Source: Dromiciops gliroides | Lineage: Eukaryota; Chordata; Mammalia; Microbiotheria; Microbiotheriidae | Assembly (NCBI RefSeq): GCF_019393635.1 | Contig: NC_057862.1 | Span: 679,566,814 to 679,630,813 of the forward strand | Reading direction: 5' to 3' | Length of the DNA stretch: 64,000 nt | Shown here: piece after piece, positions 1 through 64,000 of the stretch | How positions within the stretch are numbered: position 1 is the stretch's first letter | Layout: every line of letters starts with the position of its first letter | Made by a program: the position numbers and the translations under genes | The notes under the pieces: generated by a model | The model's input: the letters and a program-made list of their open reading frames with translations, nothing else | Databases searched by the model: none | Told to the model about the DNA's origin: nothing

Positions 1-1264
1 CCTTGTACCTATTGTTCATACACTGCAGGCTGTGTCAGGGACTGAACCATCCCACTTACAGCCAATCCCCCCAGAATCCTCTGGGCTCTCCCCTACCTTT
101 TGAATTATGCACTCTCTGCTACCTGGAGTGATAATGCCTTGATTCAATTAGAAGCACTAGCTAAGGCAGTCCCTCCAGACTGTTGGGTATGTAAGAGACG
201 TTCACAGAGTAAAGGGAATTCTTGGCCTCTAGCTCATGGCCTTAGTGCTTCCAGACCATATCACATGCCTGTAGTCTGAATGAGGGGCTAACGTTATTCC
301 ATTGCTAAAGTCAACCAAGTGATCGATCGGTCTGCTCCTCCAGGATGTCCGCGGTCCTAACCATTTCCTGCCTCAGCCCCTACACTAATTATGGTCAGTG
401 CACCTTGGGTTTTATAGATCCTTGTGTCTTGTGGGGGATCCGTAAAACTTGGGCGCTTTCCATTCCTTTGGGATACCCAGAACACAAGGTGATGCTGATT
501 AATCTGACCTTAGCAATTGAAAAGATTTCTAATGAAACAGCTTTGGACCTCGAGGACCTCCAAGAGTCCCTAGATTCTTTGGCCAATGTAGTCATGGATG
601 ATAGGATAGCCTTCTGTATGGACCTTGTATTTGTAATACTATCACTTCTCTAGTCACTTGCAGGATTAAAGTTTTCGCTGAAGCCACAGCAATGCCCCTG
701 TGACCCTTGGAATGTGTCCATAAGCCCTTTTGCTCCCTCTCTCCTTAATCCATAGGGACATCTCTTTGCCCCATTTTTCAGCCATGAAGAAGCTAAAGAA
801 GATGAACCTTTGACCCTTTCTCCCCAGAAAAAGAAAGAGGTGGTGGGAATGTTGTGGGATGAGGGACCCCAGCCCCCAAGGAATCCTTAAATTTTCCCAA
901 GGGAAAAACAGCTCTGCCTTCCACCTCAGGAATAAGGTATAGCAGAGCAGAATCCTGATAAGCCATACCAAGGTCTACAAGATGATATACAAGATATGGT
1001 TGGGTGCTGCATCCAGTTGTCTTACTCTTCCTAGTTTTGCATTTCCTCTTGCTTTGTAATTCCCTCCCCCCACCTTCTTTGTTTTGTAAACATGCAAAAG
1101 ACCAGGTCTTCTAACTCTAGGGGGACAGTCTCCACAGTGATTCTGTCCCTTGGCCATATATTCCCCTCTTAATAAATCTCTTTTTTATTCTACAAGATTC
1201 ATGATGAGCCTCCAATTCTTTGGGTGAATTAGCCCCCCTCTCCAGGTTGCAAATCCCCCCAACA
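1..1264 (+). mobile_element. ERV class I (ERV1), 3' portion: env relic and 3' LTR, cut by window start
   Basis: Seen: the left part translates in pieces to retroviral envelope-like sequence, including a CW-x-C-like surface motif near 180-200 and a transmembrane-subunit stretch (LQESLDSLANVVMDDR, about 560-605) typical of the heptad-repeat region of class I ERV envelopes. A purine-rich tract (about 826-849) leads into a TG...CA-bounded block at 850-1264. Known: env, then polypurine tract, then 3' LTR is the standard proviral order. The element is broken and no usable envelope gene remains; gag, pol and the 5' LTR would lie outside the window. It is a different family from the tandem provirus that starts at 2432, as its LTR differs in length, ends and orientation. 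Age looks older than the tandem provirus, judged only from decay. Confidence 0.75.
850..1264 (+). repeat. 3' LTR of the class I ERV
   Basis: 415-bp block starting TGTTGTGGG and ending CCCCAACA, directly after a purine-rich tract. An AATAAA polyadenylation signal lies near 1172, followed by a T-rich stretch, as expected for R/U5. No second copy is present in the window, so the boundaries rest on TG/CA ends and the polypurine junction. Confidence 0.65.
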
Positions 1265-2112
1265 CTATGATGCTTGTACCCCTAATTGCTAATTATCCTG
1301 TATCTGCTACCTTGGGGAGGAGTTGAGATGCAATTGCCTATCTACTTTTACAGACATCGTACCTATCCCAATAGTCTTTATTTCAATACAATACTTGTCA
1401 ATAAAAGTTGACTCCACCTTGAAGCTCTTACTTATCTCCAATCAACGTATTCCTATTCTGACATATTTTTAAAAACAAACTCCTTTTAATTAAATGTTTT
1501 TAGCATATAAAAAACTGTTTCCCCTTGTATGCAGTGTCCAGTGCCAACGCTGAGGAAGGTGACCTGTCCCAATTTTTTGAGCAGCTGGCATGCGTTGCTC
1601 AATAAATTTTTATACTTTGAAACTCAAATCTTTGCTTCCCCTGTCCTTTTTATCTTTCATCCTCCACTGTTTTTGGCAAAACCAGCAAGGTTGAGTCTGG
1701 ATTCTGACCCCAACAACAACAATCTTGCAGGAAAACTCTGTAGCGTACTCTGGTTAGTCTTTCACCAAGGGGCTTTTCAGGAATACTGCCTACAAAAGTT
1801 GGATTCCTCTCAATCCCTATTTCCTCTGAGTAGTGATAAGGTTTAGGTTTGAGTTTGGGGTTAAGGTTAAATTTTAGGATTAAGTTTAAATTAAGGTTAA
1901 ATTTAAGTTAGTTTTCCTCAGGAGATGAGTCTCCAGGAGAGGGGAATTTAGGGTTTAGTTTAGGATTAAGTTAAAGTTAAATTAAAATTAAGGATTAGAT
2001 TCTCCCCTGGGGAAGGGTTATAGCTTCCAGTGGTATTTGGCAGAGCCAATGGGTAGATTTCTGCTGGAGAGATTAAATCTTATCAGCCTTGACAATGTCA
2101 TAAAGAAAGTTA
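1265..2112. other. No gene seen; AT-rich spacer with a degenerate TTAGGG-like tract
   Basis: Only short frames are present. Near 1600 there is an AATAAA in a context that could be another LTR or a 3' end, but no partner or boundary was found. About 1818-2010 is a low-complexity run of GGTTTAGG, GGTTAAGG and GATTAAG-type words (listed separately). Confidence 0.5.
1818..2010. repeat. Degenerate G/T-rich tandem tract resembling TTAGGG/TTAAGG words
   Basis: Words such as GGTTTAGG, GGGGTTAAGG, AGGATTAAG and AGGGTTTAG recur every 6-14 bases, interrupted around 1915-1945 by an unrelated CAGGAGATGAG stretch. No run of perfect TTAGGG is present, so this is not a clean interstitial telomere. It may be a decayed minisatellite or part of an old LTR element. 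Confidence 0.45.
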
Positions 2113-2375
2113 TTAATAGCTAATATTTTACATAGCACCTTCTGTGTGCCAGGCATTGGGCTAAGCACTTTATAATTATTATCTCATTTTATCTTAAAAC
2201 AGCTTGGTAATGAATGCTATTATTGTCCCTATATTACAGATGAGGAGCTGTTGCAAACAGGGTTAAGTGACTTGCCTAAAGTCACACAGCTAGTGAATAA
2301 CTGAGGCTGGATTTGAACTAAGGTCGTCCTGACTTAAGAACCAGCACTCTATCCACTACACCACCTGACTGCCCC
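2113..2375 (-). mobile_element. MIR-type CORE-SINE
   Basis: The plus strand reads through the MIR core (TGCCAGGCATTGGGCTAAGCA), the 'ATTACAGATGAGGAG' and 'GTTAAGTGACTTGCC' segments and ends in the reverse complement of the tRNA-like head (ATCCACTACACCACCT). Near full length and moderately diverged. Confidence 0.85.
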
Positions 2376-2431
2376 TAAATTGTTCCTAAATGGAAGCATG
2401 GTTCAAAATATTCATGGAAGAGTCAAAGAAA
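2376..2431 (+). mobile_element. RTE (BovB-type) LINE fragment, left part, interrupted by the tandem provirus
   Basis: This short stretch abuts the array; the sequence resumes at 26221 with an RTE endonuclease-domain reading (IGRVGFIIHPKAK-like). The 4-bp duplication GAAA at 2428-2431 and 26221-26224 shows the two flanks were once contiguous. Assigning the left piece itself to RTE is an inference from that continuity. Confidence 0.45.
2428..2431. other. Target-site duplication GAAA, left end of the tandem provirus
   Basis: GAAA directly precedes the first base of the outermost LTR (TGTATGG at 2432). The same four bases directly follow the last LTR at 26221-26224. Four-base duplications are typical of class I/gammaretrovirus-like integrases. 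Confidence 0.8.
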
Positions 2432-2912
2432 TGTATGGAGCAAACTGCCTCAGTTTACCCAAATAACTCGAGGAGACCACCAAGTCTAGCAGAGACAGAT
2501 TTATTACATCCTCATGAGGACGGGCAAAACCCAATTACACAATGAAGTCTTGCAAAGATATGCCCAATCCTCTAGGTTTTTATAGTAATCTTGAAAAGGA
2601 CTGTCCCCACATACACCTAGGGTAGATGAGCTCACAATCTAACATCCAATCCTGTCTCACCCAGGGTGCGTGTTCAGCTCGTGATCAATGTATGGAGACA
2701 TGCATACGTGTTCCAGGAACAAGGGGGAAAAGGGGAGGGGGAACAAGGTCAAACCAAAGGAAGAGGAAACAGGGGAGTGACAGATGTTTCAGATCTCACA
2801 GTTCCCACTGACTCCCCTCTCCAGGCCCCCCACCCCCGTCTCTAAAGATATTCAACCTGAATAACAAGAAGAGTCACTCAGGTGCTTCAGCACTGTTAAG
2901 GATGACAGGGTT

Positions 2913-3489
2913 AAAATTTACCTTCGGTGGTTGGAAGATGGCTGTAACGGCGAGCGGTCGGCTGCTGTCGCTGCTGGGCCAGGTCCGGGCCCCGGCCCCG
3001 GCCGGGCGGTTGCTGTCCAGCGGCGTCCACGGCGAGGAGGGCACGGGCCGCCTGTGGAGATCGCTGACCTTCTTCGTCGCGCTCCCCGGGGTGGCAGTCA
3101 GCATGCTGAATGCCTACCTGAAGTCGCGGGAACATCATGAACGACCCGAATTCGTCCCCTACCCGCATCTCCGCATCCGGACCAAGCCCTTCCCATGGGG
3201 AGATGGAAACCATACTCTGTTTCATAACCATCATATCAATCCTCTCCCAACCGGCTATGAGGATGAATAAAGAAAACTTGGACCATACTAATCAAGCACT
3301 GGGGGACCACAGCAGCTGATGGACCATCCTTTCCTCTGTATGTGGATTAGAAAATTCTATGGGACCTTAAGTTAACTTCCATCACACAGTAACAAATATG
3401 CTGACCTTTTATCATTTTGCTTGTGATTGAGGAAGGCTTAAATAAATCTTACCTTAGACCATGAAAAAAAAAAAAAATTTACCTTCGGT
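2913..3489 (+). pseudogene. COX6A1: COX6A1 processed retrocopy with target-site duplications
   Basis: An intronless cDNA-like copy lies between two 16-bp direct repeats (AAAATTTACCTTCGGT at 2913-2928 and 3474-3489). The empty site, with one copy of that motif, is seen in the three other LTRs (for example near 13420). The copy has a short 5'UTR, the full coding frame, a 3'UTR with AATAAA near 3441 and a poly(A) tail ending near 3473. Poly(A), long TSD and an A/T-rich site are hallmarks of L1-driven retroposition. As it is absent from LTR-b, c and d, it probably arrived after the array had formed. Confidence 0.95.
2938..3270 (+). CDS. COX6A1: Cytochrome c oxidase subunit 6A1 (intact ORF in a retrocopy)
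   Basis: A 110-codon open frame matches the liver-type subunit VIa of complex IV, a small inner-membrane protein of mitochondria. Seen: an N-terminal basic, Ser/Arg-rich presequence (about 1-26), the SSGVHGEEG junction, the hydrophobic membrane segment [20 protein letters not shown] (about 42-61), and the conserved C-terminal run ERPEF...[23 protein letters not shown]...[10 protein letters not shown]. Length is within one residue of the 109-residue human protein. The ATG at 2938 is the family start; an upstream in-frame ATG at 2902 lies in LTR sequence. The frame has no stop and conserved residues are kept, so it is either very young or under constraint. Expression is unknown: the copy sits on the plus strand inside a minus-strand LTR. 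Without transcripts it should be treated as a retropseudogene with coding potential. Confidence 0.85.
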
Positions 3490-5505
3490 TATGGTGGGAA
3501 GAAAAGAATAATCCATTGTTGGGACCCCAGGGTCAAGGGGATTCTGCTCTGAGAAAAAGAGACAATGTCACTTAACATCTGGTCTCACCTCAATGGCTGC
3601 ATCCTGTGCCGAGTCCCGTCCTTTCTTCTTGAGTCCCGAGTATTGAATTGGTGGGCTAACTCCCTGACCCACTGACTGGGGTTCTGACACATGATGGATT
3701 GCAGACAAAACTAATATATAGCTGACAAGTGGGGAGACTGAGCAGAAGTAAAAATACTGTTAATTGGCAATAAAACTTAAAGGAGACAATGAGAATTTGA
3801 CAAGCAATAAACTTCTAAACAAACTATACTGGGGCAGGGCTGGGTACCTTCCAAACCCCATCCTCAGAGTATAATCTGACTCAAATCCATAATCATATCA
3901 TACAAATCCCCCGTTTTTCTTTTATGCTCAGAGAGCATATTCTGGATTTGAGTCACTGTCGATGAGCCCTTCAGCCATGCAGGATTTTAGCCCACCAGTC
4001 CAAGCCCAACTCATCACCAGTCTCTCCTTTGTGAAGTTTCAGAATCAGGGTCTTTAATCTTTTCTCAGTGAACTGCTGAGTCACCATCAGCTGCATCTGT
4101 TGAACTGCACGTTGTATCAAACCTATAAAGCAAGGGACTAAACAGGGACAAATATAAGGAGAACTCCAAAATTATAAATGAATACCTTTCAGGAGGTAAA
4201 TTGGGGTCTAATTAATTATCCCAATATACCATATACATGTCAATAACTACCAATATTATAACAACAAACATGATTTAAAACCTCTTTATAATTTCAGTGA
4301 TGTGCTCCCAGTGCCCATTCACTTAGCAATTTTCATCTTTGATCTCAGATGCCCCTATTAGAACCTTTTAGAAAACAAATTTAAATAGCAAATACAACTG
4401 TTTTCCCAATTTTATCCAAGGAAAGAGTAATTTCTAATTGGCCCCTTCTAGGCCTGAGTATCCCCAACTAGACTTGAGCCCACTAGGCTACCACTACATT
4501 TCCCCACCCCTCCTTCTAATAGCTAAGGGAAAAGAGGGCGAAGATCTCTTCTTTTGTAACTGCTACAAGCTGAATATGTGTGTAGAGCCGACAGTAGAAG
4601 GTGCAGAAATCCTTGCAGGCCTGGTCCAGATGGTGAAGGGGGTATATAGTCTGGAATTGCTAACATAAAATTGAAAGCCTTGAGCCTAGATAAAACAAAC
4701 TATCAAGAGGTTAAAGAGACAAAGACAAAAAATTTAAAAGGACAACAATAGGGAAAAGGGGCAAACCAAAAGAGTGAATCCAGGAACCCCCAGATCCTGC
4801 ATCAGGAGCGAAAAGCTGTTCACAAATGTCCTTCATCCAGTGAAAGGTGTCATGAATGCCCCATGCTGTTCAAAGCTTTACCGAGTTCTGTATCTGACAG
4901 ACATTATTAACAACAAGTCAAAGGGTTACCACTATCTTGCTACATGCAAGCCATATAATCTAAATGTTTCAAAATGCCACTGGTGGCAGAACCCTTAAAT
5001 TTTTCCAAATTACATCTATATCCATTTCACTTTATTTCTCCAAAGGTTTTCACTCAATTGTTTAAGATGTAATCCTCACATAAAACTTAGGTTACAAAAT
5101 ACCTTTGTAAGAAGATGACCACAAATGAACTCACATAAGAGTTACCAAGTTAACTTCAATTCTAATAAAAGACTTAGGATGACATTTAACCAATTAATTT
5201 CAAAACAGTGCATGTCAAATAAGTTGTCCATAATAAACCATGTTTGTATTACAGGACATGCTCTATAGACAGATATTATTTCTACATTACACAATAAACT
5301 TATATAACAAAACATTCTATATTTTACTCTTCTCTGTTTTCTTGAAACAGACTTGAGATGTCTCTGGTTCAATTTCTAACATGCATAACTAATAACAGAC
5401 AGATGACAAGGCTAAATGCTTATACATTCTAGTTGTTTAGATTCTGAAAGGGACTAGAATTTCTAAGCCAAATAGCTTGAATCTTAAACCTGCATCTCAC
5501 CCAGA

Positions 5506-5509
5506 TGTT
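5506..5509. other. Target-site duplication TGTT, left end of the nested LTR element
   Basis: TGTT at 5506-5509 is repeated at 9264-9267. The empty site, with a single CAGATGTTACAG, is seen in the other internal regions (for example near 15447). Confidence 0.85.
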
Positions 5510-5882
5510 TGTAACGATTGGAATAACGCCACCTGCTGGATACTTACTGTAGAAGAGTTCTGCCCATGAAGGGAAGGTCTTTGAGGGCAAGACCAGGAGT
5601 CTTTTCTTCAGGAGTCAGGAAGTGACGCGGACTAGTGGGAGGAGGAAGGAAGAGACTGGCGCTCAGTCTCGGGCTCTTTCCTCTGGACTCTGGTGGAGAG
5701 CGGAGCTAGAAATGTGCTCTCCCTTTAATAGATAGGAATCTAGGCCTTTTTCTCTCTCTTTACCAAATTCTTATTCTCCTTAATAAATGCTTAAAAGTCT
5801 AACTCTTGCTAAAGCTTATAATTTATTGGCGACCACTCATTAGATATTTTAGACAGTTTAGCTAGAATTTTAACCCTTAACA
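5510..5882 (+). repeat. 5' LTR of the nested element
   Basis: TGTAACGATTGG...CCCTTAACA, 373 bp. It contains an AATAAA near 5782 and a U5-side GGCGACCAC motif that resembles the tRNA-Arg-type primer-binding sequence. No difference from the 3' LTR was seen on reading. Confidence 0.9.
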
Positions 5883-5983
5883 GATGGCTGACCACGAAGA
5901 GGAAAGCTAACCCTCAGTCTTCTTCTGATCTGCTGGTTGGGTAAGAAATTTCCCCTCCCTCTCCCTTTAACTGCTAAGTACTG

Positions 5984-6901
5984 GTGTACTGGCTGTGTTT
6001 TTCCTTTGAATTTTTTCGAATGGACCTTTTAAACTCCCTAATTACCCTATTTTTTATTTTAGTCTGTTTAACCAGACAAATGGGAGATAAGATCATGTTA
6101 ATGCTTTGTTTTTGTGGATTTTCTATTTTTCTTTTTCTTTTTGTTAAAAGAGCCAGCAACTTACTCACACAAGGAAATATCTCTCCCTCTCCCAACCATG
6201 CTTTTTCAGAGAAACCTGTAGAGATTCCCGCAGCTTTTCCCAGTTCTAACACTAATTGTTGCTCTAATTTTGCATGCCTGGAGGCAATGACCCACCCTCT
6301 AGAAGCTTTTAATCCCCTAGCACCTGGAGGCAAAGTGGGGGAAGAGGAATCCAGGCCTGAGTTCAAAATCAAGTCTGATTCAAATTGCTCTGGTCCCTCC
6401 CCTCCTCTCCAGACCCCACCCTCTACTCCTCCCATGGCCAAGCCCATTGCTTCCCCTGCCTGGGAAGTCCAGAGAACTGATGCGCATGCTCAACTTTCTC
6501 TAACTACATTTGCAGCTTCAGGCTCAGCCCTTCCCCAGCCTGGCTGTGCTTCTGAGACAACCTTAGAAAGCCCTTTAAATTCCAGATATACTCGTTTTGT
6601 TCATAATTTTGCTAACCTGCTTTTGTCTTTAATTAGTAATCTTATAAAGCATTTGTATGGTGAAAAGCCCGACAGACAATATAGAGGGGTTAAAGAAGAA
6701 AAACTTAAGCCGAATAAGAATGACAATCATCAACATAGTTCAAGACTCCGCTTCTTTTGCCATGGAAGGGTATATATTTTACAGAAATGTAGAAGTAAGC
6801 AGCAAGGTATTGATATGAGTATTGGGGATTTTAGATATCGGAATCAAAAGTGTTCTAAATTCACTCAGATTATTAATAGTATCAGTTCAGAAGTTACATA
6901 G
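5984..6901 (+). CDS. Unrecognised 305-codon ORF inside the nested LTR element
   Basis: An uninterrupted frame starts about 100 bp after the 5' LTR. Seen: hydrophobic N-terminal segments (about residues 12-28 and 38-53), a Pro/Ser-rich middle (about 125-160), another hydrophobic stretch (NLLLSLISNLIKHLY, about 212-226) and a basic C-terminal part. I see no retroviral matrix, capsid, zinc knuckle, protease, polymerase or envelope signature. It may be a highly diverged or captured element ORF, or chance openness in young sequence. It is listed because it is by far the longest frame in the element. Confidence 0.35.
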   Translation: MYWLCFSFEFFRMDLLNSLITLFFILVCLTRQMGDKIMLMLCFCGFSIFLFLFVKRASNLLTQGNISPSPNHAFSEKPVEIPAAFPSSNTNCCSNFACLEAMTHPLEAFNPLAPGGKVGEEESRPEFKIKSDSNCSGPSPPLQTPPSTPPMAKPIASPAWEVQRTDAHAQLSLTTFAASGSALPQPGCASETTLESPLNSRYTRFVHNFANLLLSLISNLIKHLYGEKPDRQYRGVKEEKLKPNKNDNHQHSSRLRFFCHGRVYILQKCRSKQQGIDMSIGDFRYRNQKCSKFTQIINSISSEVT

Positions 6902-8890
6902 GATTTCTATGCTATTACATATACATTTTGAAATTAATGGTATGGGTTTATTTTCATAGAGATTTTAATGCTTTTGAGATTGTGTCTTATACTTAGTTTC
7001 TAAAACAAGGAGAATATTTGTAAAAGCTTTTTATAGTCATGTGATCAAGTTTATATTTTATAATACTCTTATTGATATTAAGTTCATATTCATTTAGATT
7101 TCCTTAGTTTGAATTTCACTGTATTTTATTGTTCCATGTGTATTTTCTTCTATTCATTTGTCTATCTAATTTTGAAACATTGCAAGATGGTTTTGATTTT
7201 ATTATACAATGTTAATTCTAGGAGTATTGTGCTCCCATATTCTGAGTTGTTTTTGTTATTTTTTCTCAACTGATTATTTGATCAAACTCTTTAAAGCATT
7301 TCCCTGGCAAATTGGTTGCCATGGCAAGTGTAAATTGATTCTAGAAGTATTATTTTTGATAAGCATATTCCCAAAAAAAAAAAAAAGAGGGGAACATTTG
7401 TAAAAGTTTTCTATTTTCAAAAAAAAAAAGTTCTTTGAGATTCTGTTGTGCTTTAACTTGTATTTAAGTATGTTCTGATTTTTCACAAAAGTAATTGTAT
7501 ACTAAGTAAAAAAAAAAGGGGTATTATTTGAAATTGTTGCATAATTATATATTGTGTTCTGAGTCAAGATGTATTCACATTTTTTGCAATCATTTATTAT
7601 CCTCAATTTTTAAATCCATATGAGACTTGGAATTATGGGAATTTATCATTTAAAACATTAATTGCCTTTATTCTGAGTTATCAGATGCCAGTTGGCCAAG
7701 ATGCCATCCAATCACAAGAGGAATACATGCAAGAGCAGACACTGAACTGTCACATGAGGGGAGACATGCATGAAGTCAAGGTATGGCCGAGGGAACGGCT
7801 TTTGACAAATGTTGAGGTTGGATTCTCTTGGTTTAATATTTTATTTTATTTTTCCCCACAATATTGTACAGATGGCTGGAAGTATTCATCCCACCCATCT
7901 CACTTCTACACCTGGCTTCCATGCTCCCTCCTATATGCCTGATGCCATGGACATCTCAGTCCCATGCATCTGATTAAGTCTGACTCAGTTTCCTCCAATA
8001 TGTTCGGTGGCATGGACATATATTCCATCCACCTATTTTAAGCCTGGCATACTGCATGGACAGTACATACTGCTCAAGTGTGGGAATGCTCATATCCCAT
8101 CATTTCTCTGTTCTTTTATGGTAACCCCCATAATTATCTCAGGTGTCATGATAAATACAGTGTTGAATTTGGCCTTGACACCTGTTACCAATTATATTAG
8201 ATTTTTTAAATTTCTCATAATGGCATGAGGATAATTAGGCAGATGATGCAAAAAGTGATGAAACAAAGATAAAAAATTATTTTTAATAATTAATATCGCA
8301 GCAATTGTCTTCTCAATTACCCTCCATAAGGGGGGGACTATAGTAATATTATAATTTTAAAGAATGGTTCAATTTTTGTTTTATTATATGTTTCATGTGT
8401 AACAACTAAGATTCTGAATTCCCTTAGGCATGTTTTTGAGAACTTTCATTGTTTGATTTGATTATTGACAAAGCTATTTTAAAGTTGTGTTAAGCTCAAT
8501 TTTGTAGGAAATTTTCCTGGCTGATTACCAGCATCCACACATCAACCCCTGAAAAGACTTCCATTCCATGACTACACCTAGAGGACATCTGAGAAAAGAC
8601 TTTCAGAGACTTTAAATGAACAGTTTTGATTTGTTGTTTTTTTTCTCTTTCTGTTATAATATACACCATCTGTAACATGTATTCTCTGCAGAGGCCCTCC
8701 CTTTGCAAGACTAATGTCAAAGCGTCGGTTCATGAGGACAAAAAAAAAAAAATCGCCCCTCTGAACAAAACTTTCCTCTCTTCCTTTTCTATATTGTTGT
8801 TCACATATTATTAGTTAGCAATAGTTATTATATTCTTTTTACTGTTCCGTCAAGGAAACATTTTGTTTCTTGAGGAACAACAGGGGGGAC

Positions 8891-9263
8891 TGTAACGATT
8901 GGAATAACGCCACCTGCTGGATACTTACTGTAGAAGAGTTCTGCCCATGAAGGGAAGGTCTTTGAGGGCAAGACCAGGAGTCTTTTCTTCAGGAGTCAGG
9001 AAGTGACGCGGACTAGTGGGAGGAGGAAGGAAGAGACTGGCGCTCAGTCTCGGGCTCTTTCCTCTGGACTCTGGTGGAGAGCGGAGCTAGAAATGTGCTC
9101 TCCCTTTAATAGATAGGAATCTAGGCCTTTTTCTCTCTCTTTACCAAATTCTTATTCTCCTTAATAAATGCTTAAAAGTCTAACTCTTGCTAAAGCTTAT
9201 AATTTATTGGCGACCACTCATTAGATATTTTAGACAGTTTAGCTAGAATTTTAACCCTTAACA
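8891..9263 (+). repeat. 3' LTR of the nested element
   Basis: 373 bp, matches the 5' LTR by eye. It is preceded by a purine tract (about 8873-8890) and followed by the TGTT duplication at 9264-9267, after which the host internal region resumes. Confidence 0.9.
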
Positions 9264-12239
9264 TGTTACAGTATTAATCTAGGGATGAAGAGACAATACT
9301 GTGTTCGTGCTTATCAAGTGACATGACTATAGGAACTTGCCATAAAAGAAAAAGAACAAAGCTCTGGGGGAAAGGTACTTTCCCAACTCCCAGTAGAAGT
9401 TTTGTAGACAGCCAGTGCAATATGCCAGACTTAACATCAGCCAGGTGGGAAAGTTTGCATTCAACATTTGGGGAAACCGAGTCAGGAGACACCAACCTCA
9501 GCCTTTGCCAAACAGTTGGTCTCCCATCCTTTCCCAAGAGAACTCCACCTGCAGTGCACACATGTAAAACCCTATAGGGTTGCTGGTATCATGAATCATA
9601 TGGCTCACCATTCCTTGATAGTAATAACTGGAGTCAAACTCAGAGCAATAATGATTAATAGTCCCATAACATCTTAAATAGCAAGTCCCAACAATCAGCA
9701 CTAAAAGTGAATTCACTTCTCAAGGATCACATATCCTAGACAGCAAGTATTAACTATTCTTGTGCTTAAATAGGTTTTTCATCCCCAGATTAACACTACA
9801 CAAATGAATCTGCTTTGAGATGCTCAATAACAAGCAATGGTTGAAATAAGTGTAAGCAATCCCAAATTGCATACTGGGAACAAACTAAAAAAATGCCCCA
9901 CACAATAACACATGGTAAAATGGCTTTAGATGTTAAACATAAGATACTGTCCTCAGAATTCCCCTAAACAATGGGAACATCTTTAAAGTGACAACTAGTT
10001 TGCATGTGTTTCTACACACATTCTGATTCCAATTAATTAAAAACATAAGTAAACTTCAGGTTCCCTATTAAGATGATACAAGATAGCTCATAAGTTACTT
10101 ATTGTTCACTACTAACAGGTCATACATGACAAGTTCAGGCACCAATTTAACTATTGCTTAGCACCAATAAATCCAGGTCAAAAGAGCAAAATCTTTCTCA
10201 TAACTTACTAATTATTTAGATGTTCTAGTATTAATTCAATAACCAATTAATTCAATGTTGCAATAACAAACTTCCACTTTGTCCACTCTCATAATAGAAA
10301 TATACACCAAACCTTAAGAATGAAACTCAAATATTCAGATATTCAGGATTCCAGAAAAGCTTTTTCCATTAATTAACAAATCATAGTAGGTTTGAACATG
10401 ATTGTTTATCAATATCAAATCACCATTGCAACAAATTAGCTTAACTTTATCTCTGCTCCCCTTCTCTCTCATCTCAAGTGTTTGCAGTGGGGAGGAATTT
10501 CAGCTTCTTCCAAACCAAAAAGGAAATATTCAAATAACCCATTCCAATTATAATAACAAATTTTACTAGGCCCCTTTTTAAATCCTCTCATTATCTCTTG
10601 TTGTAGTTGTAGTTGTTGTTCTTTCAAACTACAGTATACCAGATCACAATACAACTTAAAGTAATCCAGCAGTTTCTTTTGCCGTGTTTTTTTTTTCAGG
10701 CAGTTTGTTTCTTCCTGTCCTTCAAGGTAAGAGACTGCACTAAGGATTTCAAGTCCCATCCCCCTCTAATACCAAATTACATTTCACAAAGAGATCCCAT
10801 CAAGCTTCTAACTTTTAGAAAAAAAGCAAATCACTATACTTTGCTGAGGATCTGTTGGATCTTAAAGCCTTAATATACAGCTAAGAATATTCTTACTGTG
10901 CCCACTTCACAGAAAACCATTATCACATTCAATTAAATTCATAACCCAAAGTAATTTAGAGAATCCAAATCTGACCATATCTCTAATACAATAAACTATT
11001 AAACTATTGGGCACTTTTCCTTTCCATATTACAAATCACCTTGAGGTAGTCAGCTTAAAGTTACACAAATAGAACAGTATATATTTCACTTAGAATTAAA
11101 TCAGAATTAGTTCAATTAAACCTCAATTTGTTTTCTGAACGATATCGTATAGAACCTCATTGATAATTTCATATTAGTATTAATTCATCCCATAATCACT
11201 TAAACACTTCCTATTTTCCTGTTTTTCCTTAAATTGTTCCATTACAAAAGAAAATTTTTAAATGGCAGTATATAGTTTGTATGATTCCCAAAGTTTCTTC
11301 AATAGATAGCCCAATCAAATTCAATTACCCTTCTTGATTCCCTAATAACACAAACTTTTCTTTTGCTAGTTTAAAGGAATATTTTAATGCCACATTTAGT
11401 CCTCCAAATTAGTCTGAAAGACAATGCCAGAGCAGCAAGATTCCCTCTGCTCCTCCCCCACTTCCTTAACCTAGCCAGTTTTTTGTTTTTTCCCTAAGGG
11501 TAGCTTCTTCAATTAAACAAAACTTTTCTTTCTAAATTCCAAGCACAGACTTTTGCTCTCTCCTTCCCCACAACAGAAAAAGGGGAAGGGGTGGCTTTCC
11601 TTTTCTTTCTTTAAAAAAAATTCCCAACTATTCATTCTCATGGTCCTAGTCACACTGTCAATGCAGACAGGGCACACTTTTCTTTTACCAATCATAAATA
11701 CTTGAATCACAGCACTTCAGACCATGTAAGCCTGCAAACAGTTTCCTAACCATTCATTCCTCCTTGCTTACTTAATCAAACTTGCTCATACCTTCTCAAC
11801 ACACTTAAACCATCTGAAACTAGCAAAGTGGCAGTTTAGCCAATCTCTCACCAAAGAACCCCATTTATCTATTTTAAGATAGACCCAGGGGATTCTCTTC
11901 TTTAATCTGCCTATTACAAACTTTAGGTGTTCCCTAAAAACAAACTTCACACTCACTCTTTCTCCTTTGTGGTCAGCAGCCTTTTACCTAAGGCTGCAGA
12001 TGGATCACATTCCAATGGCTCAATTCAAATTCTGAGTAATTTACAATTCTACAATCCCCTTCTCAGTCCCTTCTCTAACCCAGACTGCAGGGATCAATTT
12101 CCCTTTCTTCTTCCTTTGTCAATACAGTTATTTTGATGGAATTTTTACTCCTGGACCTCTACTTTTAATTTCAATTGAAAAGGTCTCCTTCCAATTATCT
12201 AACCCAGGATTTTTTCCAGCCTCCTCTGGCTCTTTAAAC

Positions 12240-12660
12240 TTGCCCTACTCTAGATGTTCTACCCGTATTTTGTTCAAGATCCTAGCCTGGTCTGGACTTT
12301 TTAACCCTGAACTCACCGGGCTCCTGTTTTTGCTCGGGATGTCTAGTCAACCCTGGCTCATCATGGACCTCCACCTTTAAAAGGTCTCTACCATCTAGCC
12401 GGTTTTTCAACCCCGCAAACAACAGGTACTAAACCCCCCCCCCAGGGGCGTTCCTATATTTTGTTCGGGGTCTCTATTGTTGGTTGGGTGTCCCCAGACC
12501 TTTTCAACCCCGCAAACTCAATAGGACCTAGAGGGCACCCTAAGGTTAATTCTGCATCTCGTATCAGGGTGTCTATTCAGTCCTAGTGACCTGTTCAACC
12601 CTGCAAAACTTCAACAGACCTTAGGATGATAACTAGGGGTTCCCCGATTTCTTCCTAGAA
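12240..12660 (-). repeat. Degenerate ~100-bp tandem repeats in the proviral leader (unit 1)
   Basis: The motif TTCAACCCCGCAAAC or close variants (AACCCTGAAC, TCAACCCTGCAAAAC) recurs near 12301, 12403, 12501 and 12594. Similar surroundings mention GTTCGGGGTCTCTA / GCTCGGGATGTCTA / ATCAGGGTGTCTA. The block is also present in the other units (near 18430-18850 and 24615-25035). It lies between the PBS and the AT-rich body. Confidence 0.6.
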
Positions 12661-12917
12661 ATCCCCCTGAATGGTCACCCAGTTACTCACCAGTCTGGGT
12701 CTGTGCACACGTTGTGACCGAACCAATCCGGATACTCCTCATTACTTTAGCCAGCACCCCTGTGTCTGGTTGGCTTTTAGGTCTCTCTCTCTCTCTCTCC
12801 GGGCATGGATGCTGAGAAGCCTCACCAAGAGTCAGACCCCTGAACCTGCTGAACTCAGCAGGGACGTCCTTGTTCAGAAGGACAGGCTCCTGGGAGTCTC
12901 CAAAGATCCCCAAAGAG

Positions 12918-12935
12918 ATCCCGGACGAGCCCCCA
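12918..12935 (-). other. Primer-binding site, tRNA-Pro type (unit 1)
   Basis: On the minus strand this reads TGGGGGCTCGTCCGGGAT, the classic gammaretroviral PBS complementary to the 3' end of tRNA-Pro. It sits two bases inside the LTR edge at 12938. A GGTGAGTAAC splice-donor-like site follows in the leader (about 12690). Confidence 0.92.
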
Positions 12936-12937
12936 TC

Positions 12938-13849
12938 TGTATGGAGCAAACTGCCTCAGTTTACCCAAATAACTCGAGGAGACCACCAAGTCAAGCAGAG
13001 ACAGATTTATTACATCCTCATGAGGACGGGCAAAACCCAGTTACACATTGAAGTCTTGCAAAGATATGCCCAATCCTCTAGGTTTTTATAGTAATCTTGA
13101 AAAGGACTGTCCCCACATACACCTAGGGTAGATGAGCTCACAATCTAACATCCAATCCTGTCTCACCCAGGGTGCGTGTTCAGCTCGTGATCAATGTATG
13201 GAGACATGCATACGTGTTCCAGGAACAAGGGGGAAAAGGGGAGGGGGAACAAGGTCAAACCAAAGGAAGAGGAAACAGGGGAGTGACAGATGTTTCAGAT
13301 CTCACAGTTCCCACTGACTCCCCTCTCCAGGCCCCCCACCCCCGTCTCTAAAGATATTCAACCTGAATAACAGGAAGAGTCACTCAGGTGCTTCAGCACT
13401 GTTAAGGATGACAGGGTTAAAATTTACCTTCGGTTATGGTGGGAAGAAAAGAATAATCCATTGTTGGGACCCCAGGGTCAAGGGGATTCTGCTCTGAGAA
13501 AAAGAGACAATGTCACTTAACATCTGGTCTCACCTCAATGGCTGCATCCTGTGCCGAGTCCCGTCCTTTCTTCTTGAGTCCCGAGTATTGAATTGGTGGG
13601 CTAACTCCCTGACCCACTGACTGGGGTTCTGACACATGATGGATTGCAGACAAAACTAATATATAGCTGACAAGTGGGGAGACTGAGCAGAAGTAAAAAT
13701 ACTGTTAATTGGCAATAAAACTTAAAGGAGACAATGAGAATTTGACAAGCAATAAACTTCTAAACAAACTATACTGGGGCAGGGCTGGGTACCTTCCAAA
13801 CCCCATCCTCAGAGTTTAATCTGACTCAAATCCATAATCATATCATACA
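12938..13849 (-). repeat. LTR-b of the tandem provirus
   Basis: 912 bp, TGTATGG...CATACA on the plus strand. By eye identical to LTR-c. It is bordered by a PBS on the lower-coordinate side (12918-12935) and, on the upper side, by a minus-strand polypurine tract (plus strand CCCCCGTTTTTCTTTT). It is thus shared by two internal regions. Confidence 0.93.
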
Positions 13850-16800
13850 AATCCCCCGTTTTTCTTTTATGCTCAGAGAGCATATTCTGGATTTGAGTCA
13901 CTGTCGATGAGCCCTTCAGCCATGCAGGATTTTAGCCCACCAGTCCAAGCCCAACTCATCACCAGTCTCTCCTTTGTGAAGTTTCAGAATCAGGGTCTTT
14001 AATCTTTTCTCAGTGAACTGCTGAGTCACCATCAGCTGCATCTGTTGAACTGCACGTTGTATCAAACCTATAAAGCAAGGGACTAAACAGGGACAAATAT
14101 AAGGAGAACTCCAAAATTATAAATGAATACCTTTCAGGAGGTAAATTGGGGTCTAATTAATTATCCCAATATACCATATACATGTCAATAACTACCAATA
14201 TTATAACAACAAACATGATTTAAAACCTCTTTATAATTTCAGTGATGTGCTCCCAGTGCCCATTCACTTAGCAATTTTCATCTTTGATCTCAGATGCCCC
14301 TATTAGAACCTTTTAGAAAACAAATTTAAATAGCAAATACAACTGTTTTCCCAATTTTATCCAAGGAAAGAGTAATTTCTAATTGGCCCCTTCTAGGCCT
14401 GAGTATCCCCAACTAGACTTGAGCCCACTAGGCTACCACTACATTTCCCCACCCCTCCTTCTAATAGCTAAGGGAAAAGAGGGCGAAGATCTCTTCTTTT
14501 GTAACTGCTACAAGCTGAATATGTGTGTAGAGCCGACAGTAGAAGGTGCAGAAATCCTTGCAGGCCTGGTCCAGATGGTGAAGGGGGTATATAGTCTGGA
14601 ATTCCTAACATAAAATTGAAAGCCTTGAGCCTAGATAAAACAAACTATCAAGAGGTTAAAGAGACAAAGACAAAAAATTTAAAAGGACAACAATAGGGAA
14701 AAGGGGCAAACCAAAAGAGTGAATCCAGGAACCCCCAGATCCTGCATCAGGAGCGAAAAGCTGTTCACAAATGTCCTTCATCCAGTGAAAGGTGTCATGA
14801 ATGCCCCATGCTGTTCAAAGCTTTACCTAGTTCTGTATCTGACAGACATTATTAACAACAAGTCAAAGGGTTACCACTATCTTGCTACATGCAAGCCATA
14901 TGATCTAAATGTTTCAAAATGCCACTGATGGCAGAACCCTTAAATTTTTCCAAATTACATCTATATCCATTTCACTTTATTTCTCCAAAAGTTTTCACTC
15001 AATTGTTTAAGATGTAATCCTCACATAAAACTTAGGTTACAAAATACCTTTGTAAGAAGATGACCACAAATGAACTCACATAAGAGTTACCAAGTTAACT
15101 TCAATTCTAATAAAAGACTTAGGATGACATTTAACCAATTAATTTCAAAACAGTGCATGTCAAATAAGTTGTCCATAATAAACCATGTTTGTATTACAGG
15201 ACATGCTCTATAGACAGATATTATTTCTACATTACACAATAAACTTATATAACAAAACATTCTATATTTTACTCTTCTCTGTTTTCTTGAAACAGACTTG
15301 AGATGTCTCTGGTTCAATTTCTAACATGCATAACTAATAACAGACAGATGACAAGGCTAAATGCTTATACATTCTAGTTGTTTAGATTCTGAAAGGGACT
15401 AGAATTTCTAAGCCAAATAGCTTGAATCTTAAACCTGCATCTCACCCAGATGTTACAGTATTAATCTAGGGATGAAGAGACAATACTGTGTTCGTGCTTA
15501 TCAAGTGACATGACTATAGGAACTTGCCATAAAAGAAAAAGAACAAAGCTCTGGGGGAAAGGTACTTTCCCAACTCCCAGTAGAAGTTTTGTAGACAGCC
15601 AGTGCAATATGCCAGACTTAACATCAGCCAGGTGGGAAAGTTTGCATTCAACATTTGGGGAAACCGAGTCAGGAGACACCAACCTCAGCCTTTGCCAAAC
15701 AGTTGGTCTCCCATCCTTTCCCAAGAGAACTCCACCTGCAGTGCACACATGTAAAACCCTATAGGGTTGCTGGTATCATGAATCATATGGCTCACCATTC
15801 CTTGATAGTAATAACTGGAGTCAAACTCAGAGCAATAATGATTAATAGTCCCATAACATCTTAAATAGCAAGTCCCAACAATCAGCACTAAAAGTGAATT
15901 CACTTCTCAAGGATCACATATCCTAGACAGCAAGTATTAACTATTCTTGTGCTTAAATAGGTTTTTCATCCCCAGATTAGCACTACACAAACGAATCTGC
16001 TTTGAGATGCTCAATAACAAGCAATGGTTGAAATAAGTGTAAGCAATCCCAAATTGCATACTGGGAACAAACTAAAAAAATGCCCCACACAATAACACAT
16101 GGTAAAATGGGTTTAGATGTTAAACATAAGATACTGTCCTCAGAATTCCCCTAAACAATGGGAACATCTTTAAAGTGACAACTAGTTTGCATGTGTTTCT
16201 ACACACATTCTGATTCCAATTAATTAAAAACATAAGTAAACTTCAGGTTCCCTATTAAGATGATACAAGATAGCTCATAAGTTACTTATTGTTCACTACT
16301 AACAGGTCATACATGACAAGTTCAGGCACCAATTTAACTATTGCTTAGCACCAATAAATCCAGGTCAAAAGAGCAAAATCTTTCTCATAACTTACTAATT
16401 ATTTAGATGTTCTAGTATTAATTCAATAACCAATTAATTCAGTGTTGCAATAACAAACTTCCACTTTGTCCACTCTCATAATAGAAATATACACCAAACC
16501 TTAAGAATGAAACTCAAATATTCAGATATTCAGGATTCCAGAAAAGCTTTTTCCATTAATTAACAAATCATAGTAGGTTTGAACATGATTGTTTATCAAT
16601 ATCAAATCACCATTGCAACAAATTAGCTTAACTTTATCTCTGCTCCCCTTCTCTCTCATCTCAAGTGTTTGCAGTGGGGAGGAATTTCAGCTTCTTCCAA
16701 ACCAAAAAGGAAATATTCAAATAACCCATTCCAATTATAATAACAAATTTTACTAGGCCCCTTTTTAAATCCTCTCATTATCTCTTGTTGTAGTTGTAGT

Positions 16801-19124
16801 TGTTGTTCTTTCAAACTACAGTATACCAGATCACAATACAACTTAAAGTAATCCAGCAGTTTCTTTTGCCGTGTTTTTTTTTTCAGGCAGTTTGTTTCTT
16901 CCTGTCCTTCAAGGTAAGAGACTGCACTAAGGATTTCAAGTCCCATCCCCCTCTAATACCAAATTACATTTCACAAAGAGATCCCATCAAGCTTCTAACT
17001 TTTAGAAAAAAAGCAAATCACTATACTTTGCTGAGGATCTGTTGGATCTTAAAGCCTTAATATACAGCTAAGAATATTCTTACTGTGCCCACTTCACAGA
17101 AAACCATTATCACATTCAATTAAATTCATAACCCAAAGTAATTTAGAGAATCCAAATCTGACCATATCTCTAATACAATAAACTATTAAACTATTGGGCA
17201 CTTTTCCTTTCCATATTACAAATCACCTTGAGGTAGTCAGCTTAAAGTTACACAAATAGAACAGTATATATTTCACTTAGAATTAAATCAGAATTAGTTC
17301 AATTAAACCTCAATTTGTTTTCTGAACGATATCGTATAGAACCTCATTGATAATTTCATATTAGTATTAATTCATCCCATAATCACTTAAACACTTCCTA
17401 TTTTCCTGTTTTTCCTTAAATTGTTCCATTACAAAAGAAAATTTTTAAATGGCAGTATATAGTTTGTATGATTCCCAAAGTTTCTTCAATAGATAGCCCA
17501 ATCAAATTCAATTACCCTTCTTGATTCCCTAATAACACAAACTTTTCTTTTGCTAGTTTAAAGGAATATTTTAATGCCACATTTAGTCCTCCAAATTAGT
17601 CTGAAAGACAATGCCAGAGCAGCAAGATTCCCTCTGCTCCTCCCCCACTTCCTTAACCTAGCCAGTTTTTTGTTTTTTCCCTAAGGGTAGCTTCTTCAAT
17701 TAAACAAAACTTTTCTTTCTAAATTCCAAGCACAGACTTTTGCTCTCTCCTTCCCCACAACAGAAAAAGGGGAAGGGGTGGCTTTCCTTTTCTTTCTTTA
17801 AAAAAAATTCCCAACTATTCATTCTCATGGTCCTAGTCACACTGTCAATGCAGACAGGGCACACTTTTCTTTTACCAATCATAAATACTTGAATCACAGC
17901 ACTTCAGACCATGTAAGCCTGCAAACAGTTTCCTAACCATTCATTCCTCCTTGCTTACTTAATCAAACTTGCTCATACCTTCTCAACACACTTAAACCAT
18001 CTGAAACTAGCAAAGTGGCAGTTTAGCCAATCTCTCACCAAAGAACCCCATTTATCTATTTTAAGATAGACCCAGGGGATTCTCTTCTTTAATCTGCCTA
18101 TTACAAACTTTAGGTGTTCCCTAAAAACAAACTTCACACTCACTCTTTCTCCTTTGTGGTCAGCAGCCTTTTACCTAAGGCTGCAGATGGATCACATTCC
18201 AATGGCTCAATTCAAATTCTGAGTAATTTACAATTCTACAATCCCCTTCTCAGTCCCTTCTCTAACCCAGACTGCAGGGATCAATTTCCCTTTCTTCTTC
18301 CTTTGTCAATACAGTTATTTTGATGGAATTTTTACTCCTGGACCTCTACTTTTAATTTCAATTGAAAAGGTCTCCTTCCAATTATCTAACCCAGGATTTT
18401 TTCCAGCCTCCTCTGGCTCTTTAAACTTGCCCTACTCTAGATGTTCTACCCGTATTTTGTTCAAGATCCTAGCCTGGTCTGGACTTTTTAACCCTGAACT
18501 CACCGGGCTCCTGTTTTTGCTCGGGATGTCTAGTCAACCCTGGCTCATCATGGACCTCCACCTTTAAAAGGTCTCTACCATCTAGCCGGTTTTTCAACCC
18601 CGCAAACAACAGGTACTAAACCCCTCCCCCAGGGGCGTTCCTATATTTTGTTCGGGGTCTCTATTGTTGGTTGGGTGTCCCCAGACCTTTTCAACCCCGC
18701 AAACTCAATAGGACCTAGAGGGCACCCTAAGGTTAATTCTGCATCTCGTATCAGGGTGTCTATTCAGTCCTAGTGACCTGTTCAACCCTGCAAAACTTCA
18801 ACAGACCTTAGGATGATAACTAGGGGTTCCCCGATTTCTTCCTAGAAATCCCCCTGAATGGTCACCCAGTTACTCACCAGTCTGGGTCTGTGCACACGTT
18901 GTGACCGAACCAATCCGGATACTCCTCATTACTTTAGCCAGCACCCCTGTGTCTGGTTGGCTTTTAGGTCTCTCTCTCTCTCTCTCCGGGCATGGATGCT
19001 GAGAAGCCTCACCAAGAGTCAGACCCCTGAACCTGCTGAACTCAGCAGGGACGTCCTTGTTCAGAAGGACAGGCTCCTGGGAGTCTCCAAAGATCCCCAA
19101 AGAGATCCCGGACGAGCCCCCATC
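13850..19124 (-). mobile_element. Internal region 2 of the tandem provirus
   Basis: 5,275 bp with no nested insertion, so it gives the clean unit structure. From the minus-strand 5' end: PBS 19105-19122, leader repeats, AT-rich body and polypurine tract. Only short frames are present; the repeated plus-strand frames (such as the 126-codon one at 18858) run antisense across leader and LTR and are not genes. No pol-like sequence was recognised. Confidence 0.9.
19105..19122 (-). other. Primer-binding site, tRNA-Pro type (unit 2)
   Basis: Same 18-base match to the tRNA-Pro complement as in unit 1, two bases inside LTR-c. Confidence 0.92.
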
Positions 19125-20036
19125 TGTATGGAGCAAACTGCCTCAGTTTACCCAAATAACTCGAGGAGACCACCAAGTCAAGCAGAGACAGATTTATTAC
19201 ATCCTCATGAGGACGGGCAAAACCCAGTTACACATTGAAGTCTTGCAAAGATATGCCCAATCCTCTAGGTTTTTATAGTAATCTTGAAAAGGACTGTCCC
19301 CACATACACCTAGGGTAGATGAGCTCACAATCTAACATCCAATCCTGTCTCACCCAGGGTGCGTGTTCAGCTCGTGATCAATGTATGGAGACATGCATAC
19401 GTGTTCCAGGAACAAGGGGGAAAAGGGGAGGGGGAACAAGGTCAAACCAAAGGAAGAGGAAACAGGGGAGTGACAGATGTTTCAGATCTCACAGTTCCCA
19501 CTGACTCCCCTCTCCAGGCCCCCCACCCCCGTCTCTAAAGATATTCAACCTGAATAACAGGAAGAGTCACTCAGGTGCTTCAGCACTGTTAAGGATGACA
19601 GGGTTAAAATTTACCTTCGGTTATGGTGGGAAGAAAAGAATAATCCATTGTTGGGACCCCAGGGTCAAGGGGATTCTGCTCTGAGAAAAAGAGACAATGT
19701 CACTTAACATCTGGTCTCACCTCAATGGCTGCATCCTGTGCCGAGTCCCGTCCTTTCTTCTTGAGTCCCGAGTATTGAATTGGTGGGCTAACTCCCTGAC
19801 CCACTGACTGGGGTTCTGACACATGATGGATTGCAGACAAAACTAATATATAGCTGACAAGTGGGGAGACTGAGCAGAAGTAAAAATACTGTTAATTGGC
19901 AATAAAACTTAAAGGAGACAATGAGAATTTGACAAGCAATAAACTTCTAAACAAACTATACTGGGGCAGGGCTGGGTACCTTCCAAACCCCATCCTCAGA
20001 GTTTAATCTGACTCAAATCCATAATCATATCATACA
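19125..20036 (-). repeat. LTR-c of the tandem provirus
   Basis: 912 bp, same ends as LTR-b and no difference from it seen by eye. The near-identity of the two inner LTRs, compared with the slightly more different outer pair, is expected if inner LTRs arose by later recombination or duplication. Confidence 0.93.
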
Positions 20037-23000
20037 AATCCCCCGTTTTTCTTTTATGCTCAGAGAGCATATTCTGGATTTGAGTCACTGTCGATGAGCC
20101 CTTCAGCCATGCAGGATTTTAGCCCACCAGTCCAAGCCCAACTCATCACCAGTCTCTCCTTTGTGAAGTTTCAGAATCAGGGTCTTTAATCTTTTCTCAG
20201 TGAACTGCTGAGTCACCATCAGCTGCATCTGTTGAACTGCACGTTGTATCAAACCTATAAAGCAAGGGACTAAACAGGGACAAATATAAGGAGAACTCCA
20301 AAATTATAAATGAATACCTTTCAGGAGGTAAATTGGGGTCTAATTAATTATCCCAATATACCATATACATGTCAATAACTACCAATATTATAACAACAAA
20401 CATGATTTAAAACCTCTTTATAATTTCAGTGATGTGCTCCCAGTGCCCATTCACTTAGCAATTTTCATCTTTGATCTCAGATGCCCCTATTAGAACCTTT
20501 TAGAAAACAAATTTAAATAGCAAATACAACTGTTTTCCCAATTTTATCCAAGGAAAGAGTAATTTCTAATTGGCCCCTTCTAGGCCTGAGTATCCCCAAC
20601 TAGACTTGAGCCCACTAGGCTACCACTACATTTCCCCACCCCTCCTTCTAATAGCTAAGGGAAAAGAGGGCGAAGATCTCTTCTTTTGTAACTGCTACAA
20701 GCTGAATATGTGTGTAGAGCCGACAGTAGAAGGTGCAGAAATCCTTGCAGGCCTGGTCCAGATGGTGAAGGGGGTATATAGTCTGGAATTGCTAACATAA
20801 AATTGAAAGCCTTGAGCCTAGATAAAACAAACTATCAAGAGGTTAAAGAGACAAAGACAAAAAATTTAAAAGGACAACAATAGGGAAAAGGGGCAAACCA
20901 AAAGAGTGAATCCAGGAACCCCCAGATCCTGCATCAGGAGCGAAAAGCTGTTCACAAATGTCCTTCATCCAGTGAAAGGTGTCATGAATGCCCCATGCTG
21001 TTCAAAGCTTTACCGAGTTCTGTATCTGACAGACATTATTAACAACAAGTCAAAGGGTTACCACTATCTTGCTACATGCAAGCCATATAATCTAAATGTT
21101 TCAAAATGCCACTGATGGCAGAACCCTTAAATTTTTCCAAATTACATCTATATCCATTTCACTTTATTTCTCCAAAAGTTTTCACTCAATTGTTTAAGAT
21201 GTAATCCTCACATAAAACTTAGGTTACAAAATACCTTTGTAAGAAGATGACCACAAATGAACTCACATAAGAGTTACCAAGTTAACTTCAATTCTAATAA
21301 AAGACTTAGGATGACATTTAACCAATTAATTTCAAAACAGTGCATGTCAAATAAGTTGTCCATAATAAACCATGTTTGTATTACAGGACATGCTCTATAG
21401 ACAGATATTATTTCTACATTACACAATAAACTTATATAACAAAACATTCTATATTTTACTCTTCTCTGTTTTCTTGAAACAGACTTGAGATGTCTCTGGT
21501 TCAATTTCTAACATGCATAACTAATAACAGACAGATGACAAGGCTAAATGCTTATACATTCTAGTTGTTTAGATTCTGAAAGGGACTAGAATTTCTAAGC
21601 CAAATAGCTTGAATCTTAAACCTGCATCTCACCCAGATGTTACAGTATTAATCTAGGGATGAAGAGACAATACTGTGTTCGTGCTTATCAAGTGACATGA
21701 CTATAGGAACTTGCCATAAAAGAAAAAGAACAAAGCTCTGGGGGAAAGGTACTTTCCCAACTCCCAGTAGAAGTTTTGTAGACAACCAATGCCATATGTC
21801 AGACTTAACATCAGCCAGGTGGGAAAGTTTGCATTCAACATTTGGGGAAACCGAGTCAGGAGACACCTACCTCAGCCTTTGCCAAACAGTTGGTCTCCCA
21901 TCCTTTCCCAAGAGAACTCCACCTGCAGTGCACACATGTAAAACCCTATAGGGTTGCTGGTATCATGAATCATATGGCTCACCATTCCTTGATAGTAATA
22001 ACTGGAGTCAAACTCAGAGCAATAATGATTAATAGTCCCATAACATCTTAAATAGCAAGTCCCAACAATCAGCACTAAAAGTGAATTCACTTCTCAAGGA
22101 TCACATATCCTAGACAGCAAGTATTAACTATTCTTGTGCTTAAATAGGTTTTTCATCCCCAGATTAACACTACACAAACGAATCTGCTTTGAGATGCTCA
22201 ATAACAAGCAATGGTTGAAATAAGTGTAAGCAATCCCAAATTGCATACTGGGAACAAACTAAAAAAATGCCCCACACAATAACACATGGTAAAATGGCTT
22301 TAGATGTTAAACATAAGATACTGTCCTCAGAATTCCCCTAAACAATGGGAACATCTTTAAAGTGACAACTAGTTTGCATGTGTTTCTACACACATTCTGA
22401 TTCCAATTAATTAAAAACATAAGTAAACTTCAGGTTCCCTATTAAGATGATACAAGATAGCTCATAAGTTACTTATTGTTCACTACTAACAGGTCATACA
22501 TGACAAGTTCAGGCACCAATTTAACTATTGCTTAGCACCAATAAATCCAGGTCAAAAGAGCAAAATCTTTCTCATAACTTACTAATTATTTAGATGTTCT
22601 AGTATTAATTCAATAACCAATTAATTCAATGTTGCAATAACAAACTTCCACTTTGTCCACTCTCATAATAGAAATATACACCAAACCTTAAGAATGAAAC
22701 TCAAATATTCAGATATTCAGGATTCCAGAAAAGCTTTTTCCATTAATTAACAAATCATAGTAGGTTTGAACATGATTGTTTATCAATATCAAATCACCAT
22801 TGCAACAAATTAGCTTAACTTTATCTCTGCTCCCCTTCTCTCTCATCTCAAGTGTTTGCAGTGGGGAGGAATTTCAGCTTCTTCCAAACCAAAAAGGAAA
22901 TATTCAAATAACCCATTCCAATTATAATAACAAATTTTACTAGGCCCCTTTTTAAATCCTCTCATTATCTCTTGTTGTAGTTGTAGTTGTTGTTCTTTCA

Positions 23001-25310
23001 AACTACAGTATACCAGATCACAATACAACTTAAAGTAATCCAGCAGTTTCTTTTGCCGTGTTTTTTTTTTCAGGCAGTTTGTTTCTTCCTGTCCTTCAAG
23101 GTAAGAGACTGCACTAAGGATTTCAAGTCCCATCCCCCTCTAATACCAAATTACATTTCACAAAGAGATCCCATCAAGCTTCTAACTTTTAGAAAAAAAG
23201 CAAATCACTATACTTTGCTGAGGATCTGTTGGATCTTAAAGCCTTAATATACAGCTAAGAATATTCTTACTGTGCCCACTTCACAGAAAACCATTATCAC
23301 ATTCAATTAAATTCATAACCCAAAGTAATTTAGAGAATCGAAATCTGACCATATCTCTAATACAATAAACTATTAAACTATTGGGCACTTTTCCTTTCCA
23401 TATTACAAATCACCTTGAGGTAGTCAGCTTAAAGTTACACAAATAGAACAGTATATATTTCACTTAGAATTAAATCAGAATTAGTTCAATTAAACCTCAA
23501 TTTGTTTTCTGAACGATATCGTATAGAACCTCATTGATAATTTCATATTAGTATTAATTCATCCCATAATCACTTAAACACTTCCTATTTTCCTGTTTTT
23601 CCTTAAATTGTTCCATTACAAAAGAAAATTTTTAAATGGCAGTATATAGTTTGTATGATTCCCAAAGTTTCTTCAATAGATAGCCCAATCAAATTCAATT
23701 ACCCTTCTTGATTCCCTAATAACACAAACTTTTCTTTTGCTAGTTTAAAGGAATATTTTAATGCCACATTTAGTCCTCCAAATTAGTCTGAAAGACAATG
23801 CCAGAGCAGCAAGATTCCCTCTGCTCCTCCCCCACTTCCTTAACCTAGCCAGTTTTTTGTTTTTTCCCTAAGGGTAGCTTCTTCAATTAAACAAAACTTT
23901 TCTTTCTAAATTCCAAGCACAGACTTTTGCTCTCTCCTTCCCCACAACAGAAAAAGGGGAAGGGGTGGCTTTCCTTTTCTTTCTTTAAAAAAAATTCCCA
24001 ACTATTCATTCTCATGGTCCTAGTCACACTGTCAATGCAGACAGGGCACACTTTTCTTTTACCAATCATAAATACTTGAATCACAGCACTTCAGACCATG
24101 TAAGCCTGCAAACAGTTTCCTAACCATTCATTCCTCCTTGCTTACTTAATCAAACTTGCTCATACCTTCTCAACACACTTAAACCATCTGAAACTAGCAA
24201 AGTGGCAGTTTAGCCAATCTCTCACCAAAGAACCCCATCTATCTATTTTAAGATAGACCCAGGGGATTCTCTTCTTTAATCTGCCTATTACAAACTTTAG
24301 GTGTTCCCTAAAAACAAACTTCACACTCACTCTTTCTCCTTTGTGGTCAGTTGCCTTTTACCTAAGGCTGCAGATGGATCACATTCCAATGGCTCAATTC
24401 AAATTCTGAGTAATTTACAATTCTACAATCCCCTTCTCAGTCCCTTCTCTAACCCAGACTGCAGGGATCAATTTCCCTTTCTTCTTCCTTTGTCAATACA
24501 GTTATTTTGATGGAATTTTTACTCCTGGACCTCTACTTTTAATTTCAATTGAAAAGGTCTCCTTCCAATTATCTAACCCAGGATTTTTTCCAGCCTCCTC
24601 TGGCTCTTTAAACTTGCCCTACTCTAGATGTTCTACCCGTATTTTGTTCAAGATCCTAGCCTGGTCTGGACTTTTTAACCCTGAACTCACCGGGCTCCTG
24701 TTTTTGCTCGGGATGTCTAGTCAACCCTGGCTCATCATGGACCTCCACCTTTAAAAGGTCTCTACCATCTAGCCGGTTTTTCAACCCCGCAAACAACAGG
24801 TACTAAACCCCCCCCCAGGGGCGTTCCTATATTTTGTTCGGGGTCTCTATTGTTGGTTGGGTGTCCCCAGACCTTTTCAACCCCGCAAACTCAATAGGAC
24901 CTAGAGGGCACCCTAAGGTTAATTCTGCATCTCGTATCAGGGTGTCTATTCAGTCCTAGTGACCTGTTCAACCCTGCAAAACTTCAACAGACCTTAGGAT
25001 GATAACTAGGGGTTCCCCGATTTCTTCCTAGAAATCCCCCTGAATGGTCACCCAGTTACTCACCAGTCTGGGTCTGTGCACACGTTGTGACCGAACCAAT
25101 CCGGATACTCCTCATTACTTTAGCCGGCACCCCTGTGTCTGGTTGGCTTTTAGGTCTCTCTCTCTCTCTCTCCGGGCATGGATGCTGAGAAGCCTCACCA
25201 AGAGTCAGACCCCTGAACCTGCTGAACTCAGCAGGGACGTCCTTGTTCAGAAGGACAGGCTCCTGGGAGTCTCCAAAGATCCCCAAAGAGATCCCGGACG
25301 AGCCCCCATC
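20037..25310 (-). mobile_element. Internal region 3 of the tandem provirus (5'-most unit in element sense)
   Basis: 5,274 bp, collinear with internal region 2. It has several private variants clustered near its two ends (for example around 21781-21800 and 24238-24352), more than separate units 1 and 2 in those stretches. PBS at 25291-25308 beside LTR-d. Otherwise as internal region 2. Confidence 0.9.
25291..25308 (-). other. Primer-binding site, tRNA-Pro type (unit 3)
   Basis: Same 18-base PBS, two bases inside LTR-d. This is the PBS belonging to the outermost 5' LTR of the array. Confidence 0.92.
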
Positions 25311-26220
25311 TGTATGGAGCAAACTGCCTCAGTTTACCCAAATAACTCGAGGAGACCACCAAGTCAAGCAGAGACAGATTTATTACATCCTCATGAGGAT
25401 GGGCAAAACCCAATTACACATTGAAGTCTTGCAAAGATATGCCCAATCCTCTAGGTTTTTATAGTAATCTTGAAAAGGACTGTCCCCACATACACCTAGG
25501 GTAGATGAGCTCACAATCTAACATCCAATCCTGTCTCACCCAGGGTGCGTGTTCAGCTCGTGATCAATGTATGGAGACATGCATACGTGTTCCAGGAACA
25601 AGGGGGAAAAGGGGAGGGGGAACAAGGTCAAACCAAAGGAAGAGGAAACAGGGGAGTGACATGTTTCAGATCTCACAGTTCCCACTGACTCCCCTCTCCA
25701 GGCCCCCCACCCCCGTCTCTAAAGATATTCAACCTGAATAACAGGAAGAGTCACTCAGGTGCTTCAGCACTGTTAAGGATGACAGGGTTAAAATTTACCT
25801 TCGGTTATGGTGGGAAGAAAAGAATAATCCATTGTTGGGACCCCAGGGTCAAGGGGATTCTGCTCTGAGAAAAAGAGACAATGTCACTTAACATCTGGTC
25901 TCACCTCAATGGCTGCATCCTGTGCCGAGTCCCGTCCTTTCTTCTTGAGTCCCGAGTATTGAATTGGTGGGCTAACTCCCTGACCCACTGACTGGGGTTC
26001 TGACACATGATGGATTGCAGACAAAACTAATATGTAGCTGACAAGTGGGGAGACTGAGCAGAAGTAAAAATACTGTTAATTGGCAATAAAACTTAAAGGA
26101 GACAGTGAGAATTTGACAAGCAATAAACTTCTAAACAAACTATACTGGGGCAGGGCTGGGTACCTTCCAAACCCCATCCTCAGAGTTTAATCTGACTCAA
26201 ATCCATAATCATATCATACA
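25311..26220 (-). repeat. LTR-d of the tandem provirus (outermost 5' LTR in element sense)
   Basis: 910 bp. It ends CATACA at 26220 and is followed directly by the GAAA duplication and RTE flank instead of a polypurine tract. That marks it as the true outer edge. It differs from LTR-a at about seven positions plus a 2-bp indel by eye, i.e. under 1%. Confidence 0.92.
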
Positions 26221-26860
26221 GAAAGAAATTGGCAGAGTTGGTTTTATCATACACCCCAAAGCAAAAAAGGGATATTAAATATTTCATAGTATTTTTTGGT
26301 CATCCCATATTGTAATATTGATGATAAGTGTGAGGGGGGAAAAAGACCACCATGAAAGTAACTGTACTCGGGGACAGCTAGGTGGCACAGTGGATAAAGC
26401 ACTGGCCCGGGATTCAGGAGGACCTGAGTTCAAATTCGACCTCAGGCACTTGACACTTACTAGCTGTGTGACCCTGGGCAAGTCACTTAACTCTCATTGC
26501 CCCGAAAAAAAGAAAAGAAAAGAAAGTAACTGTACTCTATCCATCAAGGTTGGTTGAAGAAGATGAAGAGGTAGAAAAATTCAATGAAGAATTCAACCAC
26601 ACCCTCCAAATCAAGTGAATATGAACTTTGATACTTGGTGGTTCTACTGCAAAAAATGGACATAGGTGGGGACCATGAAATATATCAGAAAGGATGGTCA
26701 GGAAGAAGGAATACGAGAGTCTAAATATTTAGAAGCTACTCAAAAGTCTCATACCTTTATATAATGAACCCTTTTTTGGAGATAAGAATGGGTAGGCAGG
26801 TACATGGTGAGCACCAAATAAAGTATTTAAAATGAAATTGTATTTTAATGTGCACTCATT
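26221..26860 (+). mobile_element. RTE (BovB-type) LINE fragment, endonuclease region, interrupted by a SINE
   Basis: Reading in pieces gives RTE endonuclease-like text: IGRVGFIIHPKAK at 26229 onward, a 'TLQIK...TLILGG' part near 26600-26635, and a later piece ending near AATGGGTAGGCAGGTACATGG (about 26785), like the RVGRKWTW region. Frameshifts and stops are many, so it is long dead. The tandem provirus split its left side and a SINE split it at 26370. Confidence 0.7.
26370..26521 (+). mobile_element. Marsupial tRNA-derived SINE with a perfect 16-bp TSD
   Basis: GGGGACAGCTAGGTGGCACAG head, CTGTGTGACCCTGGGCAAGT core, A-rich tail. Direct repeats GAAAGTAACTGTACTC at 26354-26369 and 26522-26537. 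Confidence 0.95.
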
Positions 26861-27290
26861 ATTGGAGTGGACGTCAATAGCTCATTTTTCTATAGGACTC
26901 TGCATAATGTATCTCACTGGATCCTCACAGTAACCCTGCAAAGTAGGTGCTCTTATTATGTTCACTTTATAGATGAGGAAACTAAAGCTTATATGAGTTT
27001 CATGCTTTACCTAAAAGGGGCTTCAGAGACCATCTTGTCCAATCCCCTTGTTTTCAAGATAAGGAAACTGAGACCCAGGAAGGGTAAGTTACTTGCCCCA
27101 GGTCTTACAGCTAGTAAGTGTTGGGAACGGCTTCAATACTGATTTGGTAAGATGGAAGCATCTCTTGATTTGGAGACAGAGGCTTGGATTCAAATCCTCC
27201 CTCTAATGTTTACTTAGCTGTATGACATTGGGAAATCCCTTCACCTCTTTTGGTTGGACTAGATGATCCCTAAATTCCTTTCTTTTATTT
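26861..27290. repeat. Old MIR/MIR3-like remnants
   Basis: TAGATGAGGAAACTAAAG and 'TCCTCACAGTAACCCTGCAAAGTAGG' (26920-26990), GATAAGGAAACTGAGACCC...CTTACAGCTAGTAAG (27055-27120), then a plus-strand MIR-like TTGGATTCAAATCCT...TGTATGACATTGGG piece (27170-27290). All decayed. Confidence 0.6.
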
Positions 27291-28160
27291 CAAATGCTGC
27301 AGCCTCTCCACTATGCCATGCTGACAGGAATGTTTATTCTTATCCCAGGTTGAGAAGTAGATAGATTCCTCCCCACCCCTAAAATGGGAAGTGCAGCTCT
27401 TTCTTCCAAGGTTATTAGGGTCAGCGTCTTTTCTGAACAGCTGTAGAATGCTACGACTCTTCTCCAGGGTCAGAAGAGAACAAGAGACAGTGAAAAATTG
27501 GATGTCCTATCAGTGAAACAGTGTAGGTCTCACGTTTCTGCAAAGTAATCTAGATTTATGCCCCACAGTCACTAAACTGTATATAATCTTTGACCCAGAG
27601 ATACCATGACTAGGCATATACTGAAAAGAGATCAAAGAAAGAATGAGAGGACTATGGAAGCATACCCAATAAAGCAATGGGATGCTGGTAAATGTTTAAC
27701 AATCAACTCTCCAGAGAAGAAAAAAAAAAGCAATAATCTCACACTTTAAAAGTAATCTACATATTAATATGTTCTCCACCATTTTCTTAAACCTAGATAA
27801 GCCCTGGTTTCTAGCATTTACTGATTTCTGAGATGTAAATGTTCAAAAAATTTAACCACCATCTCTCATTCTGGCTCCCTGAAATAAGATCTCCTTTTCT
27901 ATACGGATATACGCAGGAACAATATTATTTCAGTGTCTCTATCTAAAGTATTTGGTCCCAGGGAACAAGGAAAACCTTTTCAGTACTTGATCAAATTCCA
28001 AGGAAACAATTTCATCCTATTCAAATATCTAATTGGCTCTTGTGGTAGAAGGATCATTGAGGGTCAGAAAAGAATTATGACTTTCTGAAATAGGTTAGCA
28101 AGGTGGCCAGATGAAGAGCAAGAATAGTTTTTGATTATCCCAATTAAAAGCAGTCACTCT
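27291..28160. other. No gene recognised
   Basis: AT-rich spacer with short frames only. The stretch ATGCTGGTAAATGTTTAACA near 27685 recurs near 31145, so it belongs to some dispersed repeat that I cannot name. Confidence 0.5.
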
Positions 28161-28316
28161 TGGGCAGGTAGGTGGTACAGTGGATAGAGCACTGGCCCTG
28201 GATTCAAGAGGACCTGAGCTCAAATCCGGCCTCAGACATTTAATACTTACTAGCTGTGTGACCCTGGGCAAGTCACTTAACTCCAATTGCCTCACCAAAA
28301 AAAAAAAAAAAAAAAA
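28161..28316 (+). mobile_element. Marsupial tRNA-derived SINE
   Basis: GGGCAGGTAGGTGGTACAG head to a long A tail (about 28292-28321). Flanking repeats AAAAGCAGTCACTCT on both sides (28146-28160 and about 28318-28332). Confidence 0.94.
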
Positions 28317-28332
28317 AAAAAGCAGTCACTCT

Positions 28333-29509
28333 CTCTCCACACTGGACCAGATTGAATGATTTCAAGAAGATATTCTCCATGATTTAAATATGCTGACCTT
28401 TAAATTATTATTGTTCTGCTTGAGCAAATAGAAACCTTGAAGCTGAATTTTCTATCTTTTCTAATGTTATACAAAATTTAATAATCCAGATACAAATGAG
28501 ATGATTAATGAATATATAAACCGCCTGGATTTGATGGAGCAGCCTTATTATCCAAAAGAATCTTATGAAAACTTGGATTAATGAGATCAAAATGCTCTCC
28601 AACGGAAGCCAGGCAATATACAAGTGGGTGCCAAGCAAACCCCAGAGTTACTTGGGTTATACCATTTGCCTCTCCAAATGTCTGGGAGCTTATAGCTAGC
28701 AGATCTCTATTCTGACTTCTTTCCCCCAGGATAATTGGTAGATTTTCTGGCTCTCTAATAAACACCTTCTTCTGCTGGAGCCATCCTGTTTTATTCCCCA
28801 ATACTTGTAAAAAAACATCTGGTTATCCTTATTTGTAACAGCCCCTTTTGAATCATATACTCTTGTCATATTGTTTGCTTTTAAGTTAAATTGTCAAACT
28901 GATTTGTATCATGCTGATGGATTTAATAACATCTTGTACTAGCAAGCTAGGAAAACTGAAAGTTAATCAATCTGTATCTGACTGATTTACCAATAAAGAC
29001 CTAAAACTTAGTCACTAAGGTCTGTAACCAGTGAGCAAAGAAGGTTTAAATACTTTCATTCACAAAGGAATTTTGAGCTCTTTCTTTGGAAGGAATATCT
29101 GCATGTACATGCCTGTTTGCTAATGGGACATGGTGCTGTGTTTTCCTAATTGCTCTCTGATCTGTTCTGTGAATTTCTCACTCTGTTTTCCTTAGGAGAC
29201 AGTTATGAAAACATAAATTTCTTAACAGTAAAAATTTCTGTAGAATTTTGGCTTTTTTCTTTCTTTTCTTTTATTTTTCTTTTCTTTTTTCTTTTCTTTT
29301 TTCTTTCTTTTTTTTTTGTTTGCGATCATTGTAAACATGTAAGCCTACATGCCTTGGTTCACAGAGAAGTCTAACAAAGAGAAGGAATTTCTACCTTTGG
29401 TTCATTTGGATATCTCTCAAAGTGGTAATGCTTGGTAAATAAATTGTCTCTGGTAAACTTGTTTAAAAGAACAGAGTAACAGTTTTTCTTCCTCATTTAA
29501 AAGGTGTTG
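28333..29509. other. No gene recognised; includes a CTTTT-rich tract
   Basis: About 28500-28800 has a TAATAAACACC signal followed by a T-rich end and could be an LTR fragment, but no boundary or partner is visible. 29251-29318 is a pyrimidine tract of (CTTTT)n type. The rest is unassigned AT-rich DNA. Confidence 0.45.
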
Positions 29510-29523
29510 AAAAGATTGATATT

Positions 29524-29671
29524 GGGGCTATCTAGGTGTTGCAGTGGATAAAGCACCAGCTCTGGATCCAGGAGGACCTGAGTTAAATCTGGCCTCAGAC
29601 ACTTGACACTTACTAGCTGTGTGACCCTGGGCAAGTCACTTAACCTTCATTGCCCCACCTCCTTCCCCCCC
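29524..29671 (+). mobile_element. Marsupial tRNA-derived SINE
   Basis: GGGGCTATCTAGGTGTTGCAG head, CTAGCTGTGTGACCCTGGGC core and a C-rich tail. Perfect 14-bp TSD AAAAGATTGATATT at 29510-29523 and 29672-29685. Confidence 0.94.
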
Positions 29672-29841
29672 AAAAGATTGATATTATATTTTTTAAAAAC
29701 TTATAGAAAACACGAGGGCTGTTCCTCTTTGAAAAACTTCATGGTGAATGAAATAGAAGTCAGGATCTTTTTGAAAACATGAAGGGTTTTTTTCTTCAGA
29801 ATTTAGCTGCTTAATATTGCTGATTTGTCATATCAACTCAA

Positions 29842-30091
29842 TGGGCAGCTAGGTGGCACAGTGGATAGAGTGCTGGGACTGGAATCAGGAAGATCTGAGT
29901 TCAAATTCAGCCTCAGACACTTACTAACCGTGTGACCCTGAGCAAGTCACCTAGCCCTGTTAGTCTGTTTTGTAAAATGAGGGGGAGAAGGAAATAGCAA
30001 ACCACTCCAGTATCTTTGCCATGAAAACCCCAAATTGGGTCATGAAGAGTTGGACACAACTGAAAAATAACTAAACAACAAAAATAACAAC
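29842..30091 (+). mobile_element. Marsupial SINE with an RTE-like 3' tail
   Basis: tRNA-like head (GGGCAGCTAGGTGGCACAG), CORE-like middle, then a tail containing ATCTTTGCCATGAAAACCCC and GGGTCATGAAGAGTTGGACA, ending in AACAAC repeats. That tail matches the 3' end of the RTE LINE found on the minus strand at 51604-51905, suggesting RTE machinery mobilised it. Confidence 0.88.
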
Positions 30092-30307
30092 ATTTAGGTT
30101 AATGGCATCTAACAGTGTGGGGGAAAAATCAGACCCACTCAGAGGTGATTGTGTTCCTTTCCATGTTTATGTCATAGCTGCCTTATGTACTTAACTTTGT
30201 AAAGCCTACACCCTTCCAGTATAGGCCTGGTCTGTAATGCTATGTCACCAACTTAATGTGGTATGAAGAAAGTATCTTTTTTGTCCATTTGGGGGGGGGG
30301 GTTGTTT
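30092..30307. other. No gene seen
   Basis: Spacer. It ends in an 11-base G run (about 30290-30300) next to the poly-T/A-rich end of the 7SL copy. Confidence 0.5.
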
Positions 30308-30607
30308 TTGAAAACTGGGTCTCCCTATTTTGCCCCACTGGAAGTGAAGGGACCACTCAAATGCCAACTCCACCACTGATCATCATGGGACCTTTAATCT
30401 TTTCTCACCTAAATTTATTCACCCACCCTTCCTTAGCCAACCTGGCAGTTCCCCATTCCCCATTCCCAGGGGCTCCCCTGGTACGGGACTCAGTACAGAC
30501 ACCAGATTGGATTTAGCCCACTGCTGAGCAGAATTCCCAAGCTCAGGTGATCCACCAGCCTCAGCCTCCCCCAAACCAGGAGTAACTAGTATGTTCCACC
30601 ATGCCTG
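30308..30607 (-). pseudogene. RN7SL: 7SL (SRP) RNA pseudogene, near full length
   Basis: The minus strand aligns to 7SL RNA end to end. The 5' Alu-domain part reads GGAGGCTGAGGCTGGTGGATC. The S-domain is present, with CCAGGTTGGCTAAGGAAGGGTG and GATGATCAGTGGTGGAG. The 3' end is GGGCAAAATAGGGAGACCC. Because the S domain is kept, this is a copy of the SRP RNA and not an Alu/B1-like SINE. Many substitutions mark it as a non-functional retropseudogene. No flanking promoter was identified. Confidence 0.88.
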
Positions 30608-33237
30608 AATTAAGCAAATTTCAGCTGCAGCAGATCATTGGTGATCCCATTAGGGAAGGTACCAAATATGCTCTTGAAGTAAAGGAGATTGGCCGTCACC
30701 ACTGAACTGATAACAAAAACTTTGTTCTCAGCCTTCTCCTTAGTCACAAGGCAGCAGCAGATCAAACCTGGAACTAGCAGCCCTGTCCAATTAGAAGGAG
30801 CTTAACCAACCAATCAATAAACATGTATTAAGTACCTACTATGTGCTAGACACTGTGCTAACTGCTGCTATATCCCGGGAGAATTTCTCCAGCCTCCACT
30901 CAATCCAGGATTTTCCAGCTGGCATTTGGTTTTCTCTCCATGGTCTCTTGGTGCCTTATTTAGTAAATTTGGACTTGTTCTGTGTTTAGCTATACAGCAG
31001 ATTGATCACAGGTGTAAGATTGTCTAAAATACTCTGACAGGCTATAAAAATAAAGCTGAGCAGCAAGAATAAGAGCTGGTTGTCTGTTACCTGGCTGAGT
31101 CTATCAAACTATCTATCAGATGGTGAATTCTAGAAGCAAAGATATGCTGGTAAATGTTTAACAACTCACCCTCCCAAAATGCATGACATAATTTATTATT
31201 CACATTTTCTTCATCACTTTCTCAAGTCTAGAGTAAAATCAATGAAATAAATATTTATGAAATGTTTATCTTTACAATAAACTATTGATATATTTTTAGA
31301 TTTCAATATTTTGTAATAATCAATGAATAAAGATCTATTGAGTACCTACTATGTGCTGGGCACTGTGCTAAAACAATAAATTTGTAGCATTTGCCAATTT
31401 TCAAGGTGTAAAATGCTCACTCTGAAAATTTAACAATCAGTTCTCATGAGCTGGTAGAATTGGATTTAGTCCATATCTGTTAGAAATACATACCTTTGGT
31501 CCCTAAGATCTAAGGCCAGATTTCCCATGTAGGTAAAGATCAAATGAGGTTCCAGTGGGTGGGTAAGCTTTAAGGACCTATTTCCCACTGTTTGGGGGAA
31601 GTCAGAATGGACTATTGGAAAAGGTTGGAAGAGCTTCCCAGGCGGGAAACAGATGCTCTGAGGATAAAAATATCTCTGTCCCAAGAAAGGCCAGAAAACC
31701 TACTAAATAAGGAACTTCCAATTCTTAAACAATTTTAATTGGCATATCAAATTAAAGTTTCTAAAGGAAGGATCCTTTAACTTTGAAAAAATAGTGCATT
31801 CAAATTTTGACTGTGGGATTTGCCAGGAAAAGAAACATTTGTTTTTGTCCTTTATGTGTGTCAAGAATGAAATCTCTTCTGTCAAAACATGTTCAGACTT
31901 AAGAGAAATGAAGTCAGCTCAATTTTCTTTTCTATTTACTCCAAAAACAATTTCTCTCAATTACTCTAAAGGAGGTTCCAGTTTAAGAACCCTGCCTTGC
32001 AAGATAATCTTTGTAAAATACTTAACCCAGTGCTGTGACCCCTGGACAAGTCACTCGAGCTCTGTTTTGCTTCAGTAAATGCTAGGTATTACCTTCTTCT
32101 CTTTCTCCCTCTCCTTCTCCTCCTCCTCCATCATCATTGTCATCATTTCAGATTGAGGCAGACAGAAGTTAGGTTAGTTATTTCTCTCTTCCTTCTCCTA
32201 CTTCAATTCACACCCCCCTTGGATTGCCAATATCCATAATCTTAGGTTTTCTCTAATAACTGGATAATTAGTACGTTGTTGGTGAATGATTCTTGCTTCT
32301 TCACTTAACTTATTAAGTTCCAAAATGACTTTGGTAAAAGCCTTATTTGCCAAGGATCCAGCTTCTTTTAGGAGCAGTTGGTTGCATCTCCTTTTTGCTG
32401 ATTTCAAAGGCTTCTTGAAATGCTTATTGTGACTGATCCCCTAATTCACTAGTGCCCACCAGCAGCAACCTTAGTGAAATTCCTTAGTGAAATTTAGTAT
32501 ATTGTGATTTCACAAGGTCAATATTAAAGCCTTTCATTTCGAATAAAAAAAAAATACTTTCTCCTTAATGAAGCATTAGGAAACAAAACCTTTCCCCACA
32601 AAGTCAGTTTATCATTGCTGTTATGTCTTTACATGGGTTAAGTTTCTGTCTATTCTCAGAACACCTGCTGTTTTCTCAGCACCTTTGATCTTTCATTTAA
32701 TACTTCAGACGACTTTCCAAGATGACCTTTGGAAGCAATGGAGAGAGGATTCCTCCCCTAACTGGAAAGACCATTCAGTTCCTTGCTTTGTTATAGACTT
32801 CATTCAGGCTGCCTTTTATCACGAAGGCCAGCTCAGCTAATTTGGCCTCAACACCAGCTCATTTTTATTCATTACTGAGATTCTTAATCTTTCCCTTGGT
32901 CCTTCAGGGCCTGGGACACTTATTGGCTCTGGTATAGGCAGCATTTCAGTAACATATGGGGTTGATCATATTCTACCTTCCCCCTTCTTTTTCCTTTTCC
33001 CATATTTCCAACCCTTCTCTCACCCTGCCCCTTGCCACAGTCAAATCTAACTCTTCCTACTTAAAAAAACAAAACAAAACAAAACATGAAGCATTACCTT
33101 TTTCTTTAAAATATTTTACTTGCTTTTTTTTCCCTTTTAATTTCTTTGAATCACCTCCTTTCCCCAAGGCTATTTTAGATAAGCCTATTTCTCCAAGGTG
33201 AAAAGAAGGGGGGGAAAGTCTAGAAGGTGAAAAAGAA
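30608..33237. other. No gene recognised; scattered repeat pieces
   Basis: Two copies of a LINE/MIR-type word, ATTAAGTACCTACTATGTGCTAG (about 30828) and TTGAGTACCTACTATGTGCTGGG (about 31338), are followed by unlike sequence. About 31030-31180 has a TATAAAAATAAAG and could be an LTR piece. 32020-32060 is a MIR scrap and 32092-32150 a pyrimidine tract. 33064-33085 is (CAAAA)n. Confidence 0.45.
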
Positions 33238-33712
33238 GGAACTAAGCATTTATTAAACACCTACTATGTGCCAGGCATTATGCCAAGCACTTTTTACAAA
33301 TATTATCTCATTTAATCCTTATAACAACCCTGCAAGGTAGATACGATCATTGCCCCCATTTTACAGATGAGAAAACTGAAGCAGAGGTTAAGTGACTTCC
33401 CCAGTCCCTCTTAATTCCAGTGTTAGTGATTTCTTATTTATCCTGTATCTAGCTTGCTTTGTATATTTTTGTTTACACGCTGTCTCCCCCATTGCATTGT
33501 AAGCTCCTTGACAGCTGGGAATGTCTTTTGCTTCTTTTTGTATCTGCATCACCTAGCACAGTTCCTGGCACACAGTAGGCACTTAAGAAATGTTTATTTG
33601 ATTGATTGACTTGTCCAGAGTCACACAGCTAGTATTGTCTGAGGCTGGATCTGAACTCATCTTTCTCATACCAGGTCCAGGGTTCTATCCACTGCACCAC
33701 TTAGCTGCCTCT
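33238..33712 (-). mobile_element. MIR-type SINE split by an L2-like LINE end
   Basis: Left half (33238-33413) has TACTATGTGCCAGGCATTATG, the ATTTTACAGATGAGAAAACTG part and AGGTTAAGTGACTT. Right half (33609-33712) resumes with GTCACACAGCTAGTATTG and ends TATCCACTGCACCACTTAGC. Confidence 0.8.
33414..33608 (+). mobile_element. L2-like LINE 3' end nested in the MIR
   Basis: TAAGCTCCTTGACAGCTGG, CACCTAGCACAGTTCCTGGC and CACAGTAGGCACTTAAGAAA are the classic L2-type 3' terminal words, ending in a (TGAT)n-like tail. It sits between the two halves of a MIR, so it inserted later. Confidence 0.78.
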
Positions 33713-34100
33713 AAATGCACACAGTAGACTGTTTGTCATCCATGCTGTTTTATAACTGGCTTTGGTTTAAGATTTGAGACAGGTTTTGTTACTCCCATTT
33801 TGATATCTGTTTTCCAAGTGGTCTTTGTTTCCAGTATTAGGGGAATAGAGCCAGTCCACATGTGGGGAGTTGTCTGTTTTCAACATGGGGAAATGGATTT
33901 TTTTTTACACTGCAGAGTATTTTTAGTATATTGTTATTTCACAAGGTCAATATTAAAAACAATGCCTACTTCTAAACAAAGAAAACCACCCACATATTAG
34001 CCTGGCATAGTGGGGGAAGGAGGAATCATTGGTTTCAGTCACAAATGTAGCTACTGTGGGTACTTCAAGGTACTGTGATAGAAACAGAAGGCCCATAGAT
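33713..34100. other. No gene seen
   Basis: Unassigned sequence with short frames. TATATTGTTATTTCACAAGGTCAATATTAAA near 33926 is a second copy of a stretch near 32498, so both belong to a dispersed or locally duplicated sequence. Confidence 0.45.
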
Positions 34101-34119
34101 AACACATGTCACCTTATAC

Positions 34120-34614
34120 AGAATGTCAATATGTACATCTTTGTGGATCTGTGATCTCATGAAGGTTCCTACTTCTTCCAGCAGAGCAGATCGCAACCCA
34201 TCCATGCTTCCTCCTCATCTTGGCTGATTCACTTGACTGGATGGATTTATGGACCTTCCCCCAAGCAACTTGTCCCCTCCCAATGCTCCCCACCTTACTC
34301 CCTGGACTTTATGTTATTATGTAAAAAGGGTCCACCTGCATTAAGTAGTTTCTGTTCAGAGTCAGTAACGCCTATACTTAAATTAGGAGCTGTTCTATTA
34401 TTTCTTTTGTAAAAGGTTCATTTACATTAATTAGCTATTTGTCACTCTGGAGCAATCTTTTGGTTCTGTTACCCCATTAAAACCCTGTCCTCTGTTCCCA
34501 TCTTTGGGTATTCCTAGCTTCGGAGCTTTGCAATACCATGAGCTATAGTTCCTCTGCCCCGATTAAAGACCTTATTTCTCCTATATTGATTGTTTCCTTA
34601 ATTTCCAGGTTAAC
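34120..34614 (+). mobile_element. Candidate solo LTR or LTR fragment (class I-like)
   Basis: ATTAAAACCCTGTCCTCTG, then TAGCTTCGGAGCTTTGC and CCCCGATTAAAGACCTTATTTCTCC, ending AGGTTAACA, resemble the R-U5 part of class I LTRs. The 5' boundary is uncertain and no target duplication was found. Confidence 0.4.
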
Positions 34615-35290
34615 ACTGGATAGCTCCTTTCCTGATAGAATGTAGGAAGATCACAACAGGACGAAAGCACCAAAAATTCTGTTTTAATAATTTGCTTAAC
34701 AATGAACAACATTATTTAAAAATGCTGTATTTTCTTCAGATATTGCTTTCTCGGTTAAATGGACAGAAAATAACTACTGGAAGAATTGAAAAGGAAGAAA
34801 ATAGATGGATCTCTGATATTTCATAGACTTCATTAAGAAAATAACTCGATGTTTACATGAACAAGAGTCAATTTTTAAATAAGTTAAAAAAGAAAATGTA
34901 CATTGCTTCCAAATCTATATGCTAAAGAAAAATCCCTTTCGTTCAATTTCTAGTTTCCACTTTGCTTCCCTGTGAATGTGTCTCTGTATTAAAACAAATT
35001 GAAAAGAAATAATCAATTTGAAATCAAACGTGTATTTCATTATAATATACAAATATAAATTTCATTTCATATATCTATTTATACCTGTATCTATGTGTGT
35101 ATAATTTTTTTTTCTGGAATGATTAGCCAGGAACAAAACTGAAGCTCAATAGTCTATAGTTTGCAGACTCCACCATCAATATCTCTCCATCCATCCATCC
35201 ATCCATCAATATAATTAGGAACTTTATAATTAGGCCTGTCTCCAGTCCTGAGTGAAGCACTTCTCCCATGTCCTAGATCTTTCAACATTG
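34615..35290. other. No gene seen; AT-rich with a (CCAT)n tract
   Basis: AT-rich spacer. 35186-35211 is a short CCAT microsatellite. Sequence becomes GC-richer from about 35300. Confidence 0.5.
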
Positions 35291-35499
35291 ACCAAGAGCA
35301 ATCCCATTGCCTCTGCGGTCTGCTGGATGGATAAGGTGTACCCGACTTAAACTTGGGGATAAAAGAAAGAGCGTGCTGAATTTGGAGGCAAAGGACCCTG
35401 CCACTAACGCTTTGTGCACCCTTGGGGAAGATGCTTTCTCTCTCTGGGCCTCAGTTTCCTTCTTTGGATGGTCTAGCGAACCTGAAAGGTCGCTCCCGG

Positions 35500-35960
35500 T
35501 TTTTCAGAAGCCGAGAAAAGTCTTAAATCTATTGCCGCACCAATCCAAGCTGGGGCCAGCGCGCCGCGGAGGCGTCTGGGAAATCGAGGCATTGGGACGC
35601 AGAGGATTCTGGGCATGGTAGTTCGCGGGTCCATTTGCGCACGCGCGCTTCCTCAGTGAGATGGAGCGTCGGGCTCCTTTGTTGGCTCGAAACCGGCTCC
35701 GCTCGCTCGGAAGGTGAGTCCGGACCCACGGGGGTAGTGCGTGTTTATATAGGTGTGTTCGTGCTGGTGTGTTGTGTATGCAAACTGCGTGTCTCTCTAG
35801 GTGTGGCGCGCCTCTTGTGTATGCGAGCTGTACCATGCGCGCGCACATGGGGGCGCCTGAGCGGGGGCGCGCCCGGGAGGCGGGGCCTAGAGCAGAGCTA
35901 GCGCATGCGCAGCTCTGGCAGGTGTGTGTGGTAACCACCACCACTCCCACTCGATCACTG
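35500..35960 (+). promoter_or_regulatory. CpG-rich promoter with ZNF143-like and NRF1-like motifs
   Basis: CpG-dense sequence in an otherwise AT-rich window. 35604-35622 on the minus strand reads ACTACCATGCCCAGAATCC, a good match to the ZNF143/Staf promoter motif. TGCGCACGCGC (35636-35646) and GCGCATGCGC (35901-35910) match NRF1. Such motifs mark housekeeping and many zinc-finger-gene promoters, and can fire both ways. A plus-strand exon with a strong donor follows at 35713. Confidence 0.75.
35661..35713 (+). CDS. Candidate first coding exon (partial), product unknown
   Basis: An ATG at 35661 (GTGAGATGG context) opens 17 codons plus two bases (MERRAPLLARNRLRSLG...), ending at a near-perfect donor AAG|GTGAGT (35714 onward). 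It lies about 40-55 bp past the ZNF143/NRF1 cluster, where a transcription start is expected. I do not recognise the peptide. It could be coding, or simply the 5'UTR exon of the zinc-finger gene at 44565. No KRAB exon was seen between them, so the link is unproven. Confidence 0.4.
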
Positions 35961-36570
35961 GTTCCCAGGGCAAAGCACAAACCACACGATCAGGCGCTGG
36001 GGGTTCAATTTGTCAGATGCCTGTGGACAGACATCGCTTCTTTCAATGAAATTTCCACGGATCAAAGGCTGCTGCAGACATTACCAGAGGGGCTGCTCAT
36101 CGAGTCTATTAACAAGTTCAATTACAGATTTATCATTTTTCTCTTTTCTTTTACTGGTGAAGCTGTCCAGCTTTTTCATAACTTGTTATGAGTTTTTTTT
36201 TTAATAAAAATTTAATTCTGCCATGATTCTAAACTTCATTTAGCATTTCGTTTCCAGCCACACTCACTGGCCCTTAGTGTGTATACTTTGTCCTCTTTCC
36301 TTTTTTAAAATTGGGAAAGCATTGAACTGCCTTCAGTCCATGGTAATTGTTTTCGGTGATCTTTTGGACACTAAATGTGACTGAGCAGTCACAGCTACCA
36401 GGTCTTTCAGGACCCGAGGGGATCATTGATCTGGGTCAGGTGACTTGAATTCATCAAGGAGAGCCCTTGTCCTGGACACCAACTCCTGTAGTCATTTTTT
36501 GTTCCTTGATCCTGTATGTATCTTTTTTTTTTTTTTGTACTGGTTGTTTGCCTCTTGTCTCCTTGAGGAC
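35961..36570. other. No gene recognised downstream of the CpG promoter
   Basis: Sequence falls from CpG-rich to AT-rich. A 140-codon frame crosses 35769-36191 but begins in the CpG island intron and has no family match. Likely intronic. Confidence 0.45.
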
Positions 36571-37600
36571 TGACTGTCTTTTGTCTTTCTTTGTATCCCC
36601 AGGGCTTGGAACGCGGTAGGTGCTTAATAAATAGTTATTGACTCACTCACCAGCCTTGGCTCTTTGACAGCGTTAGCATTCCTTACACTATTTCCAGGGC
36701 ACTGTGCCCCAGTCTTATATTTATCCTTCATCTCTTGGTCTTACCTGCATATCCAGCCCTTGGCTCACTTAACTATCTTCCTCTGGATGTCCTCAAAGCA
36801 CCTCAAACTCAATTTAGTCAAAATAAAATTTATCCTCGTTTCTCTTCCCAGTTTTCCTAGTCTTGTTGAAAACTCCACATCCTCACAGTTCCACAGGCAT
36901 TAAACCTCAGCGTCATCTGGGACTCCTCATTCTCATTTACCCCATATAGTCAGTCGTTGCCAAATAGTGTTACTTCTACCTTTACAACATCTCATATACG
37001 CAGCCACCACCCTAGTTTGGGCCCATATCTCAAATGAACTACTGTACTCTCATTCTAATTGGGTTCTCTTCTTCCAATCTCTCCCCACTCTAATTCATCC
37101 TCCATTCAGCCACCAAAGTGCTTTTCTTAAAACTTAGATCTGACCCCTTCACCCCTCCTGCTCAACAGCTCCCTCTTACCTTCAGGATCAAATATGAAGT
37201 CCTTTGTTTGGCATTGAAAGTTCTTCGCAGCTTGGTCCTTTTCTGCCTCTTCTGTCTCCTAACACTTTACTTTCCTACGTTCAGGATCATTGCCCTGTTT
37301 ACACCTCATCAGATTCCATCACCCATATCTATGCCTTTTCACTCAACATCTTCATGGCTGGCATACTCTGCTCCCTCACTTCCACCTCTTAGCTTCCCTG
37401 TCTTCCTTCAAAACACAGTTTTAAATCCTACTTACTTCTGGAGACCTTTCTGAGTTTTACCAGATGATACTTTCCCCTTAGAGTGGCTTCCATCTACTCT
37501 GTATGTATAGTGTATCTAGTTTTATATGTTGTCTCCCTGATTAGAATGTAAACTCAGTGCCTGGCACAAAGTAAGTGCTTAATAAATACTAATTGGATTT
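36571..37600 (+). mobile_element. L2-like LINE fragments, 3' end
   Basis: A short L2 terminus (TTGGAACGCGGTAGGTGCTTAATAAA, about 36603-36630) is followed by a long L2-like 3' part. Typical words are CATTCAGCCACCAAAGTG, TCTGACCCCTTC, AATATGAAGTCC and GTTTGGCATTGAAAG. It ends with GCCTGGCACAAAGTAAGTGC and TTAATAAATACTAATTGG. Non-coding relic. Confidence 0.75.
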
Positions 37601-37639
37601 GACTGGATTTGTCCATTTCTTTTTAATATTTAATTTGGT

Positions 37640-38069
37640 TGATGAATTTCCCATGACTCCACATTGCCCTCTTCAAACAAATCCCATTTTTCATCCTCAT
37701 TGAAACTGTTTTCCTTTGTGTCTTTAGAAATTTGTTCTTGAATCTCCCCCATCTCCCTTGGGCTAACCAGTATAGTTCTGTACCCACCAAAAGTGCAGCA
37801 CCGGATGAAGTCTGGCCTTGCCACAAAGCCCCAGTTAGGAACCAAAACTGAAGAGATGAGTAAGTTTGAGAAAACACTGAGAGGGATAAAAAAGTATTGC
37901 AAATATAGAGATCCCCCAAAACAACAGTAAGCAGAGACTCAAAGGAAAAAATATTTTCCCCAAGAACCACATACTTAGAAGAAATGAAGCAAGAGATTTT
38001 TAAAAAAACAAAACAAAAGCTCTAGAGGAAGAGATTGGAAGGAGAATGAGTAGCTTAGAAGACAGATCC
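37640..38069 (+). mobile_element. L1 LINE ORF1-region fragment, left part
   Basis: The last part (AGAAATGAAGCAAGAGATT...GAGAATGAGTAGCTTAGAAGACAG) reads like the coiled-coil part of L1 ORF1 (RRMSSLEDRS). It stops where L2-like sequence begins near 38070 and appears to resume near 39665. Identity of the first 300 bp is less sure. Confidence 0.5.
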
Positions 38070-38700
38070 AATGCCTCAGGCTCACAGCCTAGGAGTCAGT
38101 CATCTTGGGCTCCTTACTCTCTCTTACCCTCCCCCATTTCCAGGCTCTTACCAAGGCCTGTCAATTTCACTTCTGCAACATCTCTTGTAGATTTCACCTC
38201 TAGAGCATCTCTCCCTTATATTCCCTTTTCTTCTGTGACACTGTGCCCTCCCTGGTGCAAGCCCTCATCATCTCGAGCCTGGACTATTGCAATAGCTATT
38301 GGGGGGTCCACCTGCTTCAAGCCTCTCCCCACTCCAGCCCATCTTCCATTCAGCCACTTAAATGATTTTCCTAAAGCACACATTCAGTAATGCCAACCCC
38401 CTCCCCCTCATTCAATAAACTCTAGGGATTCCCTATTTTCTCCAAGAGCAAATACAACATGTTCTGTTTGGCATTCAAAGCCCTTATAACCTAATCCCCT
38501 CCCACATTTCCAGTCTTCTTTCACCTTAATCCCTGACACATACTCTTTGATTAAATAACACTGACCTCCTGGCTATTTCACAAACAAGATACTCCATCTC
38601 TCAGCTCTGGGCATTCTCTCTGGCTGACCTCTATGCCTGAAATGCTTTATTCCTCCACTCTGACTACTGATGTCTGTGGCTTTCTTTAAGTTCCAATTAA
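38070..38700 (+). mobile_element. L2-like LINE fragment, left part
   Basis: Words CCTGGACTATTGCAATAGC, CATTCAGCCACTTAAATG, CTAAAGCACACATTCAG, CTGTTTGGCATTCAAAGCCC and CCTGAAATGCTTTATTCC are typical of L2-family 3' parts. It is interrupted at 38701 by a SINE and continues at 39399. Confidence 0.75.
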
Positions 38701-38835
38701 GGGGGCAGCTAGGTGACTCAGTAGATAAAGCACCGGCCCTGGATTCAGGAGGACCTCAGTTCAAATTCAGCCTCAGACACTTGACACTTACTATCTGTGT
38801 GACCTTGGGCAAGTCACTTACCCCCTCATTGCCCT
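38701..38835 (+). mobile_element. Marsupial tRNA-derived SINE, itself split by a solo LTR
   Basis: GGGGGCAGCTAGGTGACTCAG head to CTCATTGCCC. Its A tail lies on the far side of the solo LTR (39380-39386). TSD AGTTCCAATTAA at 38689-38700 and 39387-39398 encloses SINE plus LTR, proving the order of insertion. Confidence 0.9.
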
Positions 38836-39379
38836 TGTGATGTTTAAAATCTAACTGTGATGTCTAAAAAATCTAATGTGTGGTCGCCTTAAATTAGAAG
38901 CTTTAGCACCAGTCTTTGGGGCATTAAGCATTTATTAAAGCATACTAGGTATTAGAAAAAAGAGAACACAAGGAGTTAAGAAAAGACCTATCTAGCCTAG
39001 AGTTCCAGCCTGGTCTGGTTCTTCCTCAAGTCCTCCCCCAGGAGCCTGCTTCAACCATGAACTCTCTCAAACTGTGTGGAAGCTTTTTAAAGGTTTGGAG
39101 CAGAGGCGGTCCTTACACACTGCTTCAAGCTGATTGGTTAGCGTCATCCAAATCCATTGGTTCACTGGACTTGAAGGTGGTCTCATGTTGAGTTCAAAGC
39201 CCTTAGCTTCTGAGAACAATACCTTCTTAAGGGCTAGCCAGGTTTGGTTACAATCTAATTAACTTGAAGTAGGCTAATCAGCAAAATCAATCACTCTCAC
39301 TTAATTCAATCATTTTAGATTAATCTCCAGGTTAGCCTTTGAGTATCTGCCAAATCCCATTATTTTATCACCCCCTACA
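38836..39379 (-). mobile_element. Solo LTR (class I-like), minus strand
   Basis: 544 bp bounded TGTGATG...CCCTACA. On the minus strand it contains AATAAATGCTTAATGCCCC and, close to its 3' end, AAGGCGACCACACATTAGA. That last segment is shared with the LTR of the element at 5510-9263 (GGCGACCACTCATTAGA), so the two are related families. No internal region remains. Confidence 0.8.
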
Positions 39380-39398
39380 AAAAAAGAGTTCCAATTAA

Positions 39399-39660
39399 AA
39401 TCCTAGCTCTTACAGGAAGCTTCCCCCAACGCCTCTTAATTCCAGTCCCTTCCCTCTATTAATTATTTCCTACTTATCTTGTATATAGCTTGCTTTGTAC
39501 ATATCTGTTTGCATGTTGTCCCCCTCATTAAATTGTAAGCTCCTTGAAGGCAGGGACTGGTTTTTGCCCCTTTTTTTGGGGGGGGGGGATTTTTAGCACT
39601 TAGCACAATGGCTGGAACATAGTAGGCACTTAATACATGTTTATTAATTGATTGATTACC
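39399..39660 (+). mobile_element. L2-like LINE fragment, right part (3' end)
   Basis: TTGTAAGCTCCTTGAAGGCA, GCACTTAGCACAATGGC and CATAGTAGGCACTTAATACA, with a GATTGATTA tail. Contains an 11-base G run at about 39579-39589. Confidence 0.78.
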
Positions 39661-40420
39661 CTACCTAAGAAATGGACTCCTTGAAAACTAAAATAGGCCA
39701 AACAGAAGTCAGTGACTTTTAGGAGACAGTAAAAAATCTTAGGGAAAAATCAAATGATTAGATGAAAATGTAAGCAGATATCAAAAACAACTGACCTGGT
39801 GAGGGAGAGATAATTTAATAGTCATTGAACTCCCTGAAAACAGAATTAAAAAAAATAAATAAAAGCTTAAGTGCTATATACTAAGAAATCATAAGTGAAA
39901 CCTGCTTGGATACAGAGGGCAACATAAAGGAAGAAAGAATCTGCCAATCACCTACAAAAAGGAATTCCAGAAGGAATTCCAAAAAGGAATGTCATAACCA
40001 AAACCCAGAGCTCCCACATGAAAGAAAAAAATGACAGCAACTATCCAGAAAAAAGCAATTCAAGTACCAAAGAATGACAATTTGGATCACACAGGACCTG
40101 GAAGCCTTTACCTTAATACAATATTGGTGGGGAAGAAAGAAAAATAAAACTATGGGAAATGTTTAAATATGAAAAACCAACAGGAATATGAGGGAAGAAC
40201 AGCGTTTTCAACCAAGAATACCCTGAGAAGCTGAGGATAATCTTATAGGGGTAAAAATGGATTTTTAGTAGAATAGAGGATTTCTAAACTAAATATGAAC
40301 TTTGAAATGCAAATACAGGAGTCCAGAGAAACTTAGAAAAGTTAAATTATTTGAGCAATTGGATGATATAGTGCCAACATTCTATTAAGAGAAGAACTGT
40401 GTACCTTCAAAACCTTAATA
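39661..40420 (+). mobile_element. L1 LINE ORF1-region fragment, right part
   Basis: Ordered similarity to L1 ORF1: AACAACTGACCTGG, ATTTAATAGTCATTGAACTCC, GAAAGAATCTGCCAATCACC, CCAGAGCTCCCACATG, GCAATTCAAGTACC, ACCAAGAATACCCTGAGAAGC and GGGTAAAAATGGATTTTTAG. Many frameshifts; dead. Confidence 0.6.
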
Positions 40421-40739
40421 TCTTCAAAGAGTATTGAGGAAATTGAATTAAAAAAGAGTTCCTTGAGGTGAATTGGTTCTTTCTTGTGGGTTTGTGAAAG
40501 GAAAAGAGAAAGGAAATACACTGATGTGTTTCTAATAATTGTCCTTCATGAGAAGAGTATATAAATGTAGAGGAAGGGGTGGGGGAAGTGAATATCCAAG
40601 AACCTAACTCTTATCTGAAGTAGATAAGGAGGTTGAATACACAAATACACACAAATAATTTGATTATAAAAATGTCTCAGACTCAAACTGGGAAACAAGT
40701 GAGGGATGGGAGCAGAAGGTTGGTTAAGACTGTAGAATG
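40421..40739. other. No gene seen
   Basis: AT-rich, possibly the rest of the L1 fragment. Short frames only. Confidence 0.4.
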
Positions 40740-40884
40740 GGGCAGCTAGGTGTCACAGTGGATAAAGCACCAGCCCTAGATTCAGAAGGACCTGAGTTCA
40801 AATCCGACCTCAAACACTTGACACTTACTAGCTGTGTGACCCTGGGCAAGTCACTTAACCCTCACTGCCCCCCCCCCAAAAAAA
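40740..40884 (+). mobile_element. Marsupial tRNA-derived SINE
   Basis: GGGGCAGCTAGGTGTCACAG head and CTAGCTGTGTGACCCTGGGC core. TSD GACTGTAGAATG (40728-40739) and GATTGTAGAATG (40885-40896). Confidence 0.93.
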
Positions 40885-41234
40885 GATTGTAGAATGATTC
40901 CACTTAGTAAGCAAACACTTATTAAACATTTACTCTGTGACAGGCACTGTGCCAAATGCCAGGGATACAAAGAAAAAAAGGACATTCTCATTGGAAAGAA
41001 AGACTGAGCTATCATAGCTTGTGTGGGGAATGATGAAGTGGCAGACCTAGGTGAAGGAGAGTAGTGAAGATAAGGTTAATAGACTAGGATTAGTTTCAAA
41101 TAACATTGAAAAGTTGGGATTTCATCATGTAGACATTAAGAAAATATTAAAATGCATTGTCTTATAAGAACAAATAACTGTTTTATAGCAGAATTAAATG
41201 GTGTTAAATTACTGTTCAATAAAGGTCATACTAT

Positions 41235-41383
41235 TTGGGGAGGGGGAGCGGGGCAATGAGGGTTAAGTGACTTGCCCAGAATCACACAGCTAGTGTCAAG
41301 TGTCTGAGGCTGAATTTGAACTCAGGTCCTGAATCCTGAATCCAGGGCTGGTTCTTTATCCGCTGTGCCACCTAGCTGCCCCT
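41235..41383 (-). mobile_element. Marsupial tRNA-derived SINE
   Basis: Reverse orientation: GGTTAAGTGACTTGCCCAGA to GCCACCTAGCTGCCCC. TSD AAAGGTCATACTAT (41221-41234) and AAAGGTCAAACTAT (41384-41397). Confidence 0.93.
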
Positions 41384-41501
41384 AAAGGTCAAACTATTGA
41401 TGGCATAACAAATGGATAGAGAAGAAAGAAACTGGAACCCTTGGTCAGTCAGGAAGTTATTACAGTTACTCAAGAGTGAGGTGATACTAAAAAAAAAAGG
41501 A

Positions 41502-41653
41502 GGGGCAGCTAGGTGGCGCAGTGGACAGAGCACCAGCCCTGGAGTCAGGAGGACCTGAGTTCAAATCTGGCCTCAGACACTTAATACTTACTAGCTGTGT
41601 GACCCTAGTCAAGTCACTTAACCCCAATTGCCTCACTAAAAAAAAAAAAAAAG
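41502..41653 (+). mobile_element. Marsupial tRNA-derived SINE
   Basis: GGGGCAGCTAGGTGGCGCAG head, A tail, and GAGTGAGGTGATA / GAGTAAGGTGATA flanks. Confidence 0.93.
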
Positions 41654-41815
41654 AGTAAGGTGATAAGGGTCTTAACTAGGGTAGTTGCAGAGAGCATTTC
41701 CTAAAATATTATACTCCCATGATCCCAGATGTCCTTCCCTGGCAAGTGGGACAGTGACTAGAATTTAGAACCTGAAATCAGAAAGAATTGAAATCCTTCT
41801 TTAAATACTTACTAG

Positions 41816-42283
41816 TGTAACAATTGGAGTGATGCCACCTGCTGGAGAGTTACTGTAGGAAAGCTCTGCCATGAGGAGAAGGCATCTGAGGGCAAGTCAT
41901 GTGGTCAGTTCCTTGGCATCAGGAAGTGACATTTGCTCATGGGTACTTTCTATCAAAGCTACCAGCCAATCAATTTGAGGAGCCTCCCATTTTCTGGGAG
42001 GAGAACACAAAGTAGGAAGCAGATGTTGGTGGAGGGGTTCTTCCTCTTTTGGGTTTGAGACATCGGCTTGGTGGCAGGACTTCATGTGGAAGGTTAGGAA
42101 GGCTAAAATTTCCATGCTAAAAGAAATCTGTTCTCAATCTTTCTCTCTCTTTACTATCTTATATCTTTTAATAAACCCTTAAAAGCCTAAACTTTTGGTG
42201 AATTTATCAGTGATTTTAGCCAGTTTCCCCCCAAAACTGGGGGGGACAGATTAGAACCCACATTTAGATTTTTAAACAACACA
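41816..42283 (+). mobile_element. Solo LTR inside a MIR-like SINE
   Basis: 468 bp starting TGTAACAATTGGAGTGATGCC, very like the start of the LTR at 5510 (TGTAACGATTGGAATAACGCC), and sharing the CACCTGCTGGA and AATAAACCCTTAAAAG words. A 4-bp duplication (CTAG at 41812-41815, TTAG at 42284-42287) flanks it, and a MIR-like SINE is split (TACTTACTAG | CTAGGTGAACCTGG). Older than the 5510 element, judged by divergence. Confidence 0.82.
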
Positions 42284-42329
42284 TTAGCTAGGTGAACCTG
42301 GAAAATTAATTTGATTTCTCTAAGCTTAT

Positions 42330-42382
42330 TTATATAGGTAAATGTGTATATATAGATGTGTTTTATATATATGTATATATAT

Positions 42383-42417
<35 letters not shown>

Positions 42418-42442
42418 CACACATATACACACACATATATCC
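42330..42442. repeat. (TA)n/(CA)n microsatellite
   Basis: Alternating TATATA and ACACAC-type sequence, with a pure TA run around 42386-42412. The short frames across it are artefacts. Confidence 0.9.
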
Positions 42443-42529
42443 ATTCACTTCCATTATCTTGTCAATACAACTTCTCAGTTATCCTAGAAGAAAGATCTGG
42501 CATGTGTATTTTTTTTTTAATTCTTTCCC

Positions 42530-43450
42530 ATCATATTCAAGGTGCTATTTCTGAAACCAAGAAATAATCTCAGATTTGTGGTAATAGAAAGATTTATGTG
42601 GGATATTCCCTGATACTCCAAAAGTTTAGAACTGTTTGATTAATGAAACAACAAGGAAACCAGGAGAGATATTAGACAAGCAATAATCATCCCAAGAATA
42701 CTCTCACTAAAAAAAGAGGTCACCAGTTTTGTCATTTCGGAAAAAAATTTAGTTGGAGGCCAATTCTTGCTATGTAACAGAAAATCCTTTTAGAAAAGAG
42801 ACTACATAAATTTCTCATACATAGAAAAAAATTCAAATAGAATTCAGATTAAATATTAGGGAAAGACAAAAGGGGAAACTTATAAATGTAATGAATATGA
42901 AAAAAGTCTTTAATGACTGCTCAGCCCTTATTCAACAATATATAATTCATTCTGGGAAAGGAACTCTACAAATGTGGAGATAGTAGAAAAGCTTTCCACC
43001 AGTGCTCATCCACTGATAATCATCAGAGAAATCATGTGGGAGAGAAATGAACGTGTGAAAGCATTTATTCTGAGTGACCCTTTACTGTGCATTTTTACTG
43101 AATGTATTAAATGTGGGAAATGTTTATTCATAAGTGATCTTATTGAACATCCGCTCATTCACACTGGAGAAAACCCCTGTAGACATAATCAGTGAGGGAA
43201 AGCCTTGAGCCAAGGTTGTTTCTGTGGAAGCATCACTGAAAAGCCCTATGAATTTAATGATTGTGTGAAATCATTCATGTTTACCTAGGTTTTTCATCAA
43301 ATATCTGATAACTCAATTTGTAGGATGCCACTCGGAACATCATTATCACGGTGAAAGTTCGATCAAGCTTTTCACTTTGCCAGATACCTTTGAGTCAAGG
43401 CAGCACAGGTTGCCAGCAGCAGTGGTGTTGTTTAGGGGTTGAATAAGGCA
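42530..43450 (+). pseudogene. Decayed C2H2 zinc-finger terminal exon, paralogue of the 44.6-kb gene
   Basis: Aligns in order to the exon at 44565-46054. The linker matches (GGAGAGATATTAGACAAGCAATAATCATCC vs the paralogue's GGAGAGACATCTGAAGCAAGCAACAATCACCC). Then come finger-like pieces (TATAAATGTAATGAATATG..., ATTCATTCTGGGAAAGGA, CATTCACACTGGAGAAAACC) and a 3'UTR resembling the active copy (ACTTTGCCAGATACCTTTGAGTC, TGTTTAGGGGTTGAATAA). Only about five finger units can be traced, with several stops (for example TGA at 43192 after the HTGE linker) and frameshifts. So a tandem duplication covered the last exon and 3'UTR, and this copy then decayed and lost most of its fingers. Confidence 0.82.
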
Positions 43451-44564
43451 AAGCCTTTCCATCTTCTCTCCCTTATCCCCCATATTCTGCTCTCCTACAA
43501 AACACTCACCATAAAACTCCCAGACTGTGGATACAGCACCCAAGTAGTGAGCTTTGTGAGGGTTGGTAAACATGGATGGGGGGCTGATTTTGGAGGTATT
43601 CTATTAAGCTTTTGTCTCCATTTCTCTCACAAGCCACATGTGGCACTAAAAAAAAAAAAAAACAATTAGGCTTTTCAGTCTGAGAACAATATGGAGCCCT
43701 ACAATTTAGCAGATAAAGTTTCACATGCAGATTAAGCACCTGGGCTTTTGGAGTCTAATCCAGGATCCTTAGAAGCCACATACAGGAAATCAGCTACATG
43801 AAGGAATCTAAAGTTTTCATTTGCACAAGCCTACTTACTACTGCATTAATAAGATGGTCAAGGAGAATCCAAGCTAGGAACACATCTTGTTCACTTACTG
43901 ACACCTTCATTCCTAAAAGTGAGAACTAGAAAATGATCTTAGGTAGCAAGCAAAAAGTAAGCCCTGGACAGGACATAAAAGGCACTGCTTTAGGAACAAG
44001 TAGGGATCACAGCTTTATGAGCCTCATTAACCCAAATAAGGAAGACTGACTTTAAACAGATAGGATAAGGGAGCAGAGTTGACGGAAGCTTAAGTAGACC
44101 TTTAGTCTAGGCGATCTCCATCTTTCACACAGGTCCAACCATCAGACCTCTCCAGAAATATAGTAACAACACAGGACTGTGGGTTAGGGTTAACAAAACC
44201 CTTTTACTTTGAAAAAAATAATACCACTGCCATGGTAATGGATTCATTCAAATCTAAGAAAATTATGCTTCAGTGAATTATGAATCAGTCACTAAGTGCT
44301 AGAAGAATTATAAAGCTGAGCAAACCAAACAGTTGAATTATATTATATTGCTCATACTCTCTGTTCTCTTTGATCTTCACTTTGCATCAGCCATCACTCC
44401 CTTTTATGACCTTTCTTCCTGCCAGATTGCAAAACCATTTATGAGATATATCAAATTCGTATGTTCCTTGTAGATATTCTTTAGAGTTACATTATTTTCT
44501 CCTTTACCTTTTCCCCAGCATTGGAAAAATCTGCCAACTGAATAATTGTTTGTTTGTTTTTCAG
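43451..44564. other. Probable intron/spacer between the zinc-finger copies; no KRAB exon seen
   Basis: No exon with a KRAB A or B box reading was found on either strand. The 3' end is a good acceptor, TTGTTTGTTTTTCAG at 44550-44564. Confidence 0.55.
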
Positions 44565-46054
<1,490 letters not shown>

Positions 46055-46389
46055 AATCATGGATGTGTAGTTAGAATCTCATGAAATTTCAGGTAATTCA
46101 CATTTGAAAATAACATTGGGGATCCCATAACTGTGAGGAAAGCTCAGATAGACTTATCATTTTGCTAAATACTTGAGAGTCCAAGCAGTACAATTTGTTA
46201 CCAACTGTAATGTTGTGTAGGGGTTTGAAAAAGATAAAAGTCGTCATTTCATGGTTAGTCATTCAAATCTGATTGAGCAGCATGATGTTCCAAAATGCAA
46301 AATAATGACTACTAAATGCCAAGCTTTCTAACAGCAAAAAATTTTTTAAACATATTTAATTTGGAGCAAACTAAGGAGATATGAAGTCC

Positions 46390-46546
46390 TTTGTAGTAAT
46401 ATATATACATATATATAAAATATTAAACACATTAAAGTCTATGTCTGAAACATTGTATTTCCATAATAGAGGTCTGTCTTTCTGCTTATCCATTGTAGCA
46501 CCAAAGCCTGTCCATAGCTTTTATATGTGTGTGTATCCATATATAT

Positions 46547-46585
<39 letters not shown>
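46390..46585. repeat. TA-rich microsatellites in the zinc-finger 3'UTR region
   Basis: ATATATATACATATATAT near 46399-46418 and a longer (TA)n run at about 46548-46580. An AATAAA at 46590-46595 right after the second run is a candidate polyadenylation signal for the zinc-finger transcript. Confidence 0.8.
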
Positions 46586-46586
<1 letters not shown>

Positions 46587-46713
46587 AAAAATAAACTCAC
46601 TCTGGGCTTATTTTGGGATTCAGAACTGTAGCCTTTTGTTTTATGTAAGTTCTTGTCCTTTGGTTCCATTTGCACCTTCTAAGTGTATTTTTAAAGTCAT
46701 GCAAGGGGTGGGG

Positions 46714-46865
46714 GTGGCACAGCTAGGTGGTGCAGTGGATAAAGCACTGGCCCTGGATTCAGGAGGACCTGAGTTCAAATCTGGCCTCAGACACTTGACA
46801 CTTACTAGCTGTGTGACCCTGGGCAAGTCACTTAACCCTCATTGCCCTGGCCCCCCAAAAAAACA
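46714..46865 (+). mobile_element. Marsupial tRNA-derived SINE
   Basis: GGCACAGCTAGGTGGTGCAG head, CTAGCTGTGTGACCCTGGGC core and a purine-rich tail (AAAAAAACAAAAGAAGAAG). Confidence 0.9.
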
Positions 46866-47270
46866 AAAGAAGAAGAAGAAGAATTTGGAGCTTAAAGTCA
46901 AGGTTCAGGATACTCTCATTTGTTCCATGTGATTCCTAATTCATAGTGCCCAACATTCCCCTATAATTATTTTCCTTTCACTGAAAGGATTACTTCTTAC
47001 TTTTCCCTCCTTTCCTTGTTTTTTTTTTTTTAACACATGAGGCAGCTTGAAGCATTACAGAGCAGAAAATTAAACAATTGGGTTATGTTCAATCGTCCAT
47101 ATTAAAGACTCATATTTCTCTGATTCTTGGAGTTTCTCACAGTGATTTCTTCACAGTGCCCCTGTCACATAGGACATACAATATTACTGCTCATAAGAGT
47201 AGTGTTCTATACACTTGCCCCAGTAATTAGAGAAGACCCAGACTTCTCCGTTGAATAAATCATACCTATG
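46866..47270. other. No gene seen
   Basis: Unassigned. AT-rich, with a poly-T run at about 47020-47031. Confidence 0.45.
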
Positions 47271-48110
47271 TGTAAGGCCTGGATGTTTCTATTGAAGCAA
47301 TCATCCCACCTCTTCAAAGTGAATTGCTTAACCAGGTGAAAACACCTACTAATCAATCAGTCAAGGGTATTTGAGCATGTCTGAGAAGTCATTTCATAGG
47401 AGTGAAAGCCACTGGATACAATAAATCCATGCTGCACAGGACTATTGGGGTTGGCTGAGGAGACTTGATTATACCCTGTGGATCTTATATAAAAGAACAG
47501 ACCGGGTCCAACCCAGGAATTGAGAGTCTGGCAGCATAGAGGAGAGAAGAGTTCCGATTCAAGTCCCTGAAAAAGAATCACTGGCAAAGCGGAGGATCTT
47601 CTGTTTCCTCCTTTTCCCCATGACTTAACCAGAGGAAGGCCTTGTGAACTTTGAAAAGTTGGAGCGCATGGGCATCCTAGCAGGATGCCCAGATAATTAA
47701 TAGCTAATGGCAGTGTTTGCTTTGGAGACACCCACAAGACTAGCTACAGGGCTCTCTGAGAAGCCCGGCAAAAGAGGAACCCCATAAGGCCACCCAAAGG
47801 GGAAAAAAGTACTTCCAGGAAAATGACTCCAGACATCTGAGATAGTCCCTTGTCTGTGTTATGTGTTCTTGCTCCCTTTCTCTGGGCTCTGTGTGTGCTC
47901 GTGATAGTGGACCCCCACTCAGAGGGGATGTTTTGTACCAACTGTTTTTAATATGCCACCTTGGTAAATACCCATTTCTAAAAGCTAATTAAACTTGTCT
48001 GGCCAATTGATATTAGTTGATAACCAATGGAAGGAAAGCTGCTGGTGGGGGCTTGGGCTTTAGTACCAGAGAAGCACACGACCACCTTTCTCCCCTCCCC
48101 TCACCCCCTC
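47271..48110 (+). mobile_element. Candidate solo LTR with TATA box
   Basis: Begins TGTAAGGCCTGG, has a clear TATATAAAAG box at about 47487-47496 and later a AAAGCTAATTAAAC signal, and ends near CTCCCACA. The length (~840 bp), TATA-to-AATTAAA spacing and lack of ORFs fit an LTR. No target duplication or partner was found, so the boundaries are tentative. Confidence 0.42.
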
Positions 48111-48159
48111 CCACAACCCTTCAGTGTTTCTTAGAATTCTTTTTTTTTCTTTTTTTTTT

Positions 48160-48232
48160 TTTTGGTGAGGCAATTGGGGTTAAGTGACTTGCCCAGGATC
48201 ACACAGCTAATAAGTGTCAAGTGTCTGAGTCC
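48160..48232 (-). mobile_element. Truncated marsupial SINE
   Basis: GGTGAGGCAATTGGGGTTAAGT to AGTGTCAAGTGTCTGAGT, reverse orientation, cut before the tRNA-like head. A poly-T run precedes it. Confidence 0.8.
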
Positions 48233-48968
48233 GATTCTTAGTGGAGAAGCTGCCCCCTGGAGACCAGCCCACCAGTGGGAGTTGGAGTTTTCAATAATTG
48301 CCAAAGAACATGTACACTAATCCCCACTTTACACAAAATGAAACCATCTCTGTAGAGTTGACTTACCTAAGGACACACAGGTAATGTCAAACAGCAAATC
48401 TTTAAGTTTAAAAACTGAAAACAACTAAAAAGAAAAGGATTTTTGTTCACCAAAAAAAAGGTGGTATTTGAAATACTTTGTCCAGGAAGCTCAGAAGATT
48501 CTGGGAGACAGGTGAATTAAAAAGACAAAGAATAGTCTATTATCTGGAAGCACTTCCAATTAAAGAGATGGATTGTAGATGGATCTTTCCTTCTGTATGG
48601 AGTTAAAACATTCTGACCAAGGGTCACAAATCTCAGTTCAAGCCCTTTGGTTTTCCTAGACCTACCCCACGCTCCTTAAAAGGGCCTACAAATGACTGAA
48701 GCCGCTTCTTGTGCCTTCCAGTACCCCTTATATATTATTCAAGGGCCTCATTCCTTGGCCACTTTGAATAGTGAATTTTTCACAGAAGTGTTGGTCAGAA
48801 ATCCTGCCAAGTGGGCCAGGATATTGCAGTTAGTCTCTTCCCCTGCTCCCCTACCCCCTTTCCATTTGGAAGTAGAGCATTTTGAGTACTAGTCTCTTCA
48901 CTCAGATATCTCCTATTTCGGGTTTTCACATGACACTCTTTTCTCTGGTTGTGCCCTTAGTGGTTAAC
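48233..48968. other. No gene seen
   Basis: Possible MIR scrap around 48300-48400 (CCCCACTTTACACAAAATGAAACC). Otherwise unassigned. Confidence 0.45.
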
Positions 48969-48979
48969 AGCACACCACA

Positions 48980-49144
48980 GGGGGCAGCTAGGGGGCGCTG
49001 CAGTGGATAGAGCACCGGCCCTGGAGTCAGGAGGACCTGAGCTCAAATCTGGCCTCAGACACTTGACACTTACTAGCGGTGTGACCCTGGGCAAGTCACT
49101 TAACCCCCATTGCCCCACAAAAAAAAACAAAAAAGAACCCCACA

Positions 49145-49178
<34 letters not shown>
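48980..49178 (+). mobile_element. Marsupial tRNA-derived SINE ending in a (CA)n microsatellite
   Basis: GGGGCAGCTAGGGGGCGCTG head and CTAGCGGTGTGACCCTGGGC core. The tail has grown into (CA)n (about 49147-49175). TSD AGCACACCACA at 48969-48979 and 49179-49189. Confidence 0.93.
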
Positions 49179-49180
<2 letters not shown>

Positions 49181-49345
49181 CACACCACAACTTTCGCCTT
49201 GCCTCTTTGTCTCCAGCTTTGCTTACTTGGACACTGTGGTTTGAGTACATGTTTCAGCTAAGGTTATGTGTAGAACTTATTTAACAAAAGTCCTCAATAA
49301 AATGTTGAAACTTATTTTGGTCATTTGGGTCTTAATTATTTAATT

Positions 49346-49576
49346 TTGTTCAGTCATTCAATTGGGTCTGACCACATGGATCATACTGTCCATGGGGTTT
49401 ACTTGGCAAAGACACTGGAGTGGTTAGCCATTTCCTTCTTCAGTAGATTAAGGCAAACAGAAGTTAAGTGACTTTCCCAAGGTCATACAGCTAGTAAATG
49501 TCTGAGGCTGGATTTGAGCTTAGATCTTCCTGACTCTAGGCCTAGTCCTCTATCCACTGAGCCATCTAACTGCCTC
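49346..49576 (-). mobile_element. Marsupial SINE with RTE-like tail
   Basis: Starts at the tail (TTGTTCAGTCATTCAATTGG...GTCTGACC), passes through ACTGGAGTGGTTAGCCATTTC and ends in the reverse tRNA head (TATCCACTGAGCCATCTAAC). Confidence 0.85.
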
Positions 49577-49624
49577 TATTTATTTAATGTAGGTGGGAAG
49601 GGGTTTTTGTTTTGTTTTTGTTTT

Positions 49625-49762
49625 GCGGGGCATTGAGGGTTAAGTGACTTTCCCAGGGTCATACAGCTAGGAAGTGTCAAGTGTCTGAGGTCAGATTTGA
49701 ACTCAGGTCCTCCTGAATCCAGGGCCAGTGCTTTATCCACTATAGCACCACCTAGCTGCCCC
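49625..49762 (-). mobile_element. Marsupial tRNA-derived SINE
   Basis: GCGGGGCATTGAGGGTTAAG to AGCACCACCTAGCTGCCCC, reverse orientation. Confidence 0.92.
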
Positions 49763-50333
49763 AAGGATTTTTTACAATATTTTACTATCCTACATCTTAA
49801 ATTTTACTAGTTCATACAACTTAAAATGTATATTGTTTTACTGATCCACTGTTAATAAAAAGTTATGAATTTGGCCTTGATGTAGTAAGTTACATTGTTT
49901 TCAAAATTTGTCCAATTTTTCAAGTTACCCAATAATGGGAAGGCTGAGTGGCCTTTGCAATTTTGGAAAACTACTTCTAGACCCCAATTTTGGTATAAGT
50001 ATATTGCAAGAACTGGGGAGGATGGGGTATCCTAGCTATATATCCCAGCTATCCATCCCCCAACCCTAAAGGAAATTTCTCATAATATTTACTTGTCACA
50101 TCACTGAAGCTGCCTACTGTGGATAATAGTTTACAAAAGCTTGAGTGTTCCTTCACCCCTATTAAGGATGTTCTTGATAATTATGTAAATCATTCTCGTA
50201 AAAGATATTAGAAGATGTTCCTTTCAGCCAGACACAGATGGGAAGAGTGCTTCAGTCAGTCCTGGGAGTTTCCAGATTTGTGGATAGCTTAGTAGCTTCC
50301 AAGACACTTTCTTGGCTTTCCATTTTTGTTTAG
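49763..50333. other. No gene seen
   Basis: Unassigned AT-rich spacer. Confidence 0.45.
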
Positions 50334-50348
50334 AAAAAGGCCAATCTC

Positions 50349-50512
50349 AGGGCAGCTAGGTGGTGCTGTGGATAAAGCACTGGCCCTGGATTCAGGAGGA
50401 CCTGAGTTCAAATCTGGCCTCAGACACTTGACACTTACTAGCTGTGTGACCCTGGGCAAGTCACTTAACCCTCATTGCCCCACAAAATAAAACAAACAAA
50501 CAAACAAAAAAG
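50349..50512 (+). mobile_element. Marsupial tRNA-derived SINE
   Basis: AGGGCAGCTAGGTGGTGCTG head and a (CAAA)n tail. Perfect TSD AAAAAGGCCAATCTC at 50334-50348 and 50513-50527. Confidence 0.94.
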
Positions 50513-50527
50513 AAAAAGGCCAATCTC

Positions 50528-51185
50528 TGATTTCTGTTAGAAAATAGCAGTTCTAGGATGGTGATTGGTAGGGAGAAAGGTGTTGCCTATTAGCTAAATG
50601 TTCAGAACTATACTTTGGAATCTCTGAGTACAGTAATTGCTAGAAAGGAATGGGAATATAAGATTTCAGTATTTCCCAGTCTATTCAAAACTGTCTAACA
50701 AAGAAGGAATAGAAAATATTAAATATAATTCCAGGTGCTGTGGGGCCATTTAGTTCCAAATGGACACATTTATTGAGTTAAAACTGGGAAAATGAGAAGA
50801 TGTAGGCTGATTAAACTAAAAGAAAGTGAGGATCAATTGAAACTACATAGGTGTGTGAGGGGATAGGAATGGATCAATACAGTCATTCATCTTTTTAGGG
50901 ACTTCTTGCCTCTAAATTTCTTGGACAGTGCCACAAGAATAACCATGAGTTGTTCTCTCAGGTGGAGATCAAAGACTTTCTTAATTTTTAAGGTGCAGAA
51001 TTATATTTTTTCTCCTTTAGATTCTATATTTTTTAAATGGTAGCTCAGATTCTATTGAGGGAGAAATCAACTTTCAAGATACAAAAAATCTAACATGGTG
51101 GAAGAGATGGGTGGGTAGTGGTAGTGATACAAAAAGAGCAGCAAAGAAAGAAGAGAAGTAATGAAATATTTTAATACATAGATAG
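50528..51185. other. No gene seen
   Basis: Unassigned AT-rich sequence, possibly degraded LINE. Confidence 0.4.
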
Positions 51186-51500
51186 CAAAAAGGCATTCAT
51201 AAGAGGATCCTTATGAACAGATATGAGTAGAGCAGGGCAGTGTTGGAACTGAATTAAATCTGTAAAGCAGAATCCAACGATGTATTGTTTACAAGAAACA
51301 CCCTTGAAACAGGAAATATTCAAAGAGAGTTAAAATAAGGTACTGGGGCAAAATTTATCATGCTTCAACTGATGTAAAAAACCAGGGTAGCAATCATGAA
51401 AACAGATAAGGAAACAGCAGACATAGATGATTATAAGAGATGAACAAAGAAATAACATTGTGCTGAAAGACAAAAGACAATGAATTAATGTCACTACTTA
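51186..51500 (+). mobile_element. L1 LINE ORF2-region fragment
   Basis: Segments GGGGCAAAATTTATCATGCTTCAACTGATG, AAACCAGGGTAGCAATCATG and AGATAAGGAAACAGCAGACATAGATG follow the order of a conserved L1 ORF2 stretch. Decayed. Confidence 0.5.
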
Positions 51501-51990
51501 ACATTTTTCTTTTTTTAACATCCTTTTAAAATTTTGAGTTCCAAATTCTCTCCCTCCTTCTAGCTCCTTCCACATCCATTGAAAAGGCAAGCAATATGAT
51601 ACCTATTATAGCATATTGTTGTTCAGTCATTCAGTCATGTCTGACTCTTCATGACCCCTTGAACCATAGCACACCATTCTCTCCTATGTTCTACTGTGTC
51701 TTGACGTCTGTCCAAGTTTGTGTTCATTGTTTACATGATGCTAACTATCCATCTCATCCTCTGCTGTCTCCTTTTTCCTTTTGTCTTCAATCTTTTCCAT
51801 CATCAGGGTCTTATCTAATGAGTCCTGTCTTCTCATTATGTGACCAAAGGTTCTAAGCTTCAGATTTGGTATTTGGATAGACTGAATTAATTTCTTTAAG
51901 TATTGATAATAATCAATAAAGTACAAGTAAAGTCATGCAGAATAGATTTCCATATTGGCTACGTTGCCAAAAATAGTGAAAAAATACTTC
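51501..51990 (-). mobile_element. L1 3'UTR fragment split by an RTE end
   Basis: TTTTGAGTTCCAAATTCTCTC...GAAAAGGCAAGCAATATGAT on the left and AAAGTCATGCAGAATAGATTTCCATATTGGC on the right belong to one known marsupial L1 3'UTR-like sequence, with RTE between them. Confidence 0.6.
51604..51905 (-). mobile_element. RTE (BovB-type) LINE 3' end
   Basis: On the minus strand the end of the polymerase ORF is readable (LRTFGHIMRRQDSLDKTLMM, about 51790-51850). It is followed by the RTE 3' tail, whose plus-strand reverse complement reads TGTTGTTCAGTCATTCAGTC...CTGACTCTTCATGACC. This tail matches the ends of the RTE-tailed SINEs in the window. Confidence 0.82.
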
Positions 51991-52003
51991 AAAGATTCTG
52001 TTT

Positions 52004-52205
<202 letters not shown>

Positions 52206-52214
52206 CTCTCCCTC

Positions 52215-52460
52215 ACCTACTAGGGTAAGAACAAACTATTTGGGGAAAAAACTGCTAGGAAAATGGAAAATAGAAAGCATTCTGGCAGAAACTCAGGATA
52301 GAAACTCCATATACAAAGATAAGCTCCAAATGGACATGTGACTTGGATACAAAGTATGACATCATAAACAAAGCAGAGGAGCAACAAGGAAATCATCTTT
52401 CAAATCCGTGGATAAGGCAATGGATATGGCAAACATCAAATAGAAAGACAAAGTAAATAT
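52215..52460 (+). mobile_element. L1 LINE ORF2 3'-region fragment
   Basis: ACTATTTGGGGAAAAAACTGC, TGGCAGAAACTCAGGATAG, CCATATACAAAGATAAGCTC and AAATGGACATGTGACTTGG follow the C-terminal part of L1 ORF2. Decayed. Confidence 0.65.
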
Positions 52461-52499
52461 CATTGATTATGTTTTAAGAGGCAGTAAATAACTCACTCC

Positions 52500-53294
52500 T
52501 GAATCACTAGTTGCAGTCAGATCACTAATTTTTAGAGGAAAAGTCAAAATTCATACTAAGCAAAACAAAAGAATAACCCTAAGAAAAAGATCTGGTGTGT
52601 AATCAAAACAACTTTGATCTGATCTATTTGTATGTTATTGCTGCTGAAAGTGGGATAAATGGAAGACCATCAAACCTGATTCCATTAAGTTCAAACCCAA
52701 GTTCAACCAATGTGAATCGACTACTATAACAAAAATACCAAGAGAGCTTAAAGAGCTACTCAGTCAGCAATTGATTTACTTACCAAATAGAATGACATGG
52801 TGGCCAAGGGCAACACCAGTTTAGAATATAAACTCATTTGTAAAATGTTGTGGAGGATGATAGCTGAAGGGTTTGAGTGTTATCACCTATTAAACAAAAA
52901 AAAAAAACTGTAGAAGCTTAAATCAGTTTAAAGAAAGTTTGAAGAGACACCCAACTAAGTGTAGTCATCCAAAGGACATTTTAGGATGAAACTAGACAAA
53001 CGCATAAAACTTAGAAAAGTTCTGTAAAGATTTTTTTTTTCTCTTTTCACCCTCAAGGACAGTAGAATCATCATACTTGGGCTCCATCACCTTGCCCACC
53101 ATGTGCTTATAGAGAAGGTAGAAATGGTACTAAAGAGAATAGAGAAAGGAAGAACAGATGGGAAATACTAACCTAAATGTAATTAGAAAATGTCTATCGT
53201 GGAAGGAACACAAAAGGGCATTGAGAAATTAACAAGCAAGATACCTGAATGAGGGGAAGATGCCAAAGACATGGATAAAAATCTCAGATCTTAT
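52500..53294 (+). mobile_element. RTE-like LINE fragment (start of polymerase region)
   Basis: ACTATAACAAAAATACCAAGAGAGC, TTACTTACCAAATAGAATGACA, AACACCAGTTTAGAATATAAACTC and GGTAGAAATGGTACTAAAGAGAATAG resemble the RTE stretch between endonuclease and reverse transcriptase. Many breaks. Confidence 0.5.
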
Positions 53295-53449
53295 ATCTTT
53301 TTTTTTTTCTTTTGGTGAGGCAATTGGGGTTAAGTGACTTGCCCAGGGTCACACAGCTAGTAAATGTTAATCGTCTGAGGTTGGATTTGAACTCAAGTCC
53401 TCCTAACTCCAGGACCGGTGCTCTATCCACTGTGCCACCTAGCTGCCCC
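53295..53449 (-). mobile_element. Marsupial tRNA-derived SINE
   Basis: Poly-T, GGTGAGGCAATTGGGG to GTGCCACCTAGCTGCCCC. TSD AGATCTTAT at 53286-53294 and 53450-53458. Confidence 0.93.
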
Positions 53450-53595
53450 AGATCTTATCAATAACTACTGAAATATATACCTATTTTCCCATCTATAAAA
53501 AATGTTATAAGAAAAACATATACATGCATCAAGGAAATCCCTGATAAGAATGGCCAAAAAACTTAGAAATACTCATGTGGATATAGCAATCACCT

Positions 53596-53870
53596 AAATC
53601 TAGCACCAAAAACTGGCCCTTTGGCCAAATCCAGCCCATTGCCTGATTTTGTATGGCCTGCAAGCTAAGAATGGGGTTTTTTTACACTTTAAAGTCAAGA
53701 TTTTAAATAATTTTAAAAATATTTAACTAAATTATAATTTAATCATTTTAAAACTTGATATTTTAAAATAAAACTATTTTAAAATGTAAAAGCCATTCTT
53801 AGCTCATGAACCATATAAAAACAAAAGGCGAGATTTATCTCACAAGCTGTAGTTTACTGATCCCTGGTCT
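53596..53870. mobile_element. hAT-like MITE with long imperfect inverted repeats
   Basis: The left arm reads TGGCCAAATCCAGCCCATTGCC...TATGGCCTGCAAGCTAAGAATGG. The right arm is its reverse complement in outline (AAAAGCCATTCTTAGCTCATGAACC...AGTTTACTGATCCCTGGTCT). The AT-rich middle is palindromic (TTTAAAAT words). The terminal CAGGGATCAGTAAACT-like end is typical of mammalian hAT elements. No transposase. Confidence 0.7.
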
Positions 53871-54011
53871 AAACAATTCAATAAAAACAGTAATTCAAGA
53901 ATGGCTAAAAGGAGATGTCAATTACAAGAAACAAGAAATTGTTTAAGTAGCCACTATTGAACAGTAAGTGATTTAACTATCCATTTATAAGATACAACTA
54001 CCCTTCAAGGG

Positions 54012-54228
54012 TTGTTGTTGAGTCATTTTAGTTGTGTCTGACTCTTCGTGACCCCATTTGGGGGTTTTCTTGGCAAAGACACTGGAGTGGTTTGCCATTT
54101 CCTTCTCCAGCTCACTTTACAAATGAAGAAACTGAGACAAATGGGGTTAAGTGACTTGCCCAGGATTACACAGCTAGGAAGTGTCTGATGCCACATTTGA
54201 ATTCGCATCCTCCTGACTCCAGGGCGGG
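54012..54228 (-). mobile_element. Marsupial SINE with RTE-like tail
   Basis: TGTTGTTGAGTCATTTTAG...GACTCTTCGTGACCCCATTTGG, ACACTGGAGTGGTTTGCC, then the core to CCTGACTCCAGGGC. The head is incomplete. Confidence 0.82.
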
Positions 54229-55580
54229 ATTAGGATCCTCATTTCACAGGTGAGGCGCCTCAGTGTCAGAGAAGGGAAGTGAGTTCTCTTGAGTCAGAGT
54301 TGATCTGGGGCACAGATGTTCTCACTCCTGGACCTATGCTCACTCCCAGACCTATGCTCACTCCTGGGCTGCACTCTTTCTGCTGCATTGTAGTTTCTCC
54401 TAGAATTGATTATGACTACGTGAATCTCCACTCATAACACATGATTTCTGTTAGCCTGCATCTATAATCCAGTGTCCATCAGAGATCATTTACAGCTCAA
54501 GCTGTAGGGGCAGCACCATGATGAGGCTCACCTCACAGTCATCCTCACCTCTTCACTCTCCCGCATCCCTCATGTCCCACCTGCTGCCAATTGTAGATCC
54601 TTGTTCTCTCTCACCTCCCACAACCATCAGGCTGGGTCAGGTTTTCAGCACCCCTCAGCCTAGACTGCTGCAGTAGCCTCCCCCGTCTCCAGGTTGCCCA
54701 CCCCTTCTCGCTCATCCTCCCTCCACACAAGGACCTGTACCAGTTTTCATTCTCTCACTATCAGGGTCCCCTGCGATGGTTGGCTATGTCCATATTCAGT
54801 AATGGGACTGAGGACTGCGGGTTCAGCCACATCTATTTAAAACCAAACAGCTTATACAAATATGCCTCCCTTCAAACTGGGATGTGGAAGGTGGAGACCC
54901 TTTTCAGGAGGCCTCCCTGGAGGCAACTGAGGAGTGATGACCCATAGCCACACAGACAAGCCAAGGTCTGAGCACAAGGAATTCTTCTGAATCTGTCGGA
55001 GAAGGGTAGAATCTTTCTCCATTCCCCTCAAAGCCAGCCCCTTCAGGCTGCTTTTTGGTAAAGTGAGTCCTGAAGAGATTTCCCCAGACCGGAAGGCCCA
55101 GAAAAGCTGCAGGGCCAAAGACAGTTTGCGGCAATTATCTTCAAGGCTGGACACACGCAGCATACAGCTTTAGTAAATAGCCTGTTCATTGATGATGCCC
55201 AGTAGAGGGAGCTAGTGAGCTATAGCTCCTACCCCCAATCCCTCAGACTTCCCTGTAACCCTAGAGGATGTAGTATCAGAGCTGGGGGGGGGGGGGGGGG
55301 TAGCTCCAGAACCTGTGATACACAGGCATGGAGCACAGTCCCGCAAACCCATGGAGGTGGGAGATCCAATGACATGTGCTCAGAATAGCAAATGGACCAG
55401 ATTGGCTGGGATGTAAAGTATGTAAAAGAGAAAATGTGAAACCGATCTATAAAAATAGGTCTGTGCCAGATTGCAAAGGGCTTTAAATGCCGAGTAGAGG
55501 AATTTATGATTTATTCTGATGGGCAGGGAACCACTGAAACTTCTCTAACAGAAAAGTAATATGGACAATCCTGCGCTCTA
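54229..55580. other. No gene recognised; L2-like piece and a long G run
   Basis: 54540-54760 has L2-like words (AGACTGCTGCAGTAGCCTCC). A 103-codon minus frame at 54852-55163 has no family match. 55285-55302 is an unbroken run of about 17-18 G that could form a quadruplex. Otherwise unassigned. Confidence 0.45.
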
Positions 55581-55582
55581 GG

Positions 55583-55845
55583 AATAAAATAATTATAATG
55601 GTAATAATTAGCATCTATATCATGCTGGAAAGTTGGCAAAGTGCCTTACAATGATTGTCTCATTTTCTCCTCACAACAACCCTGGGAGAAAGGGAGATAC
55701 TATTACCACCCCTATTTTACAAATGGGGAAACTGAGGCAGAGGTTAAGTGACTTACACAGGGTCACACAGCTAGTAAGTGTCTGGGGCCATATTTGAACG
55801 CAGTTCTTCCTGACTCCAGGTCCTGTGCTCTATCCACTGCCCTGA
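55583..55845 (-). mobile_element. MIR-type CORE-SINE
   Basis: CAAAGTGCCTTACAATGATTGTC, ATTTTACAAATGGGGAAACTG, GGTTAAGTGACTTACACAGG, ending TGCTCTATCCACTGCCC. Confidence 0.82.
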
Positions 55846-56036
55846 AGCTCTGGGTTCAGGTAGCATCACTCCCTAGCCTGCCCCTAGAAAAGACCCCCTC
55901 CAGATCTCACTGTTTCCTTCTTTACTCCTCTCTCAAATGAAGTGGTGGCCCTTCTGTTCACCCAGACGCCCCCCTCTACATACACTCTAGATCCCATGCC
56001 CTCATCATCTCCAGCAGATCACCCCTTCTATCATCC
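55846..56036. other. No gene seen
   Basis: Pyrimidine-rich spacer. The 83-codon frame at 55942 runs into the next SINE and is not a gene. Confidence 0.45.
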
Positions 56037-56037
56037 C

Positions 56038-56265
56038 TCTGTGTGTCCAACTCTTCGTAACTCCATATCGGGTTTTCTTGGCAGAGATCCTGGAGTGGTT
56101 TGCCATTTCCTTCCACAAAATTGTTTTACAGATGAGGAAACTGAGGCAAACAGGGTTTTAGTGTCTTGCCCAGGTCACACAGCTAGTGTCTGAGGTTGGA
56201 TTTGAGCTCAGGAAGACTTCCAGCCCAACACTCTGGACACTGTGGCGCCACCTAGCTTCGCTCGG
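56038..56265 (-). mobile_element. Marsupial SINE with RTE-like tail
   Basis: TGTGTCCAACTCTTCGTAACTCC, GAGTGGTTTGCCATTTCCTTC, ending TGTGGCGCCACCTAGC. Confidence 0.83.
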
Positions 56266-56267
56266 GC

Positions 56268-56485
56268 ATATTAATAGCTAACATCTATATAGTGCTTAAA
56301 GGTGTGCAAAAGGTTTTACATATATTGTCTCATTTGATCCACACAAAAACCCGTGCAGTAGTGACTGTTGTTATCTCCATTTCACAAATGACAAAACTGA
56401 AGCTGAGAAAGGTAAACTGACTTGCCTAAAGTCAGACAACTAATAAGTCTCTGAAGCAGGATTCACACTCAGATCTTCCTCTCCT
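56268..56485 (-). mobile_element. MIR-type CORE-SINE
   Basis: ATTAATAGCTAACATCTATATAG, TTTACATATATTGTCTCATTTG, CTCCATTTCACAAATGAC, AACTGACTTGCCTAAAGTC. Confidence 0.78.
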
Positions 56486-56499
56486 CAAGTCCCACAGCC

Positions 56500-57600
56500 T
56501 GATCTAGTTCAGCATGCTGTTGGCATCTTTAACTCTGGGTGTCTTTCTACAAGACCCTTCCCTCTTCTGAATGAAATTCACTGTTACCAAGGGCCCCACA
56601 ATCCACCTGGTCCCATAAGCTCACAAACTTGGTGCCATCCTTACCTCTTCGCTCTAACTCGCCCTATAAATCTAGCTTGTCATTAATACCCACACAGAAT
56701 CTTTCCTACACACCCCCTCCTCTCCTCTAACACTGCCACCACCCAGGCTAGGATGCTGACCCTCATCCCTTCACCTTGGATTATTGCACTGGCCTTCAGT
56801 TGGTATTCCTGCCTCCAGTCTGGCTCTGTTTCAATTTACCCTCTACTCAGCGGATGAAGAGATTTCTCTAAAGCATGCTCCCCATCCAGTAAACTTGAGT
56901 GGCTCTTTATTAGGGCTCCCTAGGGACAGCTGGGTGGTTTAATAGATAGGGTATGGGACTTGGCTTTAGGAAGACTTGAATTTGAATCCTGCTCTACTGG
57001 CTGTGTGACCTCTGACAAGTCATTTAACCTCTAGTTCCTCGTCTGTAAAAGGGAGATACTAGACAGCATGGGTGTGAGGATCAAATGAGCTAACATATGT
57101 AAAGTGTGTTATATAAGCGATATCTGTCTTATACAGATGCTAGCTATTCTCATTATTGTCTCTACAATCAGATACGAAATCCTCTGGTCCGCAGGGAAAG
57201 CCCTTCCCCACCTGTCCCCTTCATAATGTCCCAGTCTGCTTACACATCACCAGAGACTCCATGGCCTCACTTGCTGTTCCTCATACGAGACGCCATCTCT
57301 GGACTGCCTCGGCAATGGCTCTCTCCTGTGCCTGAAATGTCCTTCCTTCTCTCCTCCTCCATTTCCCCATCTTCCTTCCCAGCTCACCTGAAATCCCCCC
57401 CCACTAGATACTGGTGTCTTCCCCTCAGATACCACCTCCCCTCTCCTAGTTTGTGCCAACTGGCTGCATGTTGACTCCCCCATTGGATGGGAAATTCATG
57501 GAGGGCACCAGCTTTGTCTTTATAAACCTAGCAGGAAACAGGAGTACTAGTAGGTGCTCAATGGGTGCTTGTTGATTGTCTGACAGAGAACTATATGCAG
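56500..57600 (+). mobile_element. L2-like LINE fragment interrupted by a MIR
   Basis: L2-type words before (GGATTATTGCACTGGCCTTC, CTAAAGCATGCTCC) and after (GATACGAAATCCTCTGG, CTGTGCCTGAAATGTCC, TAGCAGGAAACAGGAG, GGTGCTCAATGGGTGC) a plus-strand MIR at about 56929-57165. Confidence 0.7.
56929..57165 (+). mobile_element. MIR-type CORE-SINE nested in the L2 fragment
   Basis: GGGACAGCTGGGTGGTTTAATAG head, CTGGCTGTGTGACCTCTGAC core, then GTCTGTAAAAGGGAG and GAGGATCAAATGAGC. Old. Confidence 0.78.
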
Positions 57601-58406
57601 ATTTCAACACTGCTAATGTACAAATCGCCCACCTCAACACTAGGGTGTGACCCTAAGGGACCTTCTAGCTAATCCAGGATGGCTCTTTTGAAAACTCTTA
57701 GGCACGATGCAAACTGAGGAAAACTTCCCCGGGGAATTAAGGCTGCAGATTAGGACCCTAAAATACATACCCAAATGAGTATTTAGAAATTCTTACATCT
57801 TTCGATGGAGCCATAAATGGAACAGGATTGGTCCTTCCTTTCTACTTTTCTGATCCAAAATTAAGCGAAATTCAATTTTGGCAGCAGCACATTTTTCTGA
57901 TGTTCTGGGAAACAGTTGGGAAAGCCAGATAAAGAACTATCCTTAAAAAAAAAAATCTGCTGTATAATGTGGGGAGGAGGGGGAAGGCCTGGGATGGGGA
58001 GGAGGAAGGTAAACCGGCTAGACCAGCTAATAAAGCTGCATCAGTTGATTTGGGAAGAAAAGGGATGTGGAGAGGAAAGACAGGGAATGAACTATTTTCT
58101 TTAAAACCTATCTGTGAAGTAAGAGGGACACTGTGAAAGCTGATCAGTACTCTAAGGATTATTGTCAGGTGCTTGTAAACTTTGAAAGAAAGGGGACATC
58201 AATAAAATGTCATCTTTGGCTCATTCATGGGGAGCTGGTCCAACAAATAAAGGAGCATTTGGAGTCAAGTTGGTCACCTCACAATCCCCACCCTGGAAAA
58301 GGGGGATTAAAGCCCCCCTGGACATGAAGGGATCTGCAGAGCACGCCTATGCTCAGCCAGAATAAAGCTGATGGGGTGGTGTTTGTCACTAGATGATGCC
58401 TGGAAA
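57601..58406. other. No gene seen
   Basis: Unassigned. Purine-rich stretch around 57965-58010 (GGGGAGGAGGGGGAAGG). Short frames only. Confidence 0.45.
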
Positions 58407-58422
58407 TGGATGTGTGAATCCT

Positions 58423-58573
58423 TTTTTTTTTTTTTTAAAGTGAGGCAATTGGGGTTAAGTGACTTGCCCAAGGTCACACAGCTAGGAAGTGTTAAGTGTC
58501 TGAGGCCGGATTTGAACTCAGGTCCTCCTGACTCCAGGGCTGGTGCTCTATCCACTGCGCCACCTAGCTGCCC
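58423..58573 (-). mobile_element. Marsupial tRNA-derived SINE with a perfect 16-bp TSD
   Basis: Poly-T, GTGAGGCAATTGGGG to GCGCCACCTAGCTGCC. TSD TGGATGTGTGAATCCT at 58407-58422 and 58574-58589. Confidence 0.94.
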
Positions 58574-58589
58574 TGGATGTGTGAATCCT

Positions 58590-58885
58590 GCTCCTTCAGT
58601 CCTTTGGAAGCCCCTTCCCCCATGGATGCTAGTGCCCCCTCGATGGCATCTATGTGCGTGGATGTATATGTACATATACATATATTTGAATATACGCCTA
58701 TATACCCACACATCTCCCTCAATGGAATGTAAACTCCAGAAAGAACTTTTGGTTTTCTATCTCCCCAAGTTTGGTCCAAAGGAGGCATTTACATGTTTGT
58801 TGATTGACTGACCTTACTCTGTTCGTCCTCTATTGTACTTGGCCCCATGTGAGGGGATCTTGGAGAGACTATTAAGAATATGTTA
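58590..58885. other. L2-like 3' end and unassigned sequence
   Basis: AATGTAAACTCCAGAAAGAAC...GGAGGCATTTACATGTTTGTTGATTGACTG (about 58725-58810) is an L2-type 3' end. A short ATGTATATGTACATATACATATA run lies at 58661-58685. Confidence 0.5.
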
Positions 58886-59036
58886 GGGGGGCAGCTAGGT
58901 GGCACAGTGGATAGAGCACCAGCCCTGGAGTCAGGAGGACCTGAGTTCAAATCCAGCCTCAGACACTTGACACTTACTAGCTGTGTGACCCTGGGCAAGT
59001 CACTTAACCCTCATTGCCCTGAAAAAAAAAAAAAAA
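58886..59036 (+). mobile_element. Marsupial tRNA-derived SINE
   Basis: GGGGGGCAGCTAGGTGGCAC head, A tail. Flanks GAATATGTT / GATTATGTT. Confidence 0.93.
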
Positions 59037-59045
59037 GATTATGTT

Positions 59046-60300
59046 GTCTTCATTTTCCAATTTACTCTTAATTATAACAAATATTTTATCAAATTTAAAG
59101 ATATAGTCTAACATTGATCAAACTTCCTAATATCAGTGGCAAAAATTCAGATAATTATGAATAATTATTATAGAATAATTATATTCTTATAGTGATTCTA
59201 TTGCTCCCTTTTGAACTATACTAATGGAACTACCAAAATATACCTAAACTGCGCCCCCCGAAAAATGGTTGATAATTCTGTTTGGAGTACCAGAAGGACT
59301 GTAGTATCAGCAGAGAATGTGAGATGACTCTCAGAAAAAGTAAAGAGGGAAGCCCTTATTTTAGGCCTGTGCTCTATCAAATGCCTCGGGTGTGCCCAAC
59401 TGCTACTTGGTGTCAAATGTAAGATTTTTATCCCATTCTGAATATAAACCCTCTCCTCTCTGCACTCTCCAACCCTCTGTCCTCAGCTCCAAGACAGCTG
59501 TCACCTACTTGGTGTGCAGATGCCCTCCACTGATGGAAGGGCATGGGCAAAAATCTTCCAGGAGCCGAGAGAACAAACATGAAGGGAAGGGGGATAATCT
59601 TTCCAACCCACCAGCCACAGAAACCGTTTCTCCTTCTTCAAGCAGGGATTCTTGACTTTTGCTGTAGCATCCTTCTCAGAAGAATGTTTTTAAATGCACA
59701 AAATACATAGGAACTCAACCATATTTAGAAAACCAACACAGGAAACCAACTATATTTAAATGAAATTATCAAAAAGGTTTTTTTTTTTATTTCGGACCAT
59801 ACACTCTTTCTAGCCCTGGAGGGATCAGAATGAGGATAACTAAAGGAAGGGCTTATGTGGGGAGAGAGGTAGCCATGCATAATGGATAGAGAGCTGGCCT
59901 CCAAGCCAGGAAGACCTGGGTTCAAGTCTTGCTACGTGACCCTGGGGAAATCCCTTTACTTCTGTGTCCCATATATAGCTTCCAAGACTCTAAGTTGTAG
60001 AGAAGATACATCTTGGCACTGATAGGGGGAGATCCCTCATGCTGGGCCTGTCCCTGTGAAACCACAGACCCTAACCCTATCTCTTCGCTTGGATAGCATC
60101 AAATCCATTCCTTAAACCTATACTACAAGTTTGGCACAGACTGAGAAACAAATTAATGTCCAAAAGGTCATCTCAAACACAAATGTATCCAATTGGGCAT
60201 AAGATCTCCAAGCCTCACAAATCTGGGCAATGAATTCCTCTCACCTTGTCAAATGATTAGAATGCCGCATTCCTCACCAAGAAACCATGGTTTGAATACC
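59046..60300. other. No gene seen; degenerate MIR near 59870-59960
   Basis: Mostly unassigned. At 59870-59960 AATGGATAGAGAGCTGGCCTCC...TGCTACGTGACCCTGGGG is an old plus-strand MIR. Confidence 0.45.
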
Positions 60301-61156
60301 TACAAATTAGGCACTTTATTGTCATGTTGATTCAGGCAACAAACATTTTGTGACATCAGGATTTTGTATTAAGCCACCAGGAGTTCCAAAATTCTTTTGG
60401 AATTACAAATATTGAAGGTTGGATAGGGCCGGGTGCCCCCCTAATTTATACAGATGACTTAAAGACAGTGTCATTATGACAAGTCCCAACTGAAGACAGC
60501 TCAGCCTGGGAGCCATGGTGGCTGGAATCATTTGTTGATGCATCTGGTTTGGTAGCTCCACAGTCATCTTTGAACATATTCCTGGCAGGACAATCCCATG
60601 TGAATTCTTTAATTTCAGCAAATAAACTGTAAAAGGTATATACAAAAAATTAAAAAAACTCTTGTGCACGCTAACTGCATTCTGGCAAAGAAAACGTGTC
60701 CATTACTGTACTGGCAGTATCTTGGATGTAATTCAAATACTAATGATGTATTCAACAAAGGCCTACATTGGACTGAAAGAGGGAACTTGTTACTTTGTAA
60801 GTGTAGTGAAAATTCAACCCGGCTAACAGCAGAATCAGCCAAATGTATCCCATGTCTGACACATCACAAGCGGGACATCTTTGCACTCAAGATACAAGAA
60901 TCATTGCTCAGAATGTGGGCTGCTCTATTGAAGTTTCCTCAGCAAGAAAAAAATTGAAAGCTGATTTCCAGCCTAAAAAGACACCTCAAAGCAGAGCAAA
61001 GCAAACAGGGCGATGGGCATCAAATAAAACAAGAACTGTGGCCTCACTGGGAGCATGTGAAGAGACACAAAGCAATAGAAAGCAGGCTGCGCATGTGGGC
61101 ATCGTGTGTGGTGGCCATGGCTATGGAGAGGAAAACGGAAAGGGAAACAAAGGAAA
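60301..61156 (-). other. Probable 3'UTR of the minus-strand zinc-finger gene
   Basis: Directly downstream of the stop at 61157 on the minus strand. It is free of recognised repeats, unlike its surroundings. TTTATT at 60315-60320 is a minus-strand AATAAA that could end the transcript. Inference only; short frames here (for example 60403-60669) have no family match. Confidence 0.4.
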
Positions 61157-61918
61157 TCAAGGGAAACAGCTGTCGGGGGCGCAGAAGGCCAAGAGGGGGG
61201 CCTTGGAGCAGCTGCGCATGTGCACAGTCAGGCTGCCCCTCTGCGTGAAGCTTTTCTCGCACTGGCTGCACTTATAGGGTCTGTCTCCTGTGTGGACTCT
61301 GAGGTGCTTCACCAGGTTCCCGCGGGTGCTGAACCTCTTCCCACACTGCGGACACTCGTAGGGTTTTTGTCCCGTGTGGATTCGAAGGTGAACCACGAGG
61401 CTGCCCTTCTGACTGAAGCCCGTGCCGCACGCGTCGCACTTGTAGGGCTGCTCGCCCGTGTGCACCCGCCGATGCACCGTGAGGTTGCCTCCGTTGCGGA
61501 AGCACTTGCCACAGTCCAGACACACGTAGGGCTTCTCGCCCGTGTGCATGCGCTCATGGACCGTCAGGCTCCCCTTCTGCTTGAAGGTCTTCTGACACTC
61601 GGCACATTCATAGATCTTGGGGGCGTAGCGCTCCTTAAAGTGGACGCTGAGGCTCATCTGCGCCTGGAAGGCGCTGATGCACATGTGGCATTGGCAGTGC
61701 ATCTGCATCTGCATCAGGGATGCTGGCGACACCTCCGCCACCGGCTCCGAGGAGGAGGCCGGCGCCTGCGGAGGCTTACGCTGAGCAGCCTCCGTCGTCG
61801 CCCCGGCCTCCGTGGCCCCGGCCTCGGTCACCCGGGCCTCCGTGGCCCGGGCCTCCGTCGCCTGGGCCTCCGTCGCCTCGGACTCCGTCTCCTCGGACTC
61901 CGTCTCCTCGGACTCCGT
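61157..61918 (-). CDS. C2H2 zinc-finger protein, terminal exon with acidic pentapeptide repeat
   Basis: The minus strand has an acceptor (GTGTGCTGGCCAG) ending at 61919; the exon then opens in frame for about 253 codons to the stop at 61157. Residues 1-45 are nine TE-rich five-residue units (TESEE, TEAQA, TEARA, TEAGA types), a coding 15-bp minisatellite. Residues 77-101 (CHMCISAFQAQMSLSVHF) look like a finger lacking its last histidine. Residues 103-214 are four canonical fingers with TGEKP, TGEQP, TGQKP and TGDRP linkers. Residues 215-242 end HMRSC, so the fifth finger would be C2HC. Spaced helices repeat KGSLTVH/GGNLTVH/RGNLVKH, suggesting a recurring DNA triplet code. The GC-rich, CpG-rich coding sequence contrasts with the AT-rich zinc-finger exon at 44.6 kb. 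Upstream exons were not found. I do not recognise the orthologue. The 319-codon plus-strand frame over it is a shadow. Confidence 0.78.
   Translation of the reverse strand, partial: TESEETESEETESEATEAQATEARATEARVTEAGATEAGATTEAAQRKPPQAPASSSEPVAEVSPASLMQMQMHCQCHMCISAFQAQMSLSVHFKERYAPKIYECAECQKTFKQKGSLTVHERMHTGEKPYVCLDCGKCFRNGGNLTVHRRVHTGEQPYKCDACGTGFSQKGSLVVHLRIHTGQKPYECPQCGKRFSTRGNLVKHLRVHTGDRPYKCSQCEKSFTQRGSLTVHMRSCSKAPLLAFCAPDSCFP
61784..61918 (-). repeat. Coding 15-bp minisatellite, nine units
   Basis: ACGGAGTCCGAGGAG-type units in tandem at the start of the zinc-finger exon. The first two are identical, and the rest drift to ACGGAGGCC-CGGGCC types. The unit length is a multiple of three, so copy-number change keeps frame. 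Confidence 0.85.
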
Positions 61919-62036
61919 CTGGCCAGCACACAAGACACAAGAGTCACCTCACCGTATCCTCATACCACTGCCTCTAGACCGAAAATGCCTCACAAAGGAC
62001 CCTGTAAGAAGAAAAGGGGTTCCAGTGAGATGGGGG

Positions 62037-62175
62037 GGAGGGGCGGGGCAATGAGGGTTAAGTGACTTGCCCAGGGTCACACAGCTAGTAAGTGTCAATC
62101 GTCTGAGGTCGGATTTGAACTCAGGTCCCCCTGAATCCAGGGCTGATACTTTGTCCACTGTGCCACCTACTGCCC
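62037..62175 (-). mobile_element. Marsupial tRNA-derived SINE
   Basis: GCGGGGCAATGAGGGTTAAG to GTGCCACCTACTGCCCCC, reverse orientation. It lies about 120 bp upstream of the zinc-finger exon, in its presumed intron. Confidence 0.9.
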
Positions 62176-63880
62176 CCTTCCCGTGTGATTTTTAACTGCA
62201 TGGAAGAAAGGAGACAAGGGAGTTGAGGTCCCATCCACAAAGTGGTCTCTTGATCTCTGATTTATTTCCTCCTCTTAGAAACTTGCAGCCCCCTAATGCT
62301 TACCAAGCAAGGCCTTTGGAAGTGGCCCGGGAGTCAGGGAGGGGAGTTCAAATCCAGCCTCAGACACTTAGAGCTGTGTGAGCCTGGACAAGTCCCCTCA
62401 CCTCTGTAACAAGGGGATAGTAAGAGCTGGTACCTCCCAGGGTGGTTGTGACGATTAATGGAGTTGACATTTGTAAAATGCTCTGTCATTCCTCAAGCAC
62501 TTCTGTAAATTCTCTTGTTATTGCTGCTTTTGTTGCCCACACTCACTTCCCCTCCTCTCAATGCTTCTACCTTCCCAAGCTGGACTCTCTACTCTAGCCA
62601 GGCCAACCTGTTCATTTTTCAATTTCACGGTCACAAGCCAGGCAGGAAAGCTAAGACTCTAATCCACCCCATCTCCAACAAACTCCCTGCCACAATCTAA
62701 CGATCTGTTGCTGCAGTAATTCCCCAGTACCTCACCCAGTCCAGCTGCATTTAGCCAGCTTGACCACTTCCTGGCTGGGCAACACCGGACAAGTGCTCTG
62801 GCTTCCAGGAGCCTCAGTCTCTCCCTGTGTGAAACTTGACGCCAAAAAAGCTTCTTAACAACACACCCCATAGAGCTTATTAGCATCATCACTGTTGCCC
62901 TCATCACCACCATTATCACTAAGTGCTTCCTCTCCCACCAGCTGCTGTGCTAAGGCTTGCGTAGATGTGAATAAGTACAAGCACACCGAGCAGTTGCCCA
63001 CCCTAACTCGCTGTAGTGATGAGGCAGTTGCTCTTATTCATGTTCTGGGCTATTATTTCTGCTCTGTGAGTGCGCCTGCACTGCAGCCTGCCGGTGAGAA
63101 GTTAATGCAGATCTGTCACGGGGAGTGAAATTTCCCAAATAAGATTCCTCTAGCTCAGACACCTCCCTTGTCCTGGATCTACAGAGCCTGGAGGCCCACC
63201 CAGGTTTGCCTCTGGTCCCACAGAGAAGGGAGAGTGATGCTGAAGGGGGCAAGTGACCTCTGGGTCCTTGATGTCCAGTCCTGGGACATTATTGTGAGTT
63301 CTGAGAATGAGCAGGGAGGGGGGCAGTGGCCCCTCAGAGCCAGGACAGCTGTCCAGTGCAGAGCCTCATTCAGGGTCACAGCCAGGCCCTGATGAGGGCT
63401 CCTGGGGGCAGAGTCGATGCTGACCCTTGCATGCATGAAGTCACAGGTTCAGGGGCTGCCTGCAGAAGGCAGGGAAGGGGGGCACCAGCCAGCTGTGGCG
63501 GCTCTCCCTGCAGCAGCAGCAGTACCACCAGCCCCGAGGCACCCAGGGAAGTCTACAGACACAGGCAGACAGGGGCACAGACCTGGCCTCCAAGCCCCAG
63601 TTTCTTCATCGGTAAAAATGCGGGGGTTGGACAAATGGGGATCCCCTTCAGCTCTAAGTCTACCTATCAATCAATTCACCAACACGCATGGATGAAGTGC
63701 CTACTACGGGCTGAAAGAGGAGTAAAACAGTCCCTGACCTCCAGAAGCAATGAATAGACTTGGAGTCCAGGAAAGTTGAGATCAAATCCCACCTCAGACA
63801 CTTACCAGCTGAAAGACCCTGGCCAAGAGTTTTGTCCTCTCCGTGCCTCAGTTTCCCCACCTGTAAAATAAGGCATCCTG
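62176..63880. other. Presumed intron/spacer; old MIR pieces, no exon recognised
   Basis: MIR-like pieces on the plus strand at 62325-62500 (GTTCAAATCCAGCCTCAGACAC...GTCATTCCTCAAGC), 63570-63660 (CCCCAGTTTCTTCATCGG) and 63755-63875 (CACCTCAGACACTTACCAGC...CAGTTTCCCCACCTG). Several 60-140-codon frames overlap one another without family matches. GC content rises toward the right edge. Confidence 0.45.
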
Positions 63881-63884
63881 CCAC

Positions 63885-64000
63885 GTATCCCCACGCAGCG
63901 CCGCGGCGTGATGTCACAGGGTTCTCGTGGGCGGGAGGTTACCATGGTGACACCCCTCCCGCCGCGAGGCATGACGTCACACAGGGGTCGGTTACCATGG
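63885..64000. promoter_or_regulatory. Promoter-like cluster: alternating CRE and RFX X-box motifs
   Basis: Order on the plus strand: TGATGTCA (63909-63916, CRE-like), GTTACCATGGTGAC (63938-63951, an almost ideal palindromic X-box), TGACGTCA (63972-63979, perfect palindromic CRE), GTTACCATGG (63991-64000, second X-box cut by the window end). The surroundings are CpG-rich (GCAGCGCCGCGGCG). RFX sites with CREs mark ciliary/testis-type promoters. It may drive the minus-strand zinc-finger gene, a gene to the right, or both. Confidence 0.8.

What the first reader, a model, noticed from the sequence alone, without database searches (positions are those of the whole stretch)
2432..26220. Tandem provirus with four LTRs and three internals inside one integration footprint
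Seen: LTR-int-LTR-int-LTR-int-LTR with a 6,187-bp period. A PBS lies beside LTR-b, c and d and a polypurine tract beside LTR-a, b and c. GAAA is duplicated only at the two outer ends. Solo LTRs and single proviruses are the usual outcomes of LTR recombination; the reciprocal product, a multi-unit array, is seldom preserved. It is a natural record of LTR-mediated unequal exchange and could vary in copy number between individuals.
Basis: partly seen in the sequence, partly recalled or inferred. Interest (0 to 1): 0.88.

Follow-up and report, generated by a model that had tools for sequence, protein, structure and literature searches.

The report
Three-unit endogenous retrovirus tandem array
One ancient virus insertion in a marsupial-like genome has grown into three head-to-tail copies sharing their end repeats, and the small differences between the copies suggest this happened after the insertion, by uneven DNA exchange; such arrays are known from other genomes, so it is a clear new example rather than a new kind of thing.

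Summary
Four LTRs (2432-3904, 12938-13849, 19125-20036, 25311-26220) alternate with three internals on the minus strand, with PBS and polypurine tracts as described and GAAA only at the outer ends. Units 2 and 3 repeat every 6,187/6,186 bp; unit 1 is 10.5 kb because it alone holds a COX6A1 retrocopy and a 3.75-kb LTR element. The element is a tRNA-Pro-primed ERV with no recognised coding domain. A junction pattern finds 56 genomic loci; only this one is an array. None of 20 other copies fetched shows a second unit in the fetched flank. Polarised against other copies, LTR-b and c share two derived bases with LTR-a but not LTR-d, as a crossover hybrid would, and the internals carry incompatible shared-derived sites, so units have exchanged DNA. 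This favours one integration expanded later by unequal exchange and partly homogenised; insertion of a ready-made concatemer is not excluded. Known kind: HERV-K108, wallaby walbRep, KERV arrays, plant tandem LTR elements. Copy-number polymorphism and read support were not testable.

The parts
2428..2431 (.). GAAA, left copy of the outer target-site duplication
2432..3904 (-). LTR-a (3' LTR of the array in its sense direction), interrupted by a COX6A1 retrocopy
2929..3473 (+). COX6A1 processed retrocopy with poly-A and intact 110-aa frame (2938-3270), target duplication of up to 16 bp
3905..12937 (-). internal 1 (5,275 bp plus nested LTR element)
5510..9263 (+). nested 3,754-bp LTR element, two identical 373-bp LTRs, TSD TGTT (5506-5509 and 9264-9267)
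12918..12935 (-). PBS beside LTR-b, 18 nt complementary to tRNA-Pro 3' end with CCA
12938..13849 (-). LTR-b, identical to LTR-c
13850..19124 (-). internal 2 (5,275 bp, PPT at 13850, PBS at 19105-19122)
19125..20036 (-). LTR-c
20037..25310 (-). internal 3 (5,274 bp, PPT at 20037, PBS at 25291-25308)
25311..26220 (-). LTR-d (5' LTR of the array in its sense direction), keeps the ancestral base at the sites aligned to 13663 and 13734
26221..26224 (.). GAAA, right copy of the outer target-site duplication
10256..14603 (.). tract identical to the sequence one unit to the right except one base in a C run (12438)

Best explanation
A single tRNA-Pro-primed, class-I-like ERV without recognised coding capacity integrated once (shown: one GAAA duplication at the outer ends). 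Later, LTR-a on one chromatid paired with LTR-d on another and an unequal crossover made a two-unit array with a hybrid middle LTR (inferred; that its right part comes from LTR-a is shown at two sites). A further misaligned exchange, or gene conversion over about 4.3 kb, gave the third unit and the identical LTR-b and LTR-c (inferred). Units exchanged sequence after they had begun to differ (shown by incompatible shared-derived sites). A COX6A1 retrocopy and a young LTR element are in unit 1 only (shown), most likely later arrivals (inferred).
For: Outer TSD only, PBS or PPT at every inner LTR edge. Sites 13663 and 13734: A in LTR-a, b, c; G in LTR-d and in the other LTR copies read (36 G, 1 A, 4 unread; and 44 G, 0 A). 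Internals: derived state shared by units 1+3 at 14828, 15980, 16111 and by 1+2 at 15598, 15602, 15681 and 18940, three switches along the internal; in a star-tree simulation with nine hits per unit, three or more parallel sites arose in 1 of 200,000 runs. LTR-a to LTR-d divergence (7 of 910) exceeds int1 to int3 (13 of 5,274), Fisher P 0.02, as expected if duplication followed insertion. The 4,349-bp gap without difference, C-run site left out, had P 2.5e-5 with 35 differences and 0.005 with 21 merged events. None of 20 other copies fetched shows a second unit in its flank; 55 of 56 junction loci are singletons.
Against: With the C-run site (18625/12438) counted, the longest gap is 2,183 bp and P is only 0.049. 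A fresh crossover between misaligned units should leave a full period (6,187 bp) identical; the tract is shorter, so later change or conversion must be added. The left part of LTR-b/c carries no d-derived base, so the breakpoint is not located and LTR-b could come wholly from LTR-a. LTR-d could have regained the two key bases by ectopic conversion. Site 15598 is G in five other copies (L011, L019, L031-L033), so it is a weak marker; 18940 is a CpG site. LTR-a has more derived substitutions than LTR-d (6 against 1). The LTR/internal comparison uses one chosen pair of internals.
Confidence: 0.8

Rival explanations
1. A tandem DNA or RNA (for example a read-through transcript from a one-LTR circle, or template switching) was integrated as a ready-made three-unit array in one step.
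For: One outer TSD fits equally. Morales-Diaz et al. (PMC11899658; abstract, section 8 and passages seen) link one rice array to a single insertion and could not decide between the mechanisms at another.
Against: All LTRs and internals should then have started alike; LTR-a/b/c share two derived bases that LTR-d lacks, LTR-b and c are identical while a and d differ by 7 substitutions plus an indel, and LTR divergence exceeds internal divergence. Later gene conversion could still produce these, so this is not excluded.
Confidence: 0.12
2. Assembly artefact: one provirus, or a different number of units, was mis-assembled into three.
For: No reads were available; near-identical tracts of several kb are where assemblers err.
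Against: The three internals differ at about 20 sites and unit 1 holds two unique insertions with target duplications, so at least three different copies are represented; the assembly is chromosome-scale (3.30 Gb in 17 contigs); no piece of the array recurs elsewhere in the window.
Confidence: 0.06
3. Independent proviruses integrated next to or inside each other.
For: The family was recently active (LTR pairs 98.8-100% identical).
Against: No TSD at any inner LTR and exact PBS-LTR-PPT joins. Over the 900-bp piece searched the three units are near-identical and the best other place is 94%; against it, one other piece reaches 97-99% in several copies, so identity alone is weaker evidence than the joins.
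Confidence: 0.01

Closest known systems
HERV-K(HML-2) tandem proviruses at 7p22.1 (K108) and 6q14.1 (human)
   Same: Tandem proviruses sharing a middle LTR inside one locus, polymorphic with other alleles (passages in PMC11807958 and PMC4149278)
   Different: Two units of a coding family; here three units of a tRNA-Pro-primed family without recognised coding domain, population state unknown
walbRep satellite of the red-necked wallaby
   Same: Repeat unit of LTR plus internal of a non-autonomous marsupial ERV (passage in the review PMC10815390)
   Different: Satellite DNA described there as found only in that wallaby; here three units at one locus
KERV megasatellite (Koga et al. 2023)
   Same: Provirus structure kept in tandem arrays sharing LTRs, in kangaroos (title and description seen only in PMC11899658; the paper itself is not held)
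   Different: Centromeric arrays; here at 679.6 Mb of a 701.6-Mb sequence
Tandem LTR retrotransposons of rice and other plants
   Same: Arrays with shared LTRs and one outer TSD, highly polymorphic in rice (PMC11899658, abstract, section 8 and passages)
   Different: Plant elements; mechanism left open there, whereas polarised sites here favour recombination after insertion
TRIM arrays in bivalves and Cassandra arrays in plants
   Same: Arrays of terminal repeats and internals of non-autonomous elements (passages in PMC6934838 and PMC7215508)
   Different: Miniature elements, up to 58 terminal repeats at one bivalve locus

Membership tests
Tandem LTR element array with shared LTRs | n internals alternating with n+1 LTRs, same strand | tested here: met
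   three internals, four LTRs
Tandem LTR element array with shared LTRs | one target-site duplication at the outer ends only | tested here: met
   GAAA at 2428 and 26221; PBS or PPT at the inner edges
Tandem LTR element array with shared LTRs | unit number varies between individuals | not testable with these tools
   no reads or second genome
Class I (gammaretrovirus-like) ERV | PBS complementary to tRNA-Pro (recalled as typical) | tested here: met
   15 nt match the 3' end of a tRNA-Pro(AGG) gene of this genome, L037, followed by CCA
Class I (gammaretrovirus-like) ERV | 4-bp TSD (recalled as typical) | tested here: met
   GAAA here; 18 of 20 other copies, by eye
Class I (gammaretrovirus-like) ERV | class I pol sequence | tested here: not met
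   no Pfam retroviral domain in the 14 internal frames scanned of 26 listed; longest stop-to-stop frame over the internal stretch of 20 copies 149 aa. Hence class-I-like and non-autonomous, not filed as a member
Kangaroo KERV or walb ERV | sequence identity to KERV or walb | not tested
   no marsupial reference sequence was at hand

The most novel reading that the evidence does not exclude
This is an early stage, away from any known centromere, of an ERV-to-megasatellite pathway in a marsupial: a non-autonomous provirus that has passed from one to three units and is already evolving in concert, so walbRep- or KERV-like satellites may begin as ordinary unequal exchange at scattered proviruses, with unit number still varying in the population.
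Probability: 0.35. Interest if true: 0.62.

Novelty: new member of a known kind. Interest (0 to 1): 0.42.

Why it matters
Whether tandem LTR elements arise by recombination after insertion or are inserted ready-made is described as open for plants (PMC11899658, passages). This array keeps enough scattered differences, with other copies in the same genome to polarise them, to favour recombination and to show exchange between units. It may be an early stage of the kind of satellite built from marsupial ERVs (walbRep, KERV).

Tried and rejected
Considered: that the array is an old insertion whose age is hidden by homogenisation, because the nearest LTR copies were first seen at 96% (40 of 1,860 candidates scored) and the nearest copy of one internal piece at 94% (40 of 332 scored). 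Dropped: counted without gaps, the array LTRs differ from five related solo LTRs by 1.8-3.0%, and those differ from each other by 1.65-2.76%, so a fairly young insertion of a small subfamily explains it.

Considered: that the five differences within 84 bp (15598-15681) are a conversion tract from another family copy. Some alleles occur in other copies (15598 G in L011, L019, L031-L033; 15602 G in L019; 15612 T in L010, L013, L029). A genome search with the int3 version (40 of 257 candidates scored) found no other place above 95%; the int1/int2 version was not searched genome-wide. Left open.

Considered: a second array at C3:664.74 Mb. L031 holds two decayed same-strand pieces joined at a 52-bp LTR remnant, but the next 3 kb (L036) has mixed orientation and L032, L033 lie inverted nearby, so it looks like a scrambled cluster; only part of it was seen.

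Hybrid test in the left part of LTR-b/c: no informative d-derived base, so no breakpoint. Rfam at gathering thresholds: no match in the window. Not answered, machine busy: the genome search for the COX6A1 parent and the PPT-junction census. The census therefore rests on one 21-base junction pattern with up to 2 mismatches (its reversed control gave 1 match) and misses more diverged or truncated copies. Literature: ten searches; their listings show no three-unit array of this family, but host species and family name are unknown here, so that is weak.

Full report
What is there. Self-comparison and exact motif search confirm the array. LTR-a is 2432-3904, LTR-b 12938-13849, LTR-c 19125-20036 and LTR-d 25311-26220; internals are 3905-12937, 13850-19124 and 20037-25310. 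The element reads on the minus strand: each internal begins at its right end with a primer-binding site and ends at its left end with a polypurine tract. Termini are TGTATG...CATACA, and GAAA stands directly outside the two outer ends. No inner LTR has its own duplication.

Correction to the finding. The 6,187-bp period applies to units 2 and 3 only. Unit 1 is 10,506 bp from LTR-a to LTR-b because it holds a COX6A1 retrocopy (545 bp, target duplication of up to 16 bp, poly-A, intact 110-aa frame) and a 3,754-bp LTR element with identical 373-bp LTRs and TSD TGTT. The uninterrupted target sequence is seen in LTR-b and in int2, and c, d and int3 align without the inserts, so both insertions followed the duplication or were on a copy that was not duplicated.

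Host and family. The window lies at 679.57-679.63 Mb of a 701.6-Mb sequence in a 3.30-Gb genome of 17 contigs. The short repeats of the flank look like marsupial MAR1-type SINEs and the sequence sizes (764, 702, 671, 497, 303, 281, 85 Mb) resemble a dasyurid karyotype; both are recalled or inferred, not tested. The PBS matches 15 nt of the 3' end of a tRNA-Pro gene of the same genome plus CCA. No Pfam retroviral domain was found in the 14 internal frames scanned of 26 listed, and the longest stop-to-stop frame over the internal stretch of 20 other copies is 149 aa. The family thus has no recognised coding capacity and was presumably moved in trans (inference). It was active recently: in the 20 fetched copies the aligned LTR pairs are 98.8-100% identical, though only 81-258 bp could be aligned in L009-L011.

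How unusual in this genome. A pattern over the PBS-LTR junction (21 bases, up to 2 mismatches) gave 58 matches, its reversed control 1; three are the array, and each of the other 55 is at least 140 kb from any other match. So 1 of 56 loci is an array. Of the 20 copies fetched first, 18 have both LTRs and two (L010, L011) lack most of the right LTR; none shows a further unit in the 1-2 kb of flank fetched, apart from one weak 190-bp match (72%) beside L012. The five best LTR matches outside the array that were fetched carry no internal; four of the five have a 4-bp duplication.

Differences between units. LTR-b and LTR-c are identical over 912 bp. LTR-a and LTR-d differ by seven substitutions and one 2-bp deletion. 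Internals differ at 10 (1 v 2), 14 (1 v 3) and 17 (2 v 3) positions of about 5,275, one C-run site included (a further gap pair at a piece boundary is an alignment artefact of that C run). Against L004-L028, LTR sites 13663 and 13734 are derived in a, b and c and ancestral in d; 12993, 13048, 13373 and 13816 are derived in a alone (13373 could be read in the five solo LTRs only); 13027 (CpG, variable in the family) and the deletion in d alone; 13040 in b and c. The a-like right part of LTR-b/c is what a crossover between LTR-d (left part) and LTR-a (right part) yields; the left part gives no positive evidence.

Exchange between units. In the internals, the derived base is shared by units 1 and 3 at 14828, 15980 and 16111 and by units 1 and 2 at 15598, 15602, 15681 and 18940. 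In the 25 other copies looked at, the derived bases at 14828, 15980, 15681 and 18940 were seen in none that could be read there, 16111 in one (L031), 15602 in one (L019), and 15598 in five (L011, L019, L031-L033). Sites 15992 (CpG), 15612 (variable in the family) and 18625 (C run) were left out of this count. One tree cannot hold both groups without parallel mutation; three or more parallel hits arose in 1 of 200,000 star-tree simulations. Units have therefore exchanged sequence. Comparing each unit with the next, a gap of 4,349 bp without difference spans int1, LTR-b and int2 if the C-run site is ignored (P 2.5e-5, or 0.005 with clustered differences merged); if that site is counted, the longest gap is 2,183 bp and P is 0.049.

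Mechanism. The simplest history is one integration, then unequal LTR-LTR crossover to two units, then a further misaligned exchange or conversion to three, with two insertions into unit 1. A fresh exchange should leave a full 6,187-bp period identical, and the tract seen is shorter, so later change is needed too. Integration of a ready-made concatemer would leave all LTRs alike at the start; the patterns above then need later conversion. It is kept as the main rival. With a recalled mammalian rate of 2-5e-9 per site and year, LTR-a/LTR-d divergence (0.77%) would mean roughly 0.8-1.9 million years; conversion makes this uncertain.

What is known. Human HERV-K loci show two-unit arrays that are polymorphic (passages). 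Rice has many arrays, with one locus taken as a single insertion and another undecided. Bivalve TRIMs and plant Cassandra form arrays (passages). A review describes walbRep, a wallaby satellite made of LTR and internal of a non-autonomous ERV (passage), and PMC11899658 cites a KERV megasatellite (passages). The dasyurid ERV survey PMC11334065 does not contain the word tandem in its main text (a word search and passages). The array is therefore a new member of a known kind, with an unusually readable history.

Limits. No reads, no second individual and no sister genome were available, so unit number, polymorphism and age by orthology are untested.

Noticed in passing
5510-9263: The nested LTR element belongs to a very young, numerous family: a search with 801 bp of it gave 2,598 first-look candidates and, of 40 scored, 10 other places at about 100% identity. 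Four of its frames had no Pfam match above cut-off. Its PBS resembles one for tRNA-Arg (recalled, imperfect).
   Followed up: partly
2929-3473: COX6A1 retrocopy with intact 110-aa frame inside LTR-a, on the strand opposite to the ERV; the search for its parent did not complete.
   Followed up: partly
44612-46054: C2H2 zinc-finger frame with 12 matched fingers, about 18 kb right of the array; a zinc-finger gene next to young ERVs.
   Followed up: partly
L031 1021-9741, L032, L033, L036: Scrambled cluster of older relatives at C3:664.74-664.80 Mb, including two same-strand pieces joined at a 52-bp LTR remnant; mixed orientations.
   Followed up: partly
9411-9494, 15598-15681, 21785-21868: Five differences between int3 and int1/int2 within 84 bp, alleles partly present in other family copies; possible ectopic conversion tract.
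   Followed up: partly
13850-19124: The 5.3-kb internal of a recently active ERV family shows no recognised coding domain; which helper moves it was not looked for.
   Followed up: no
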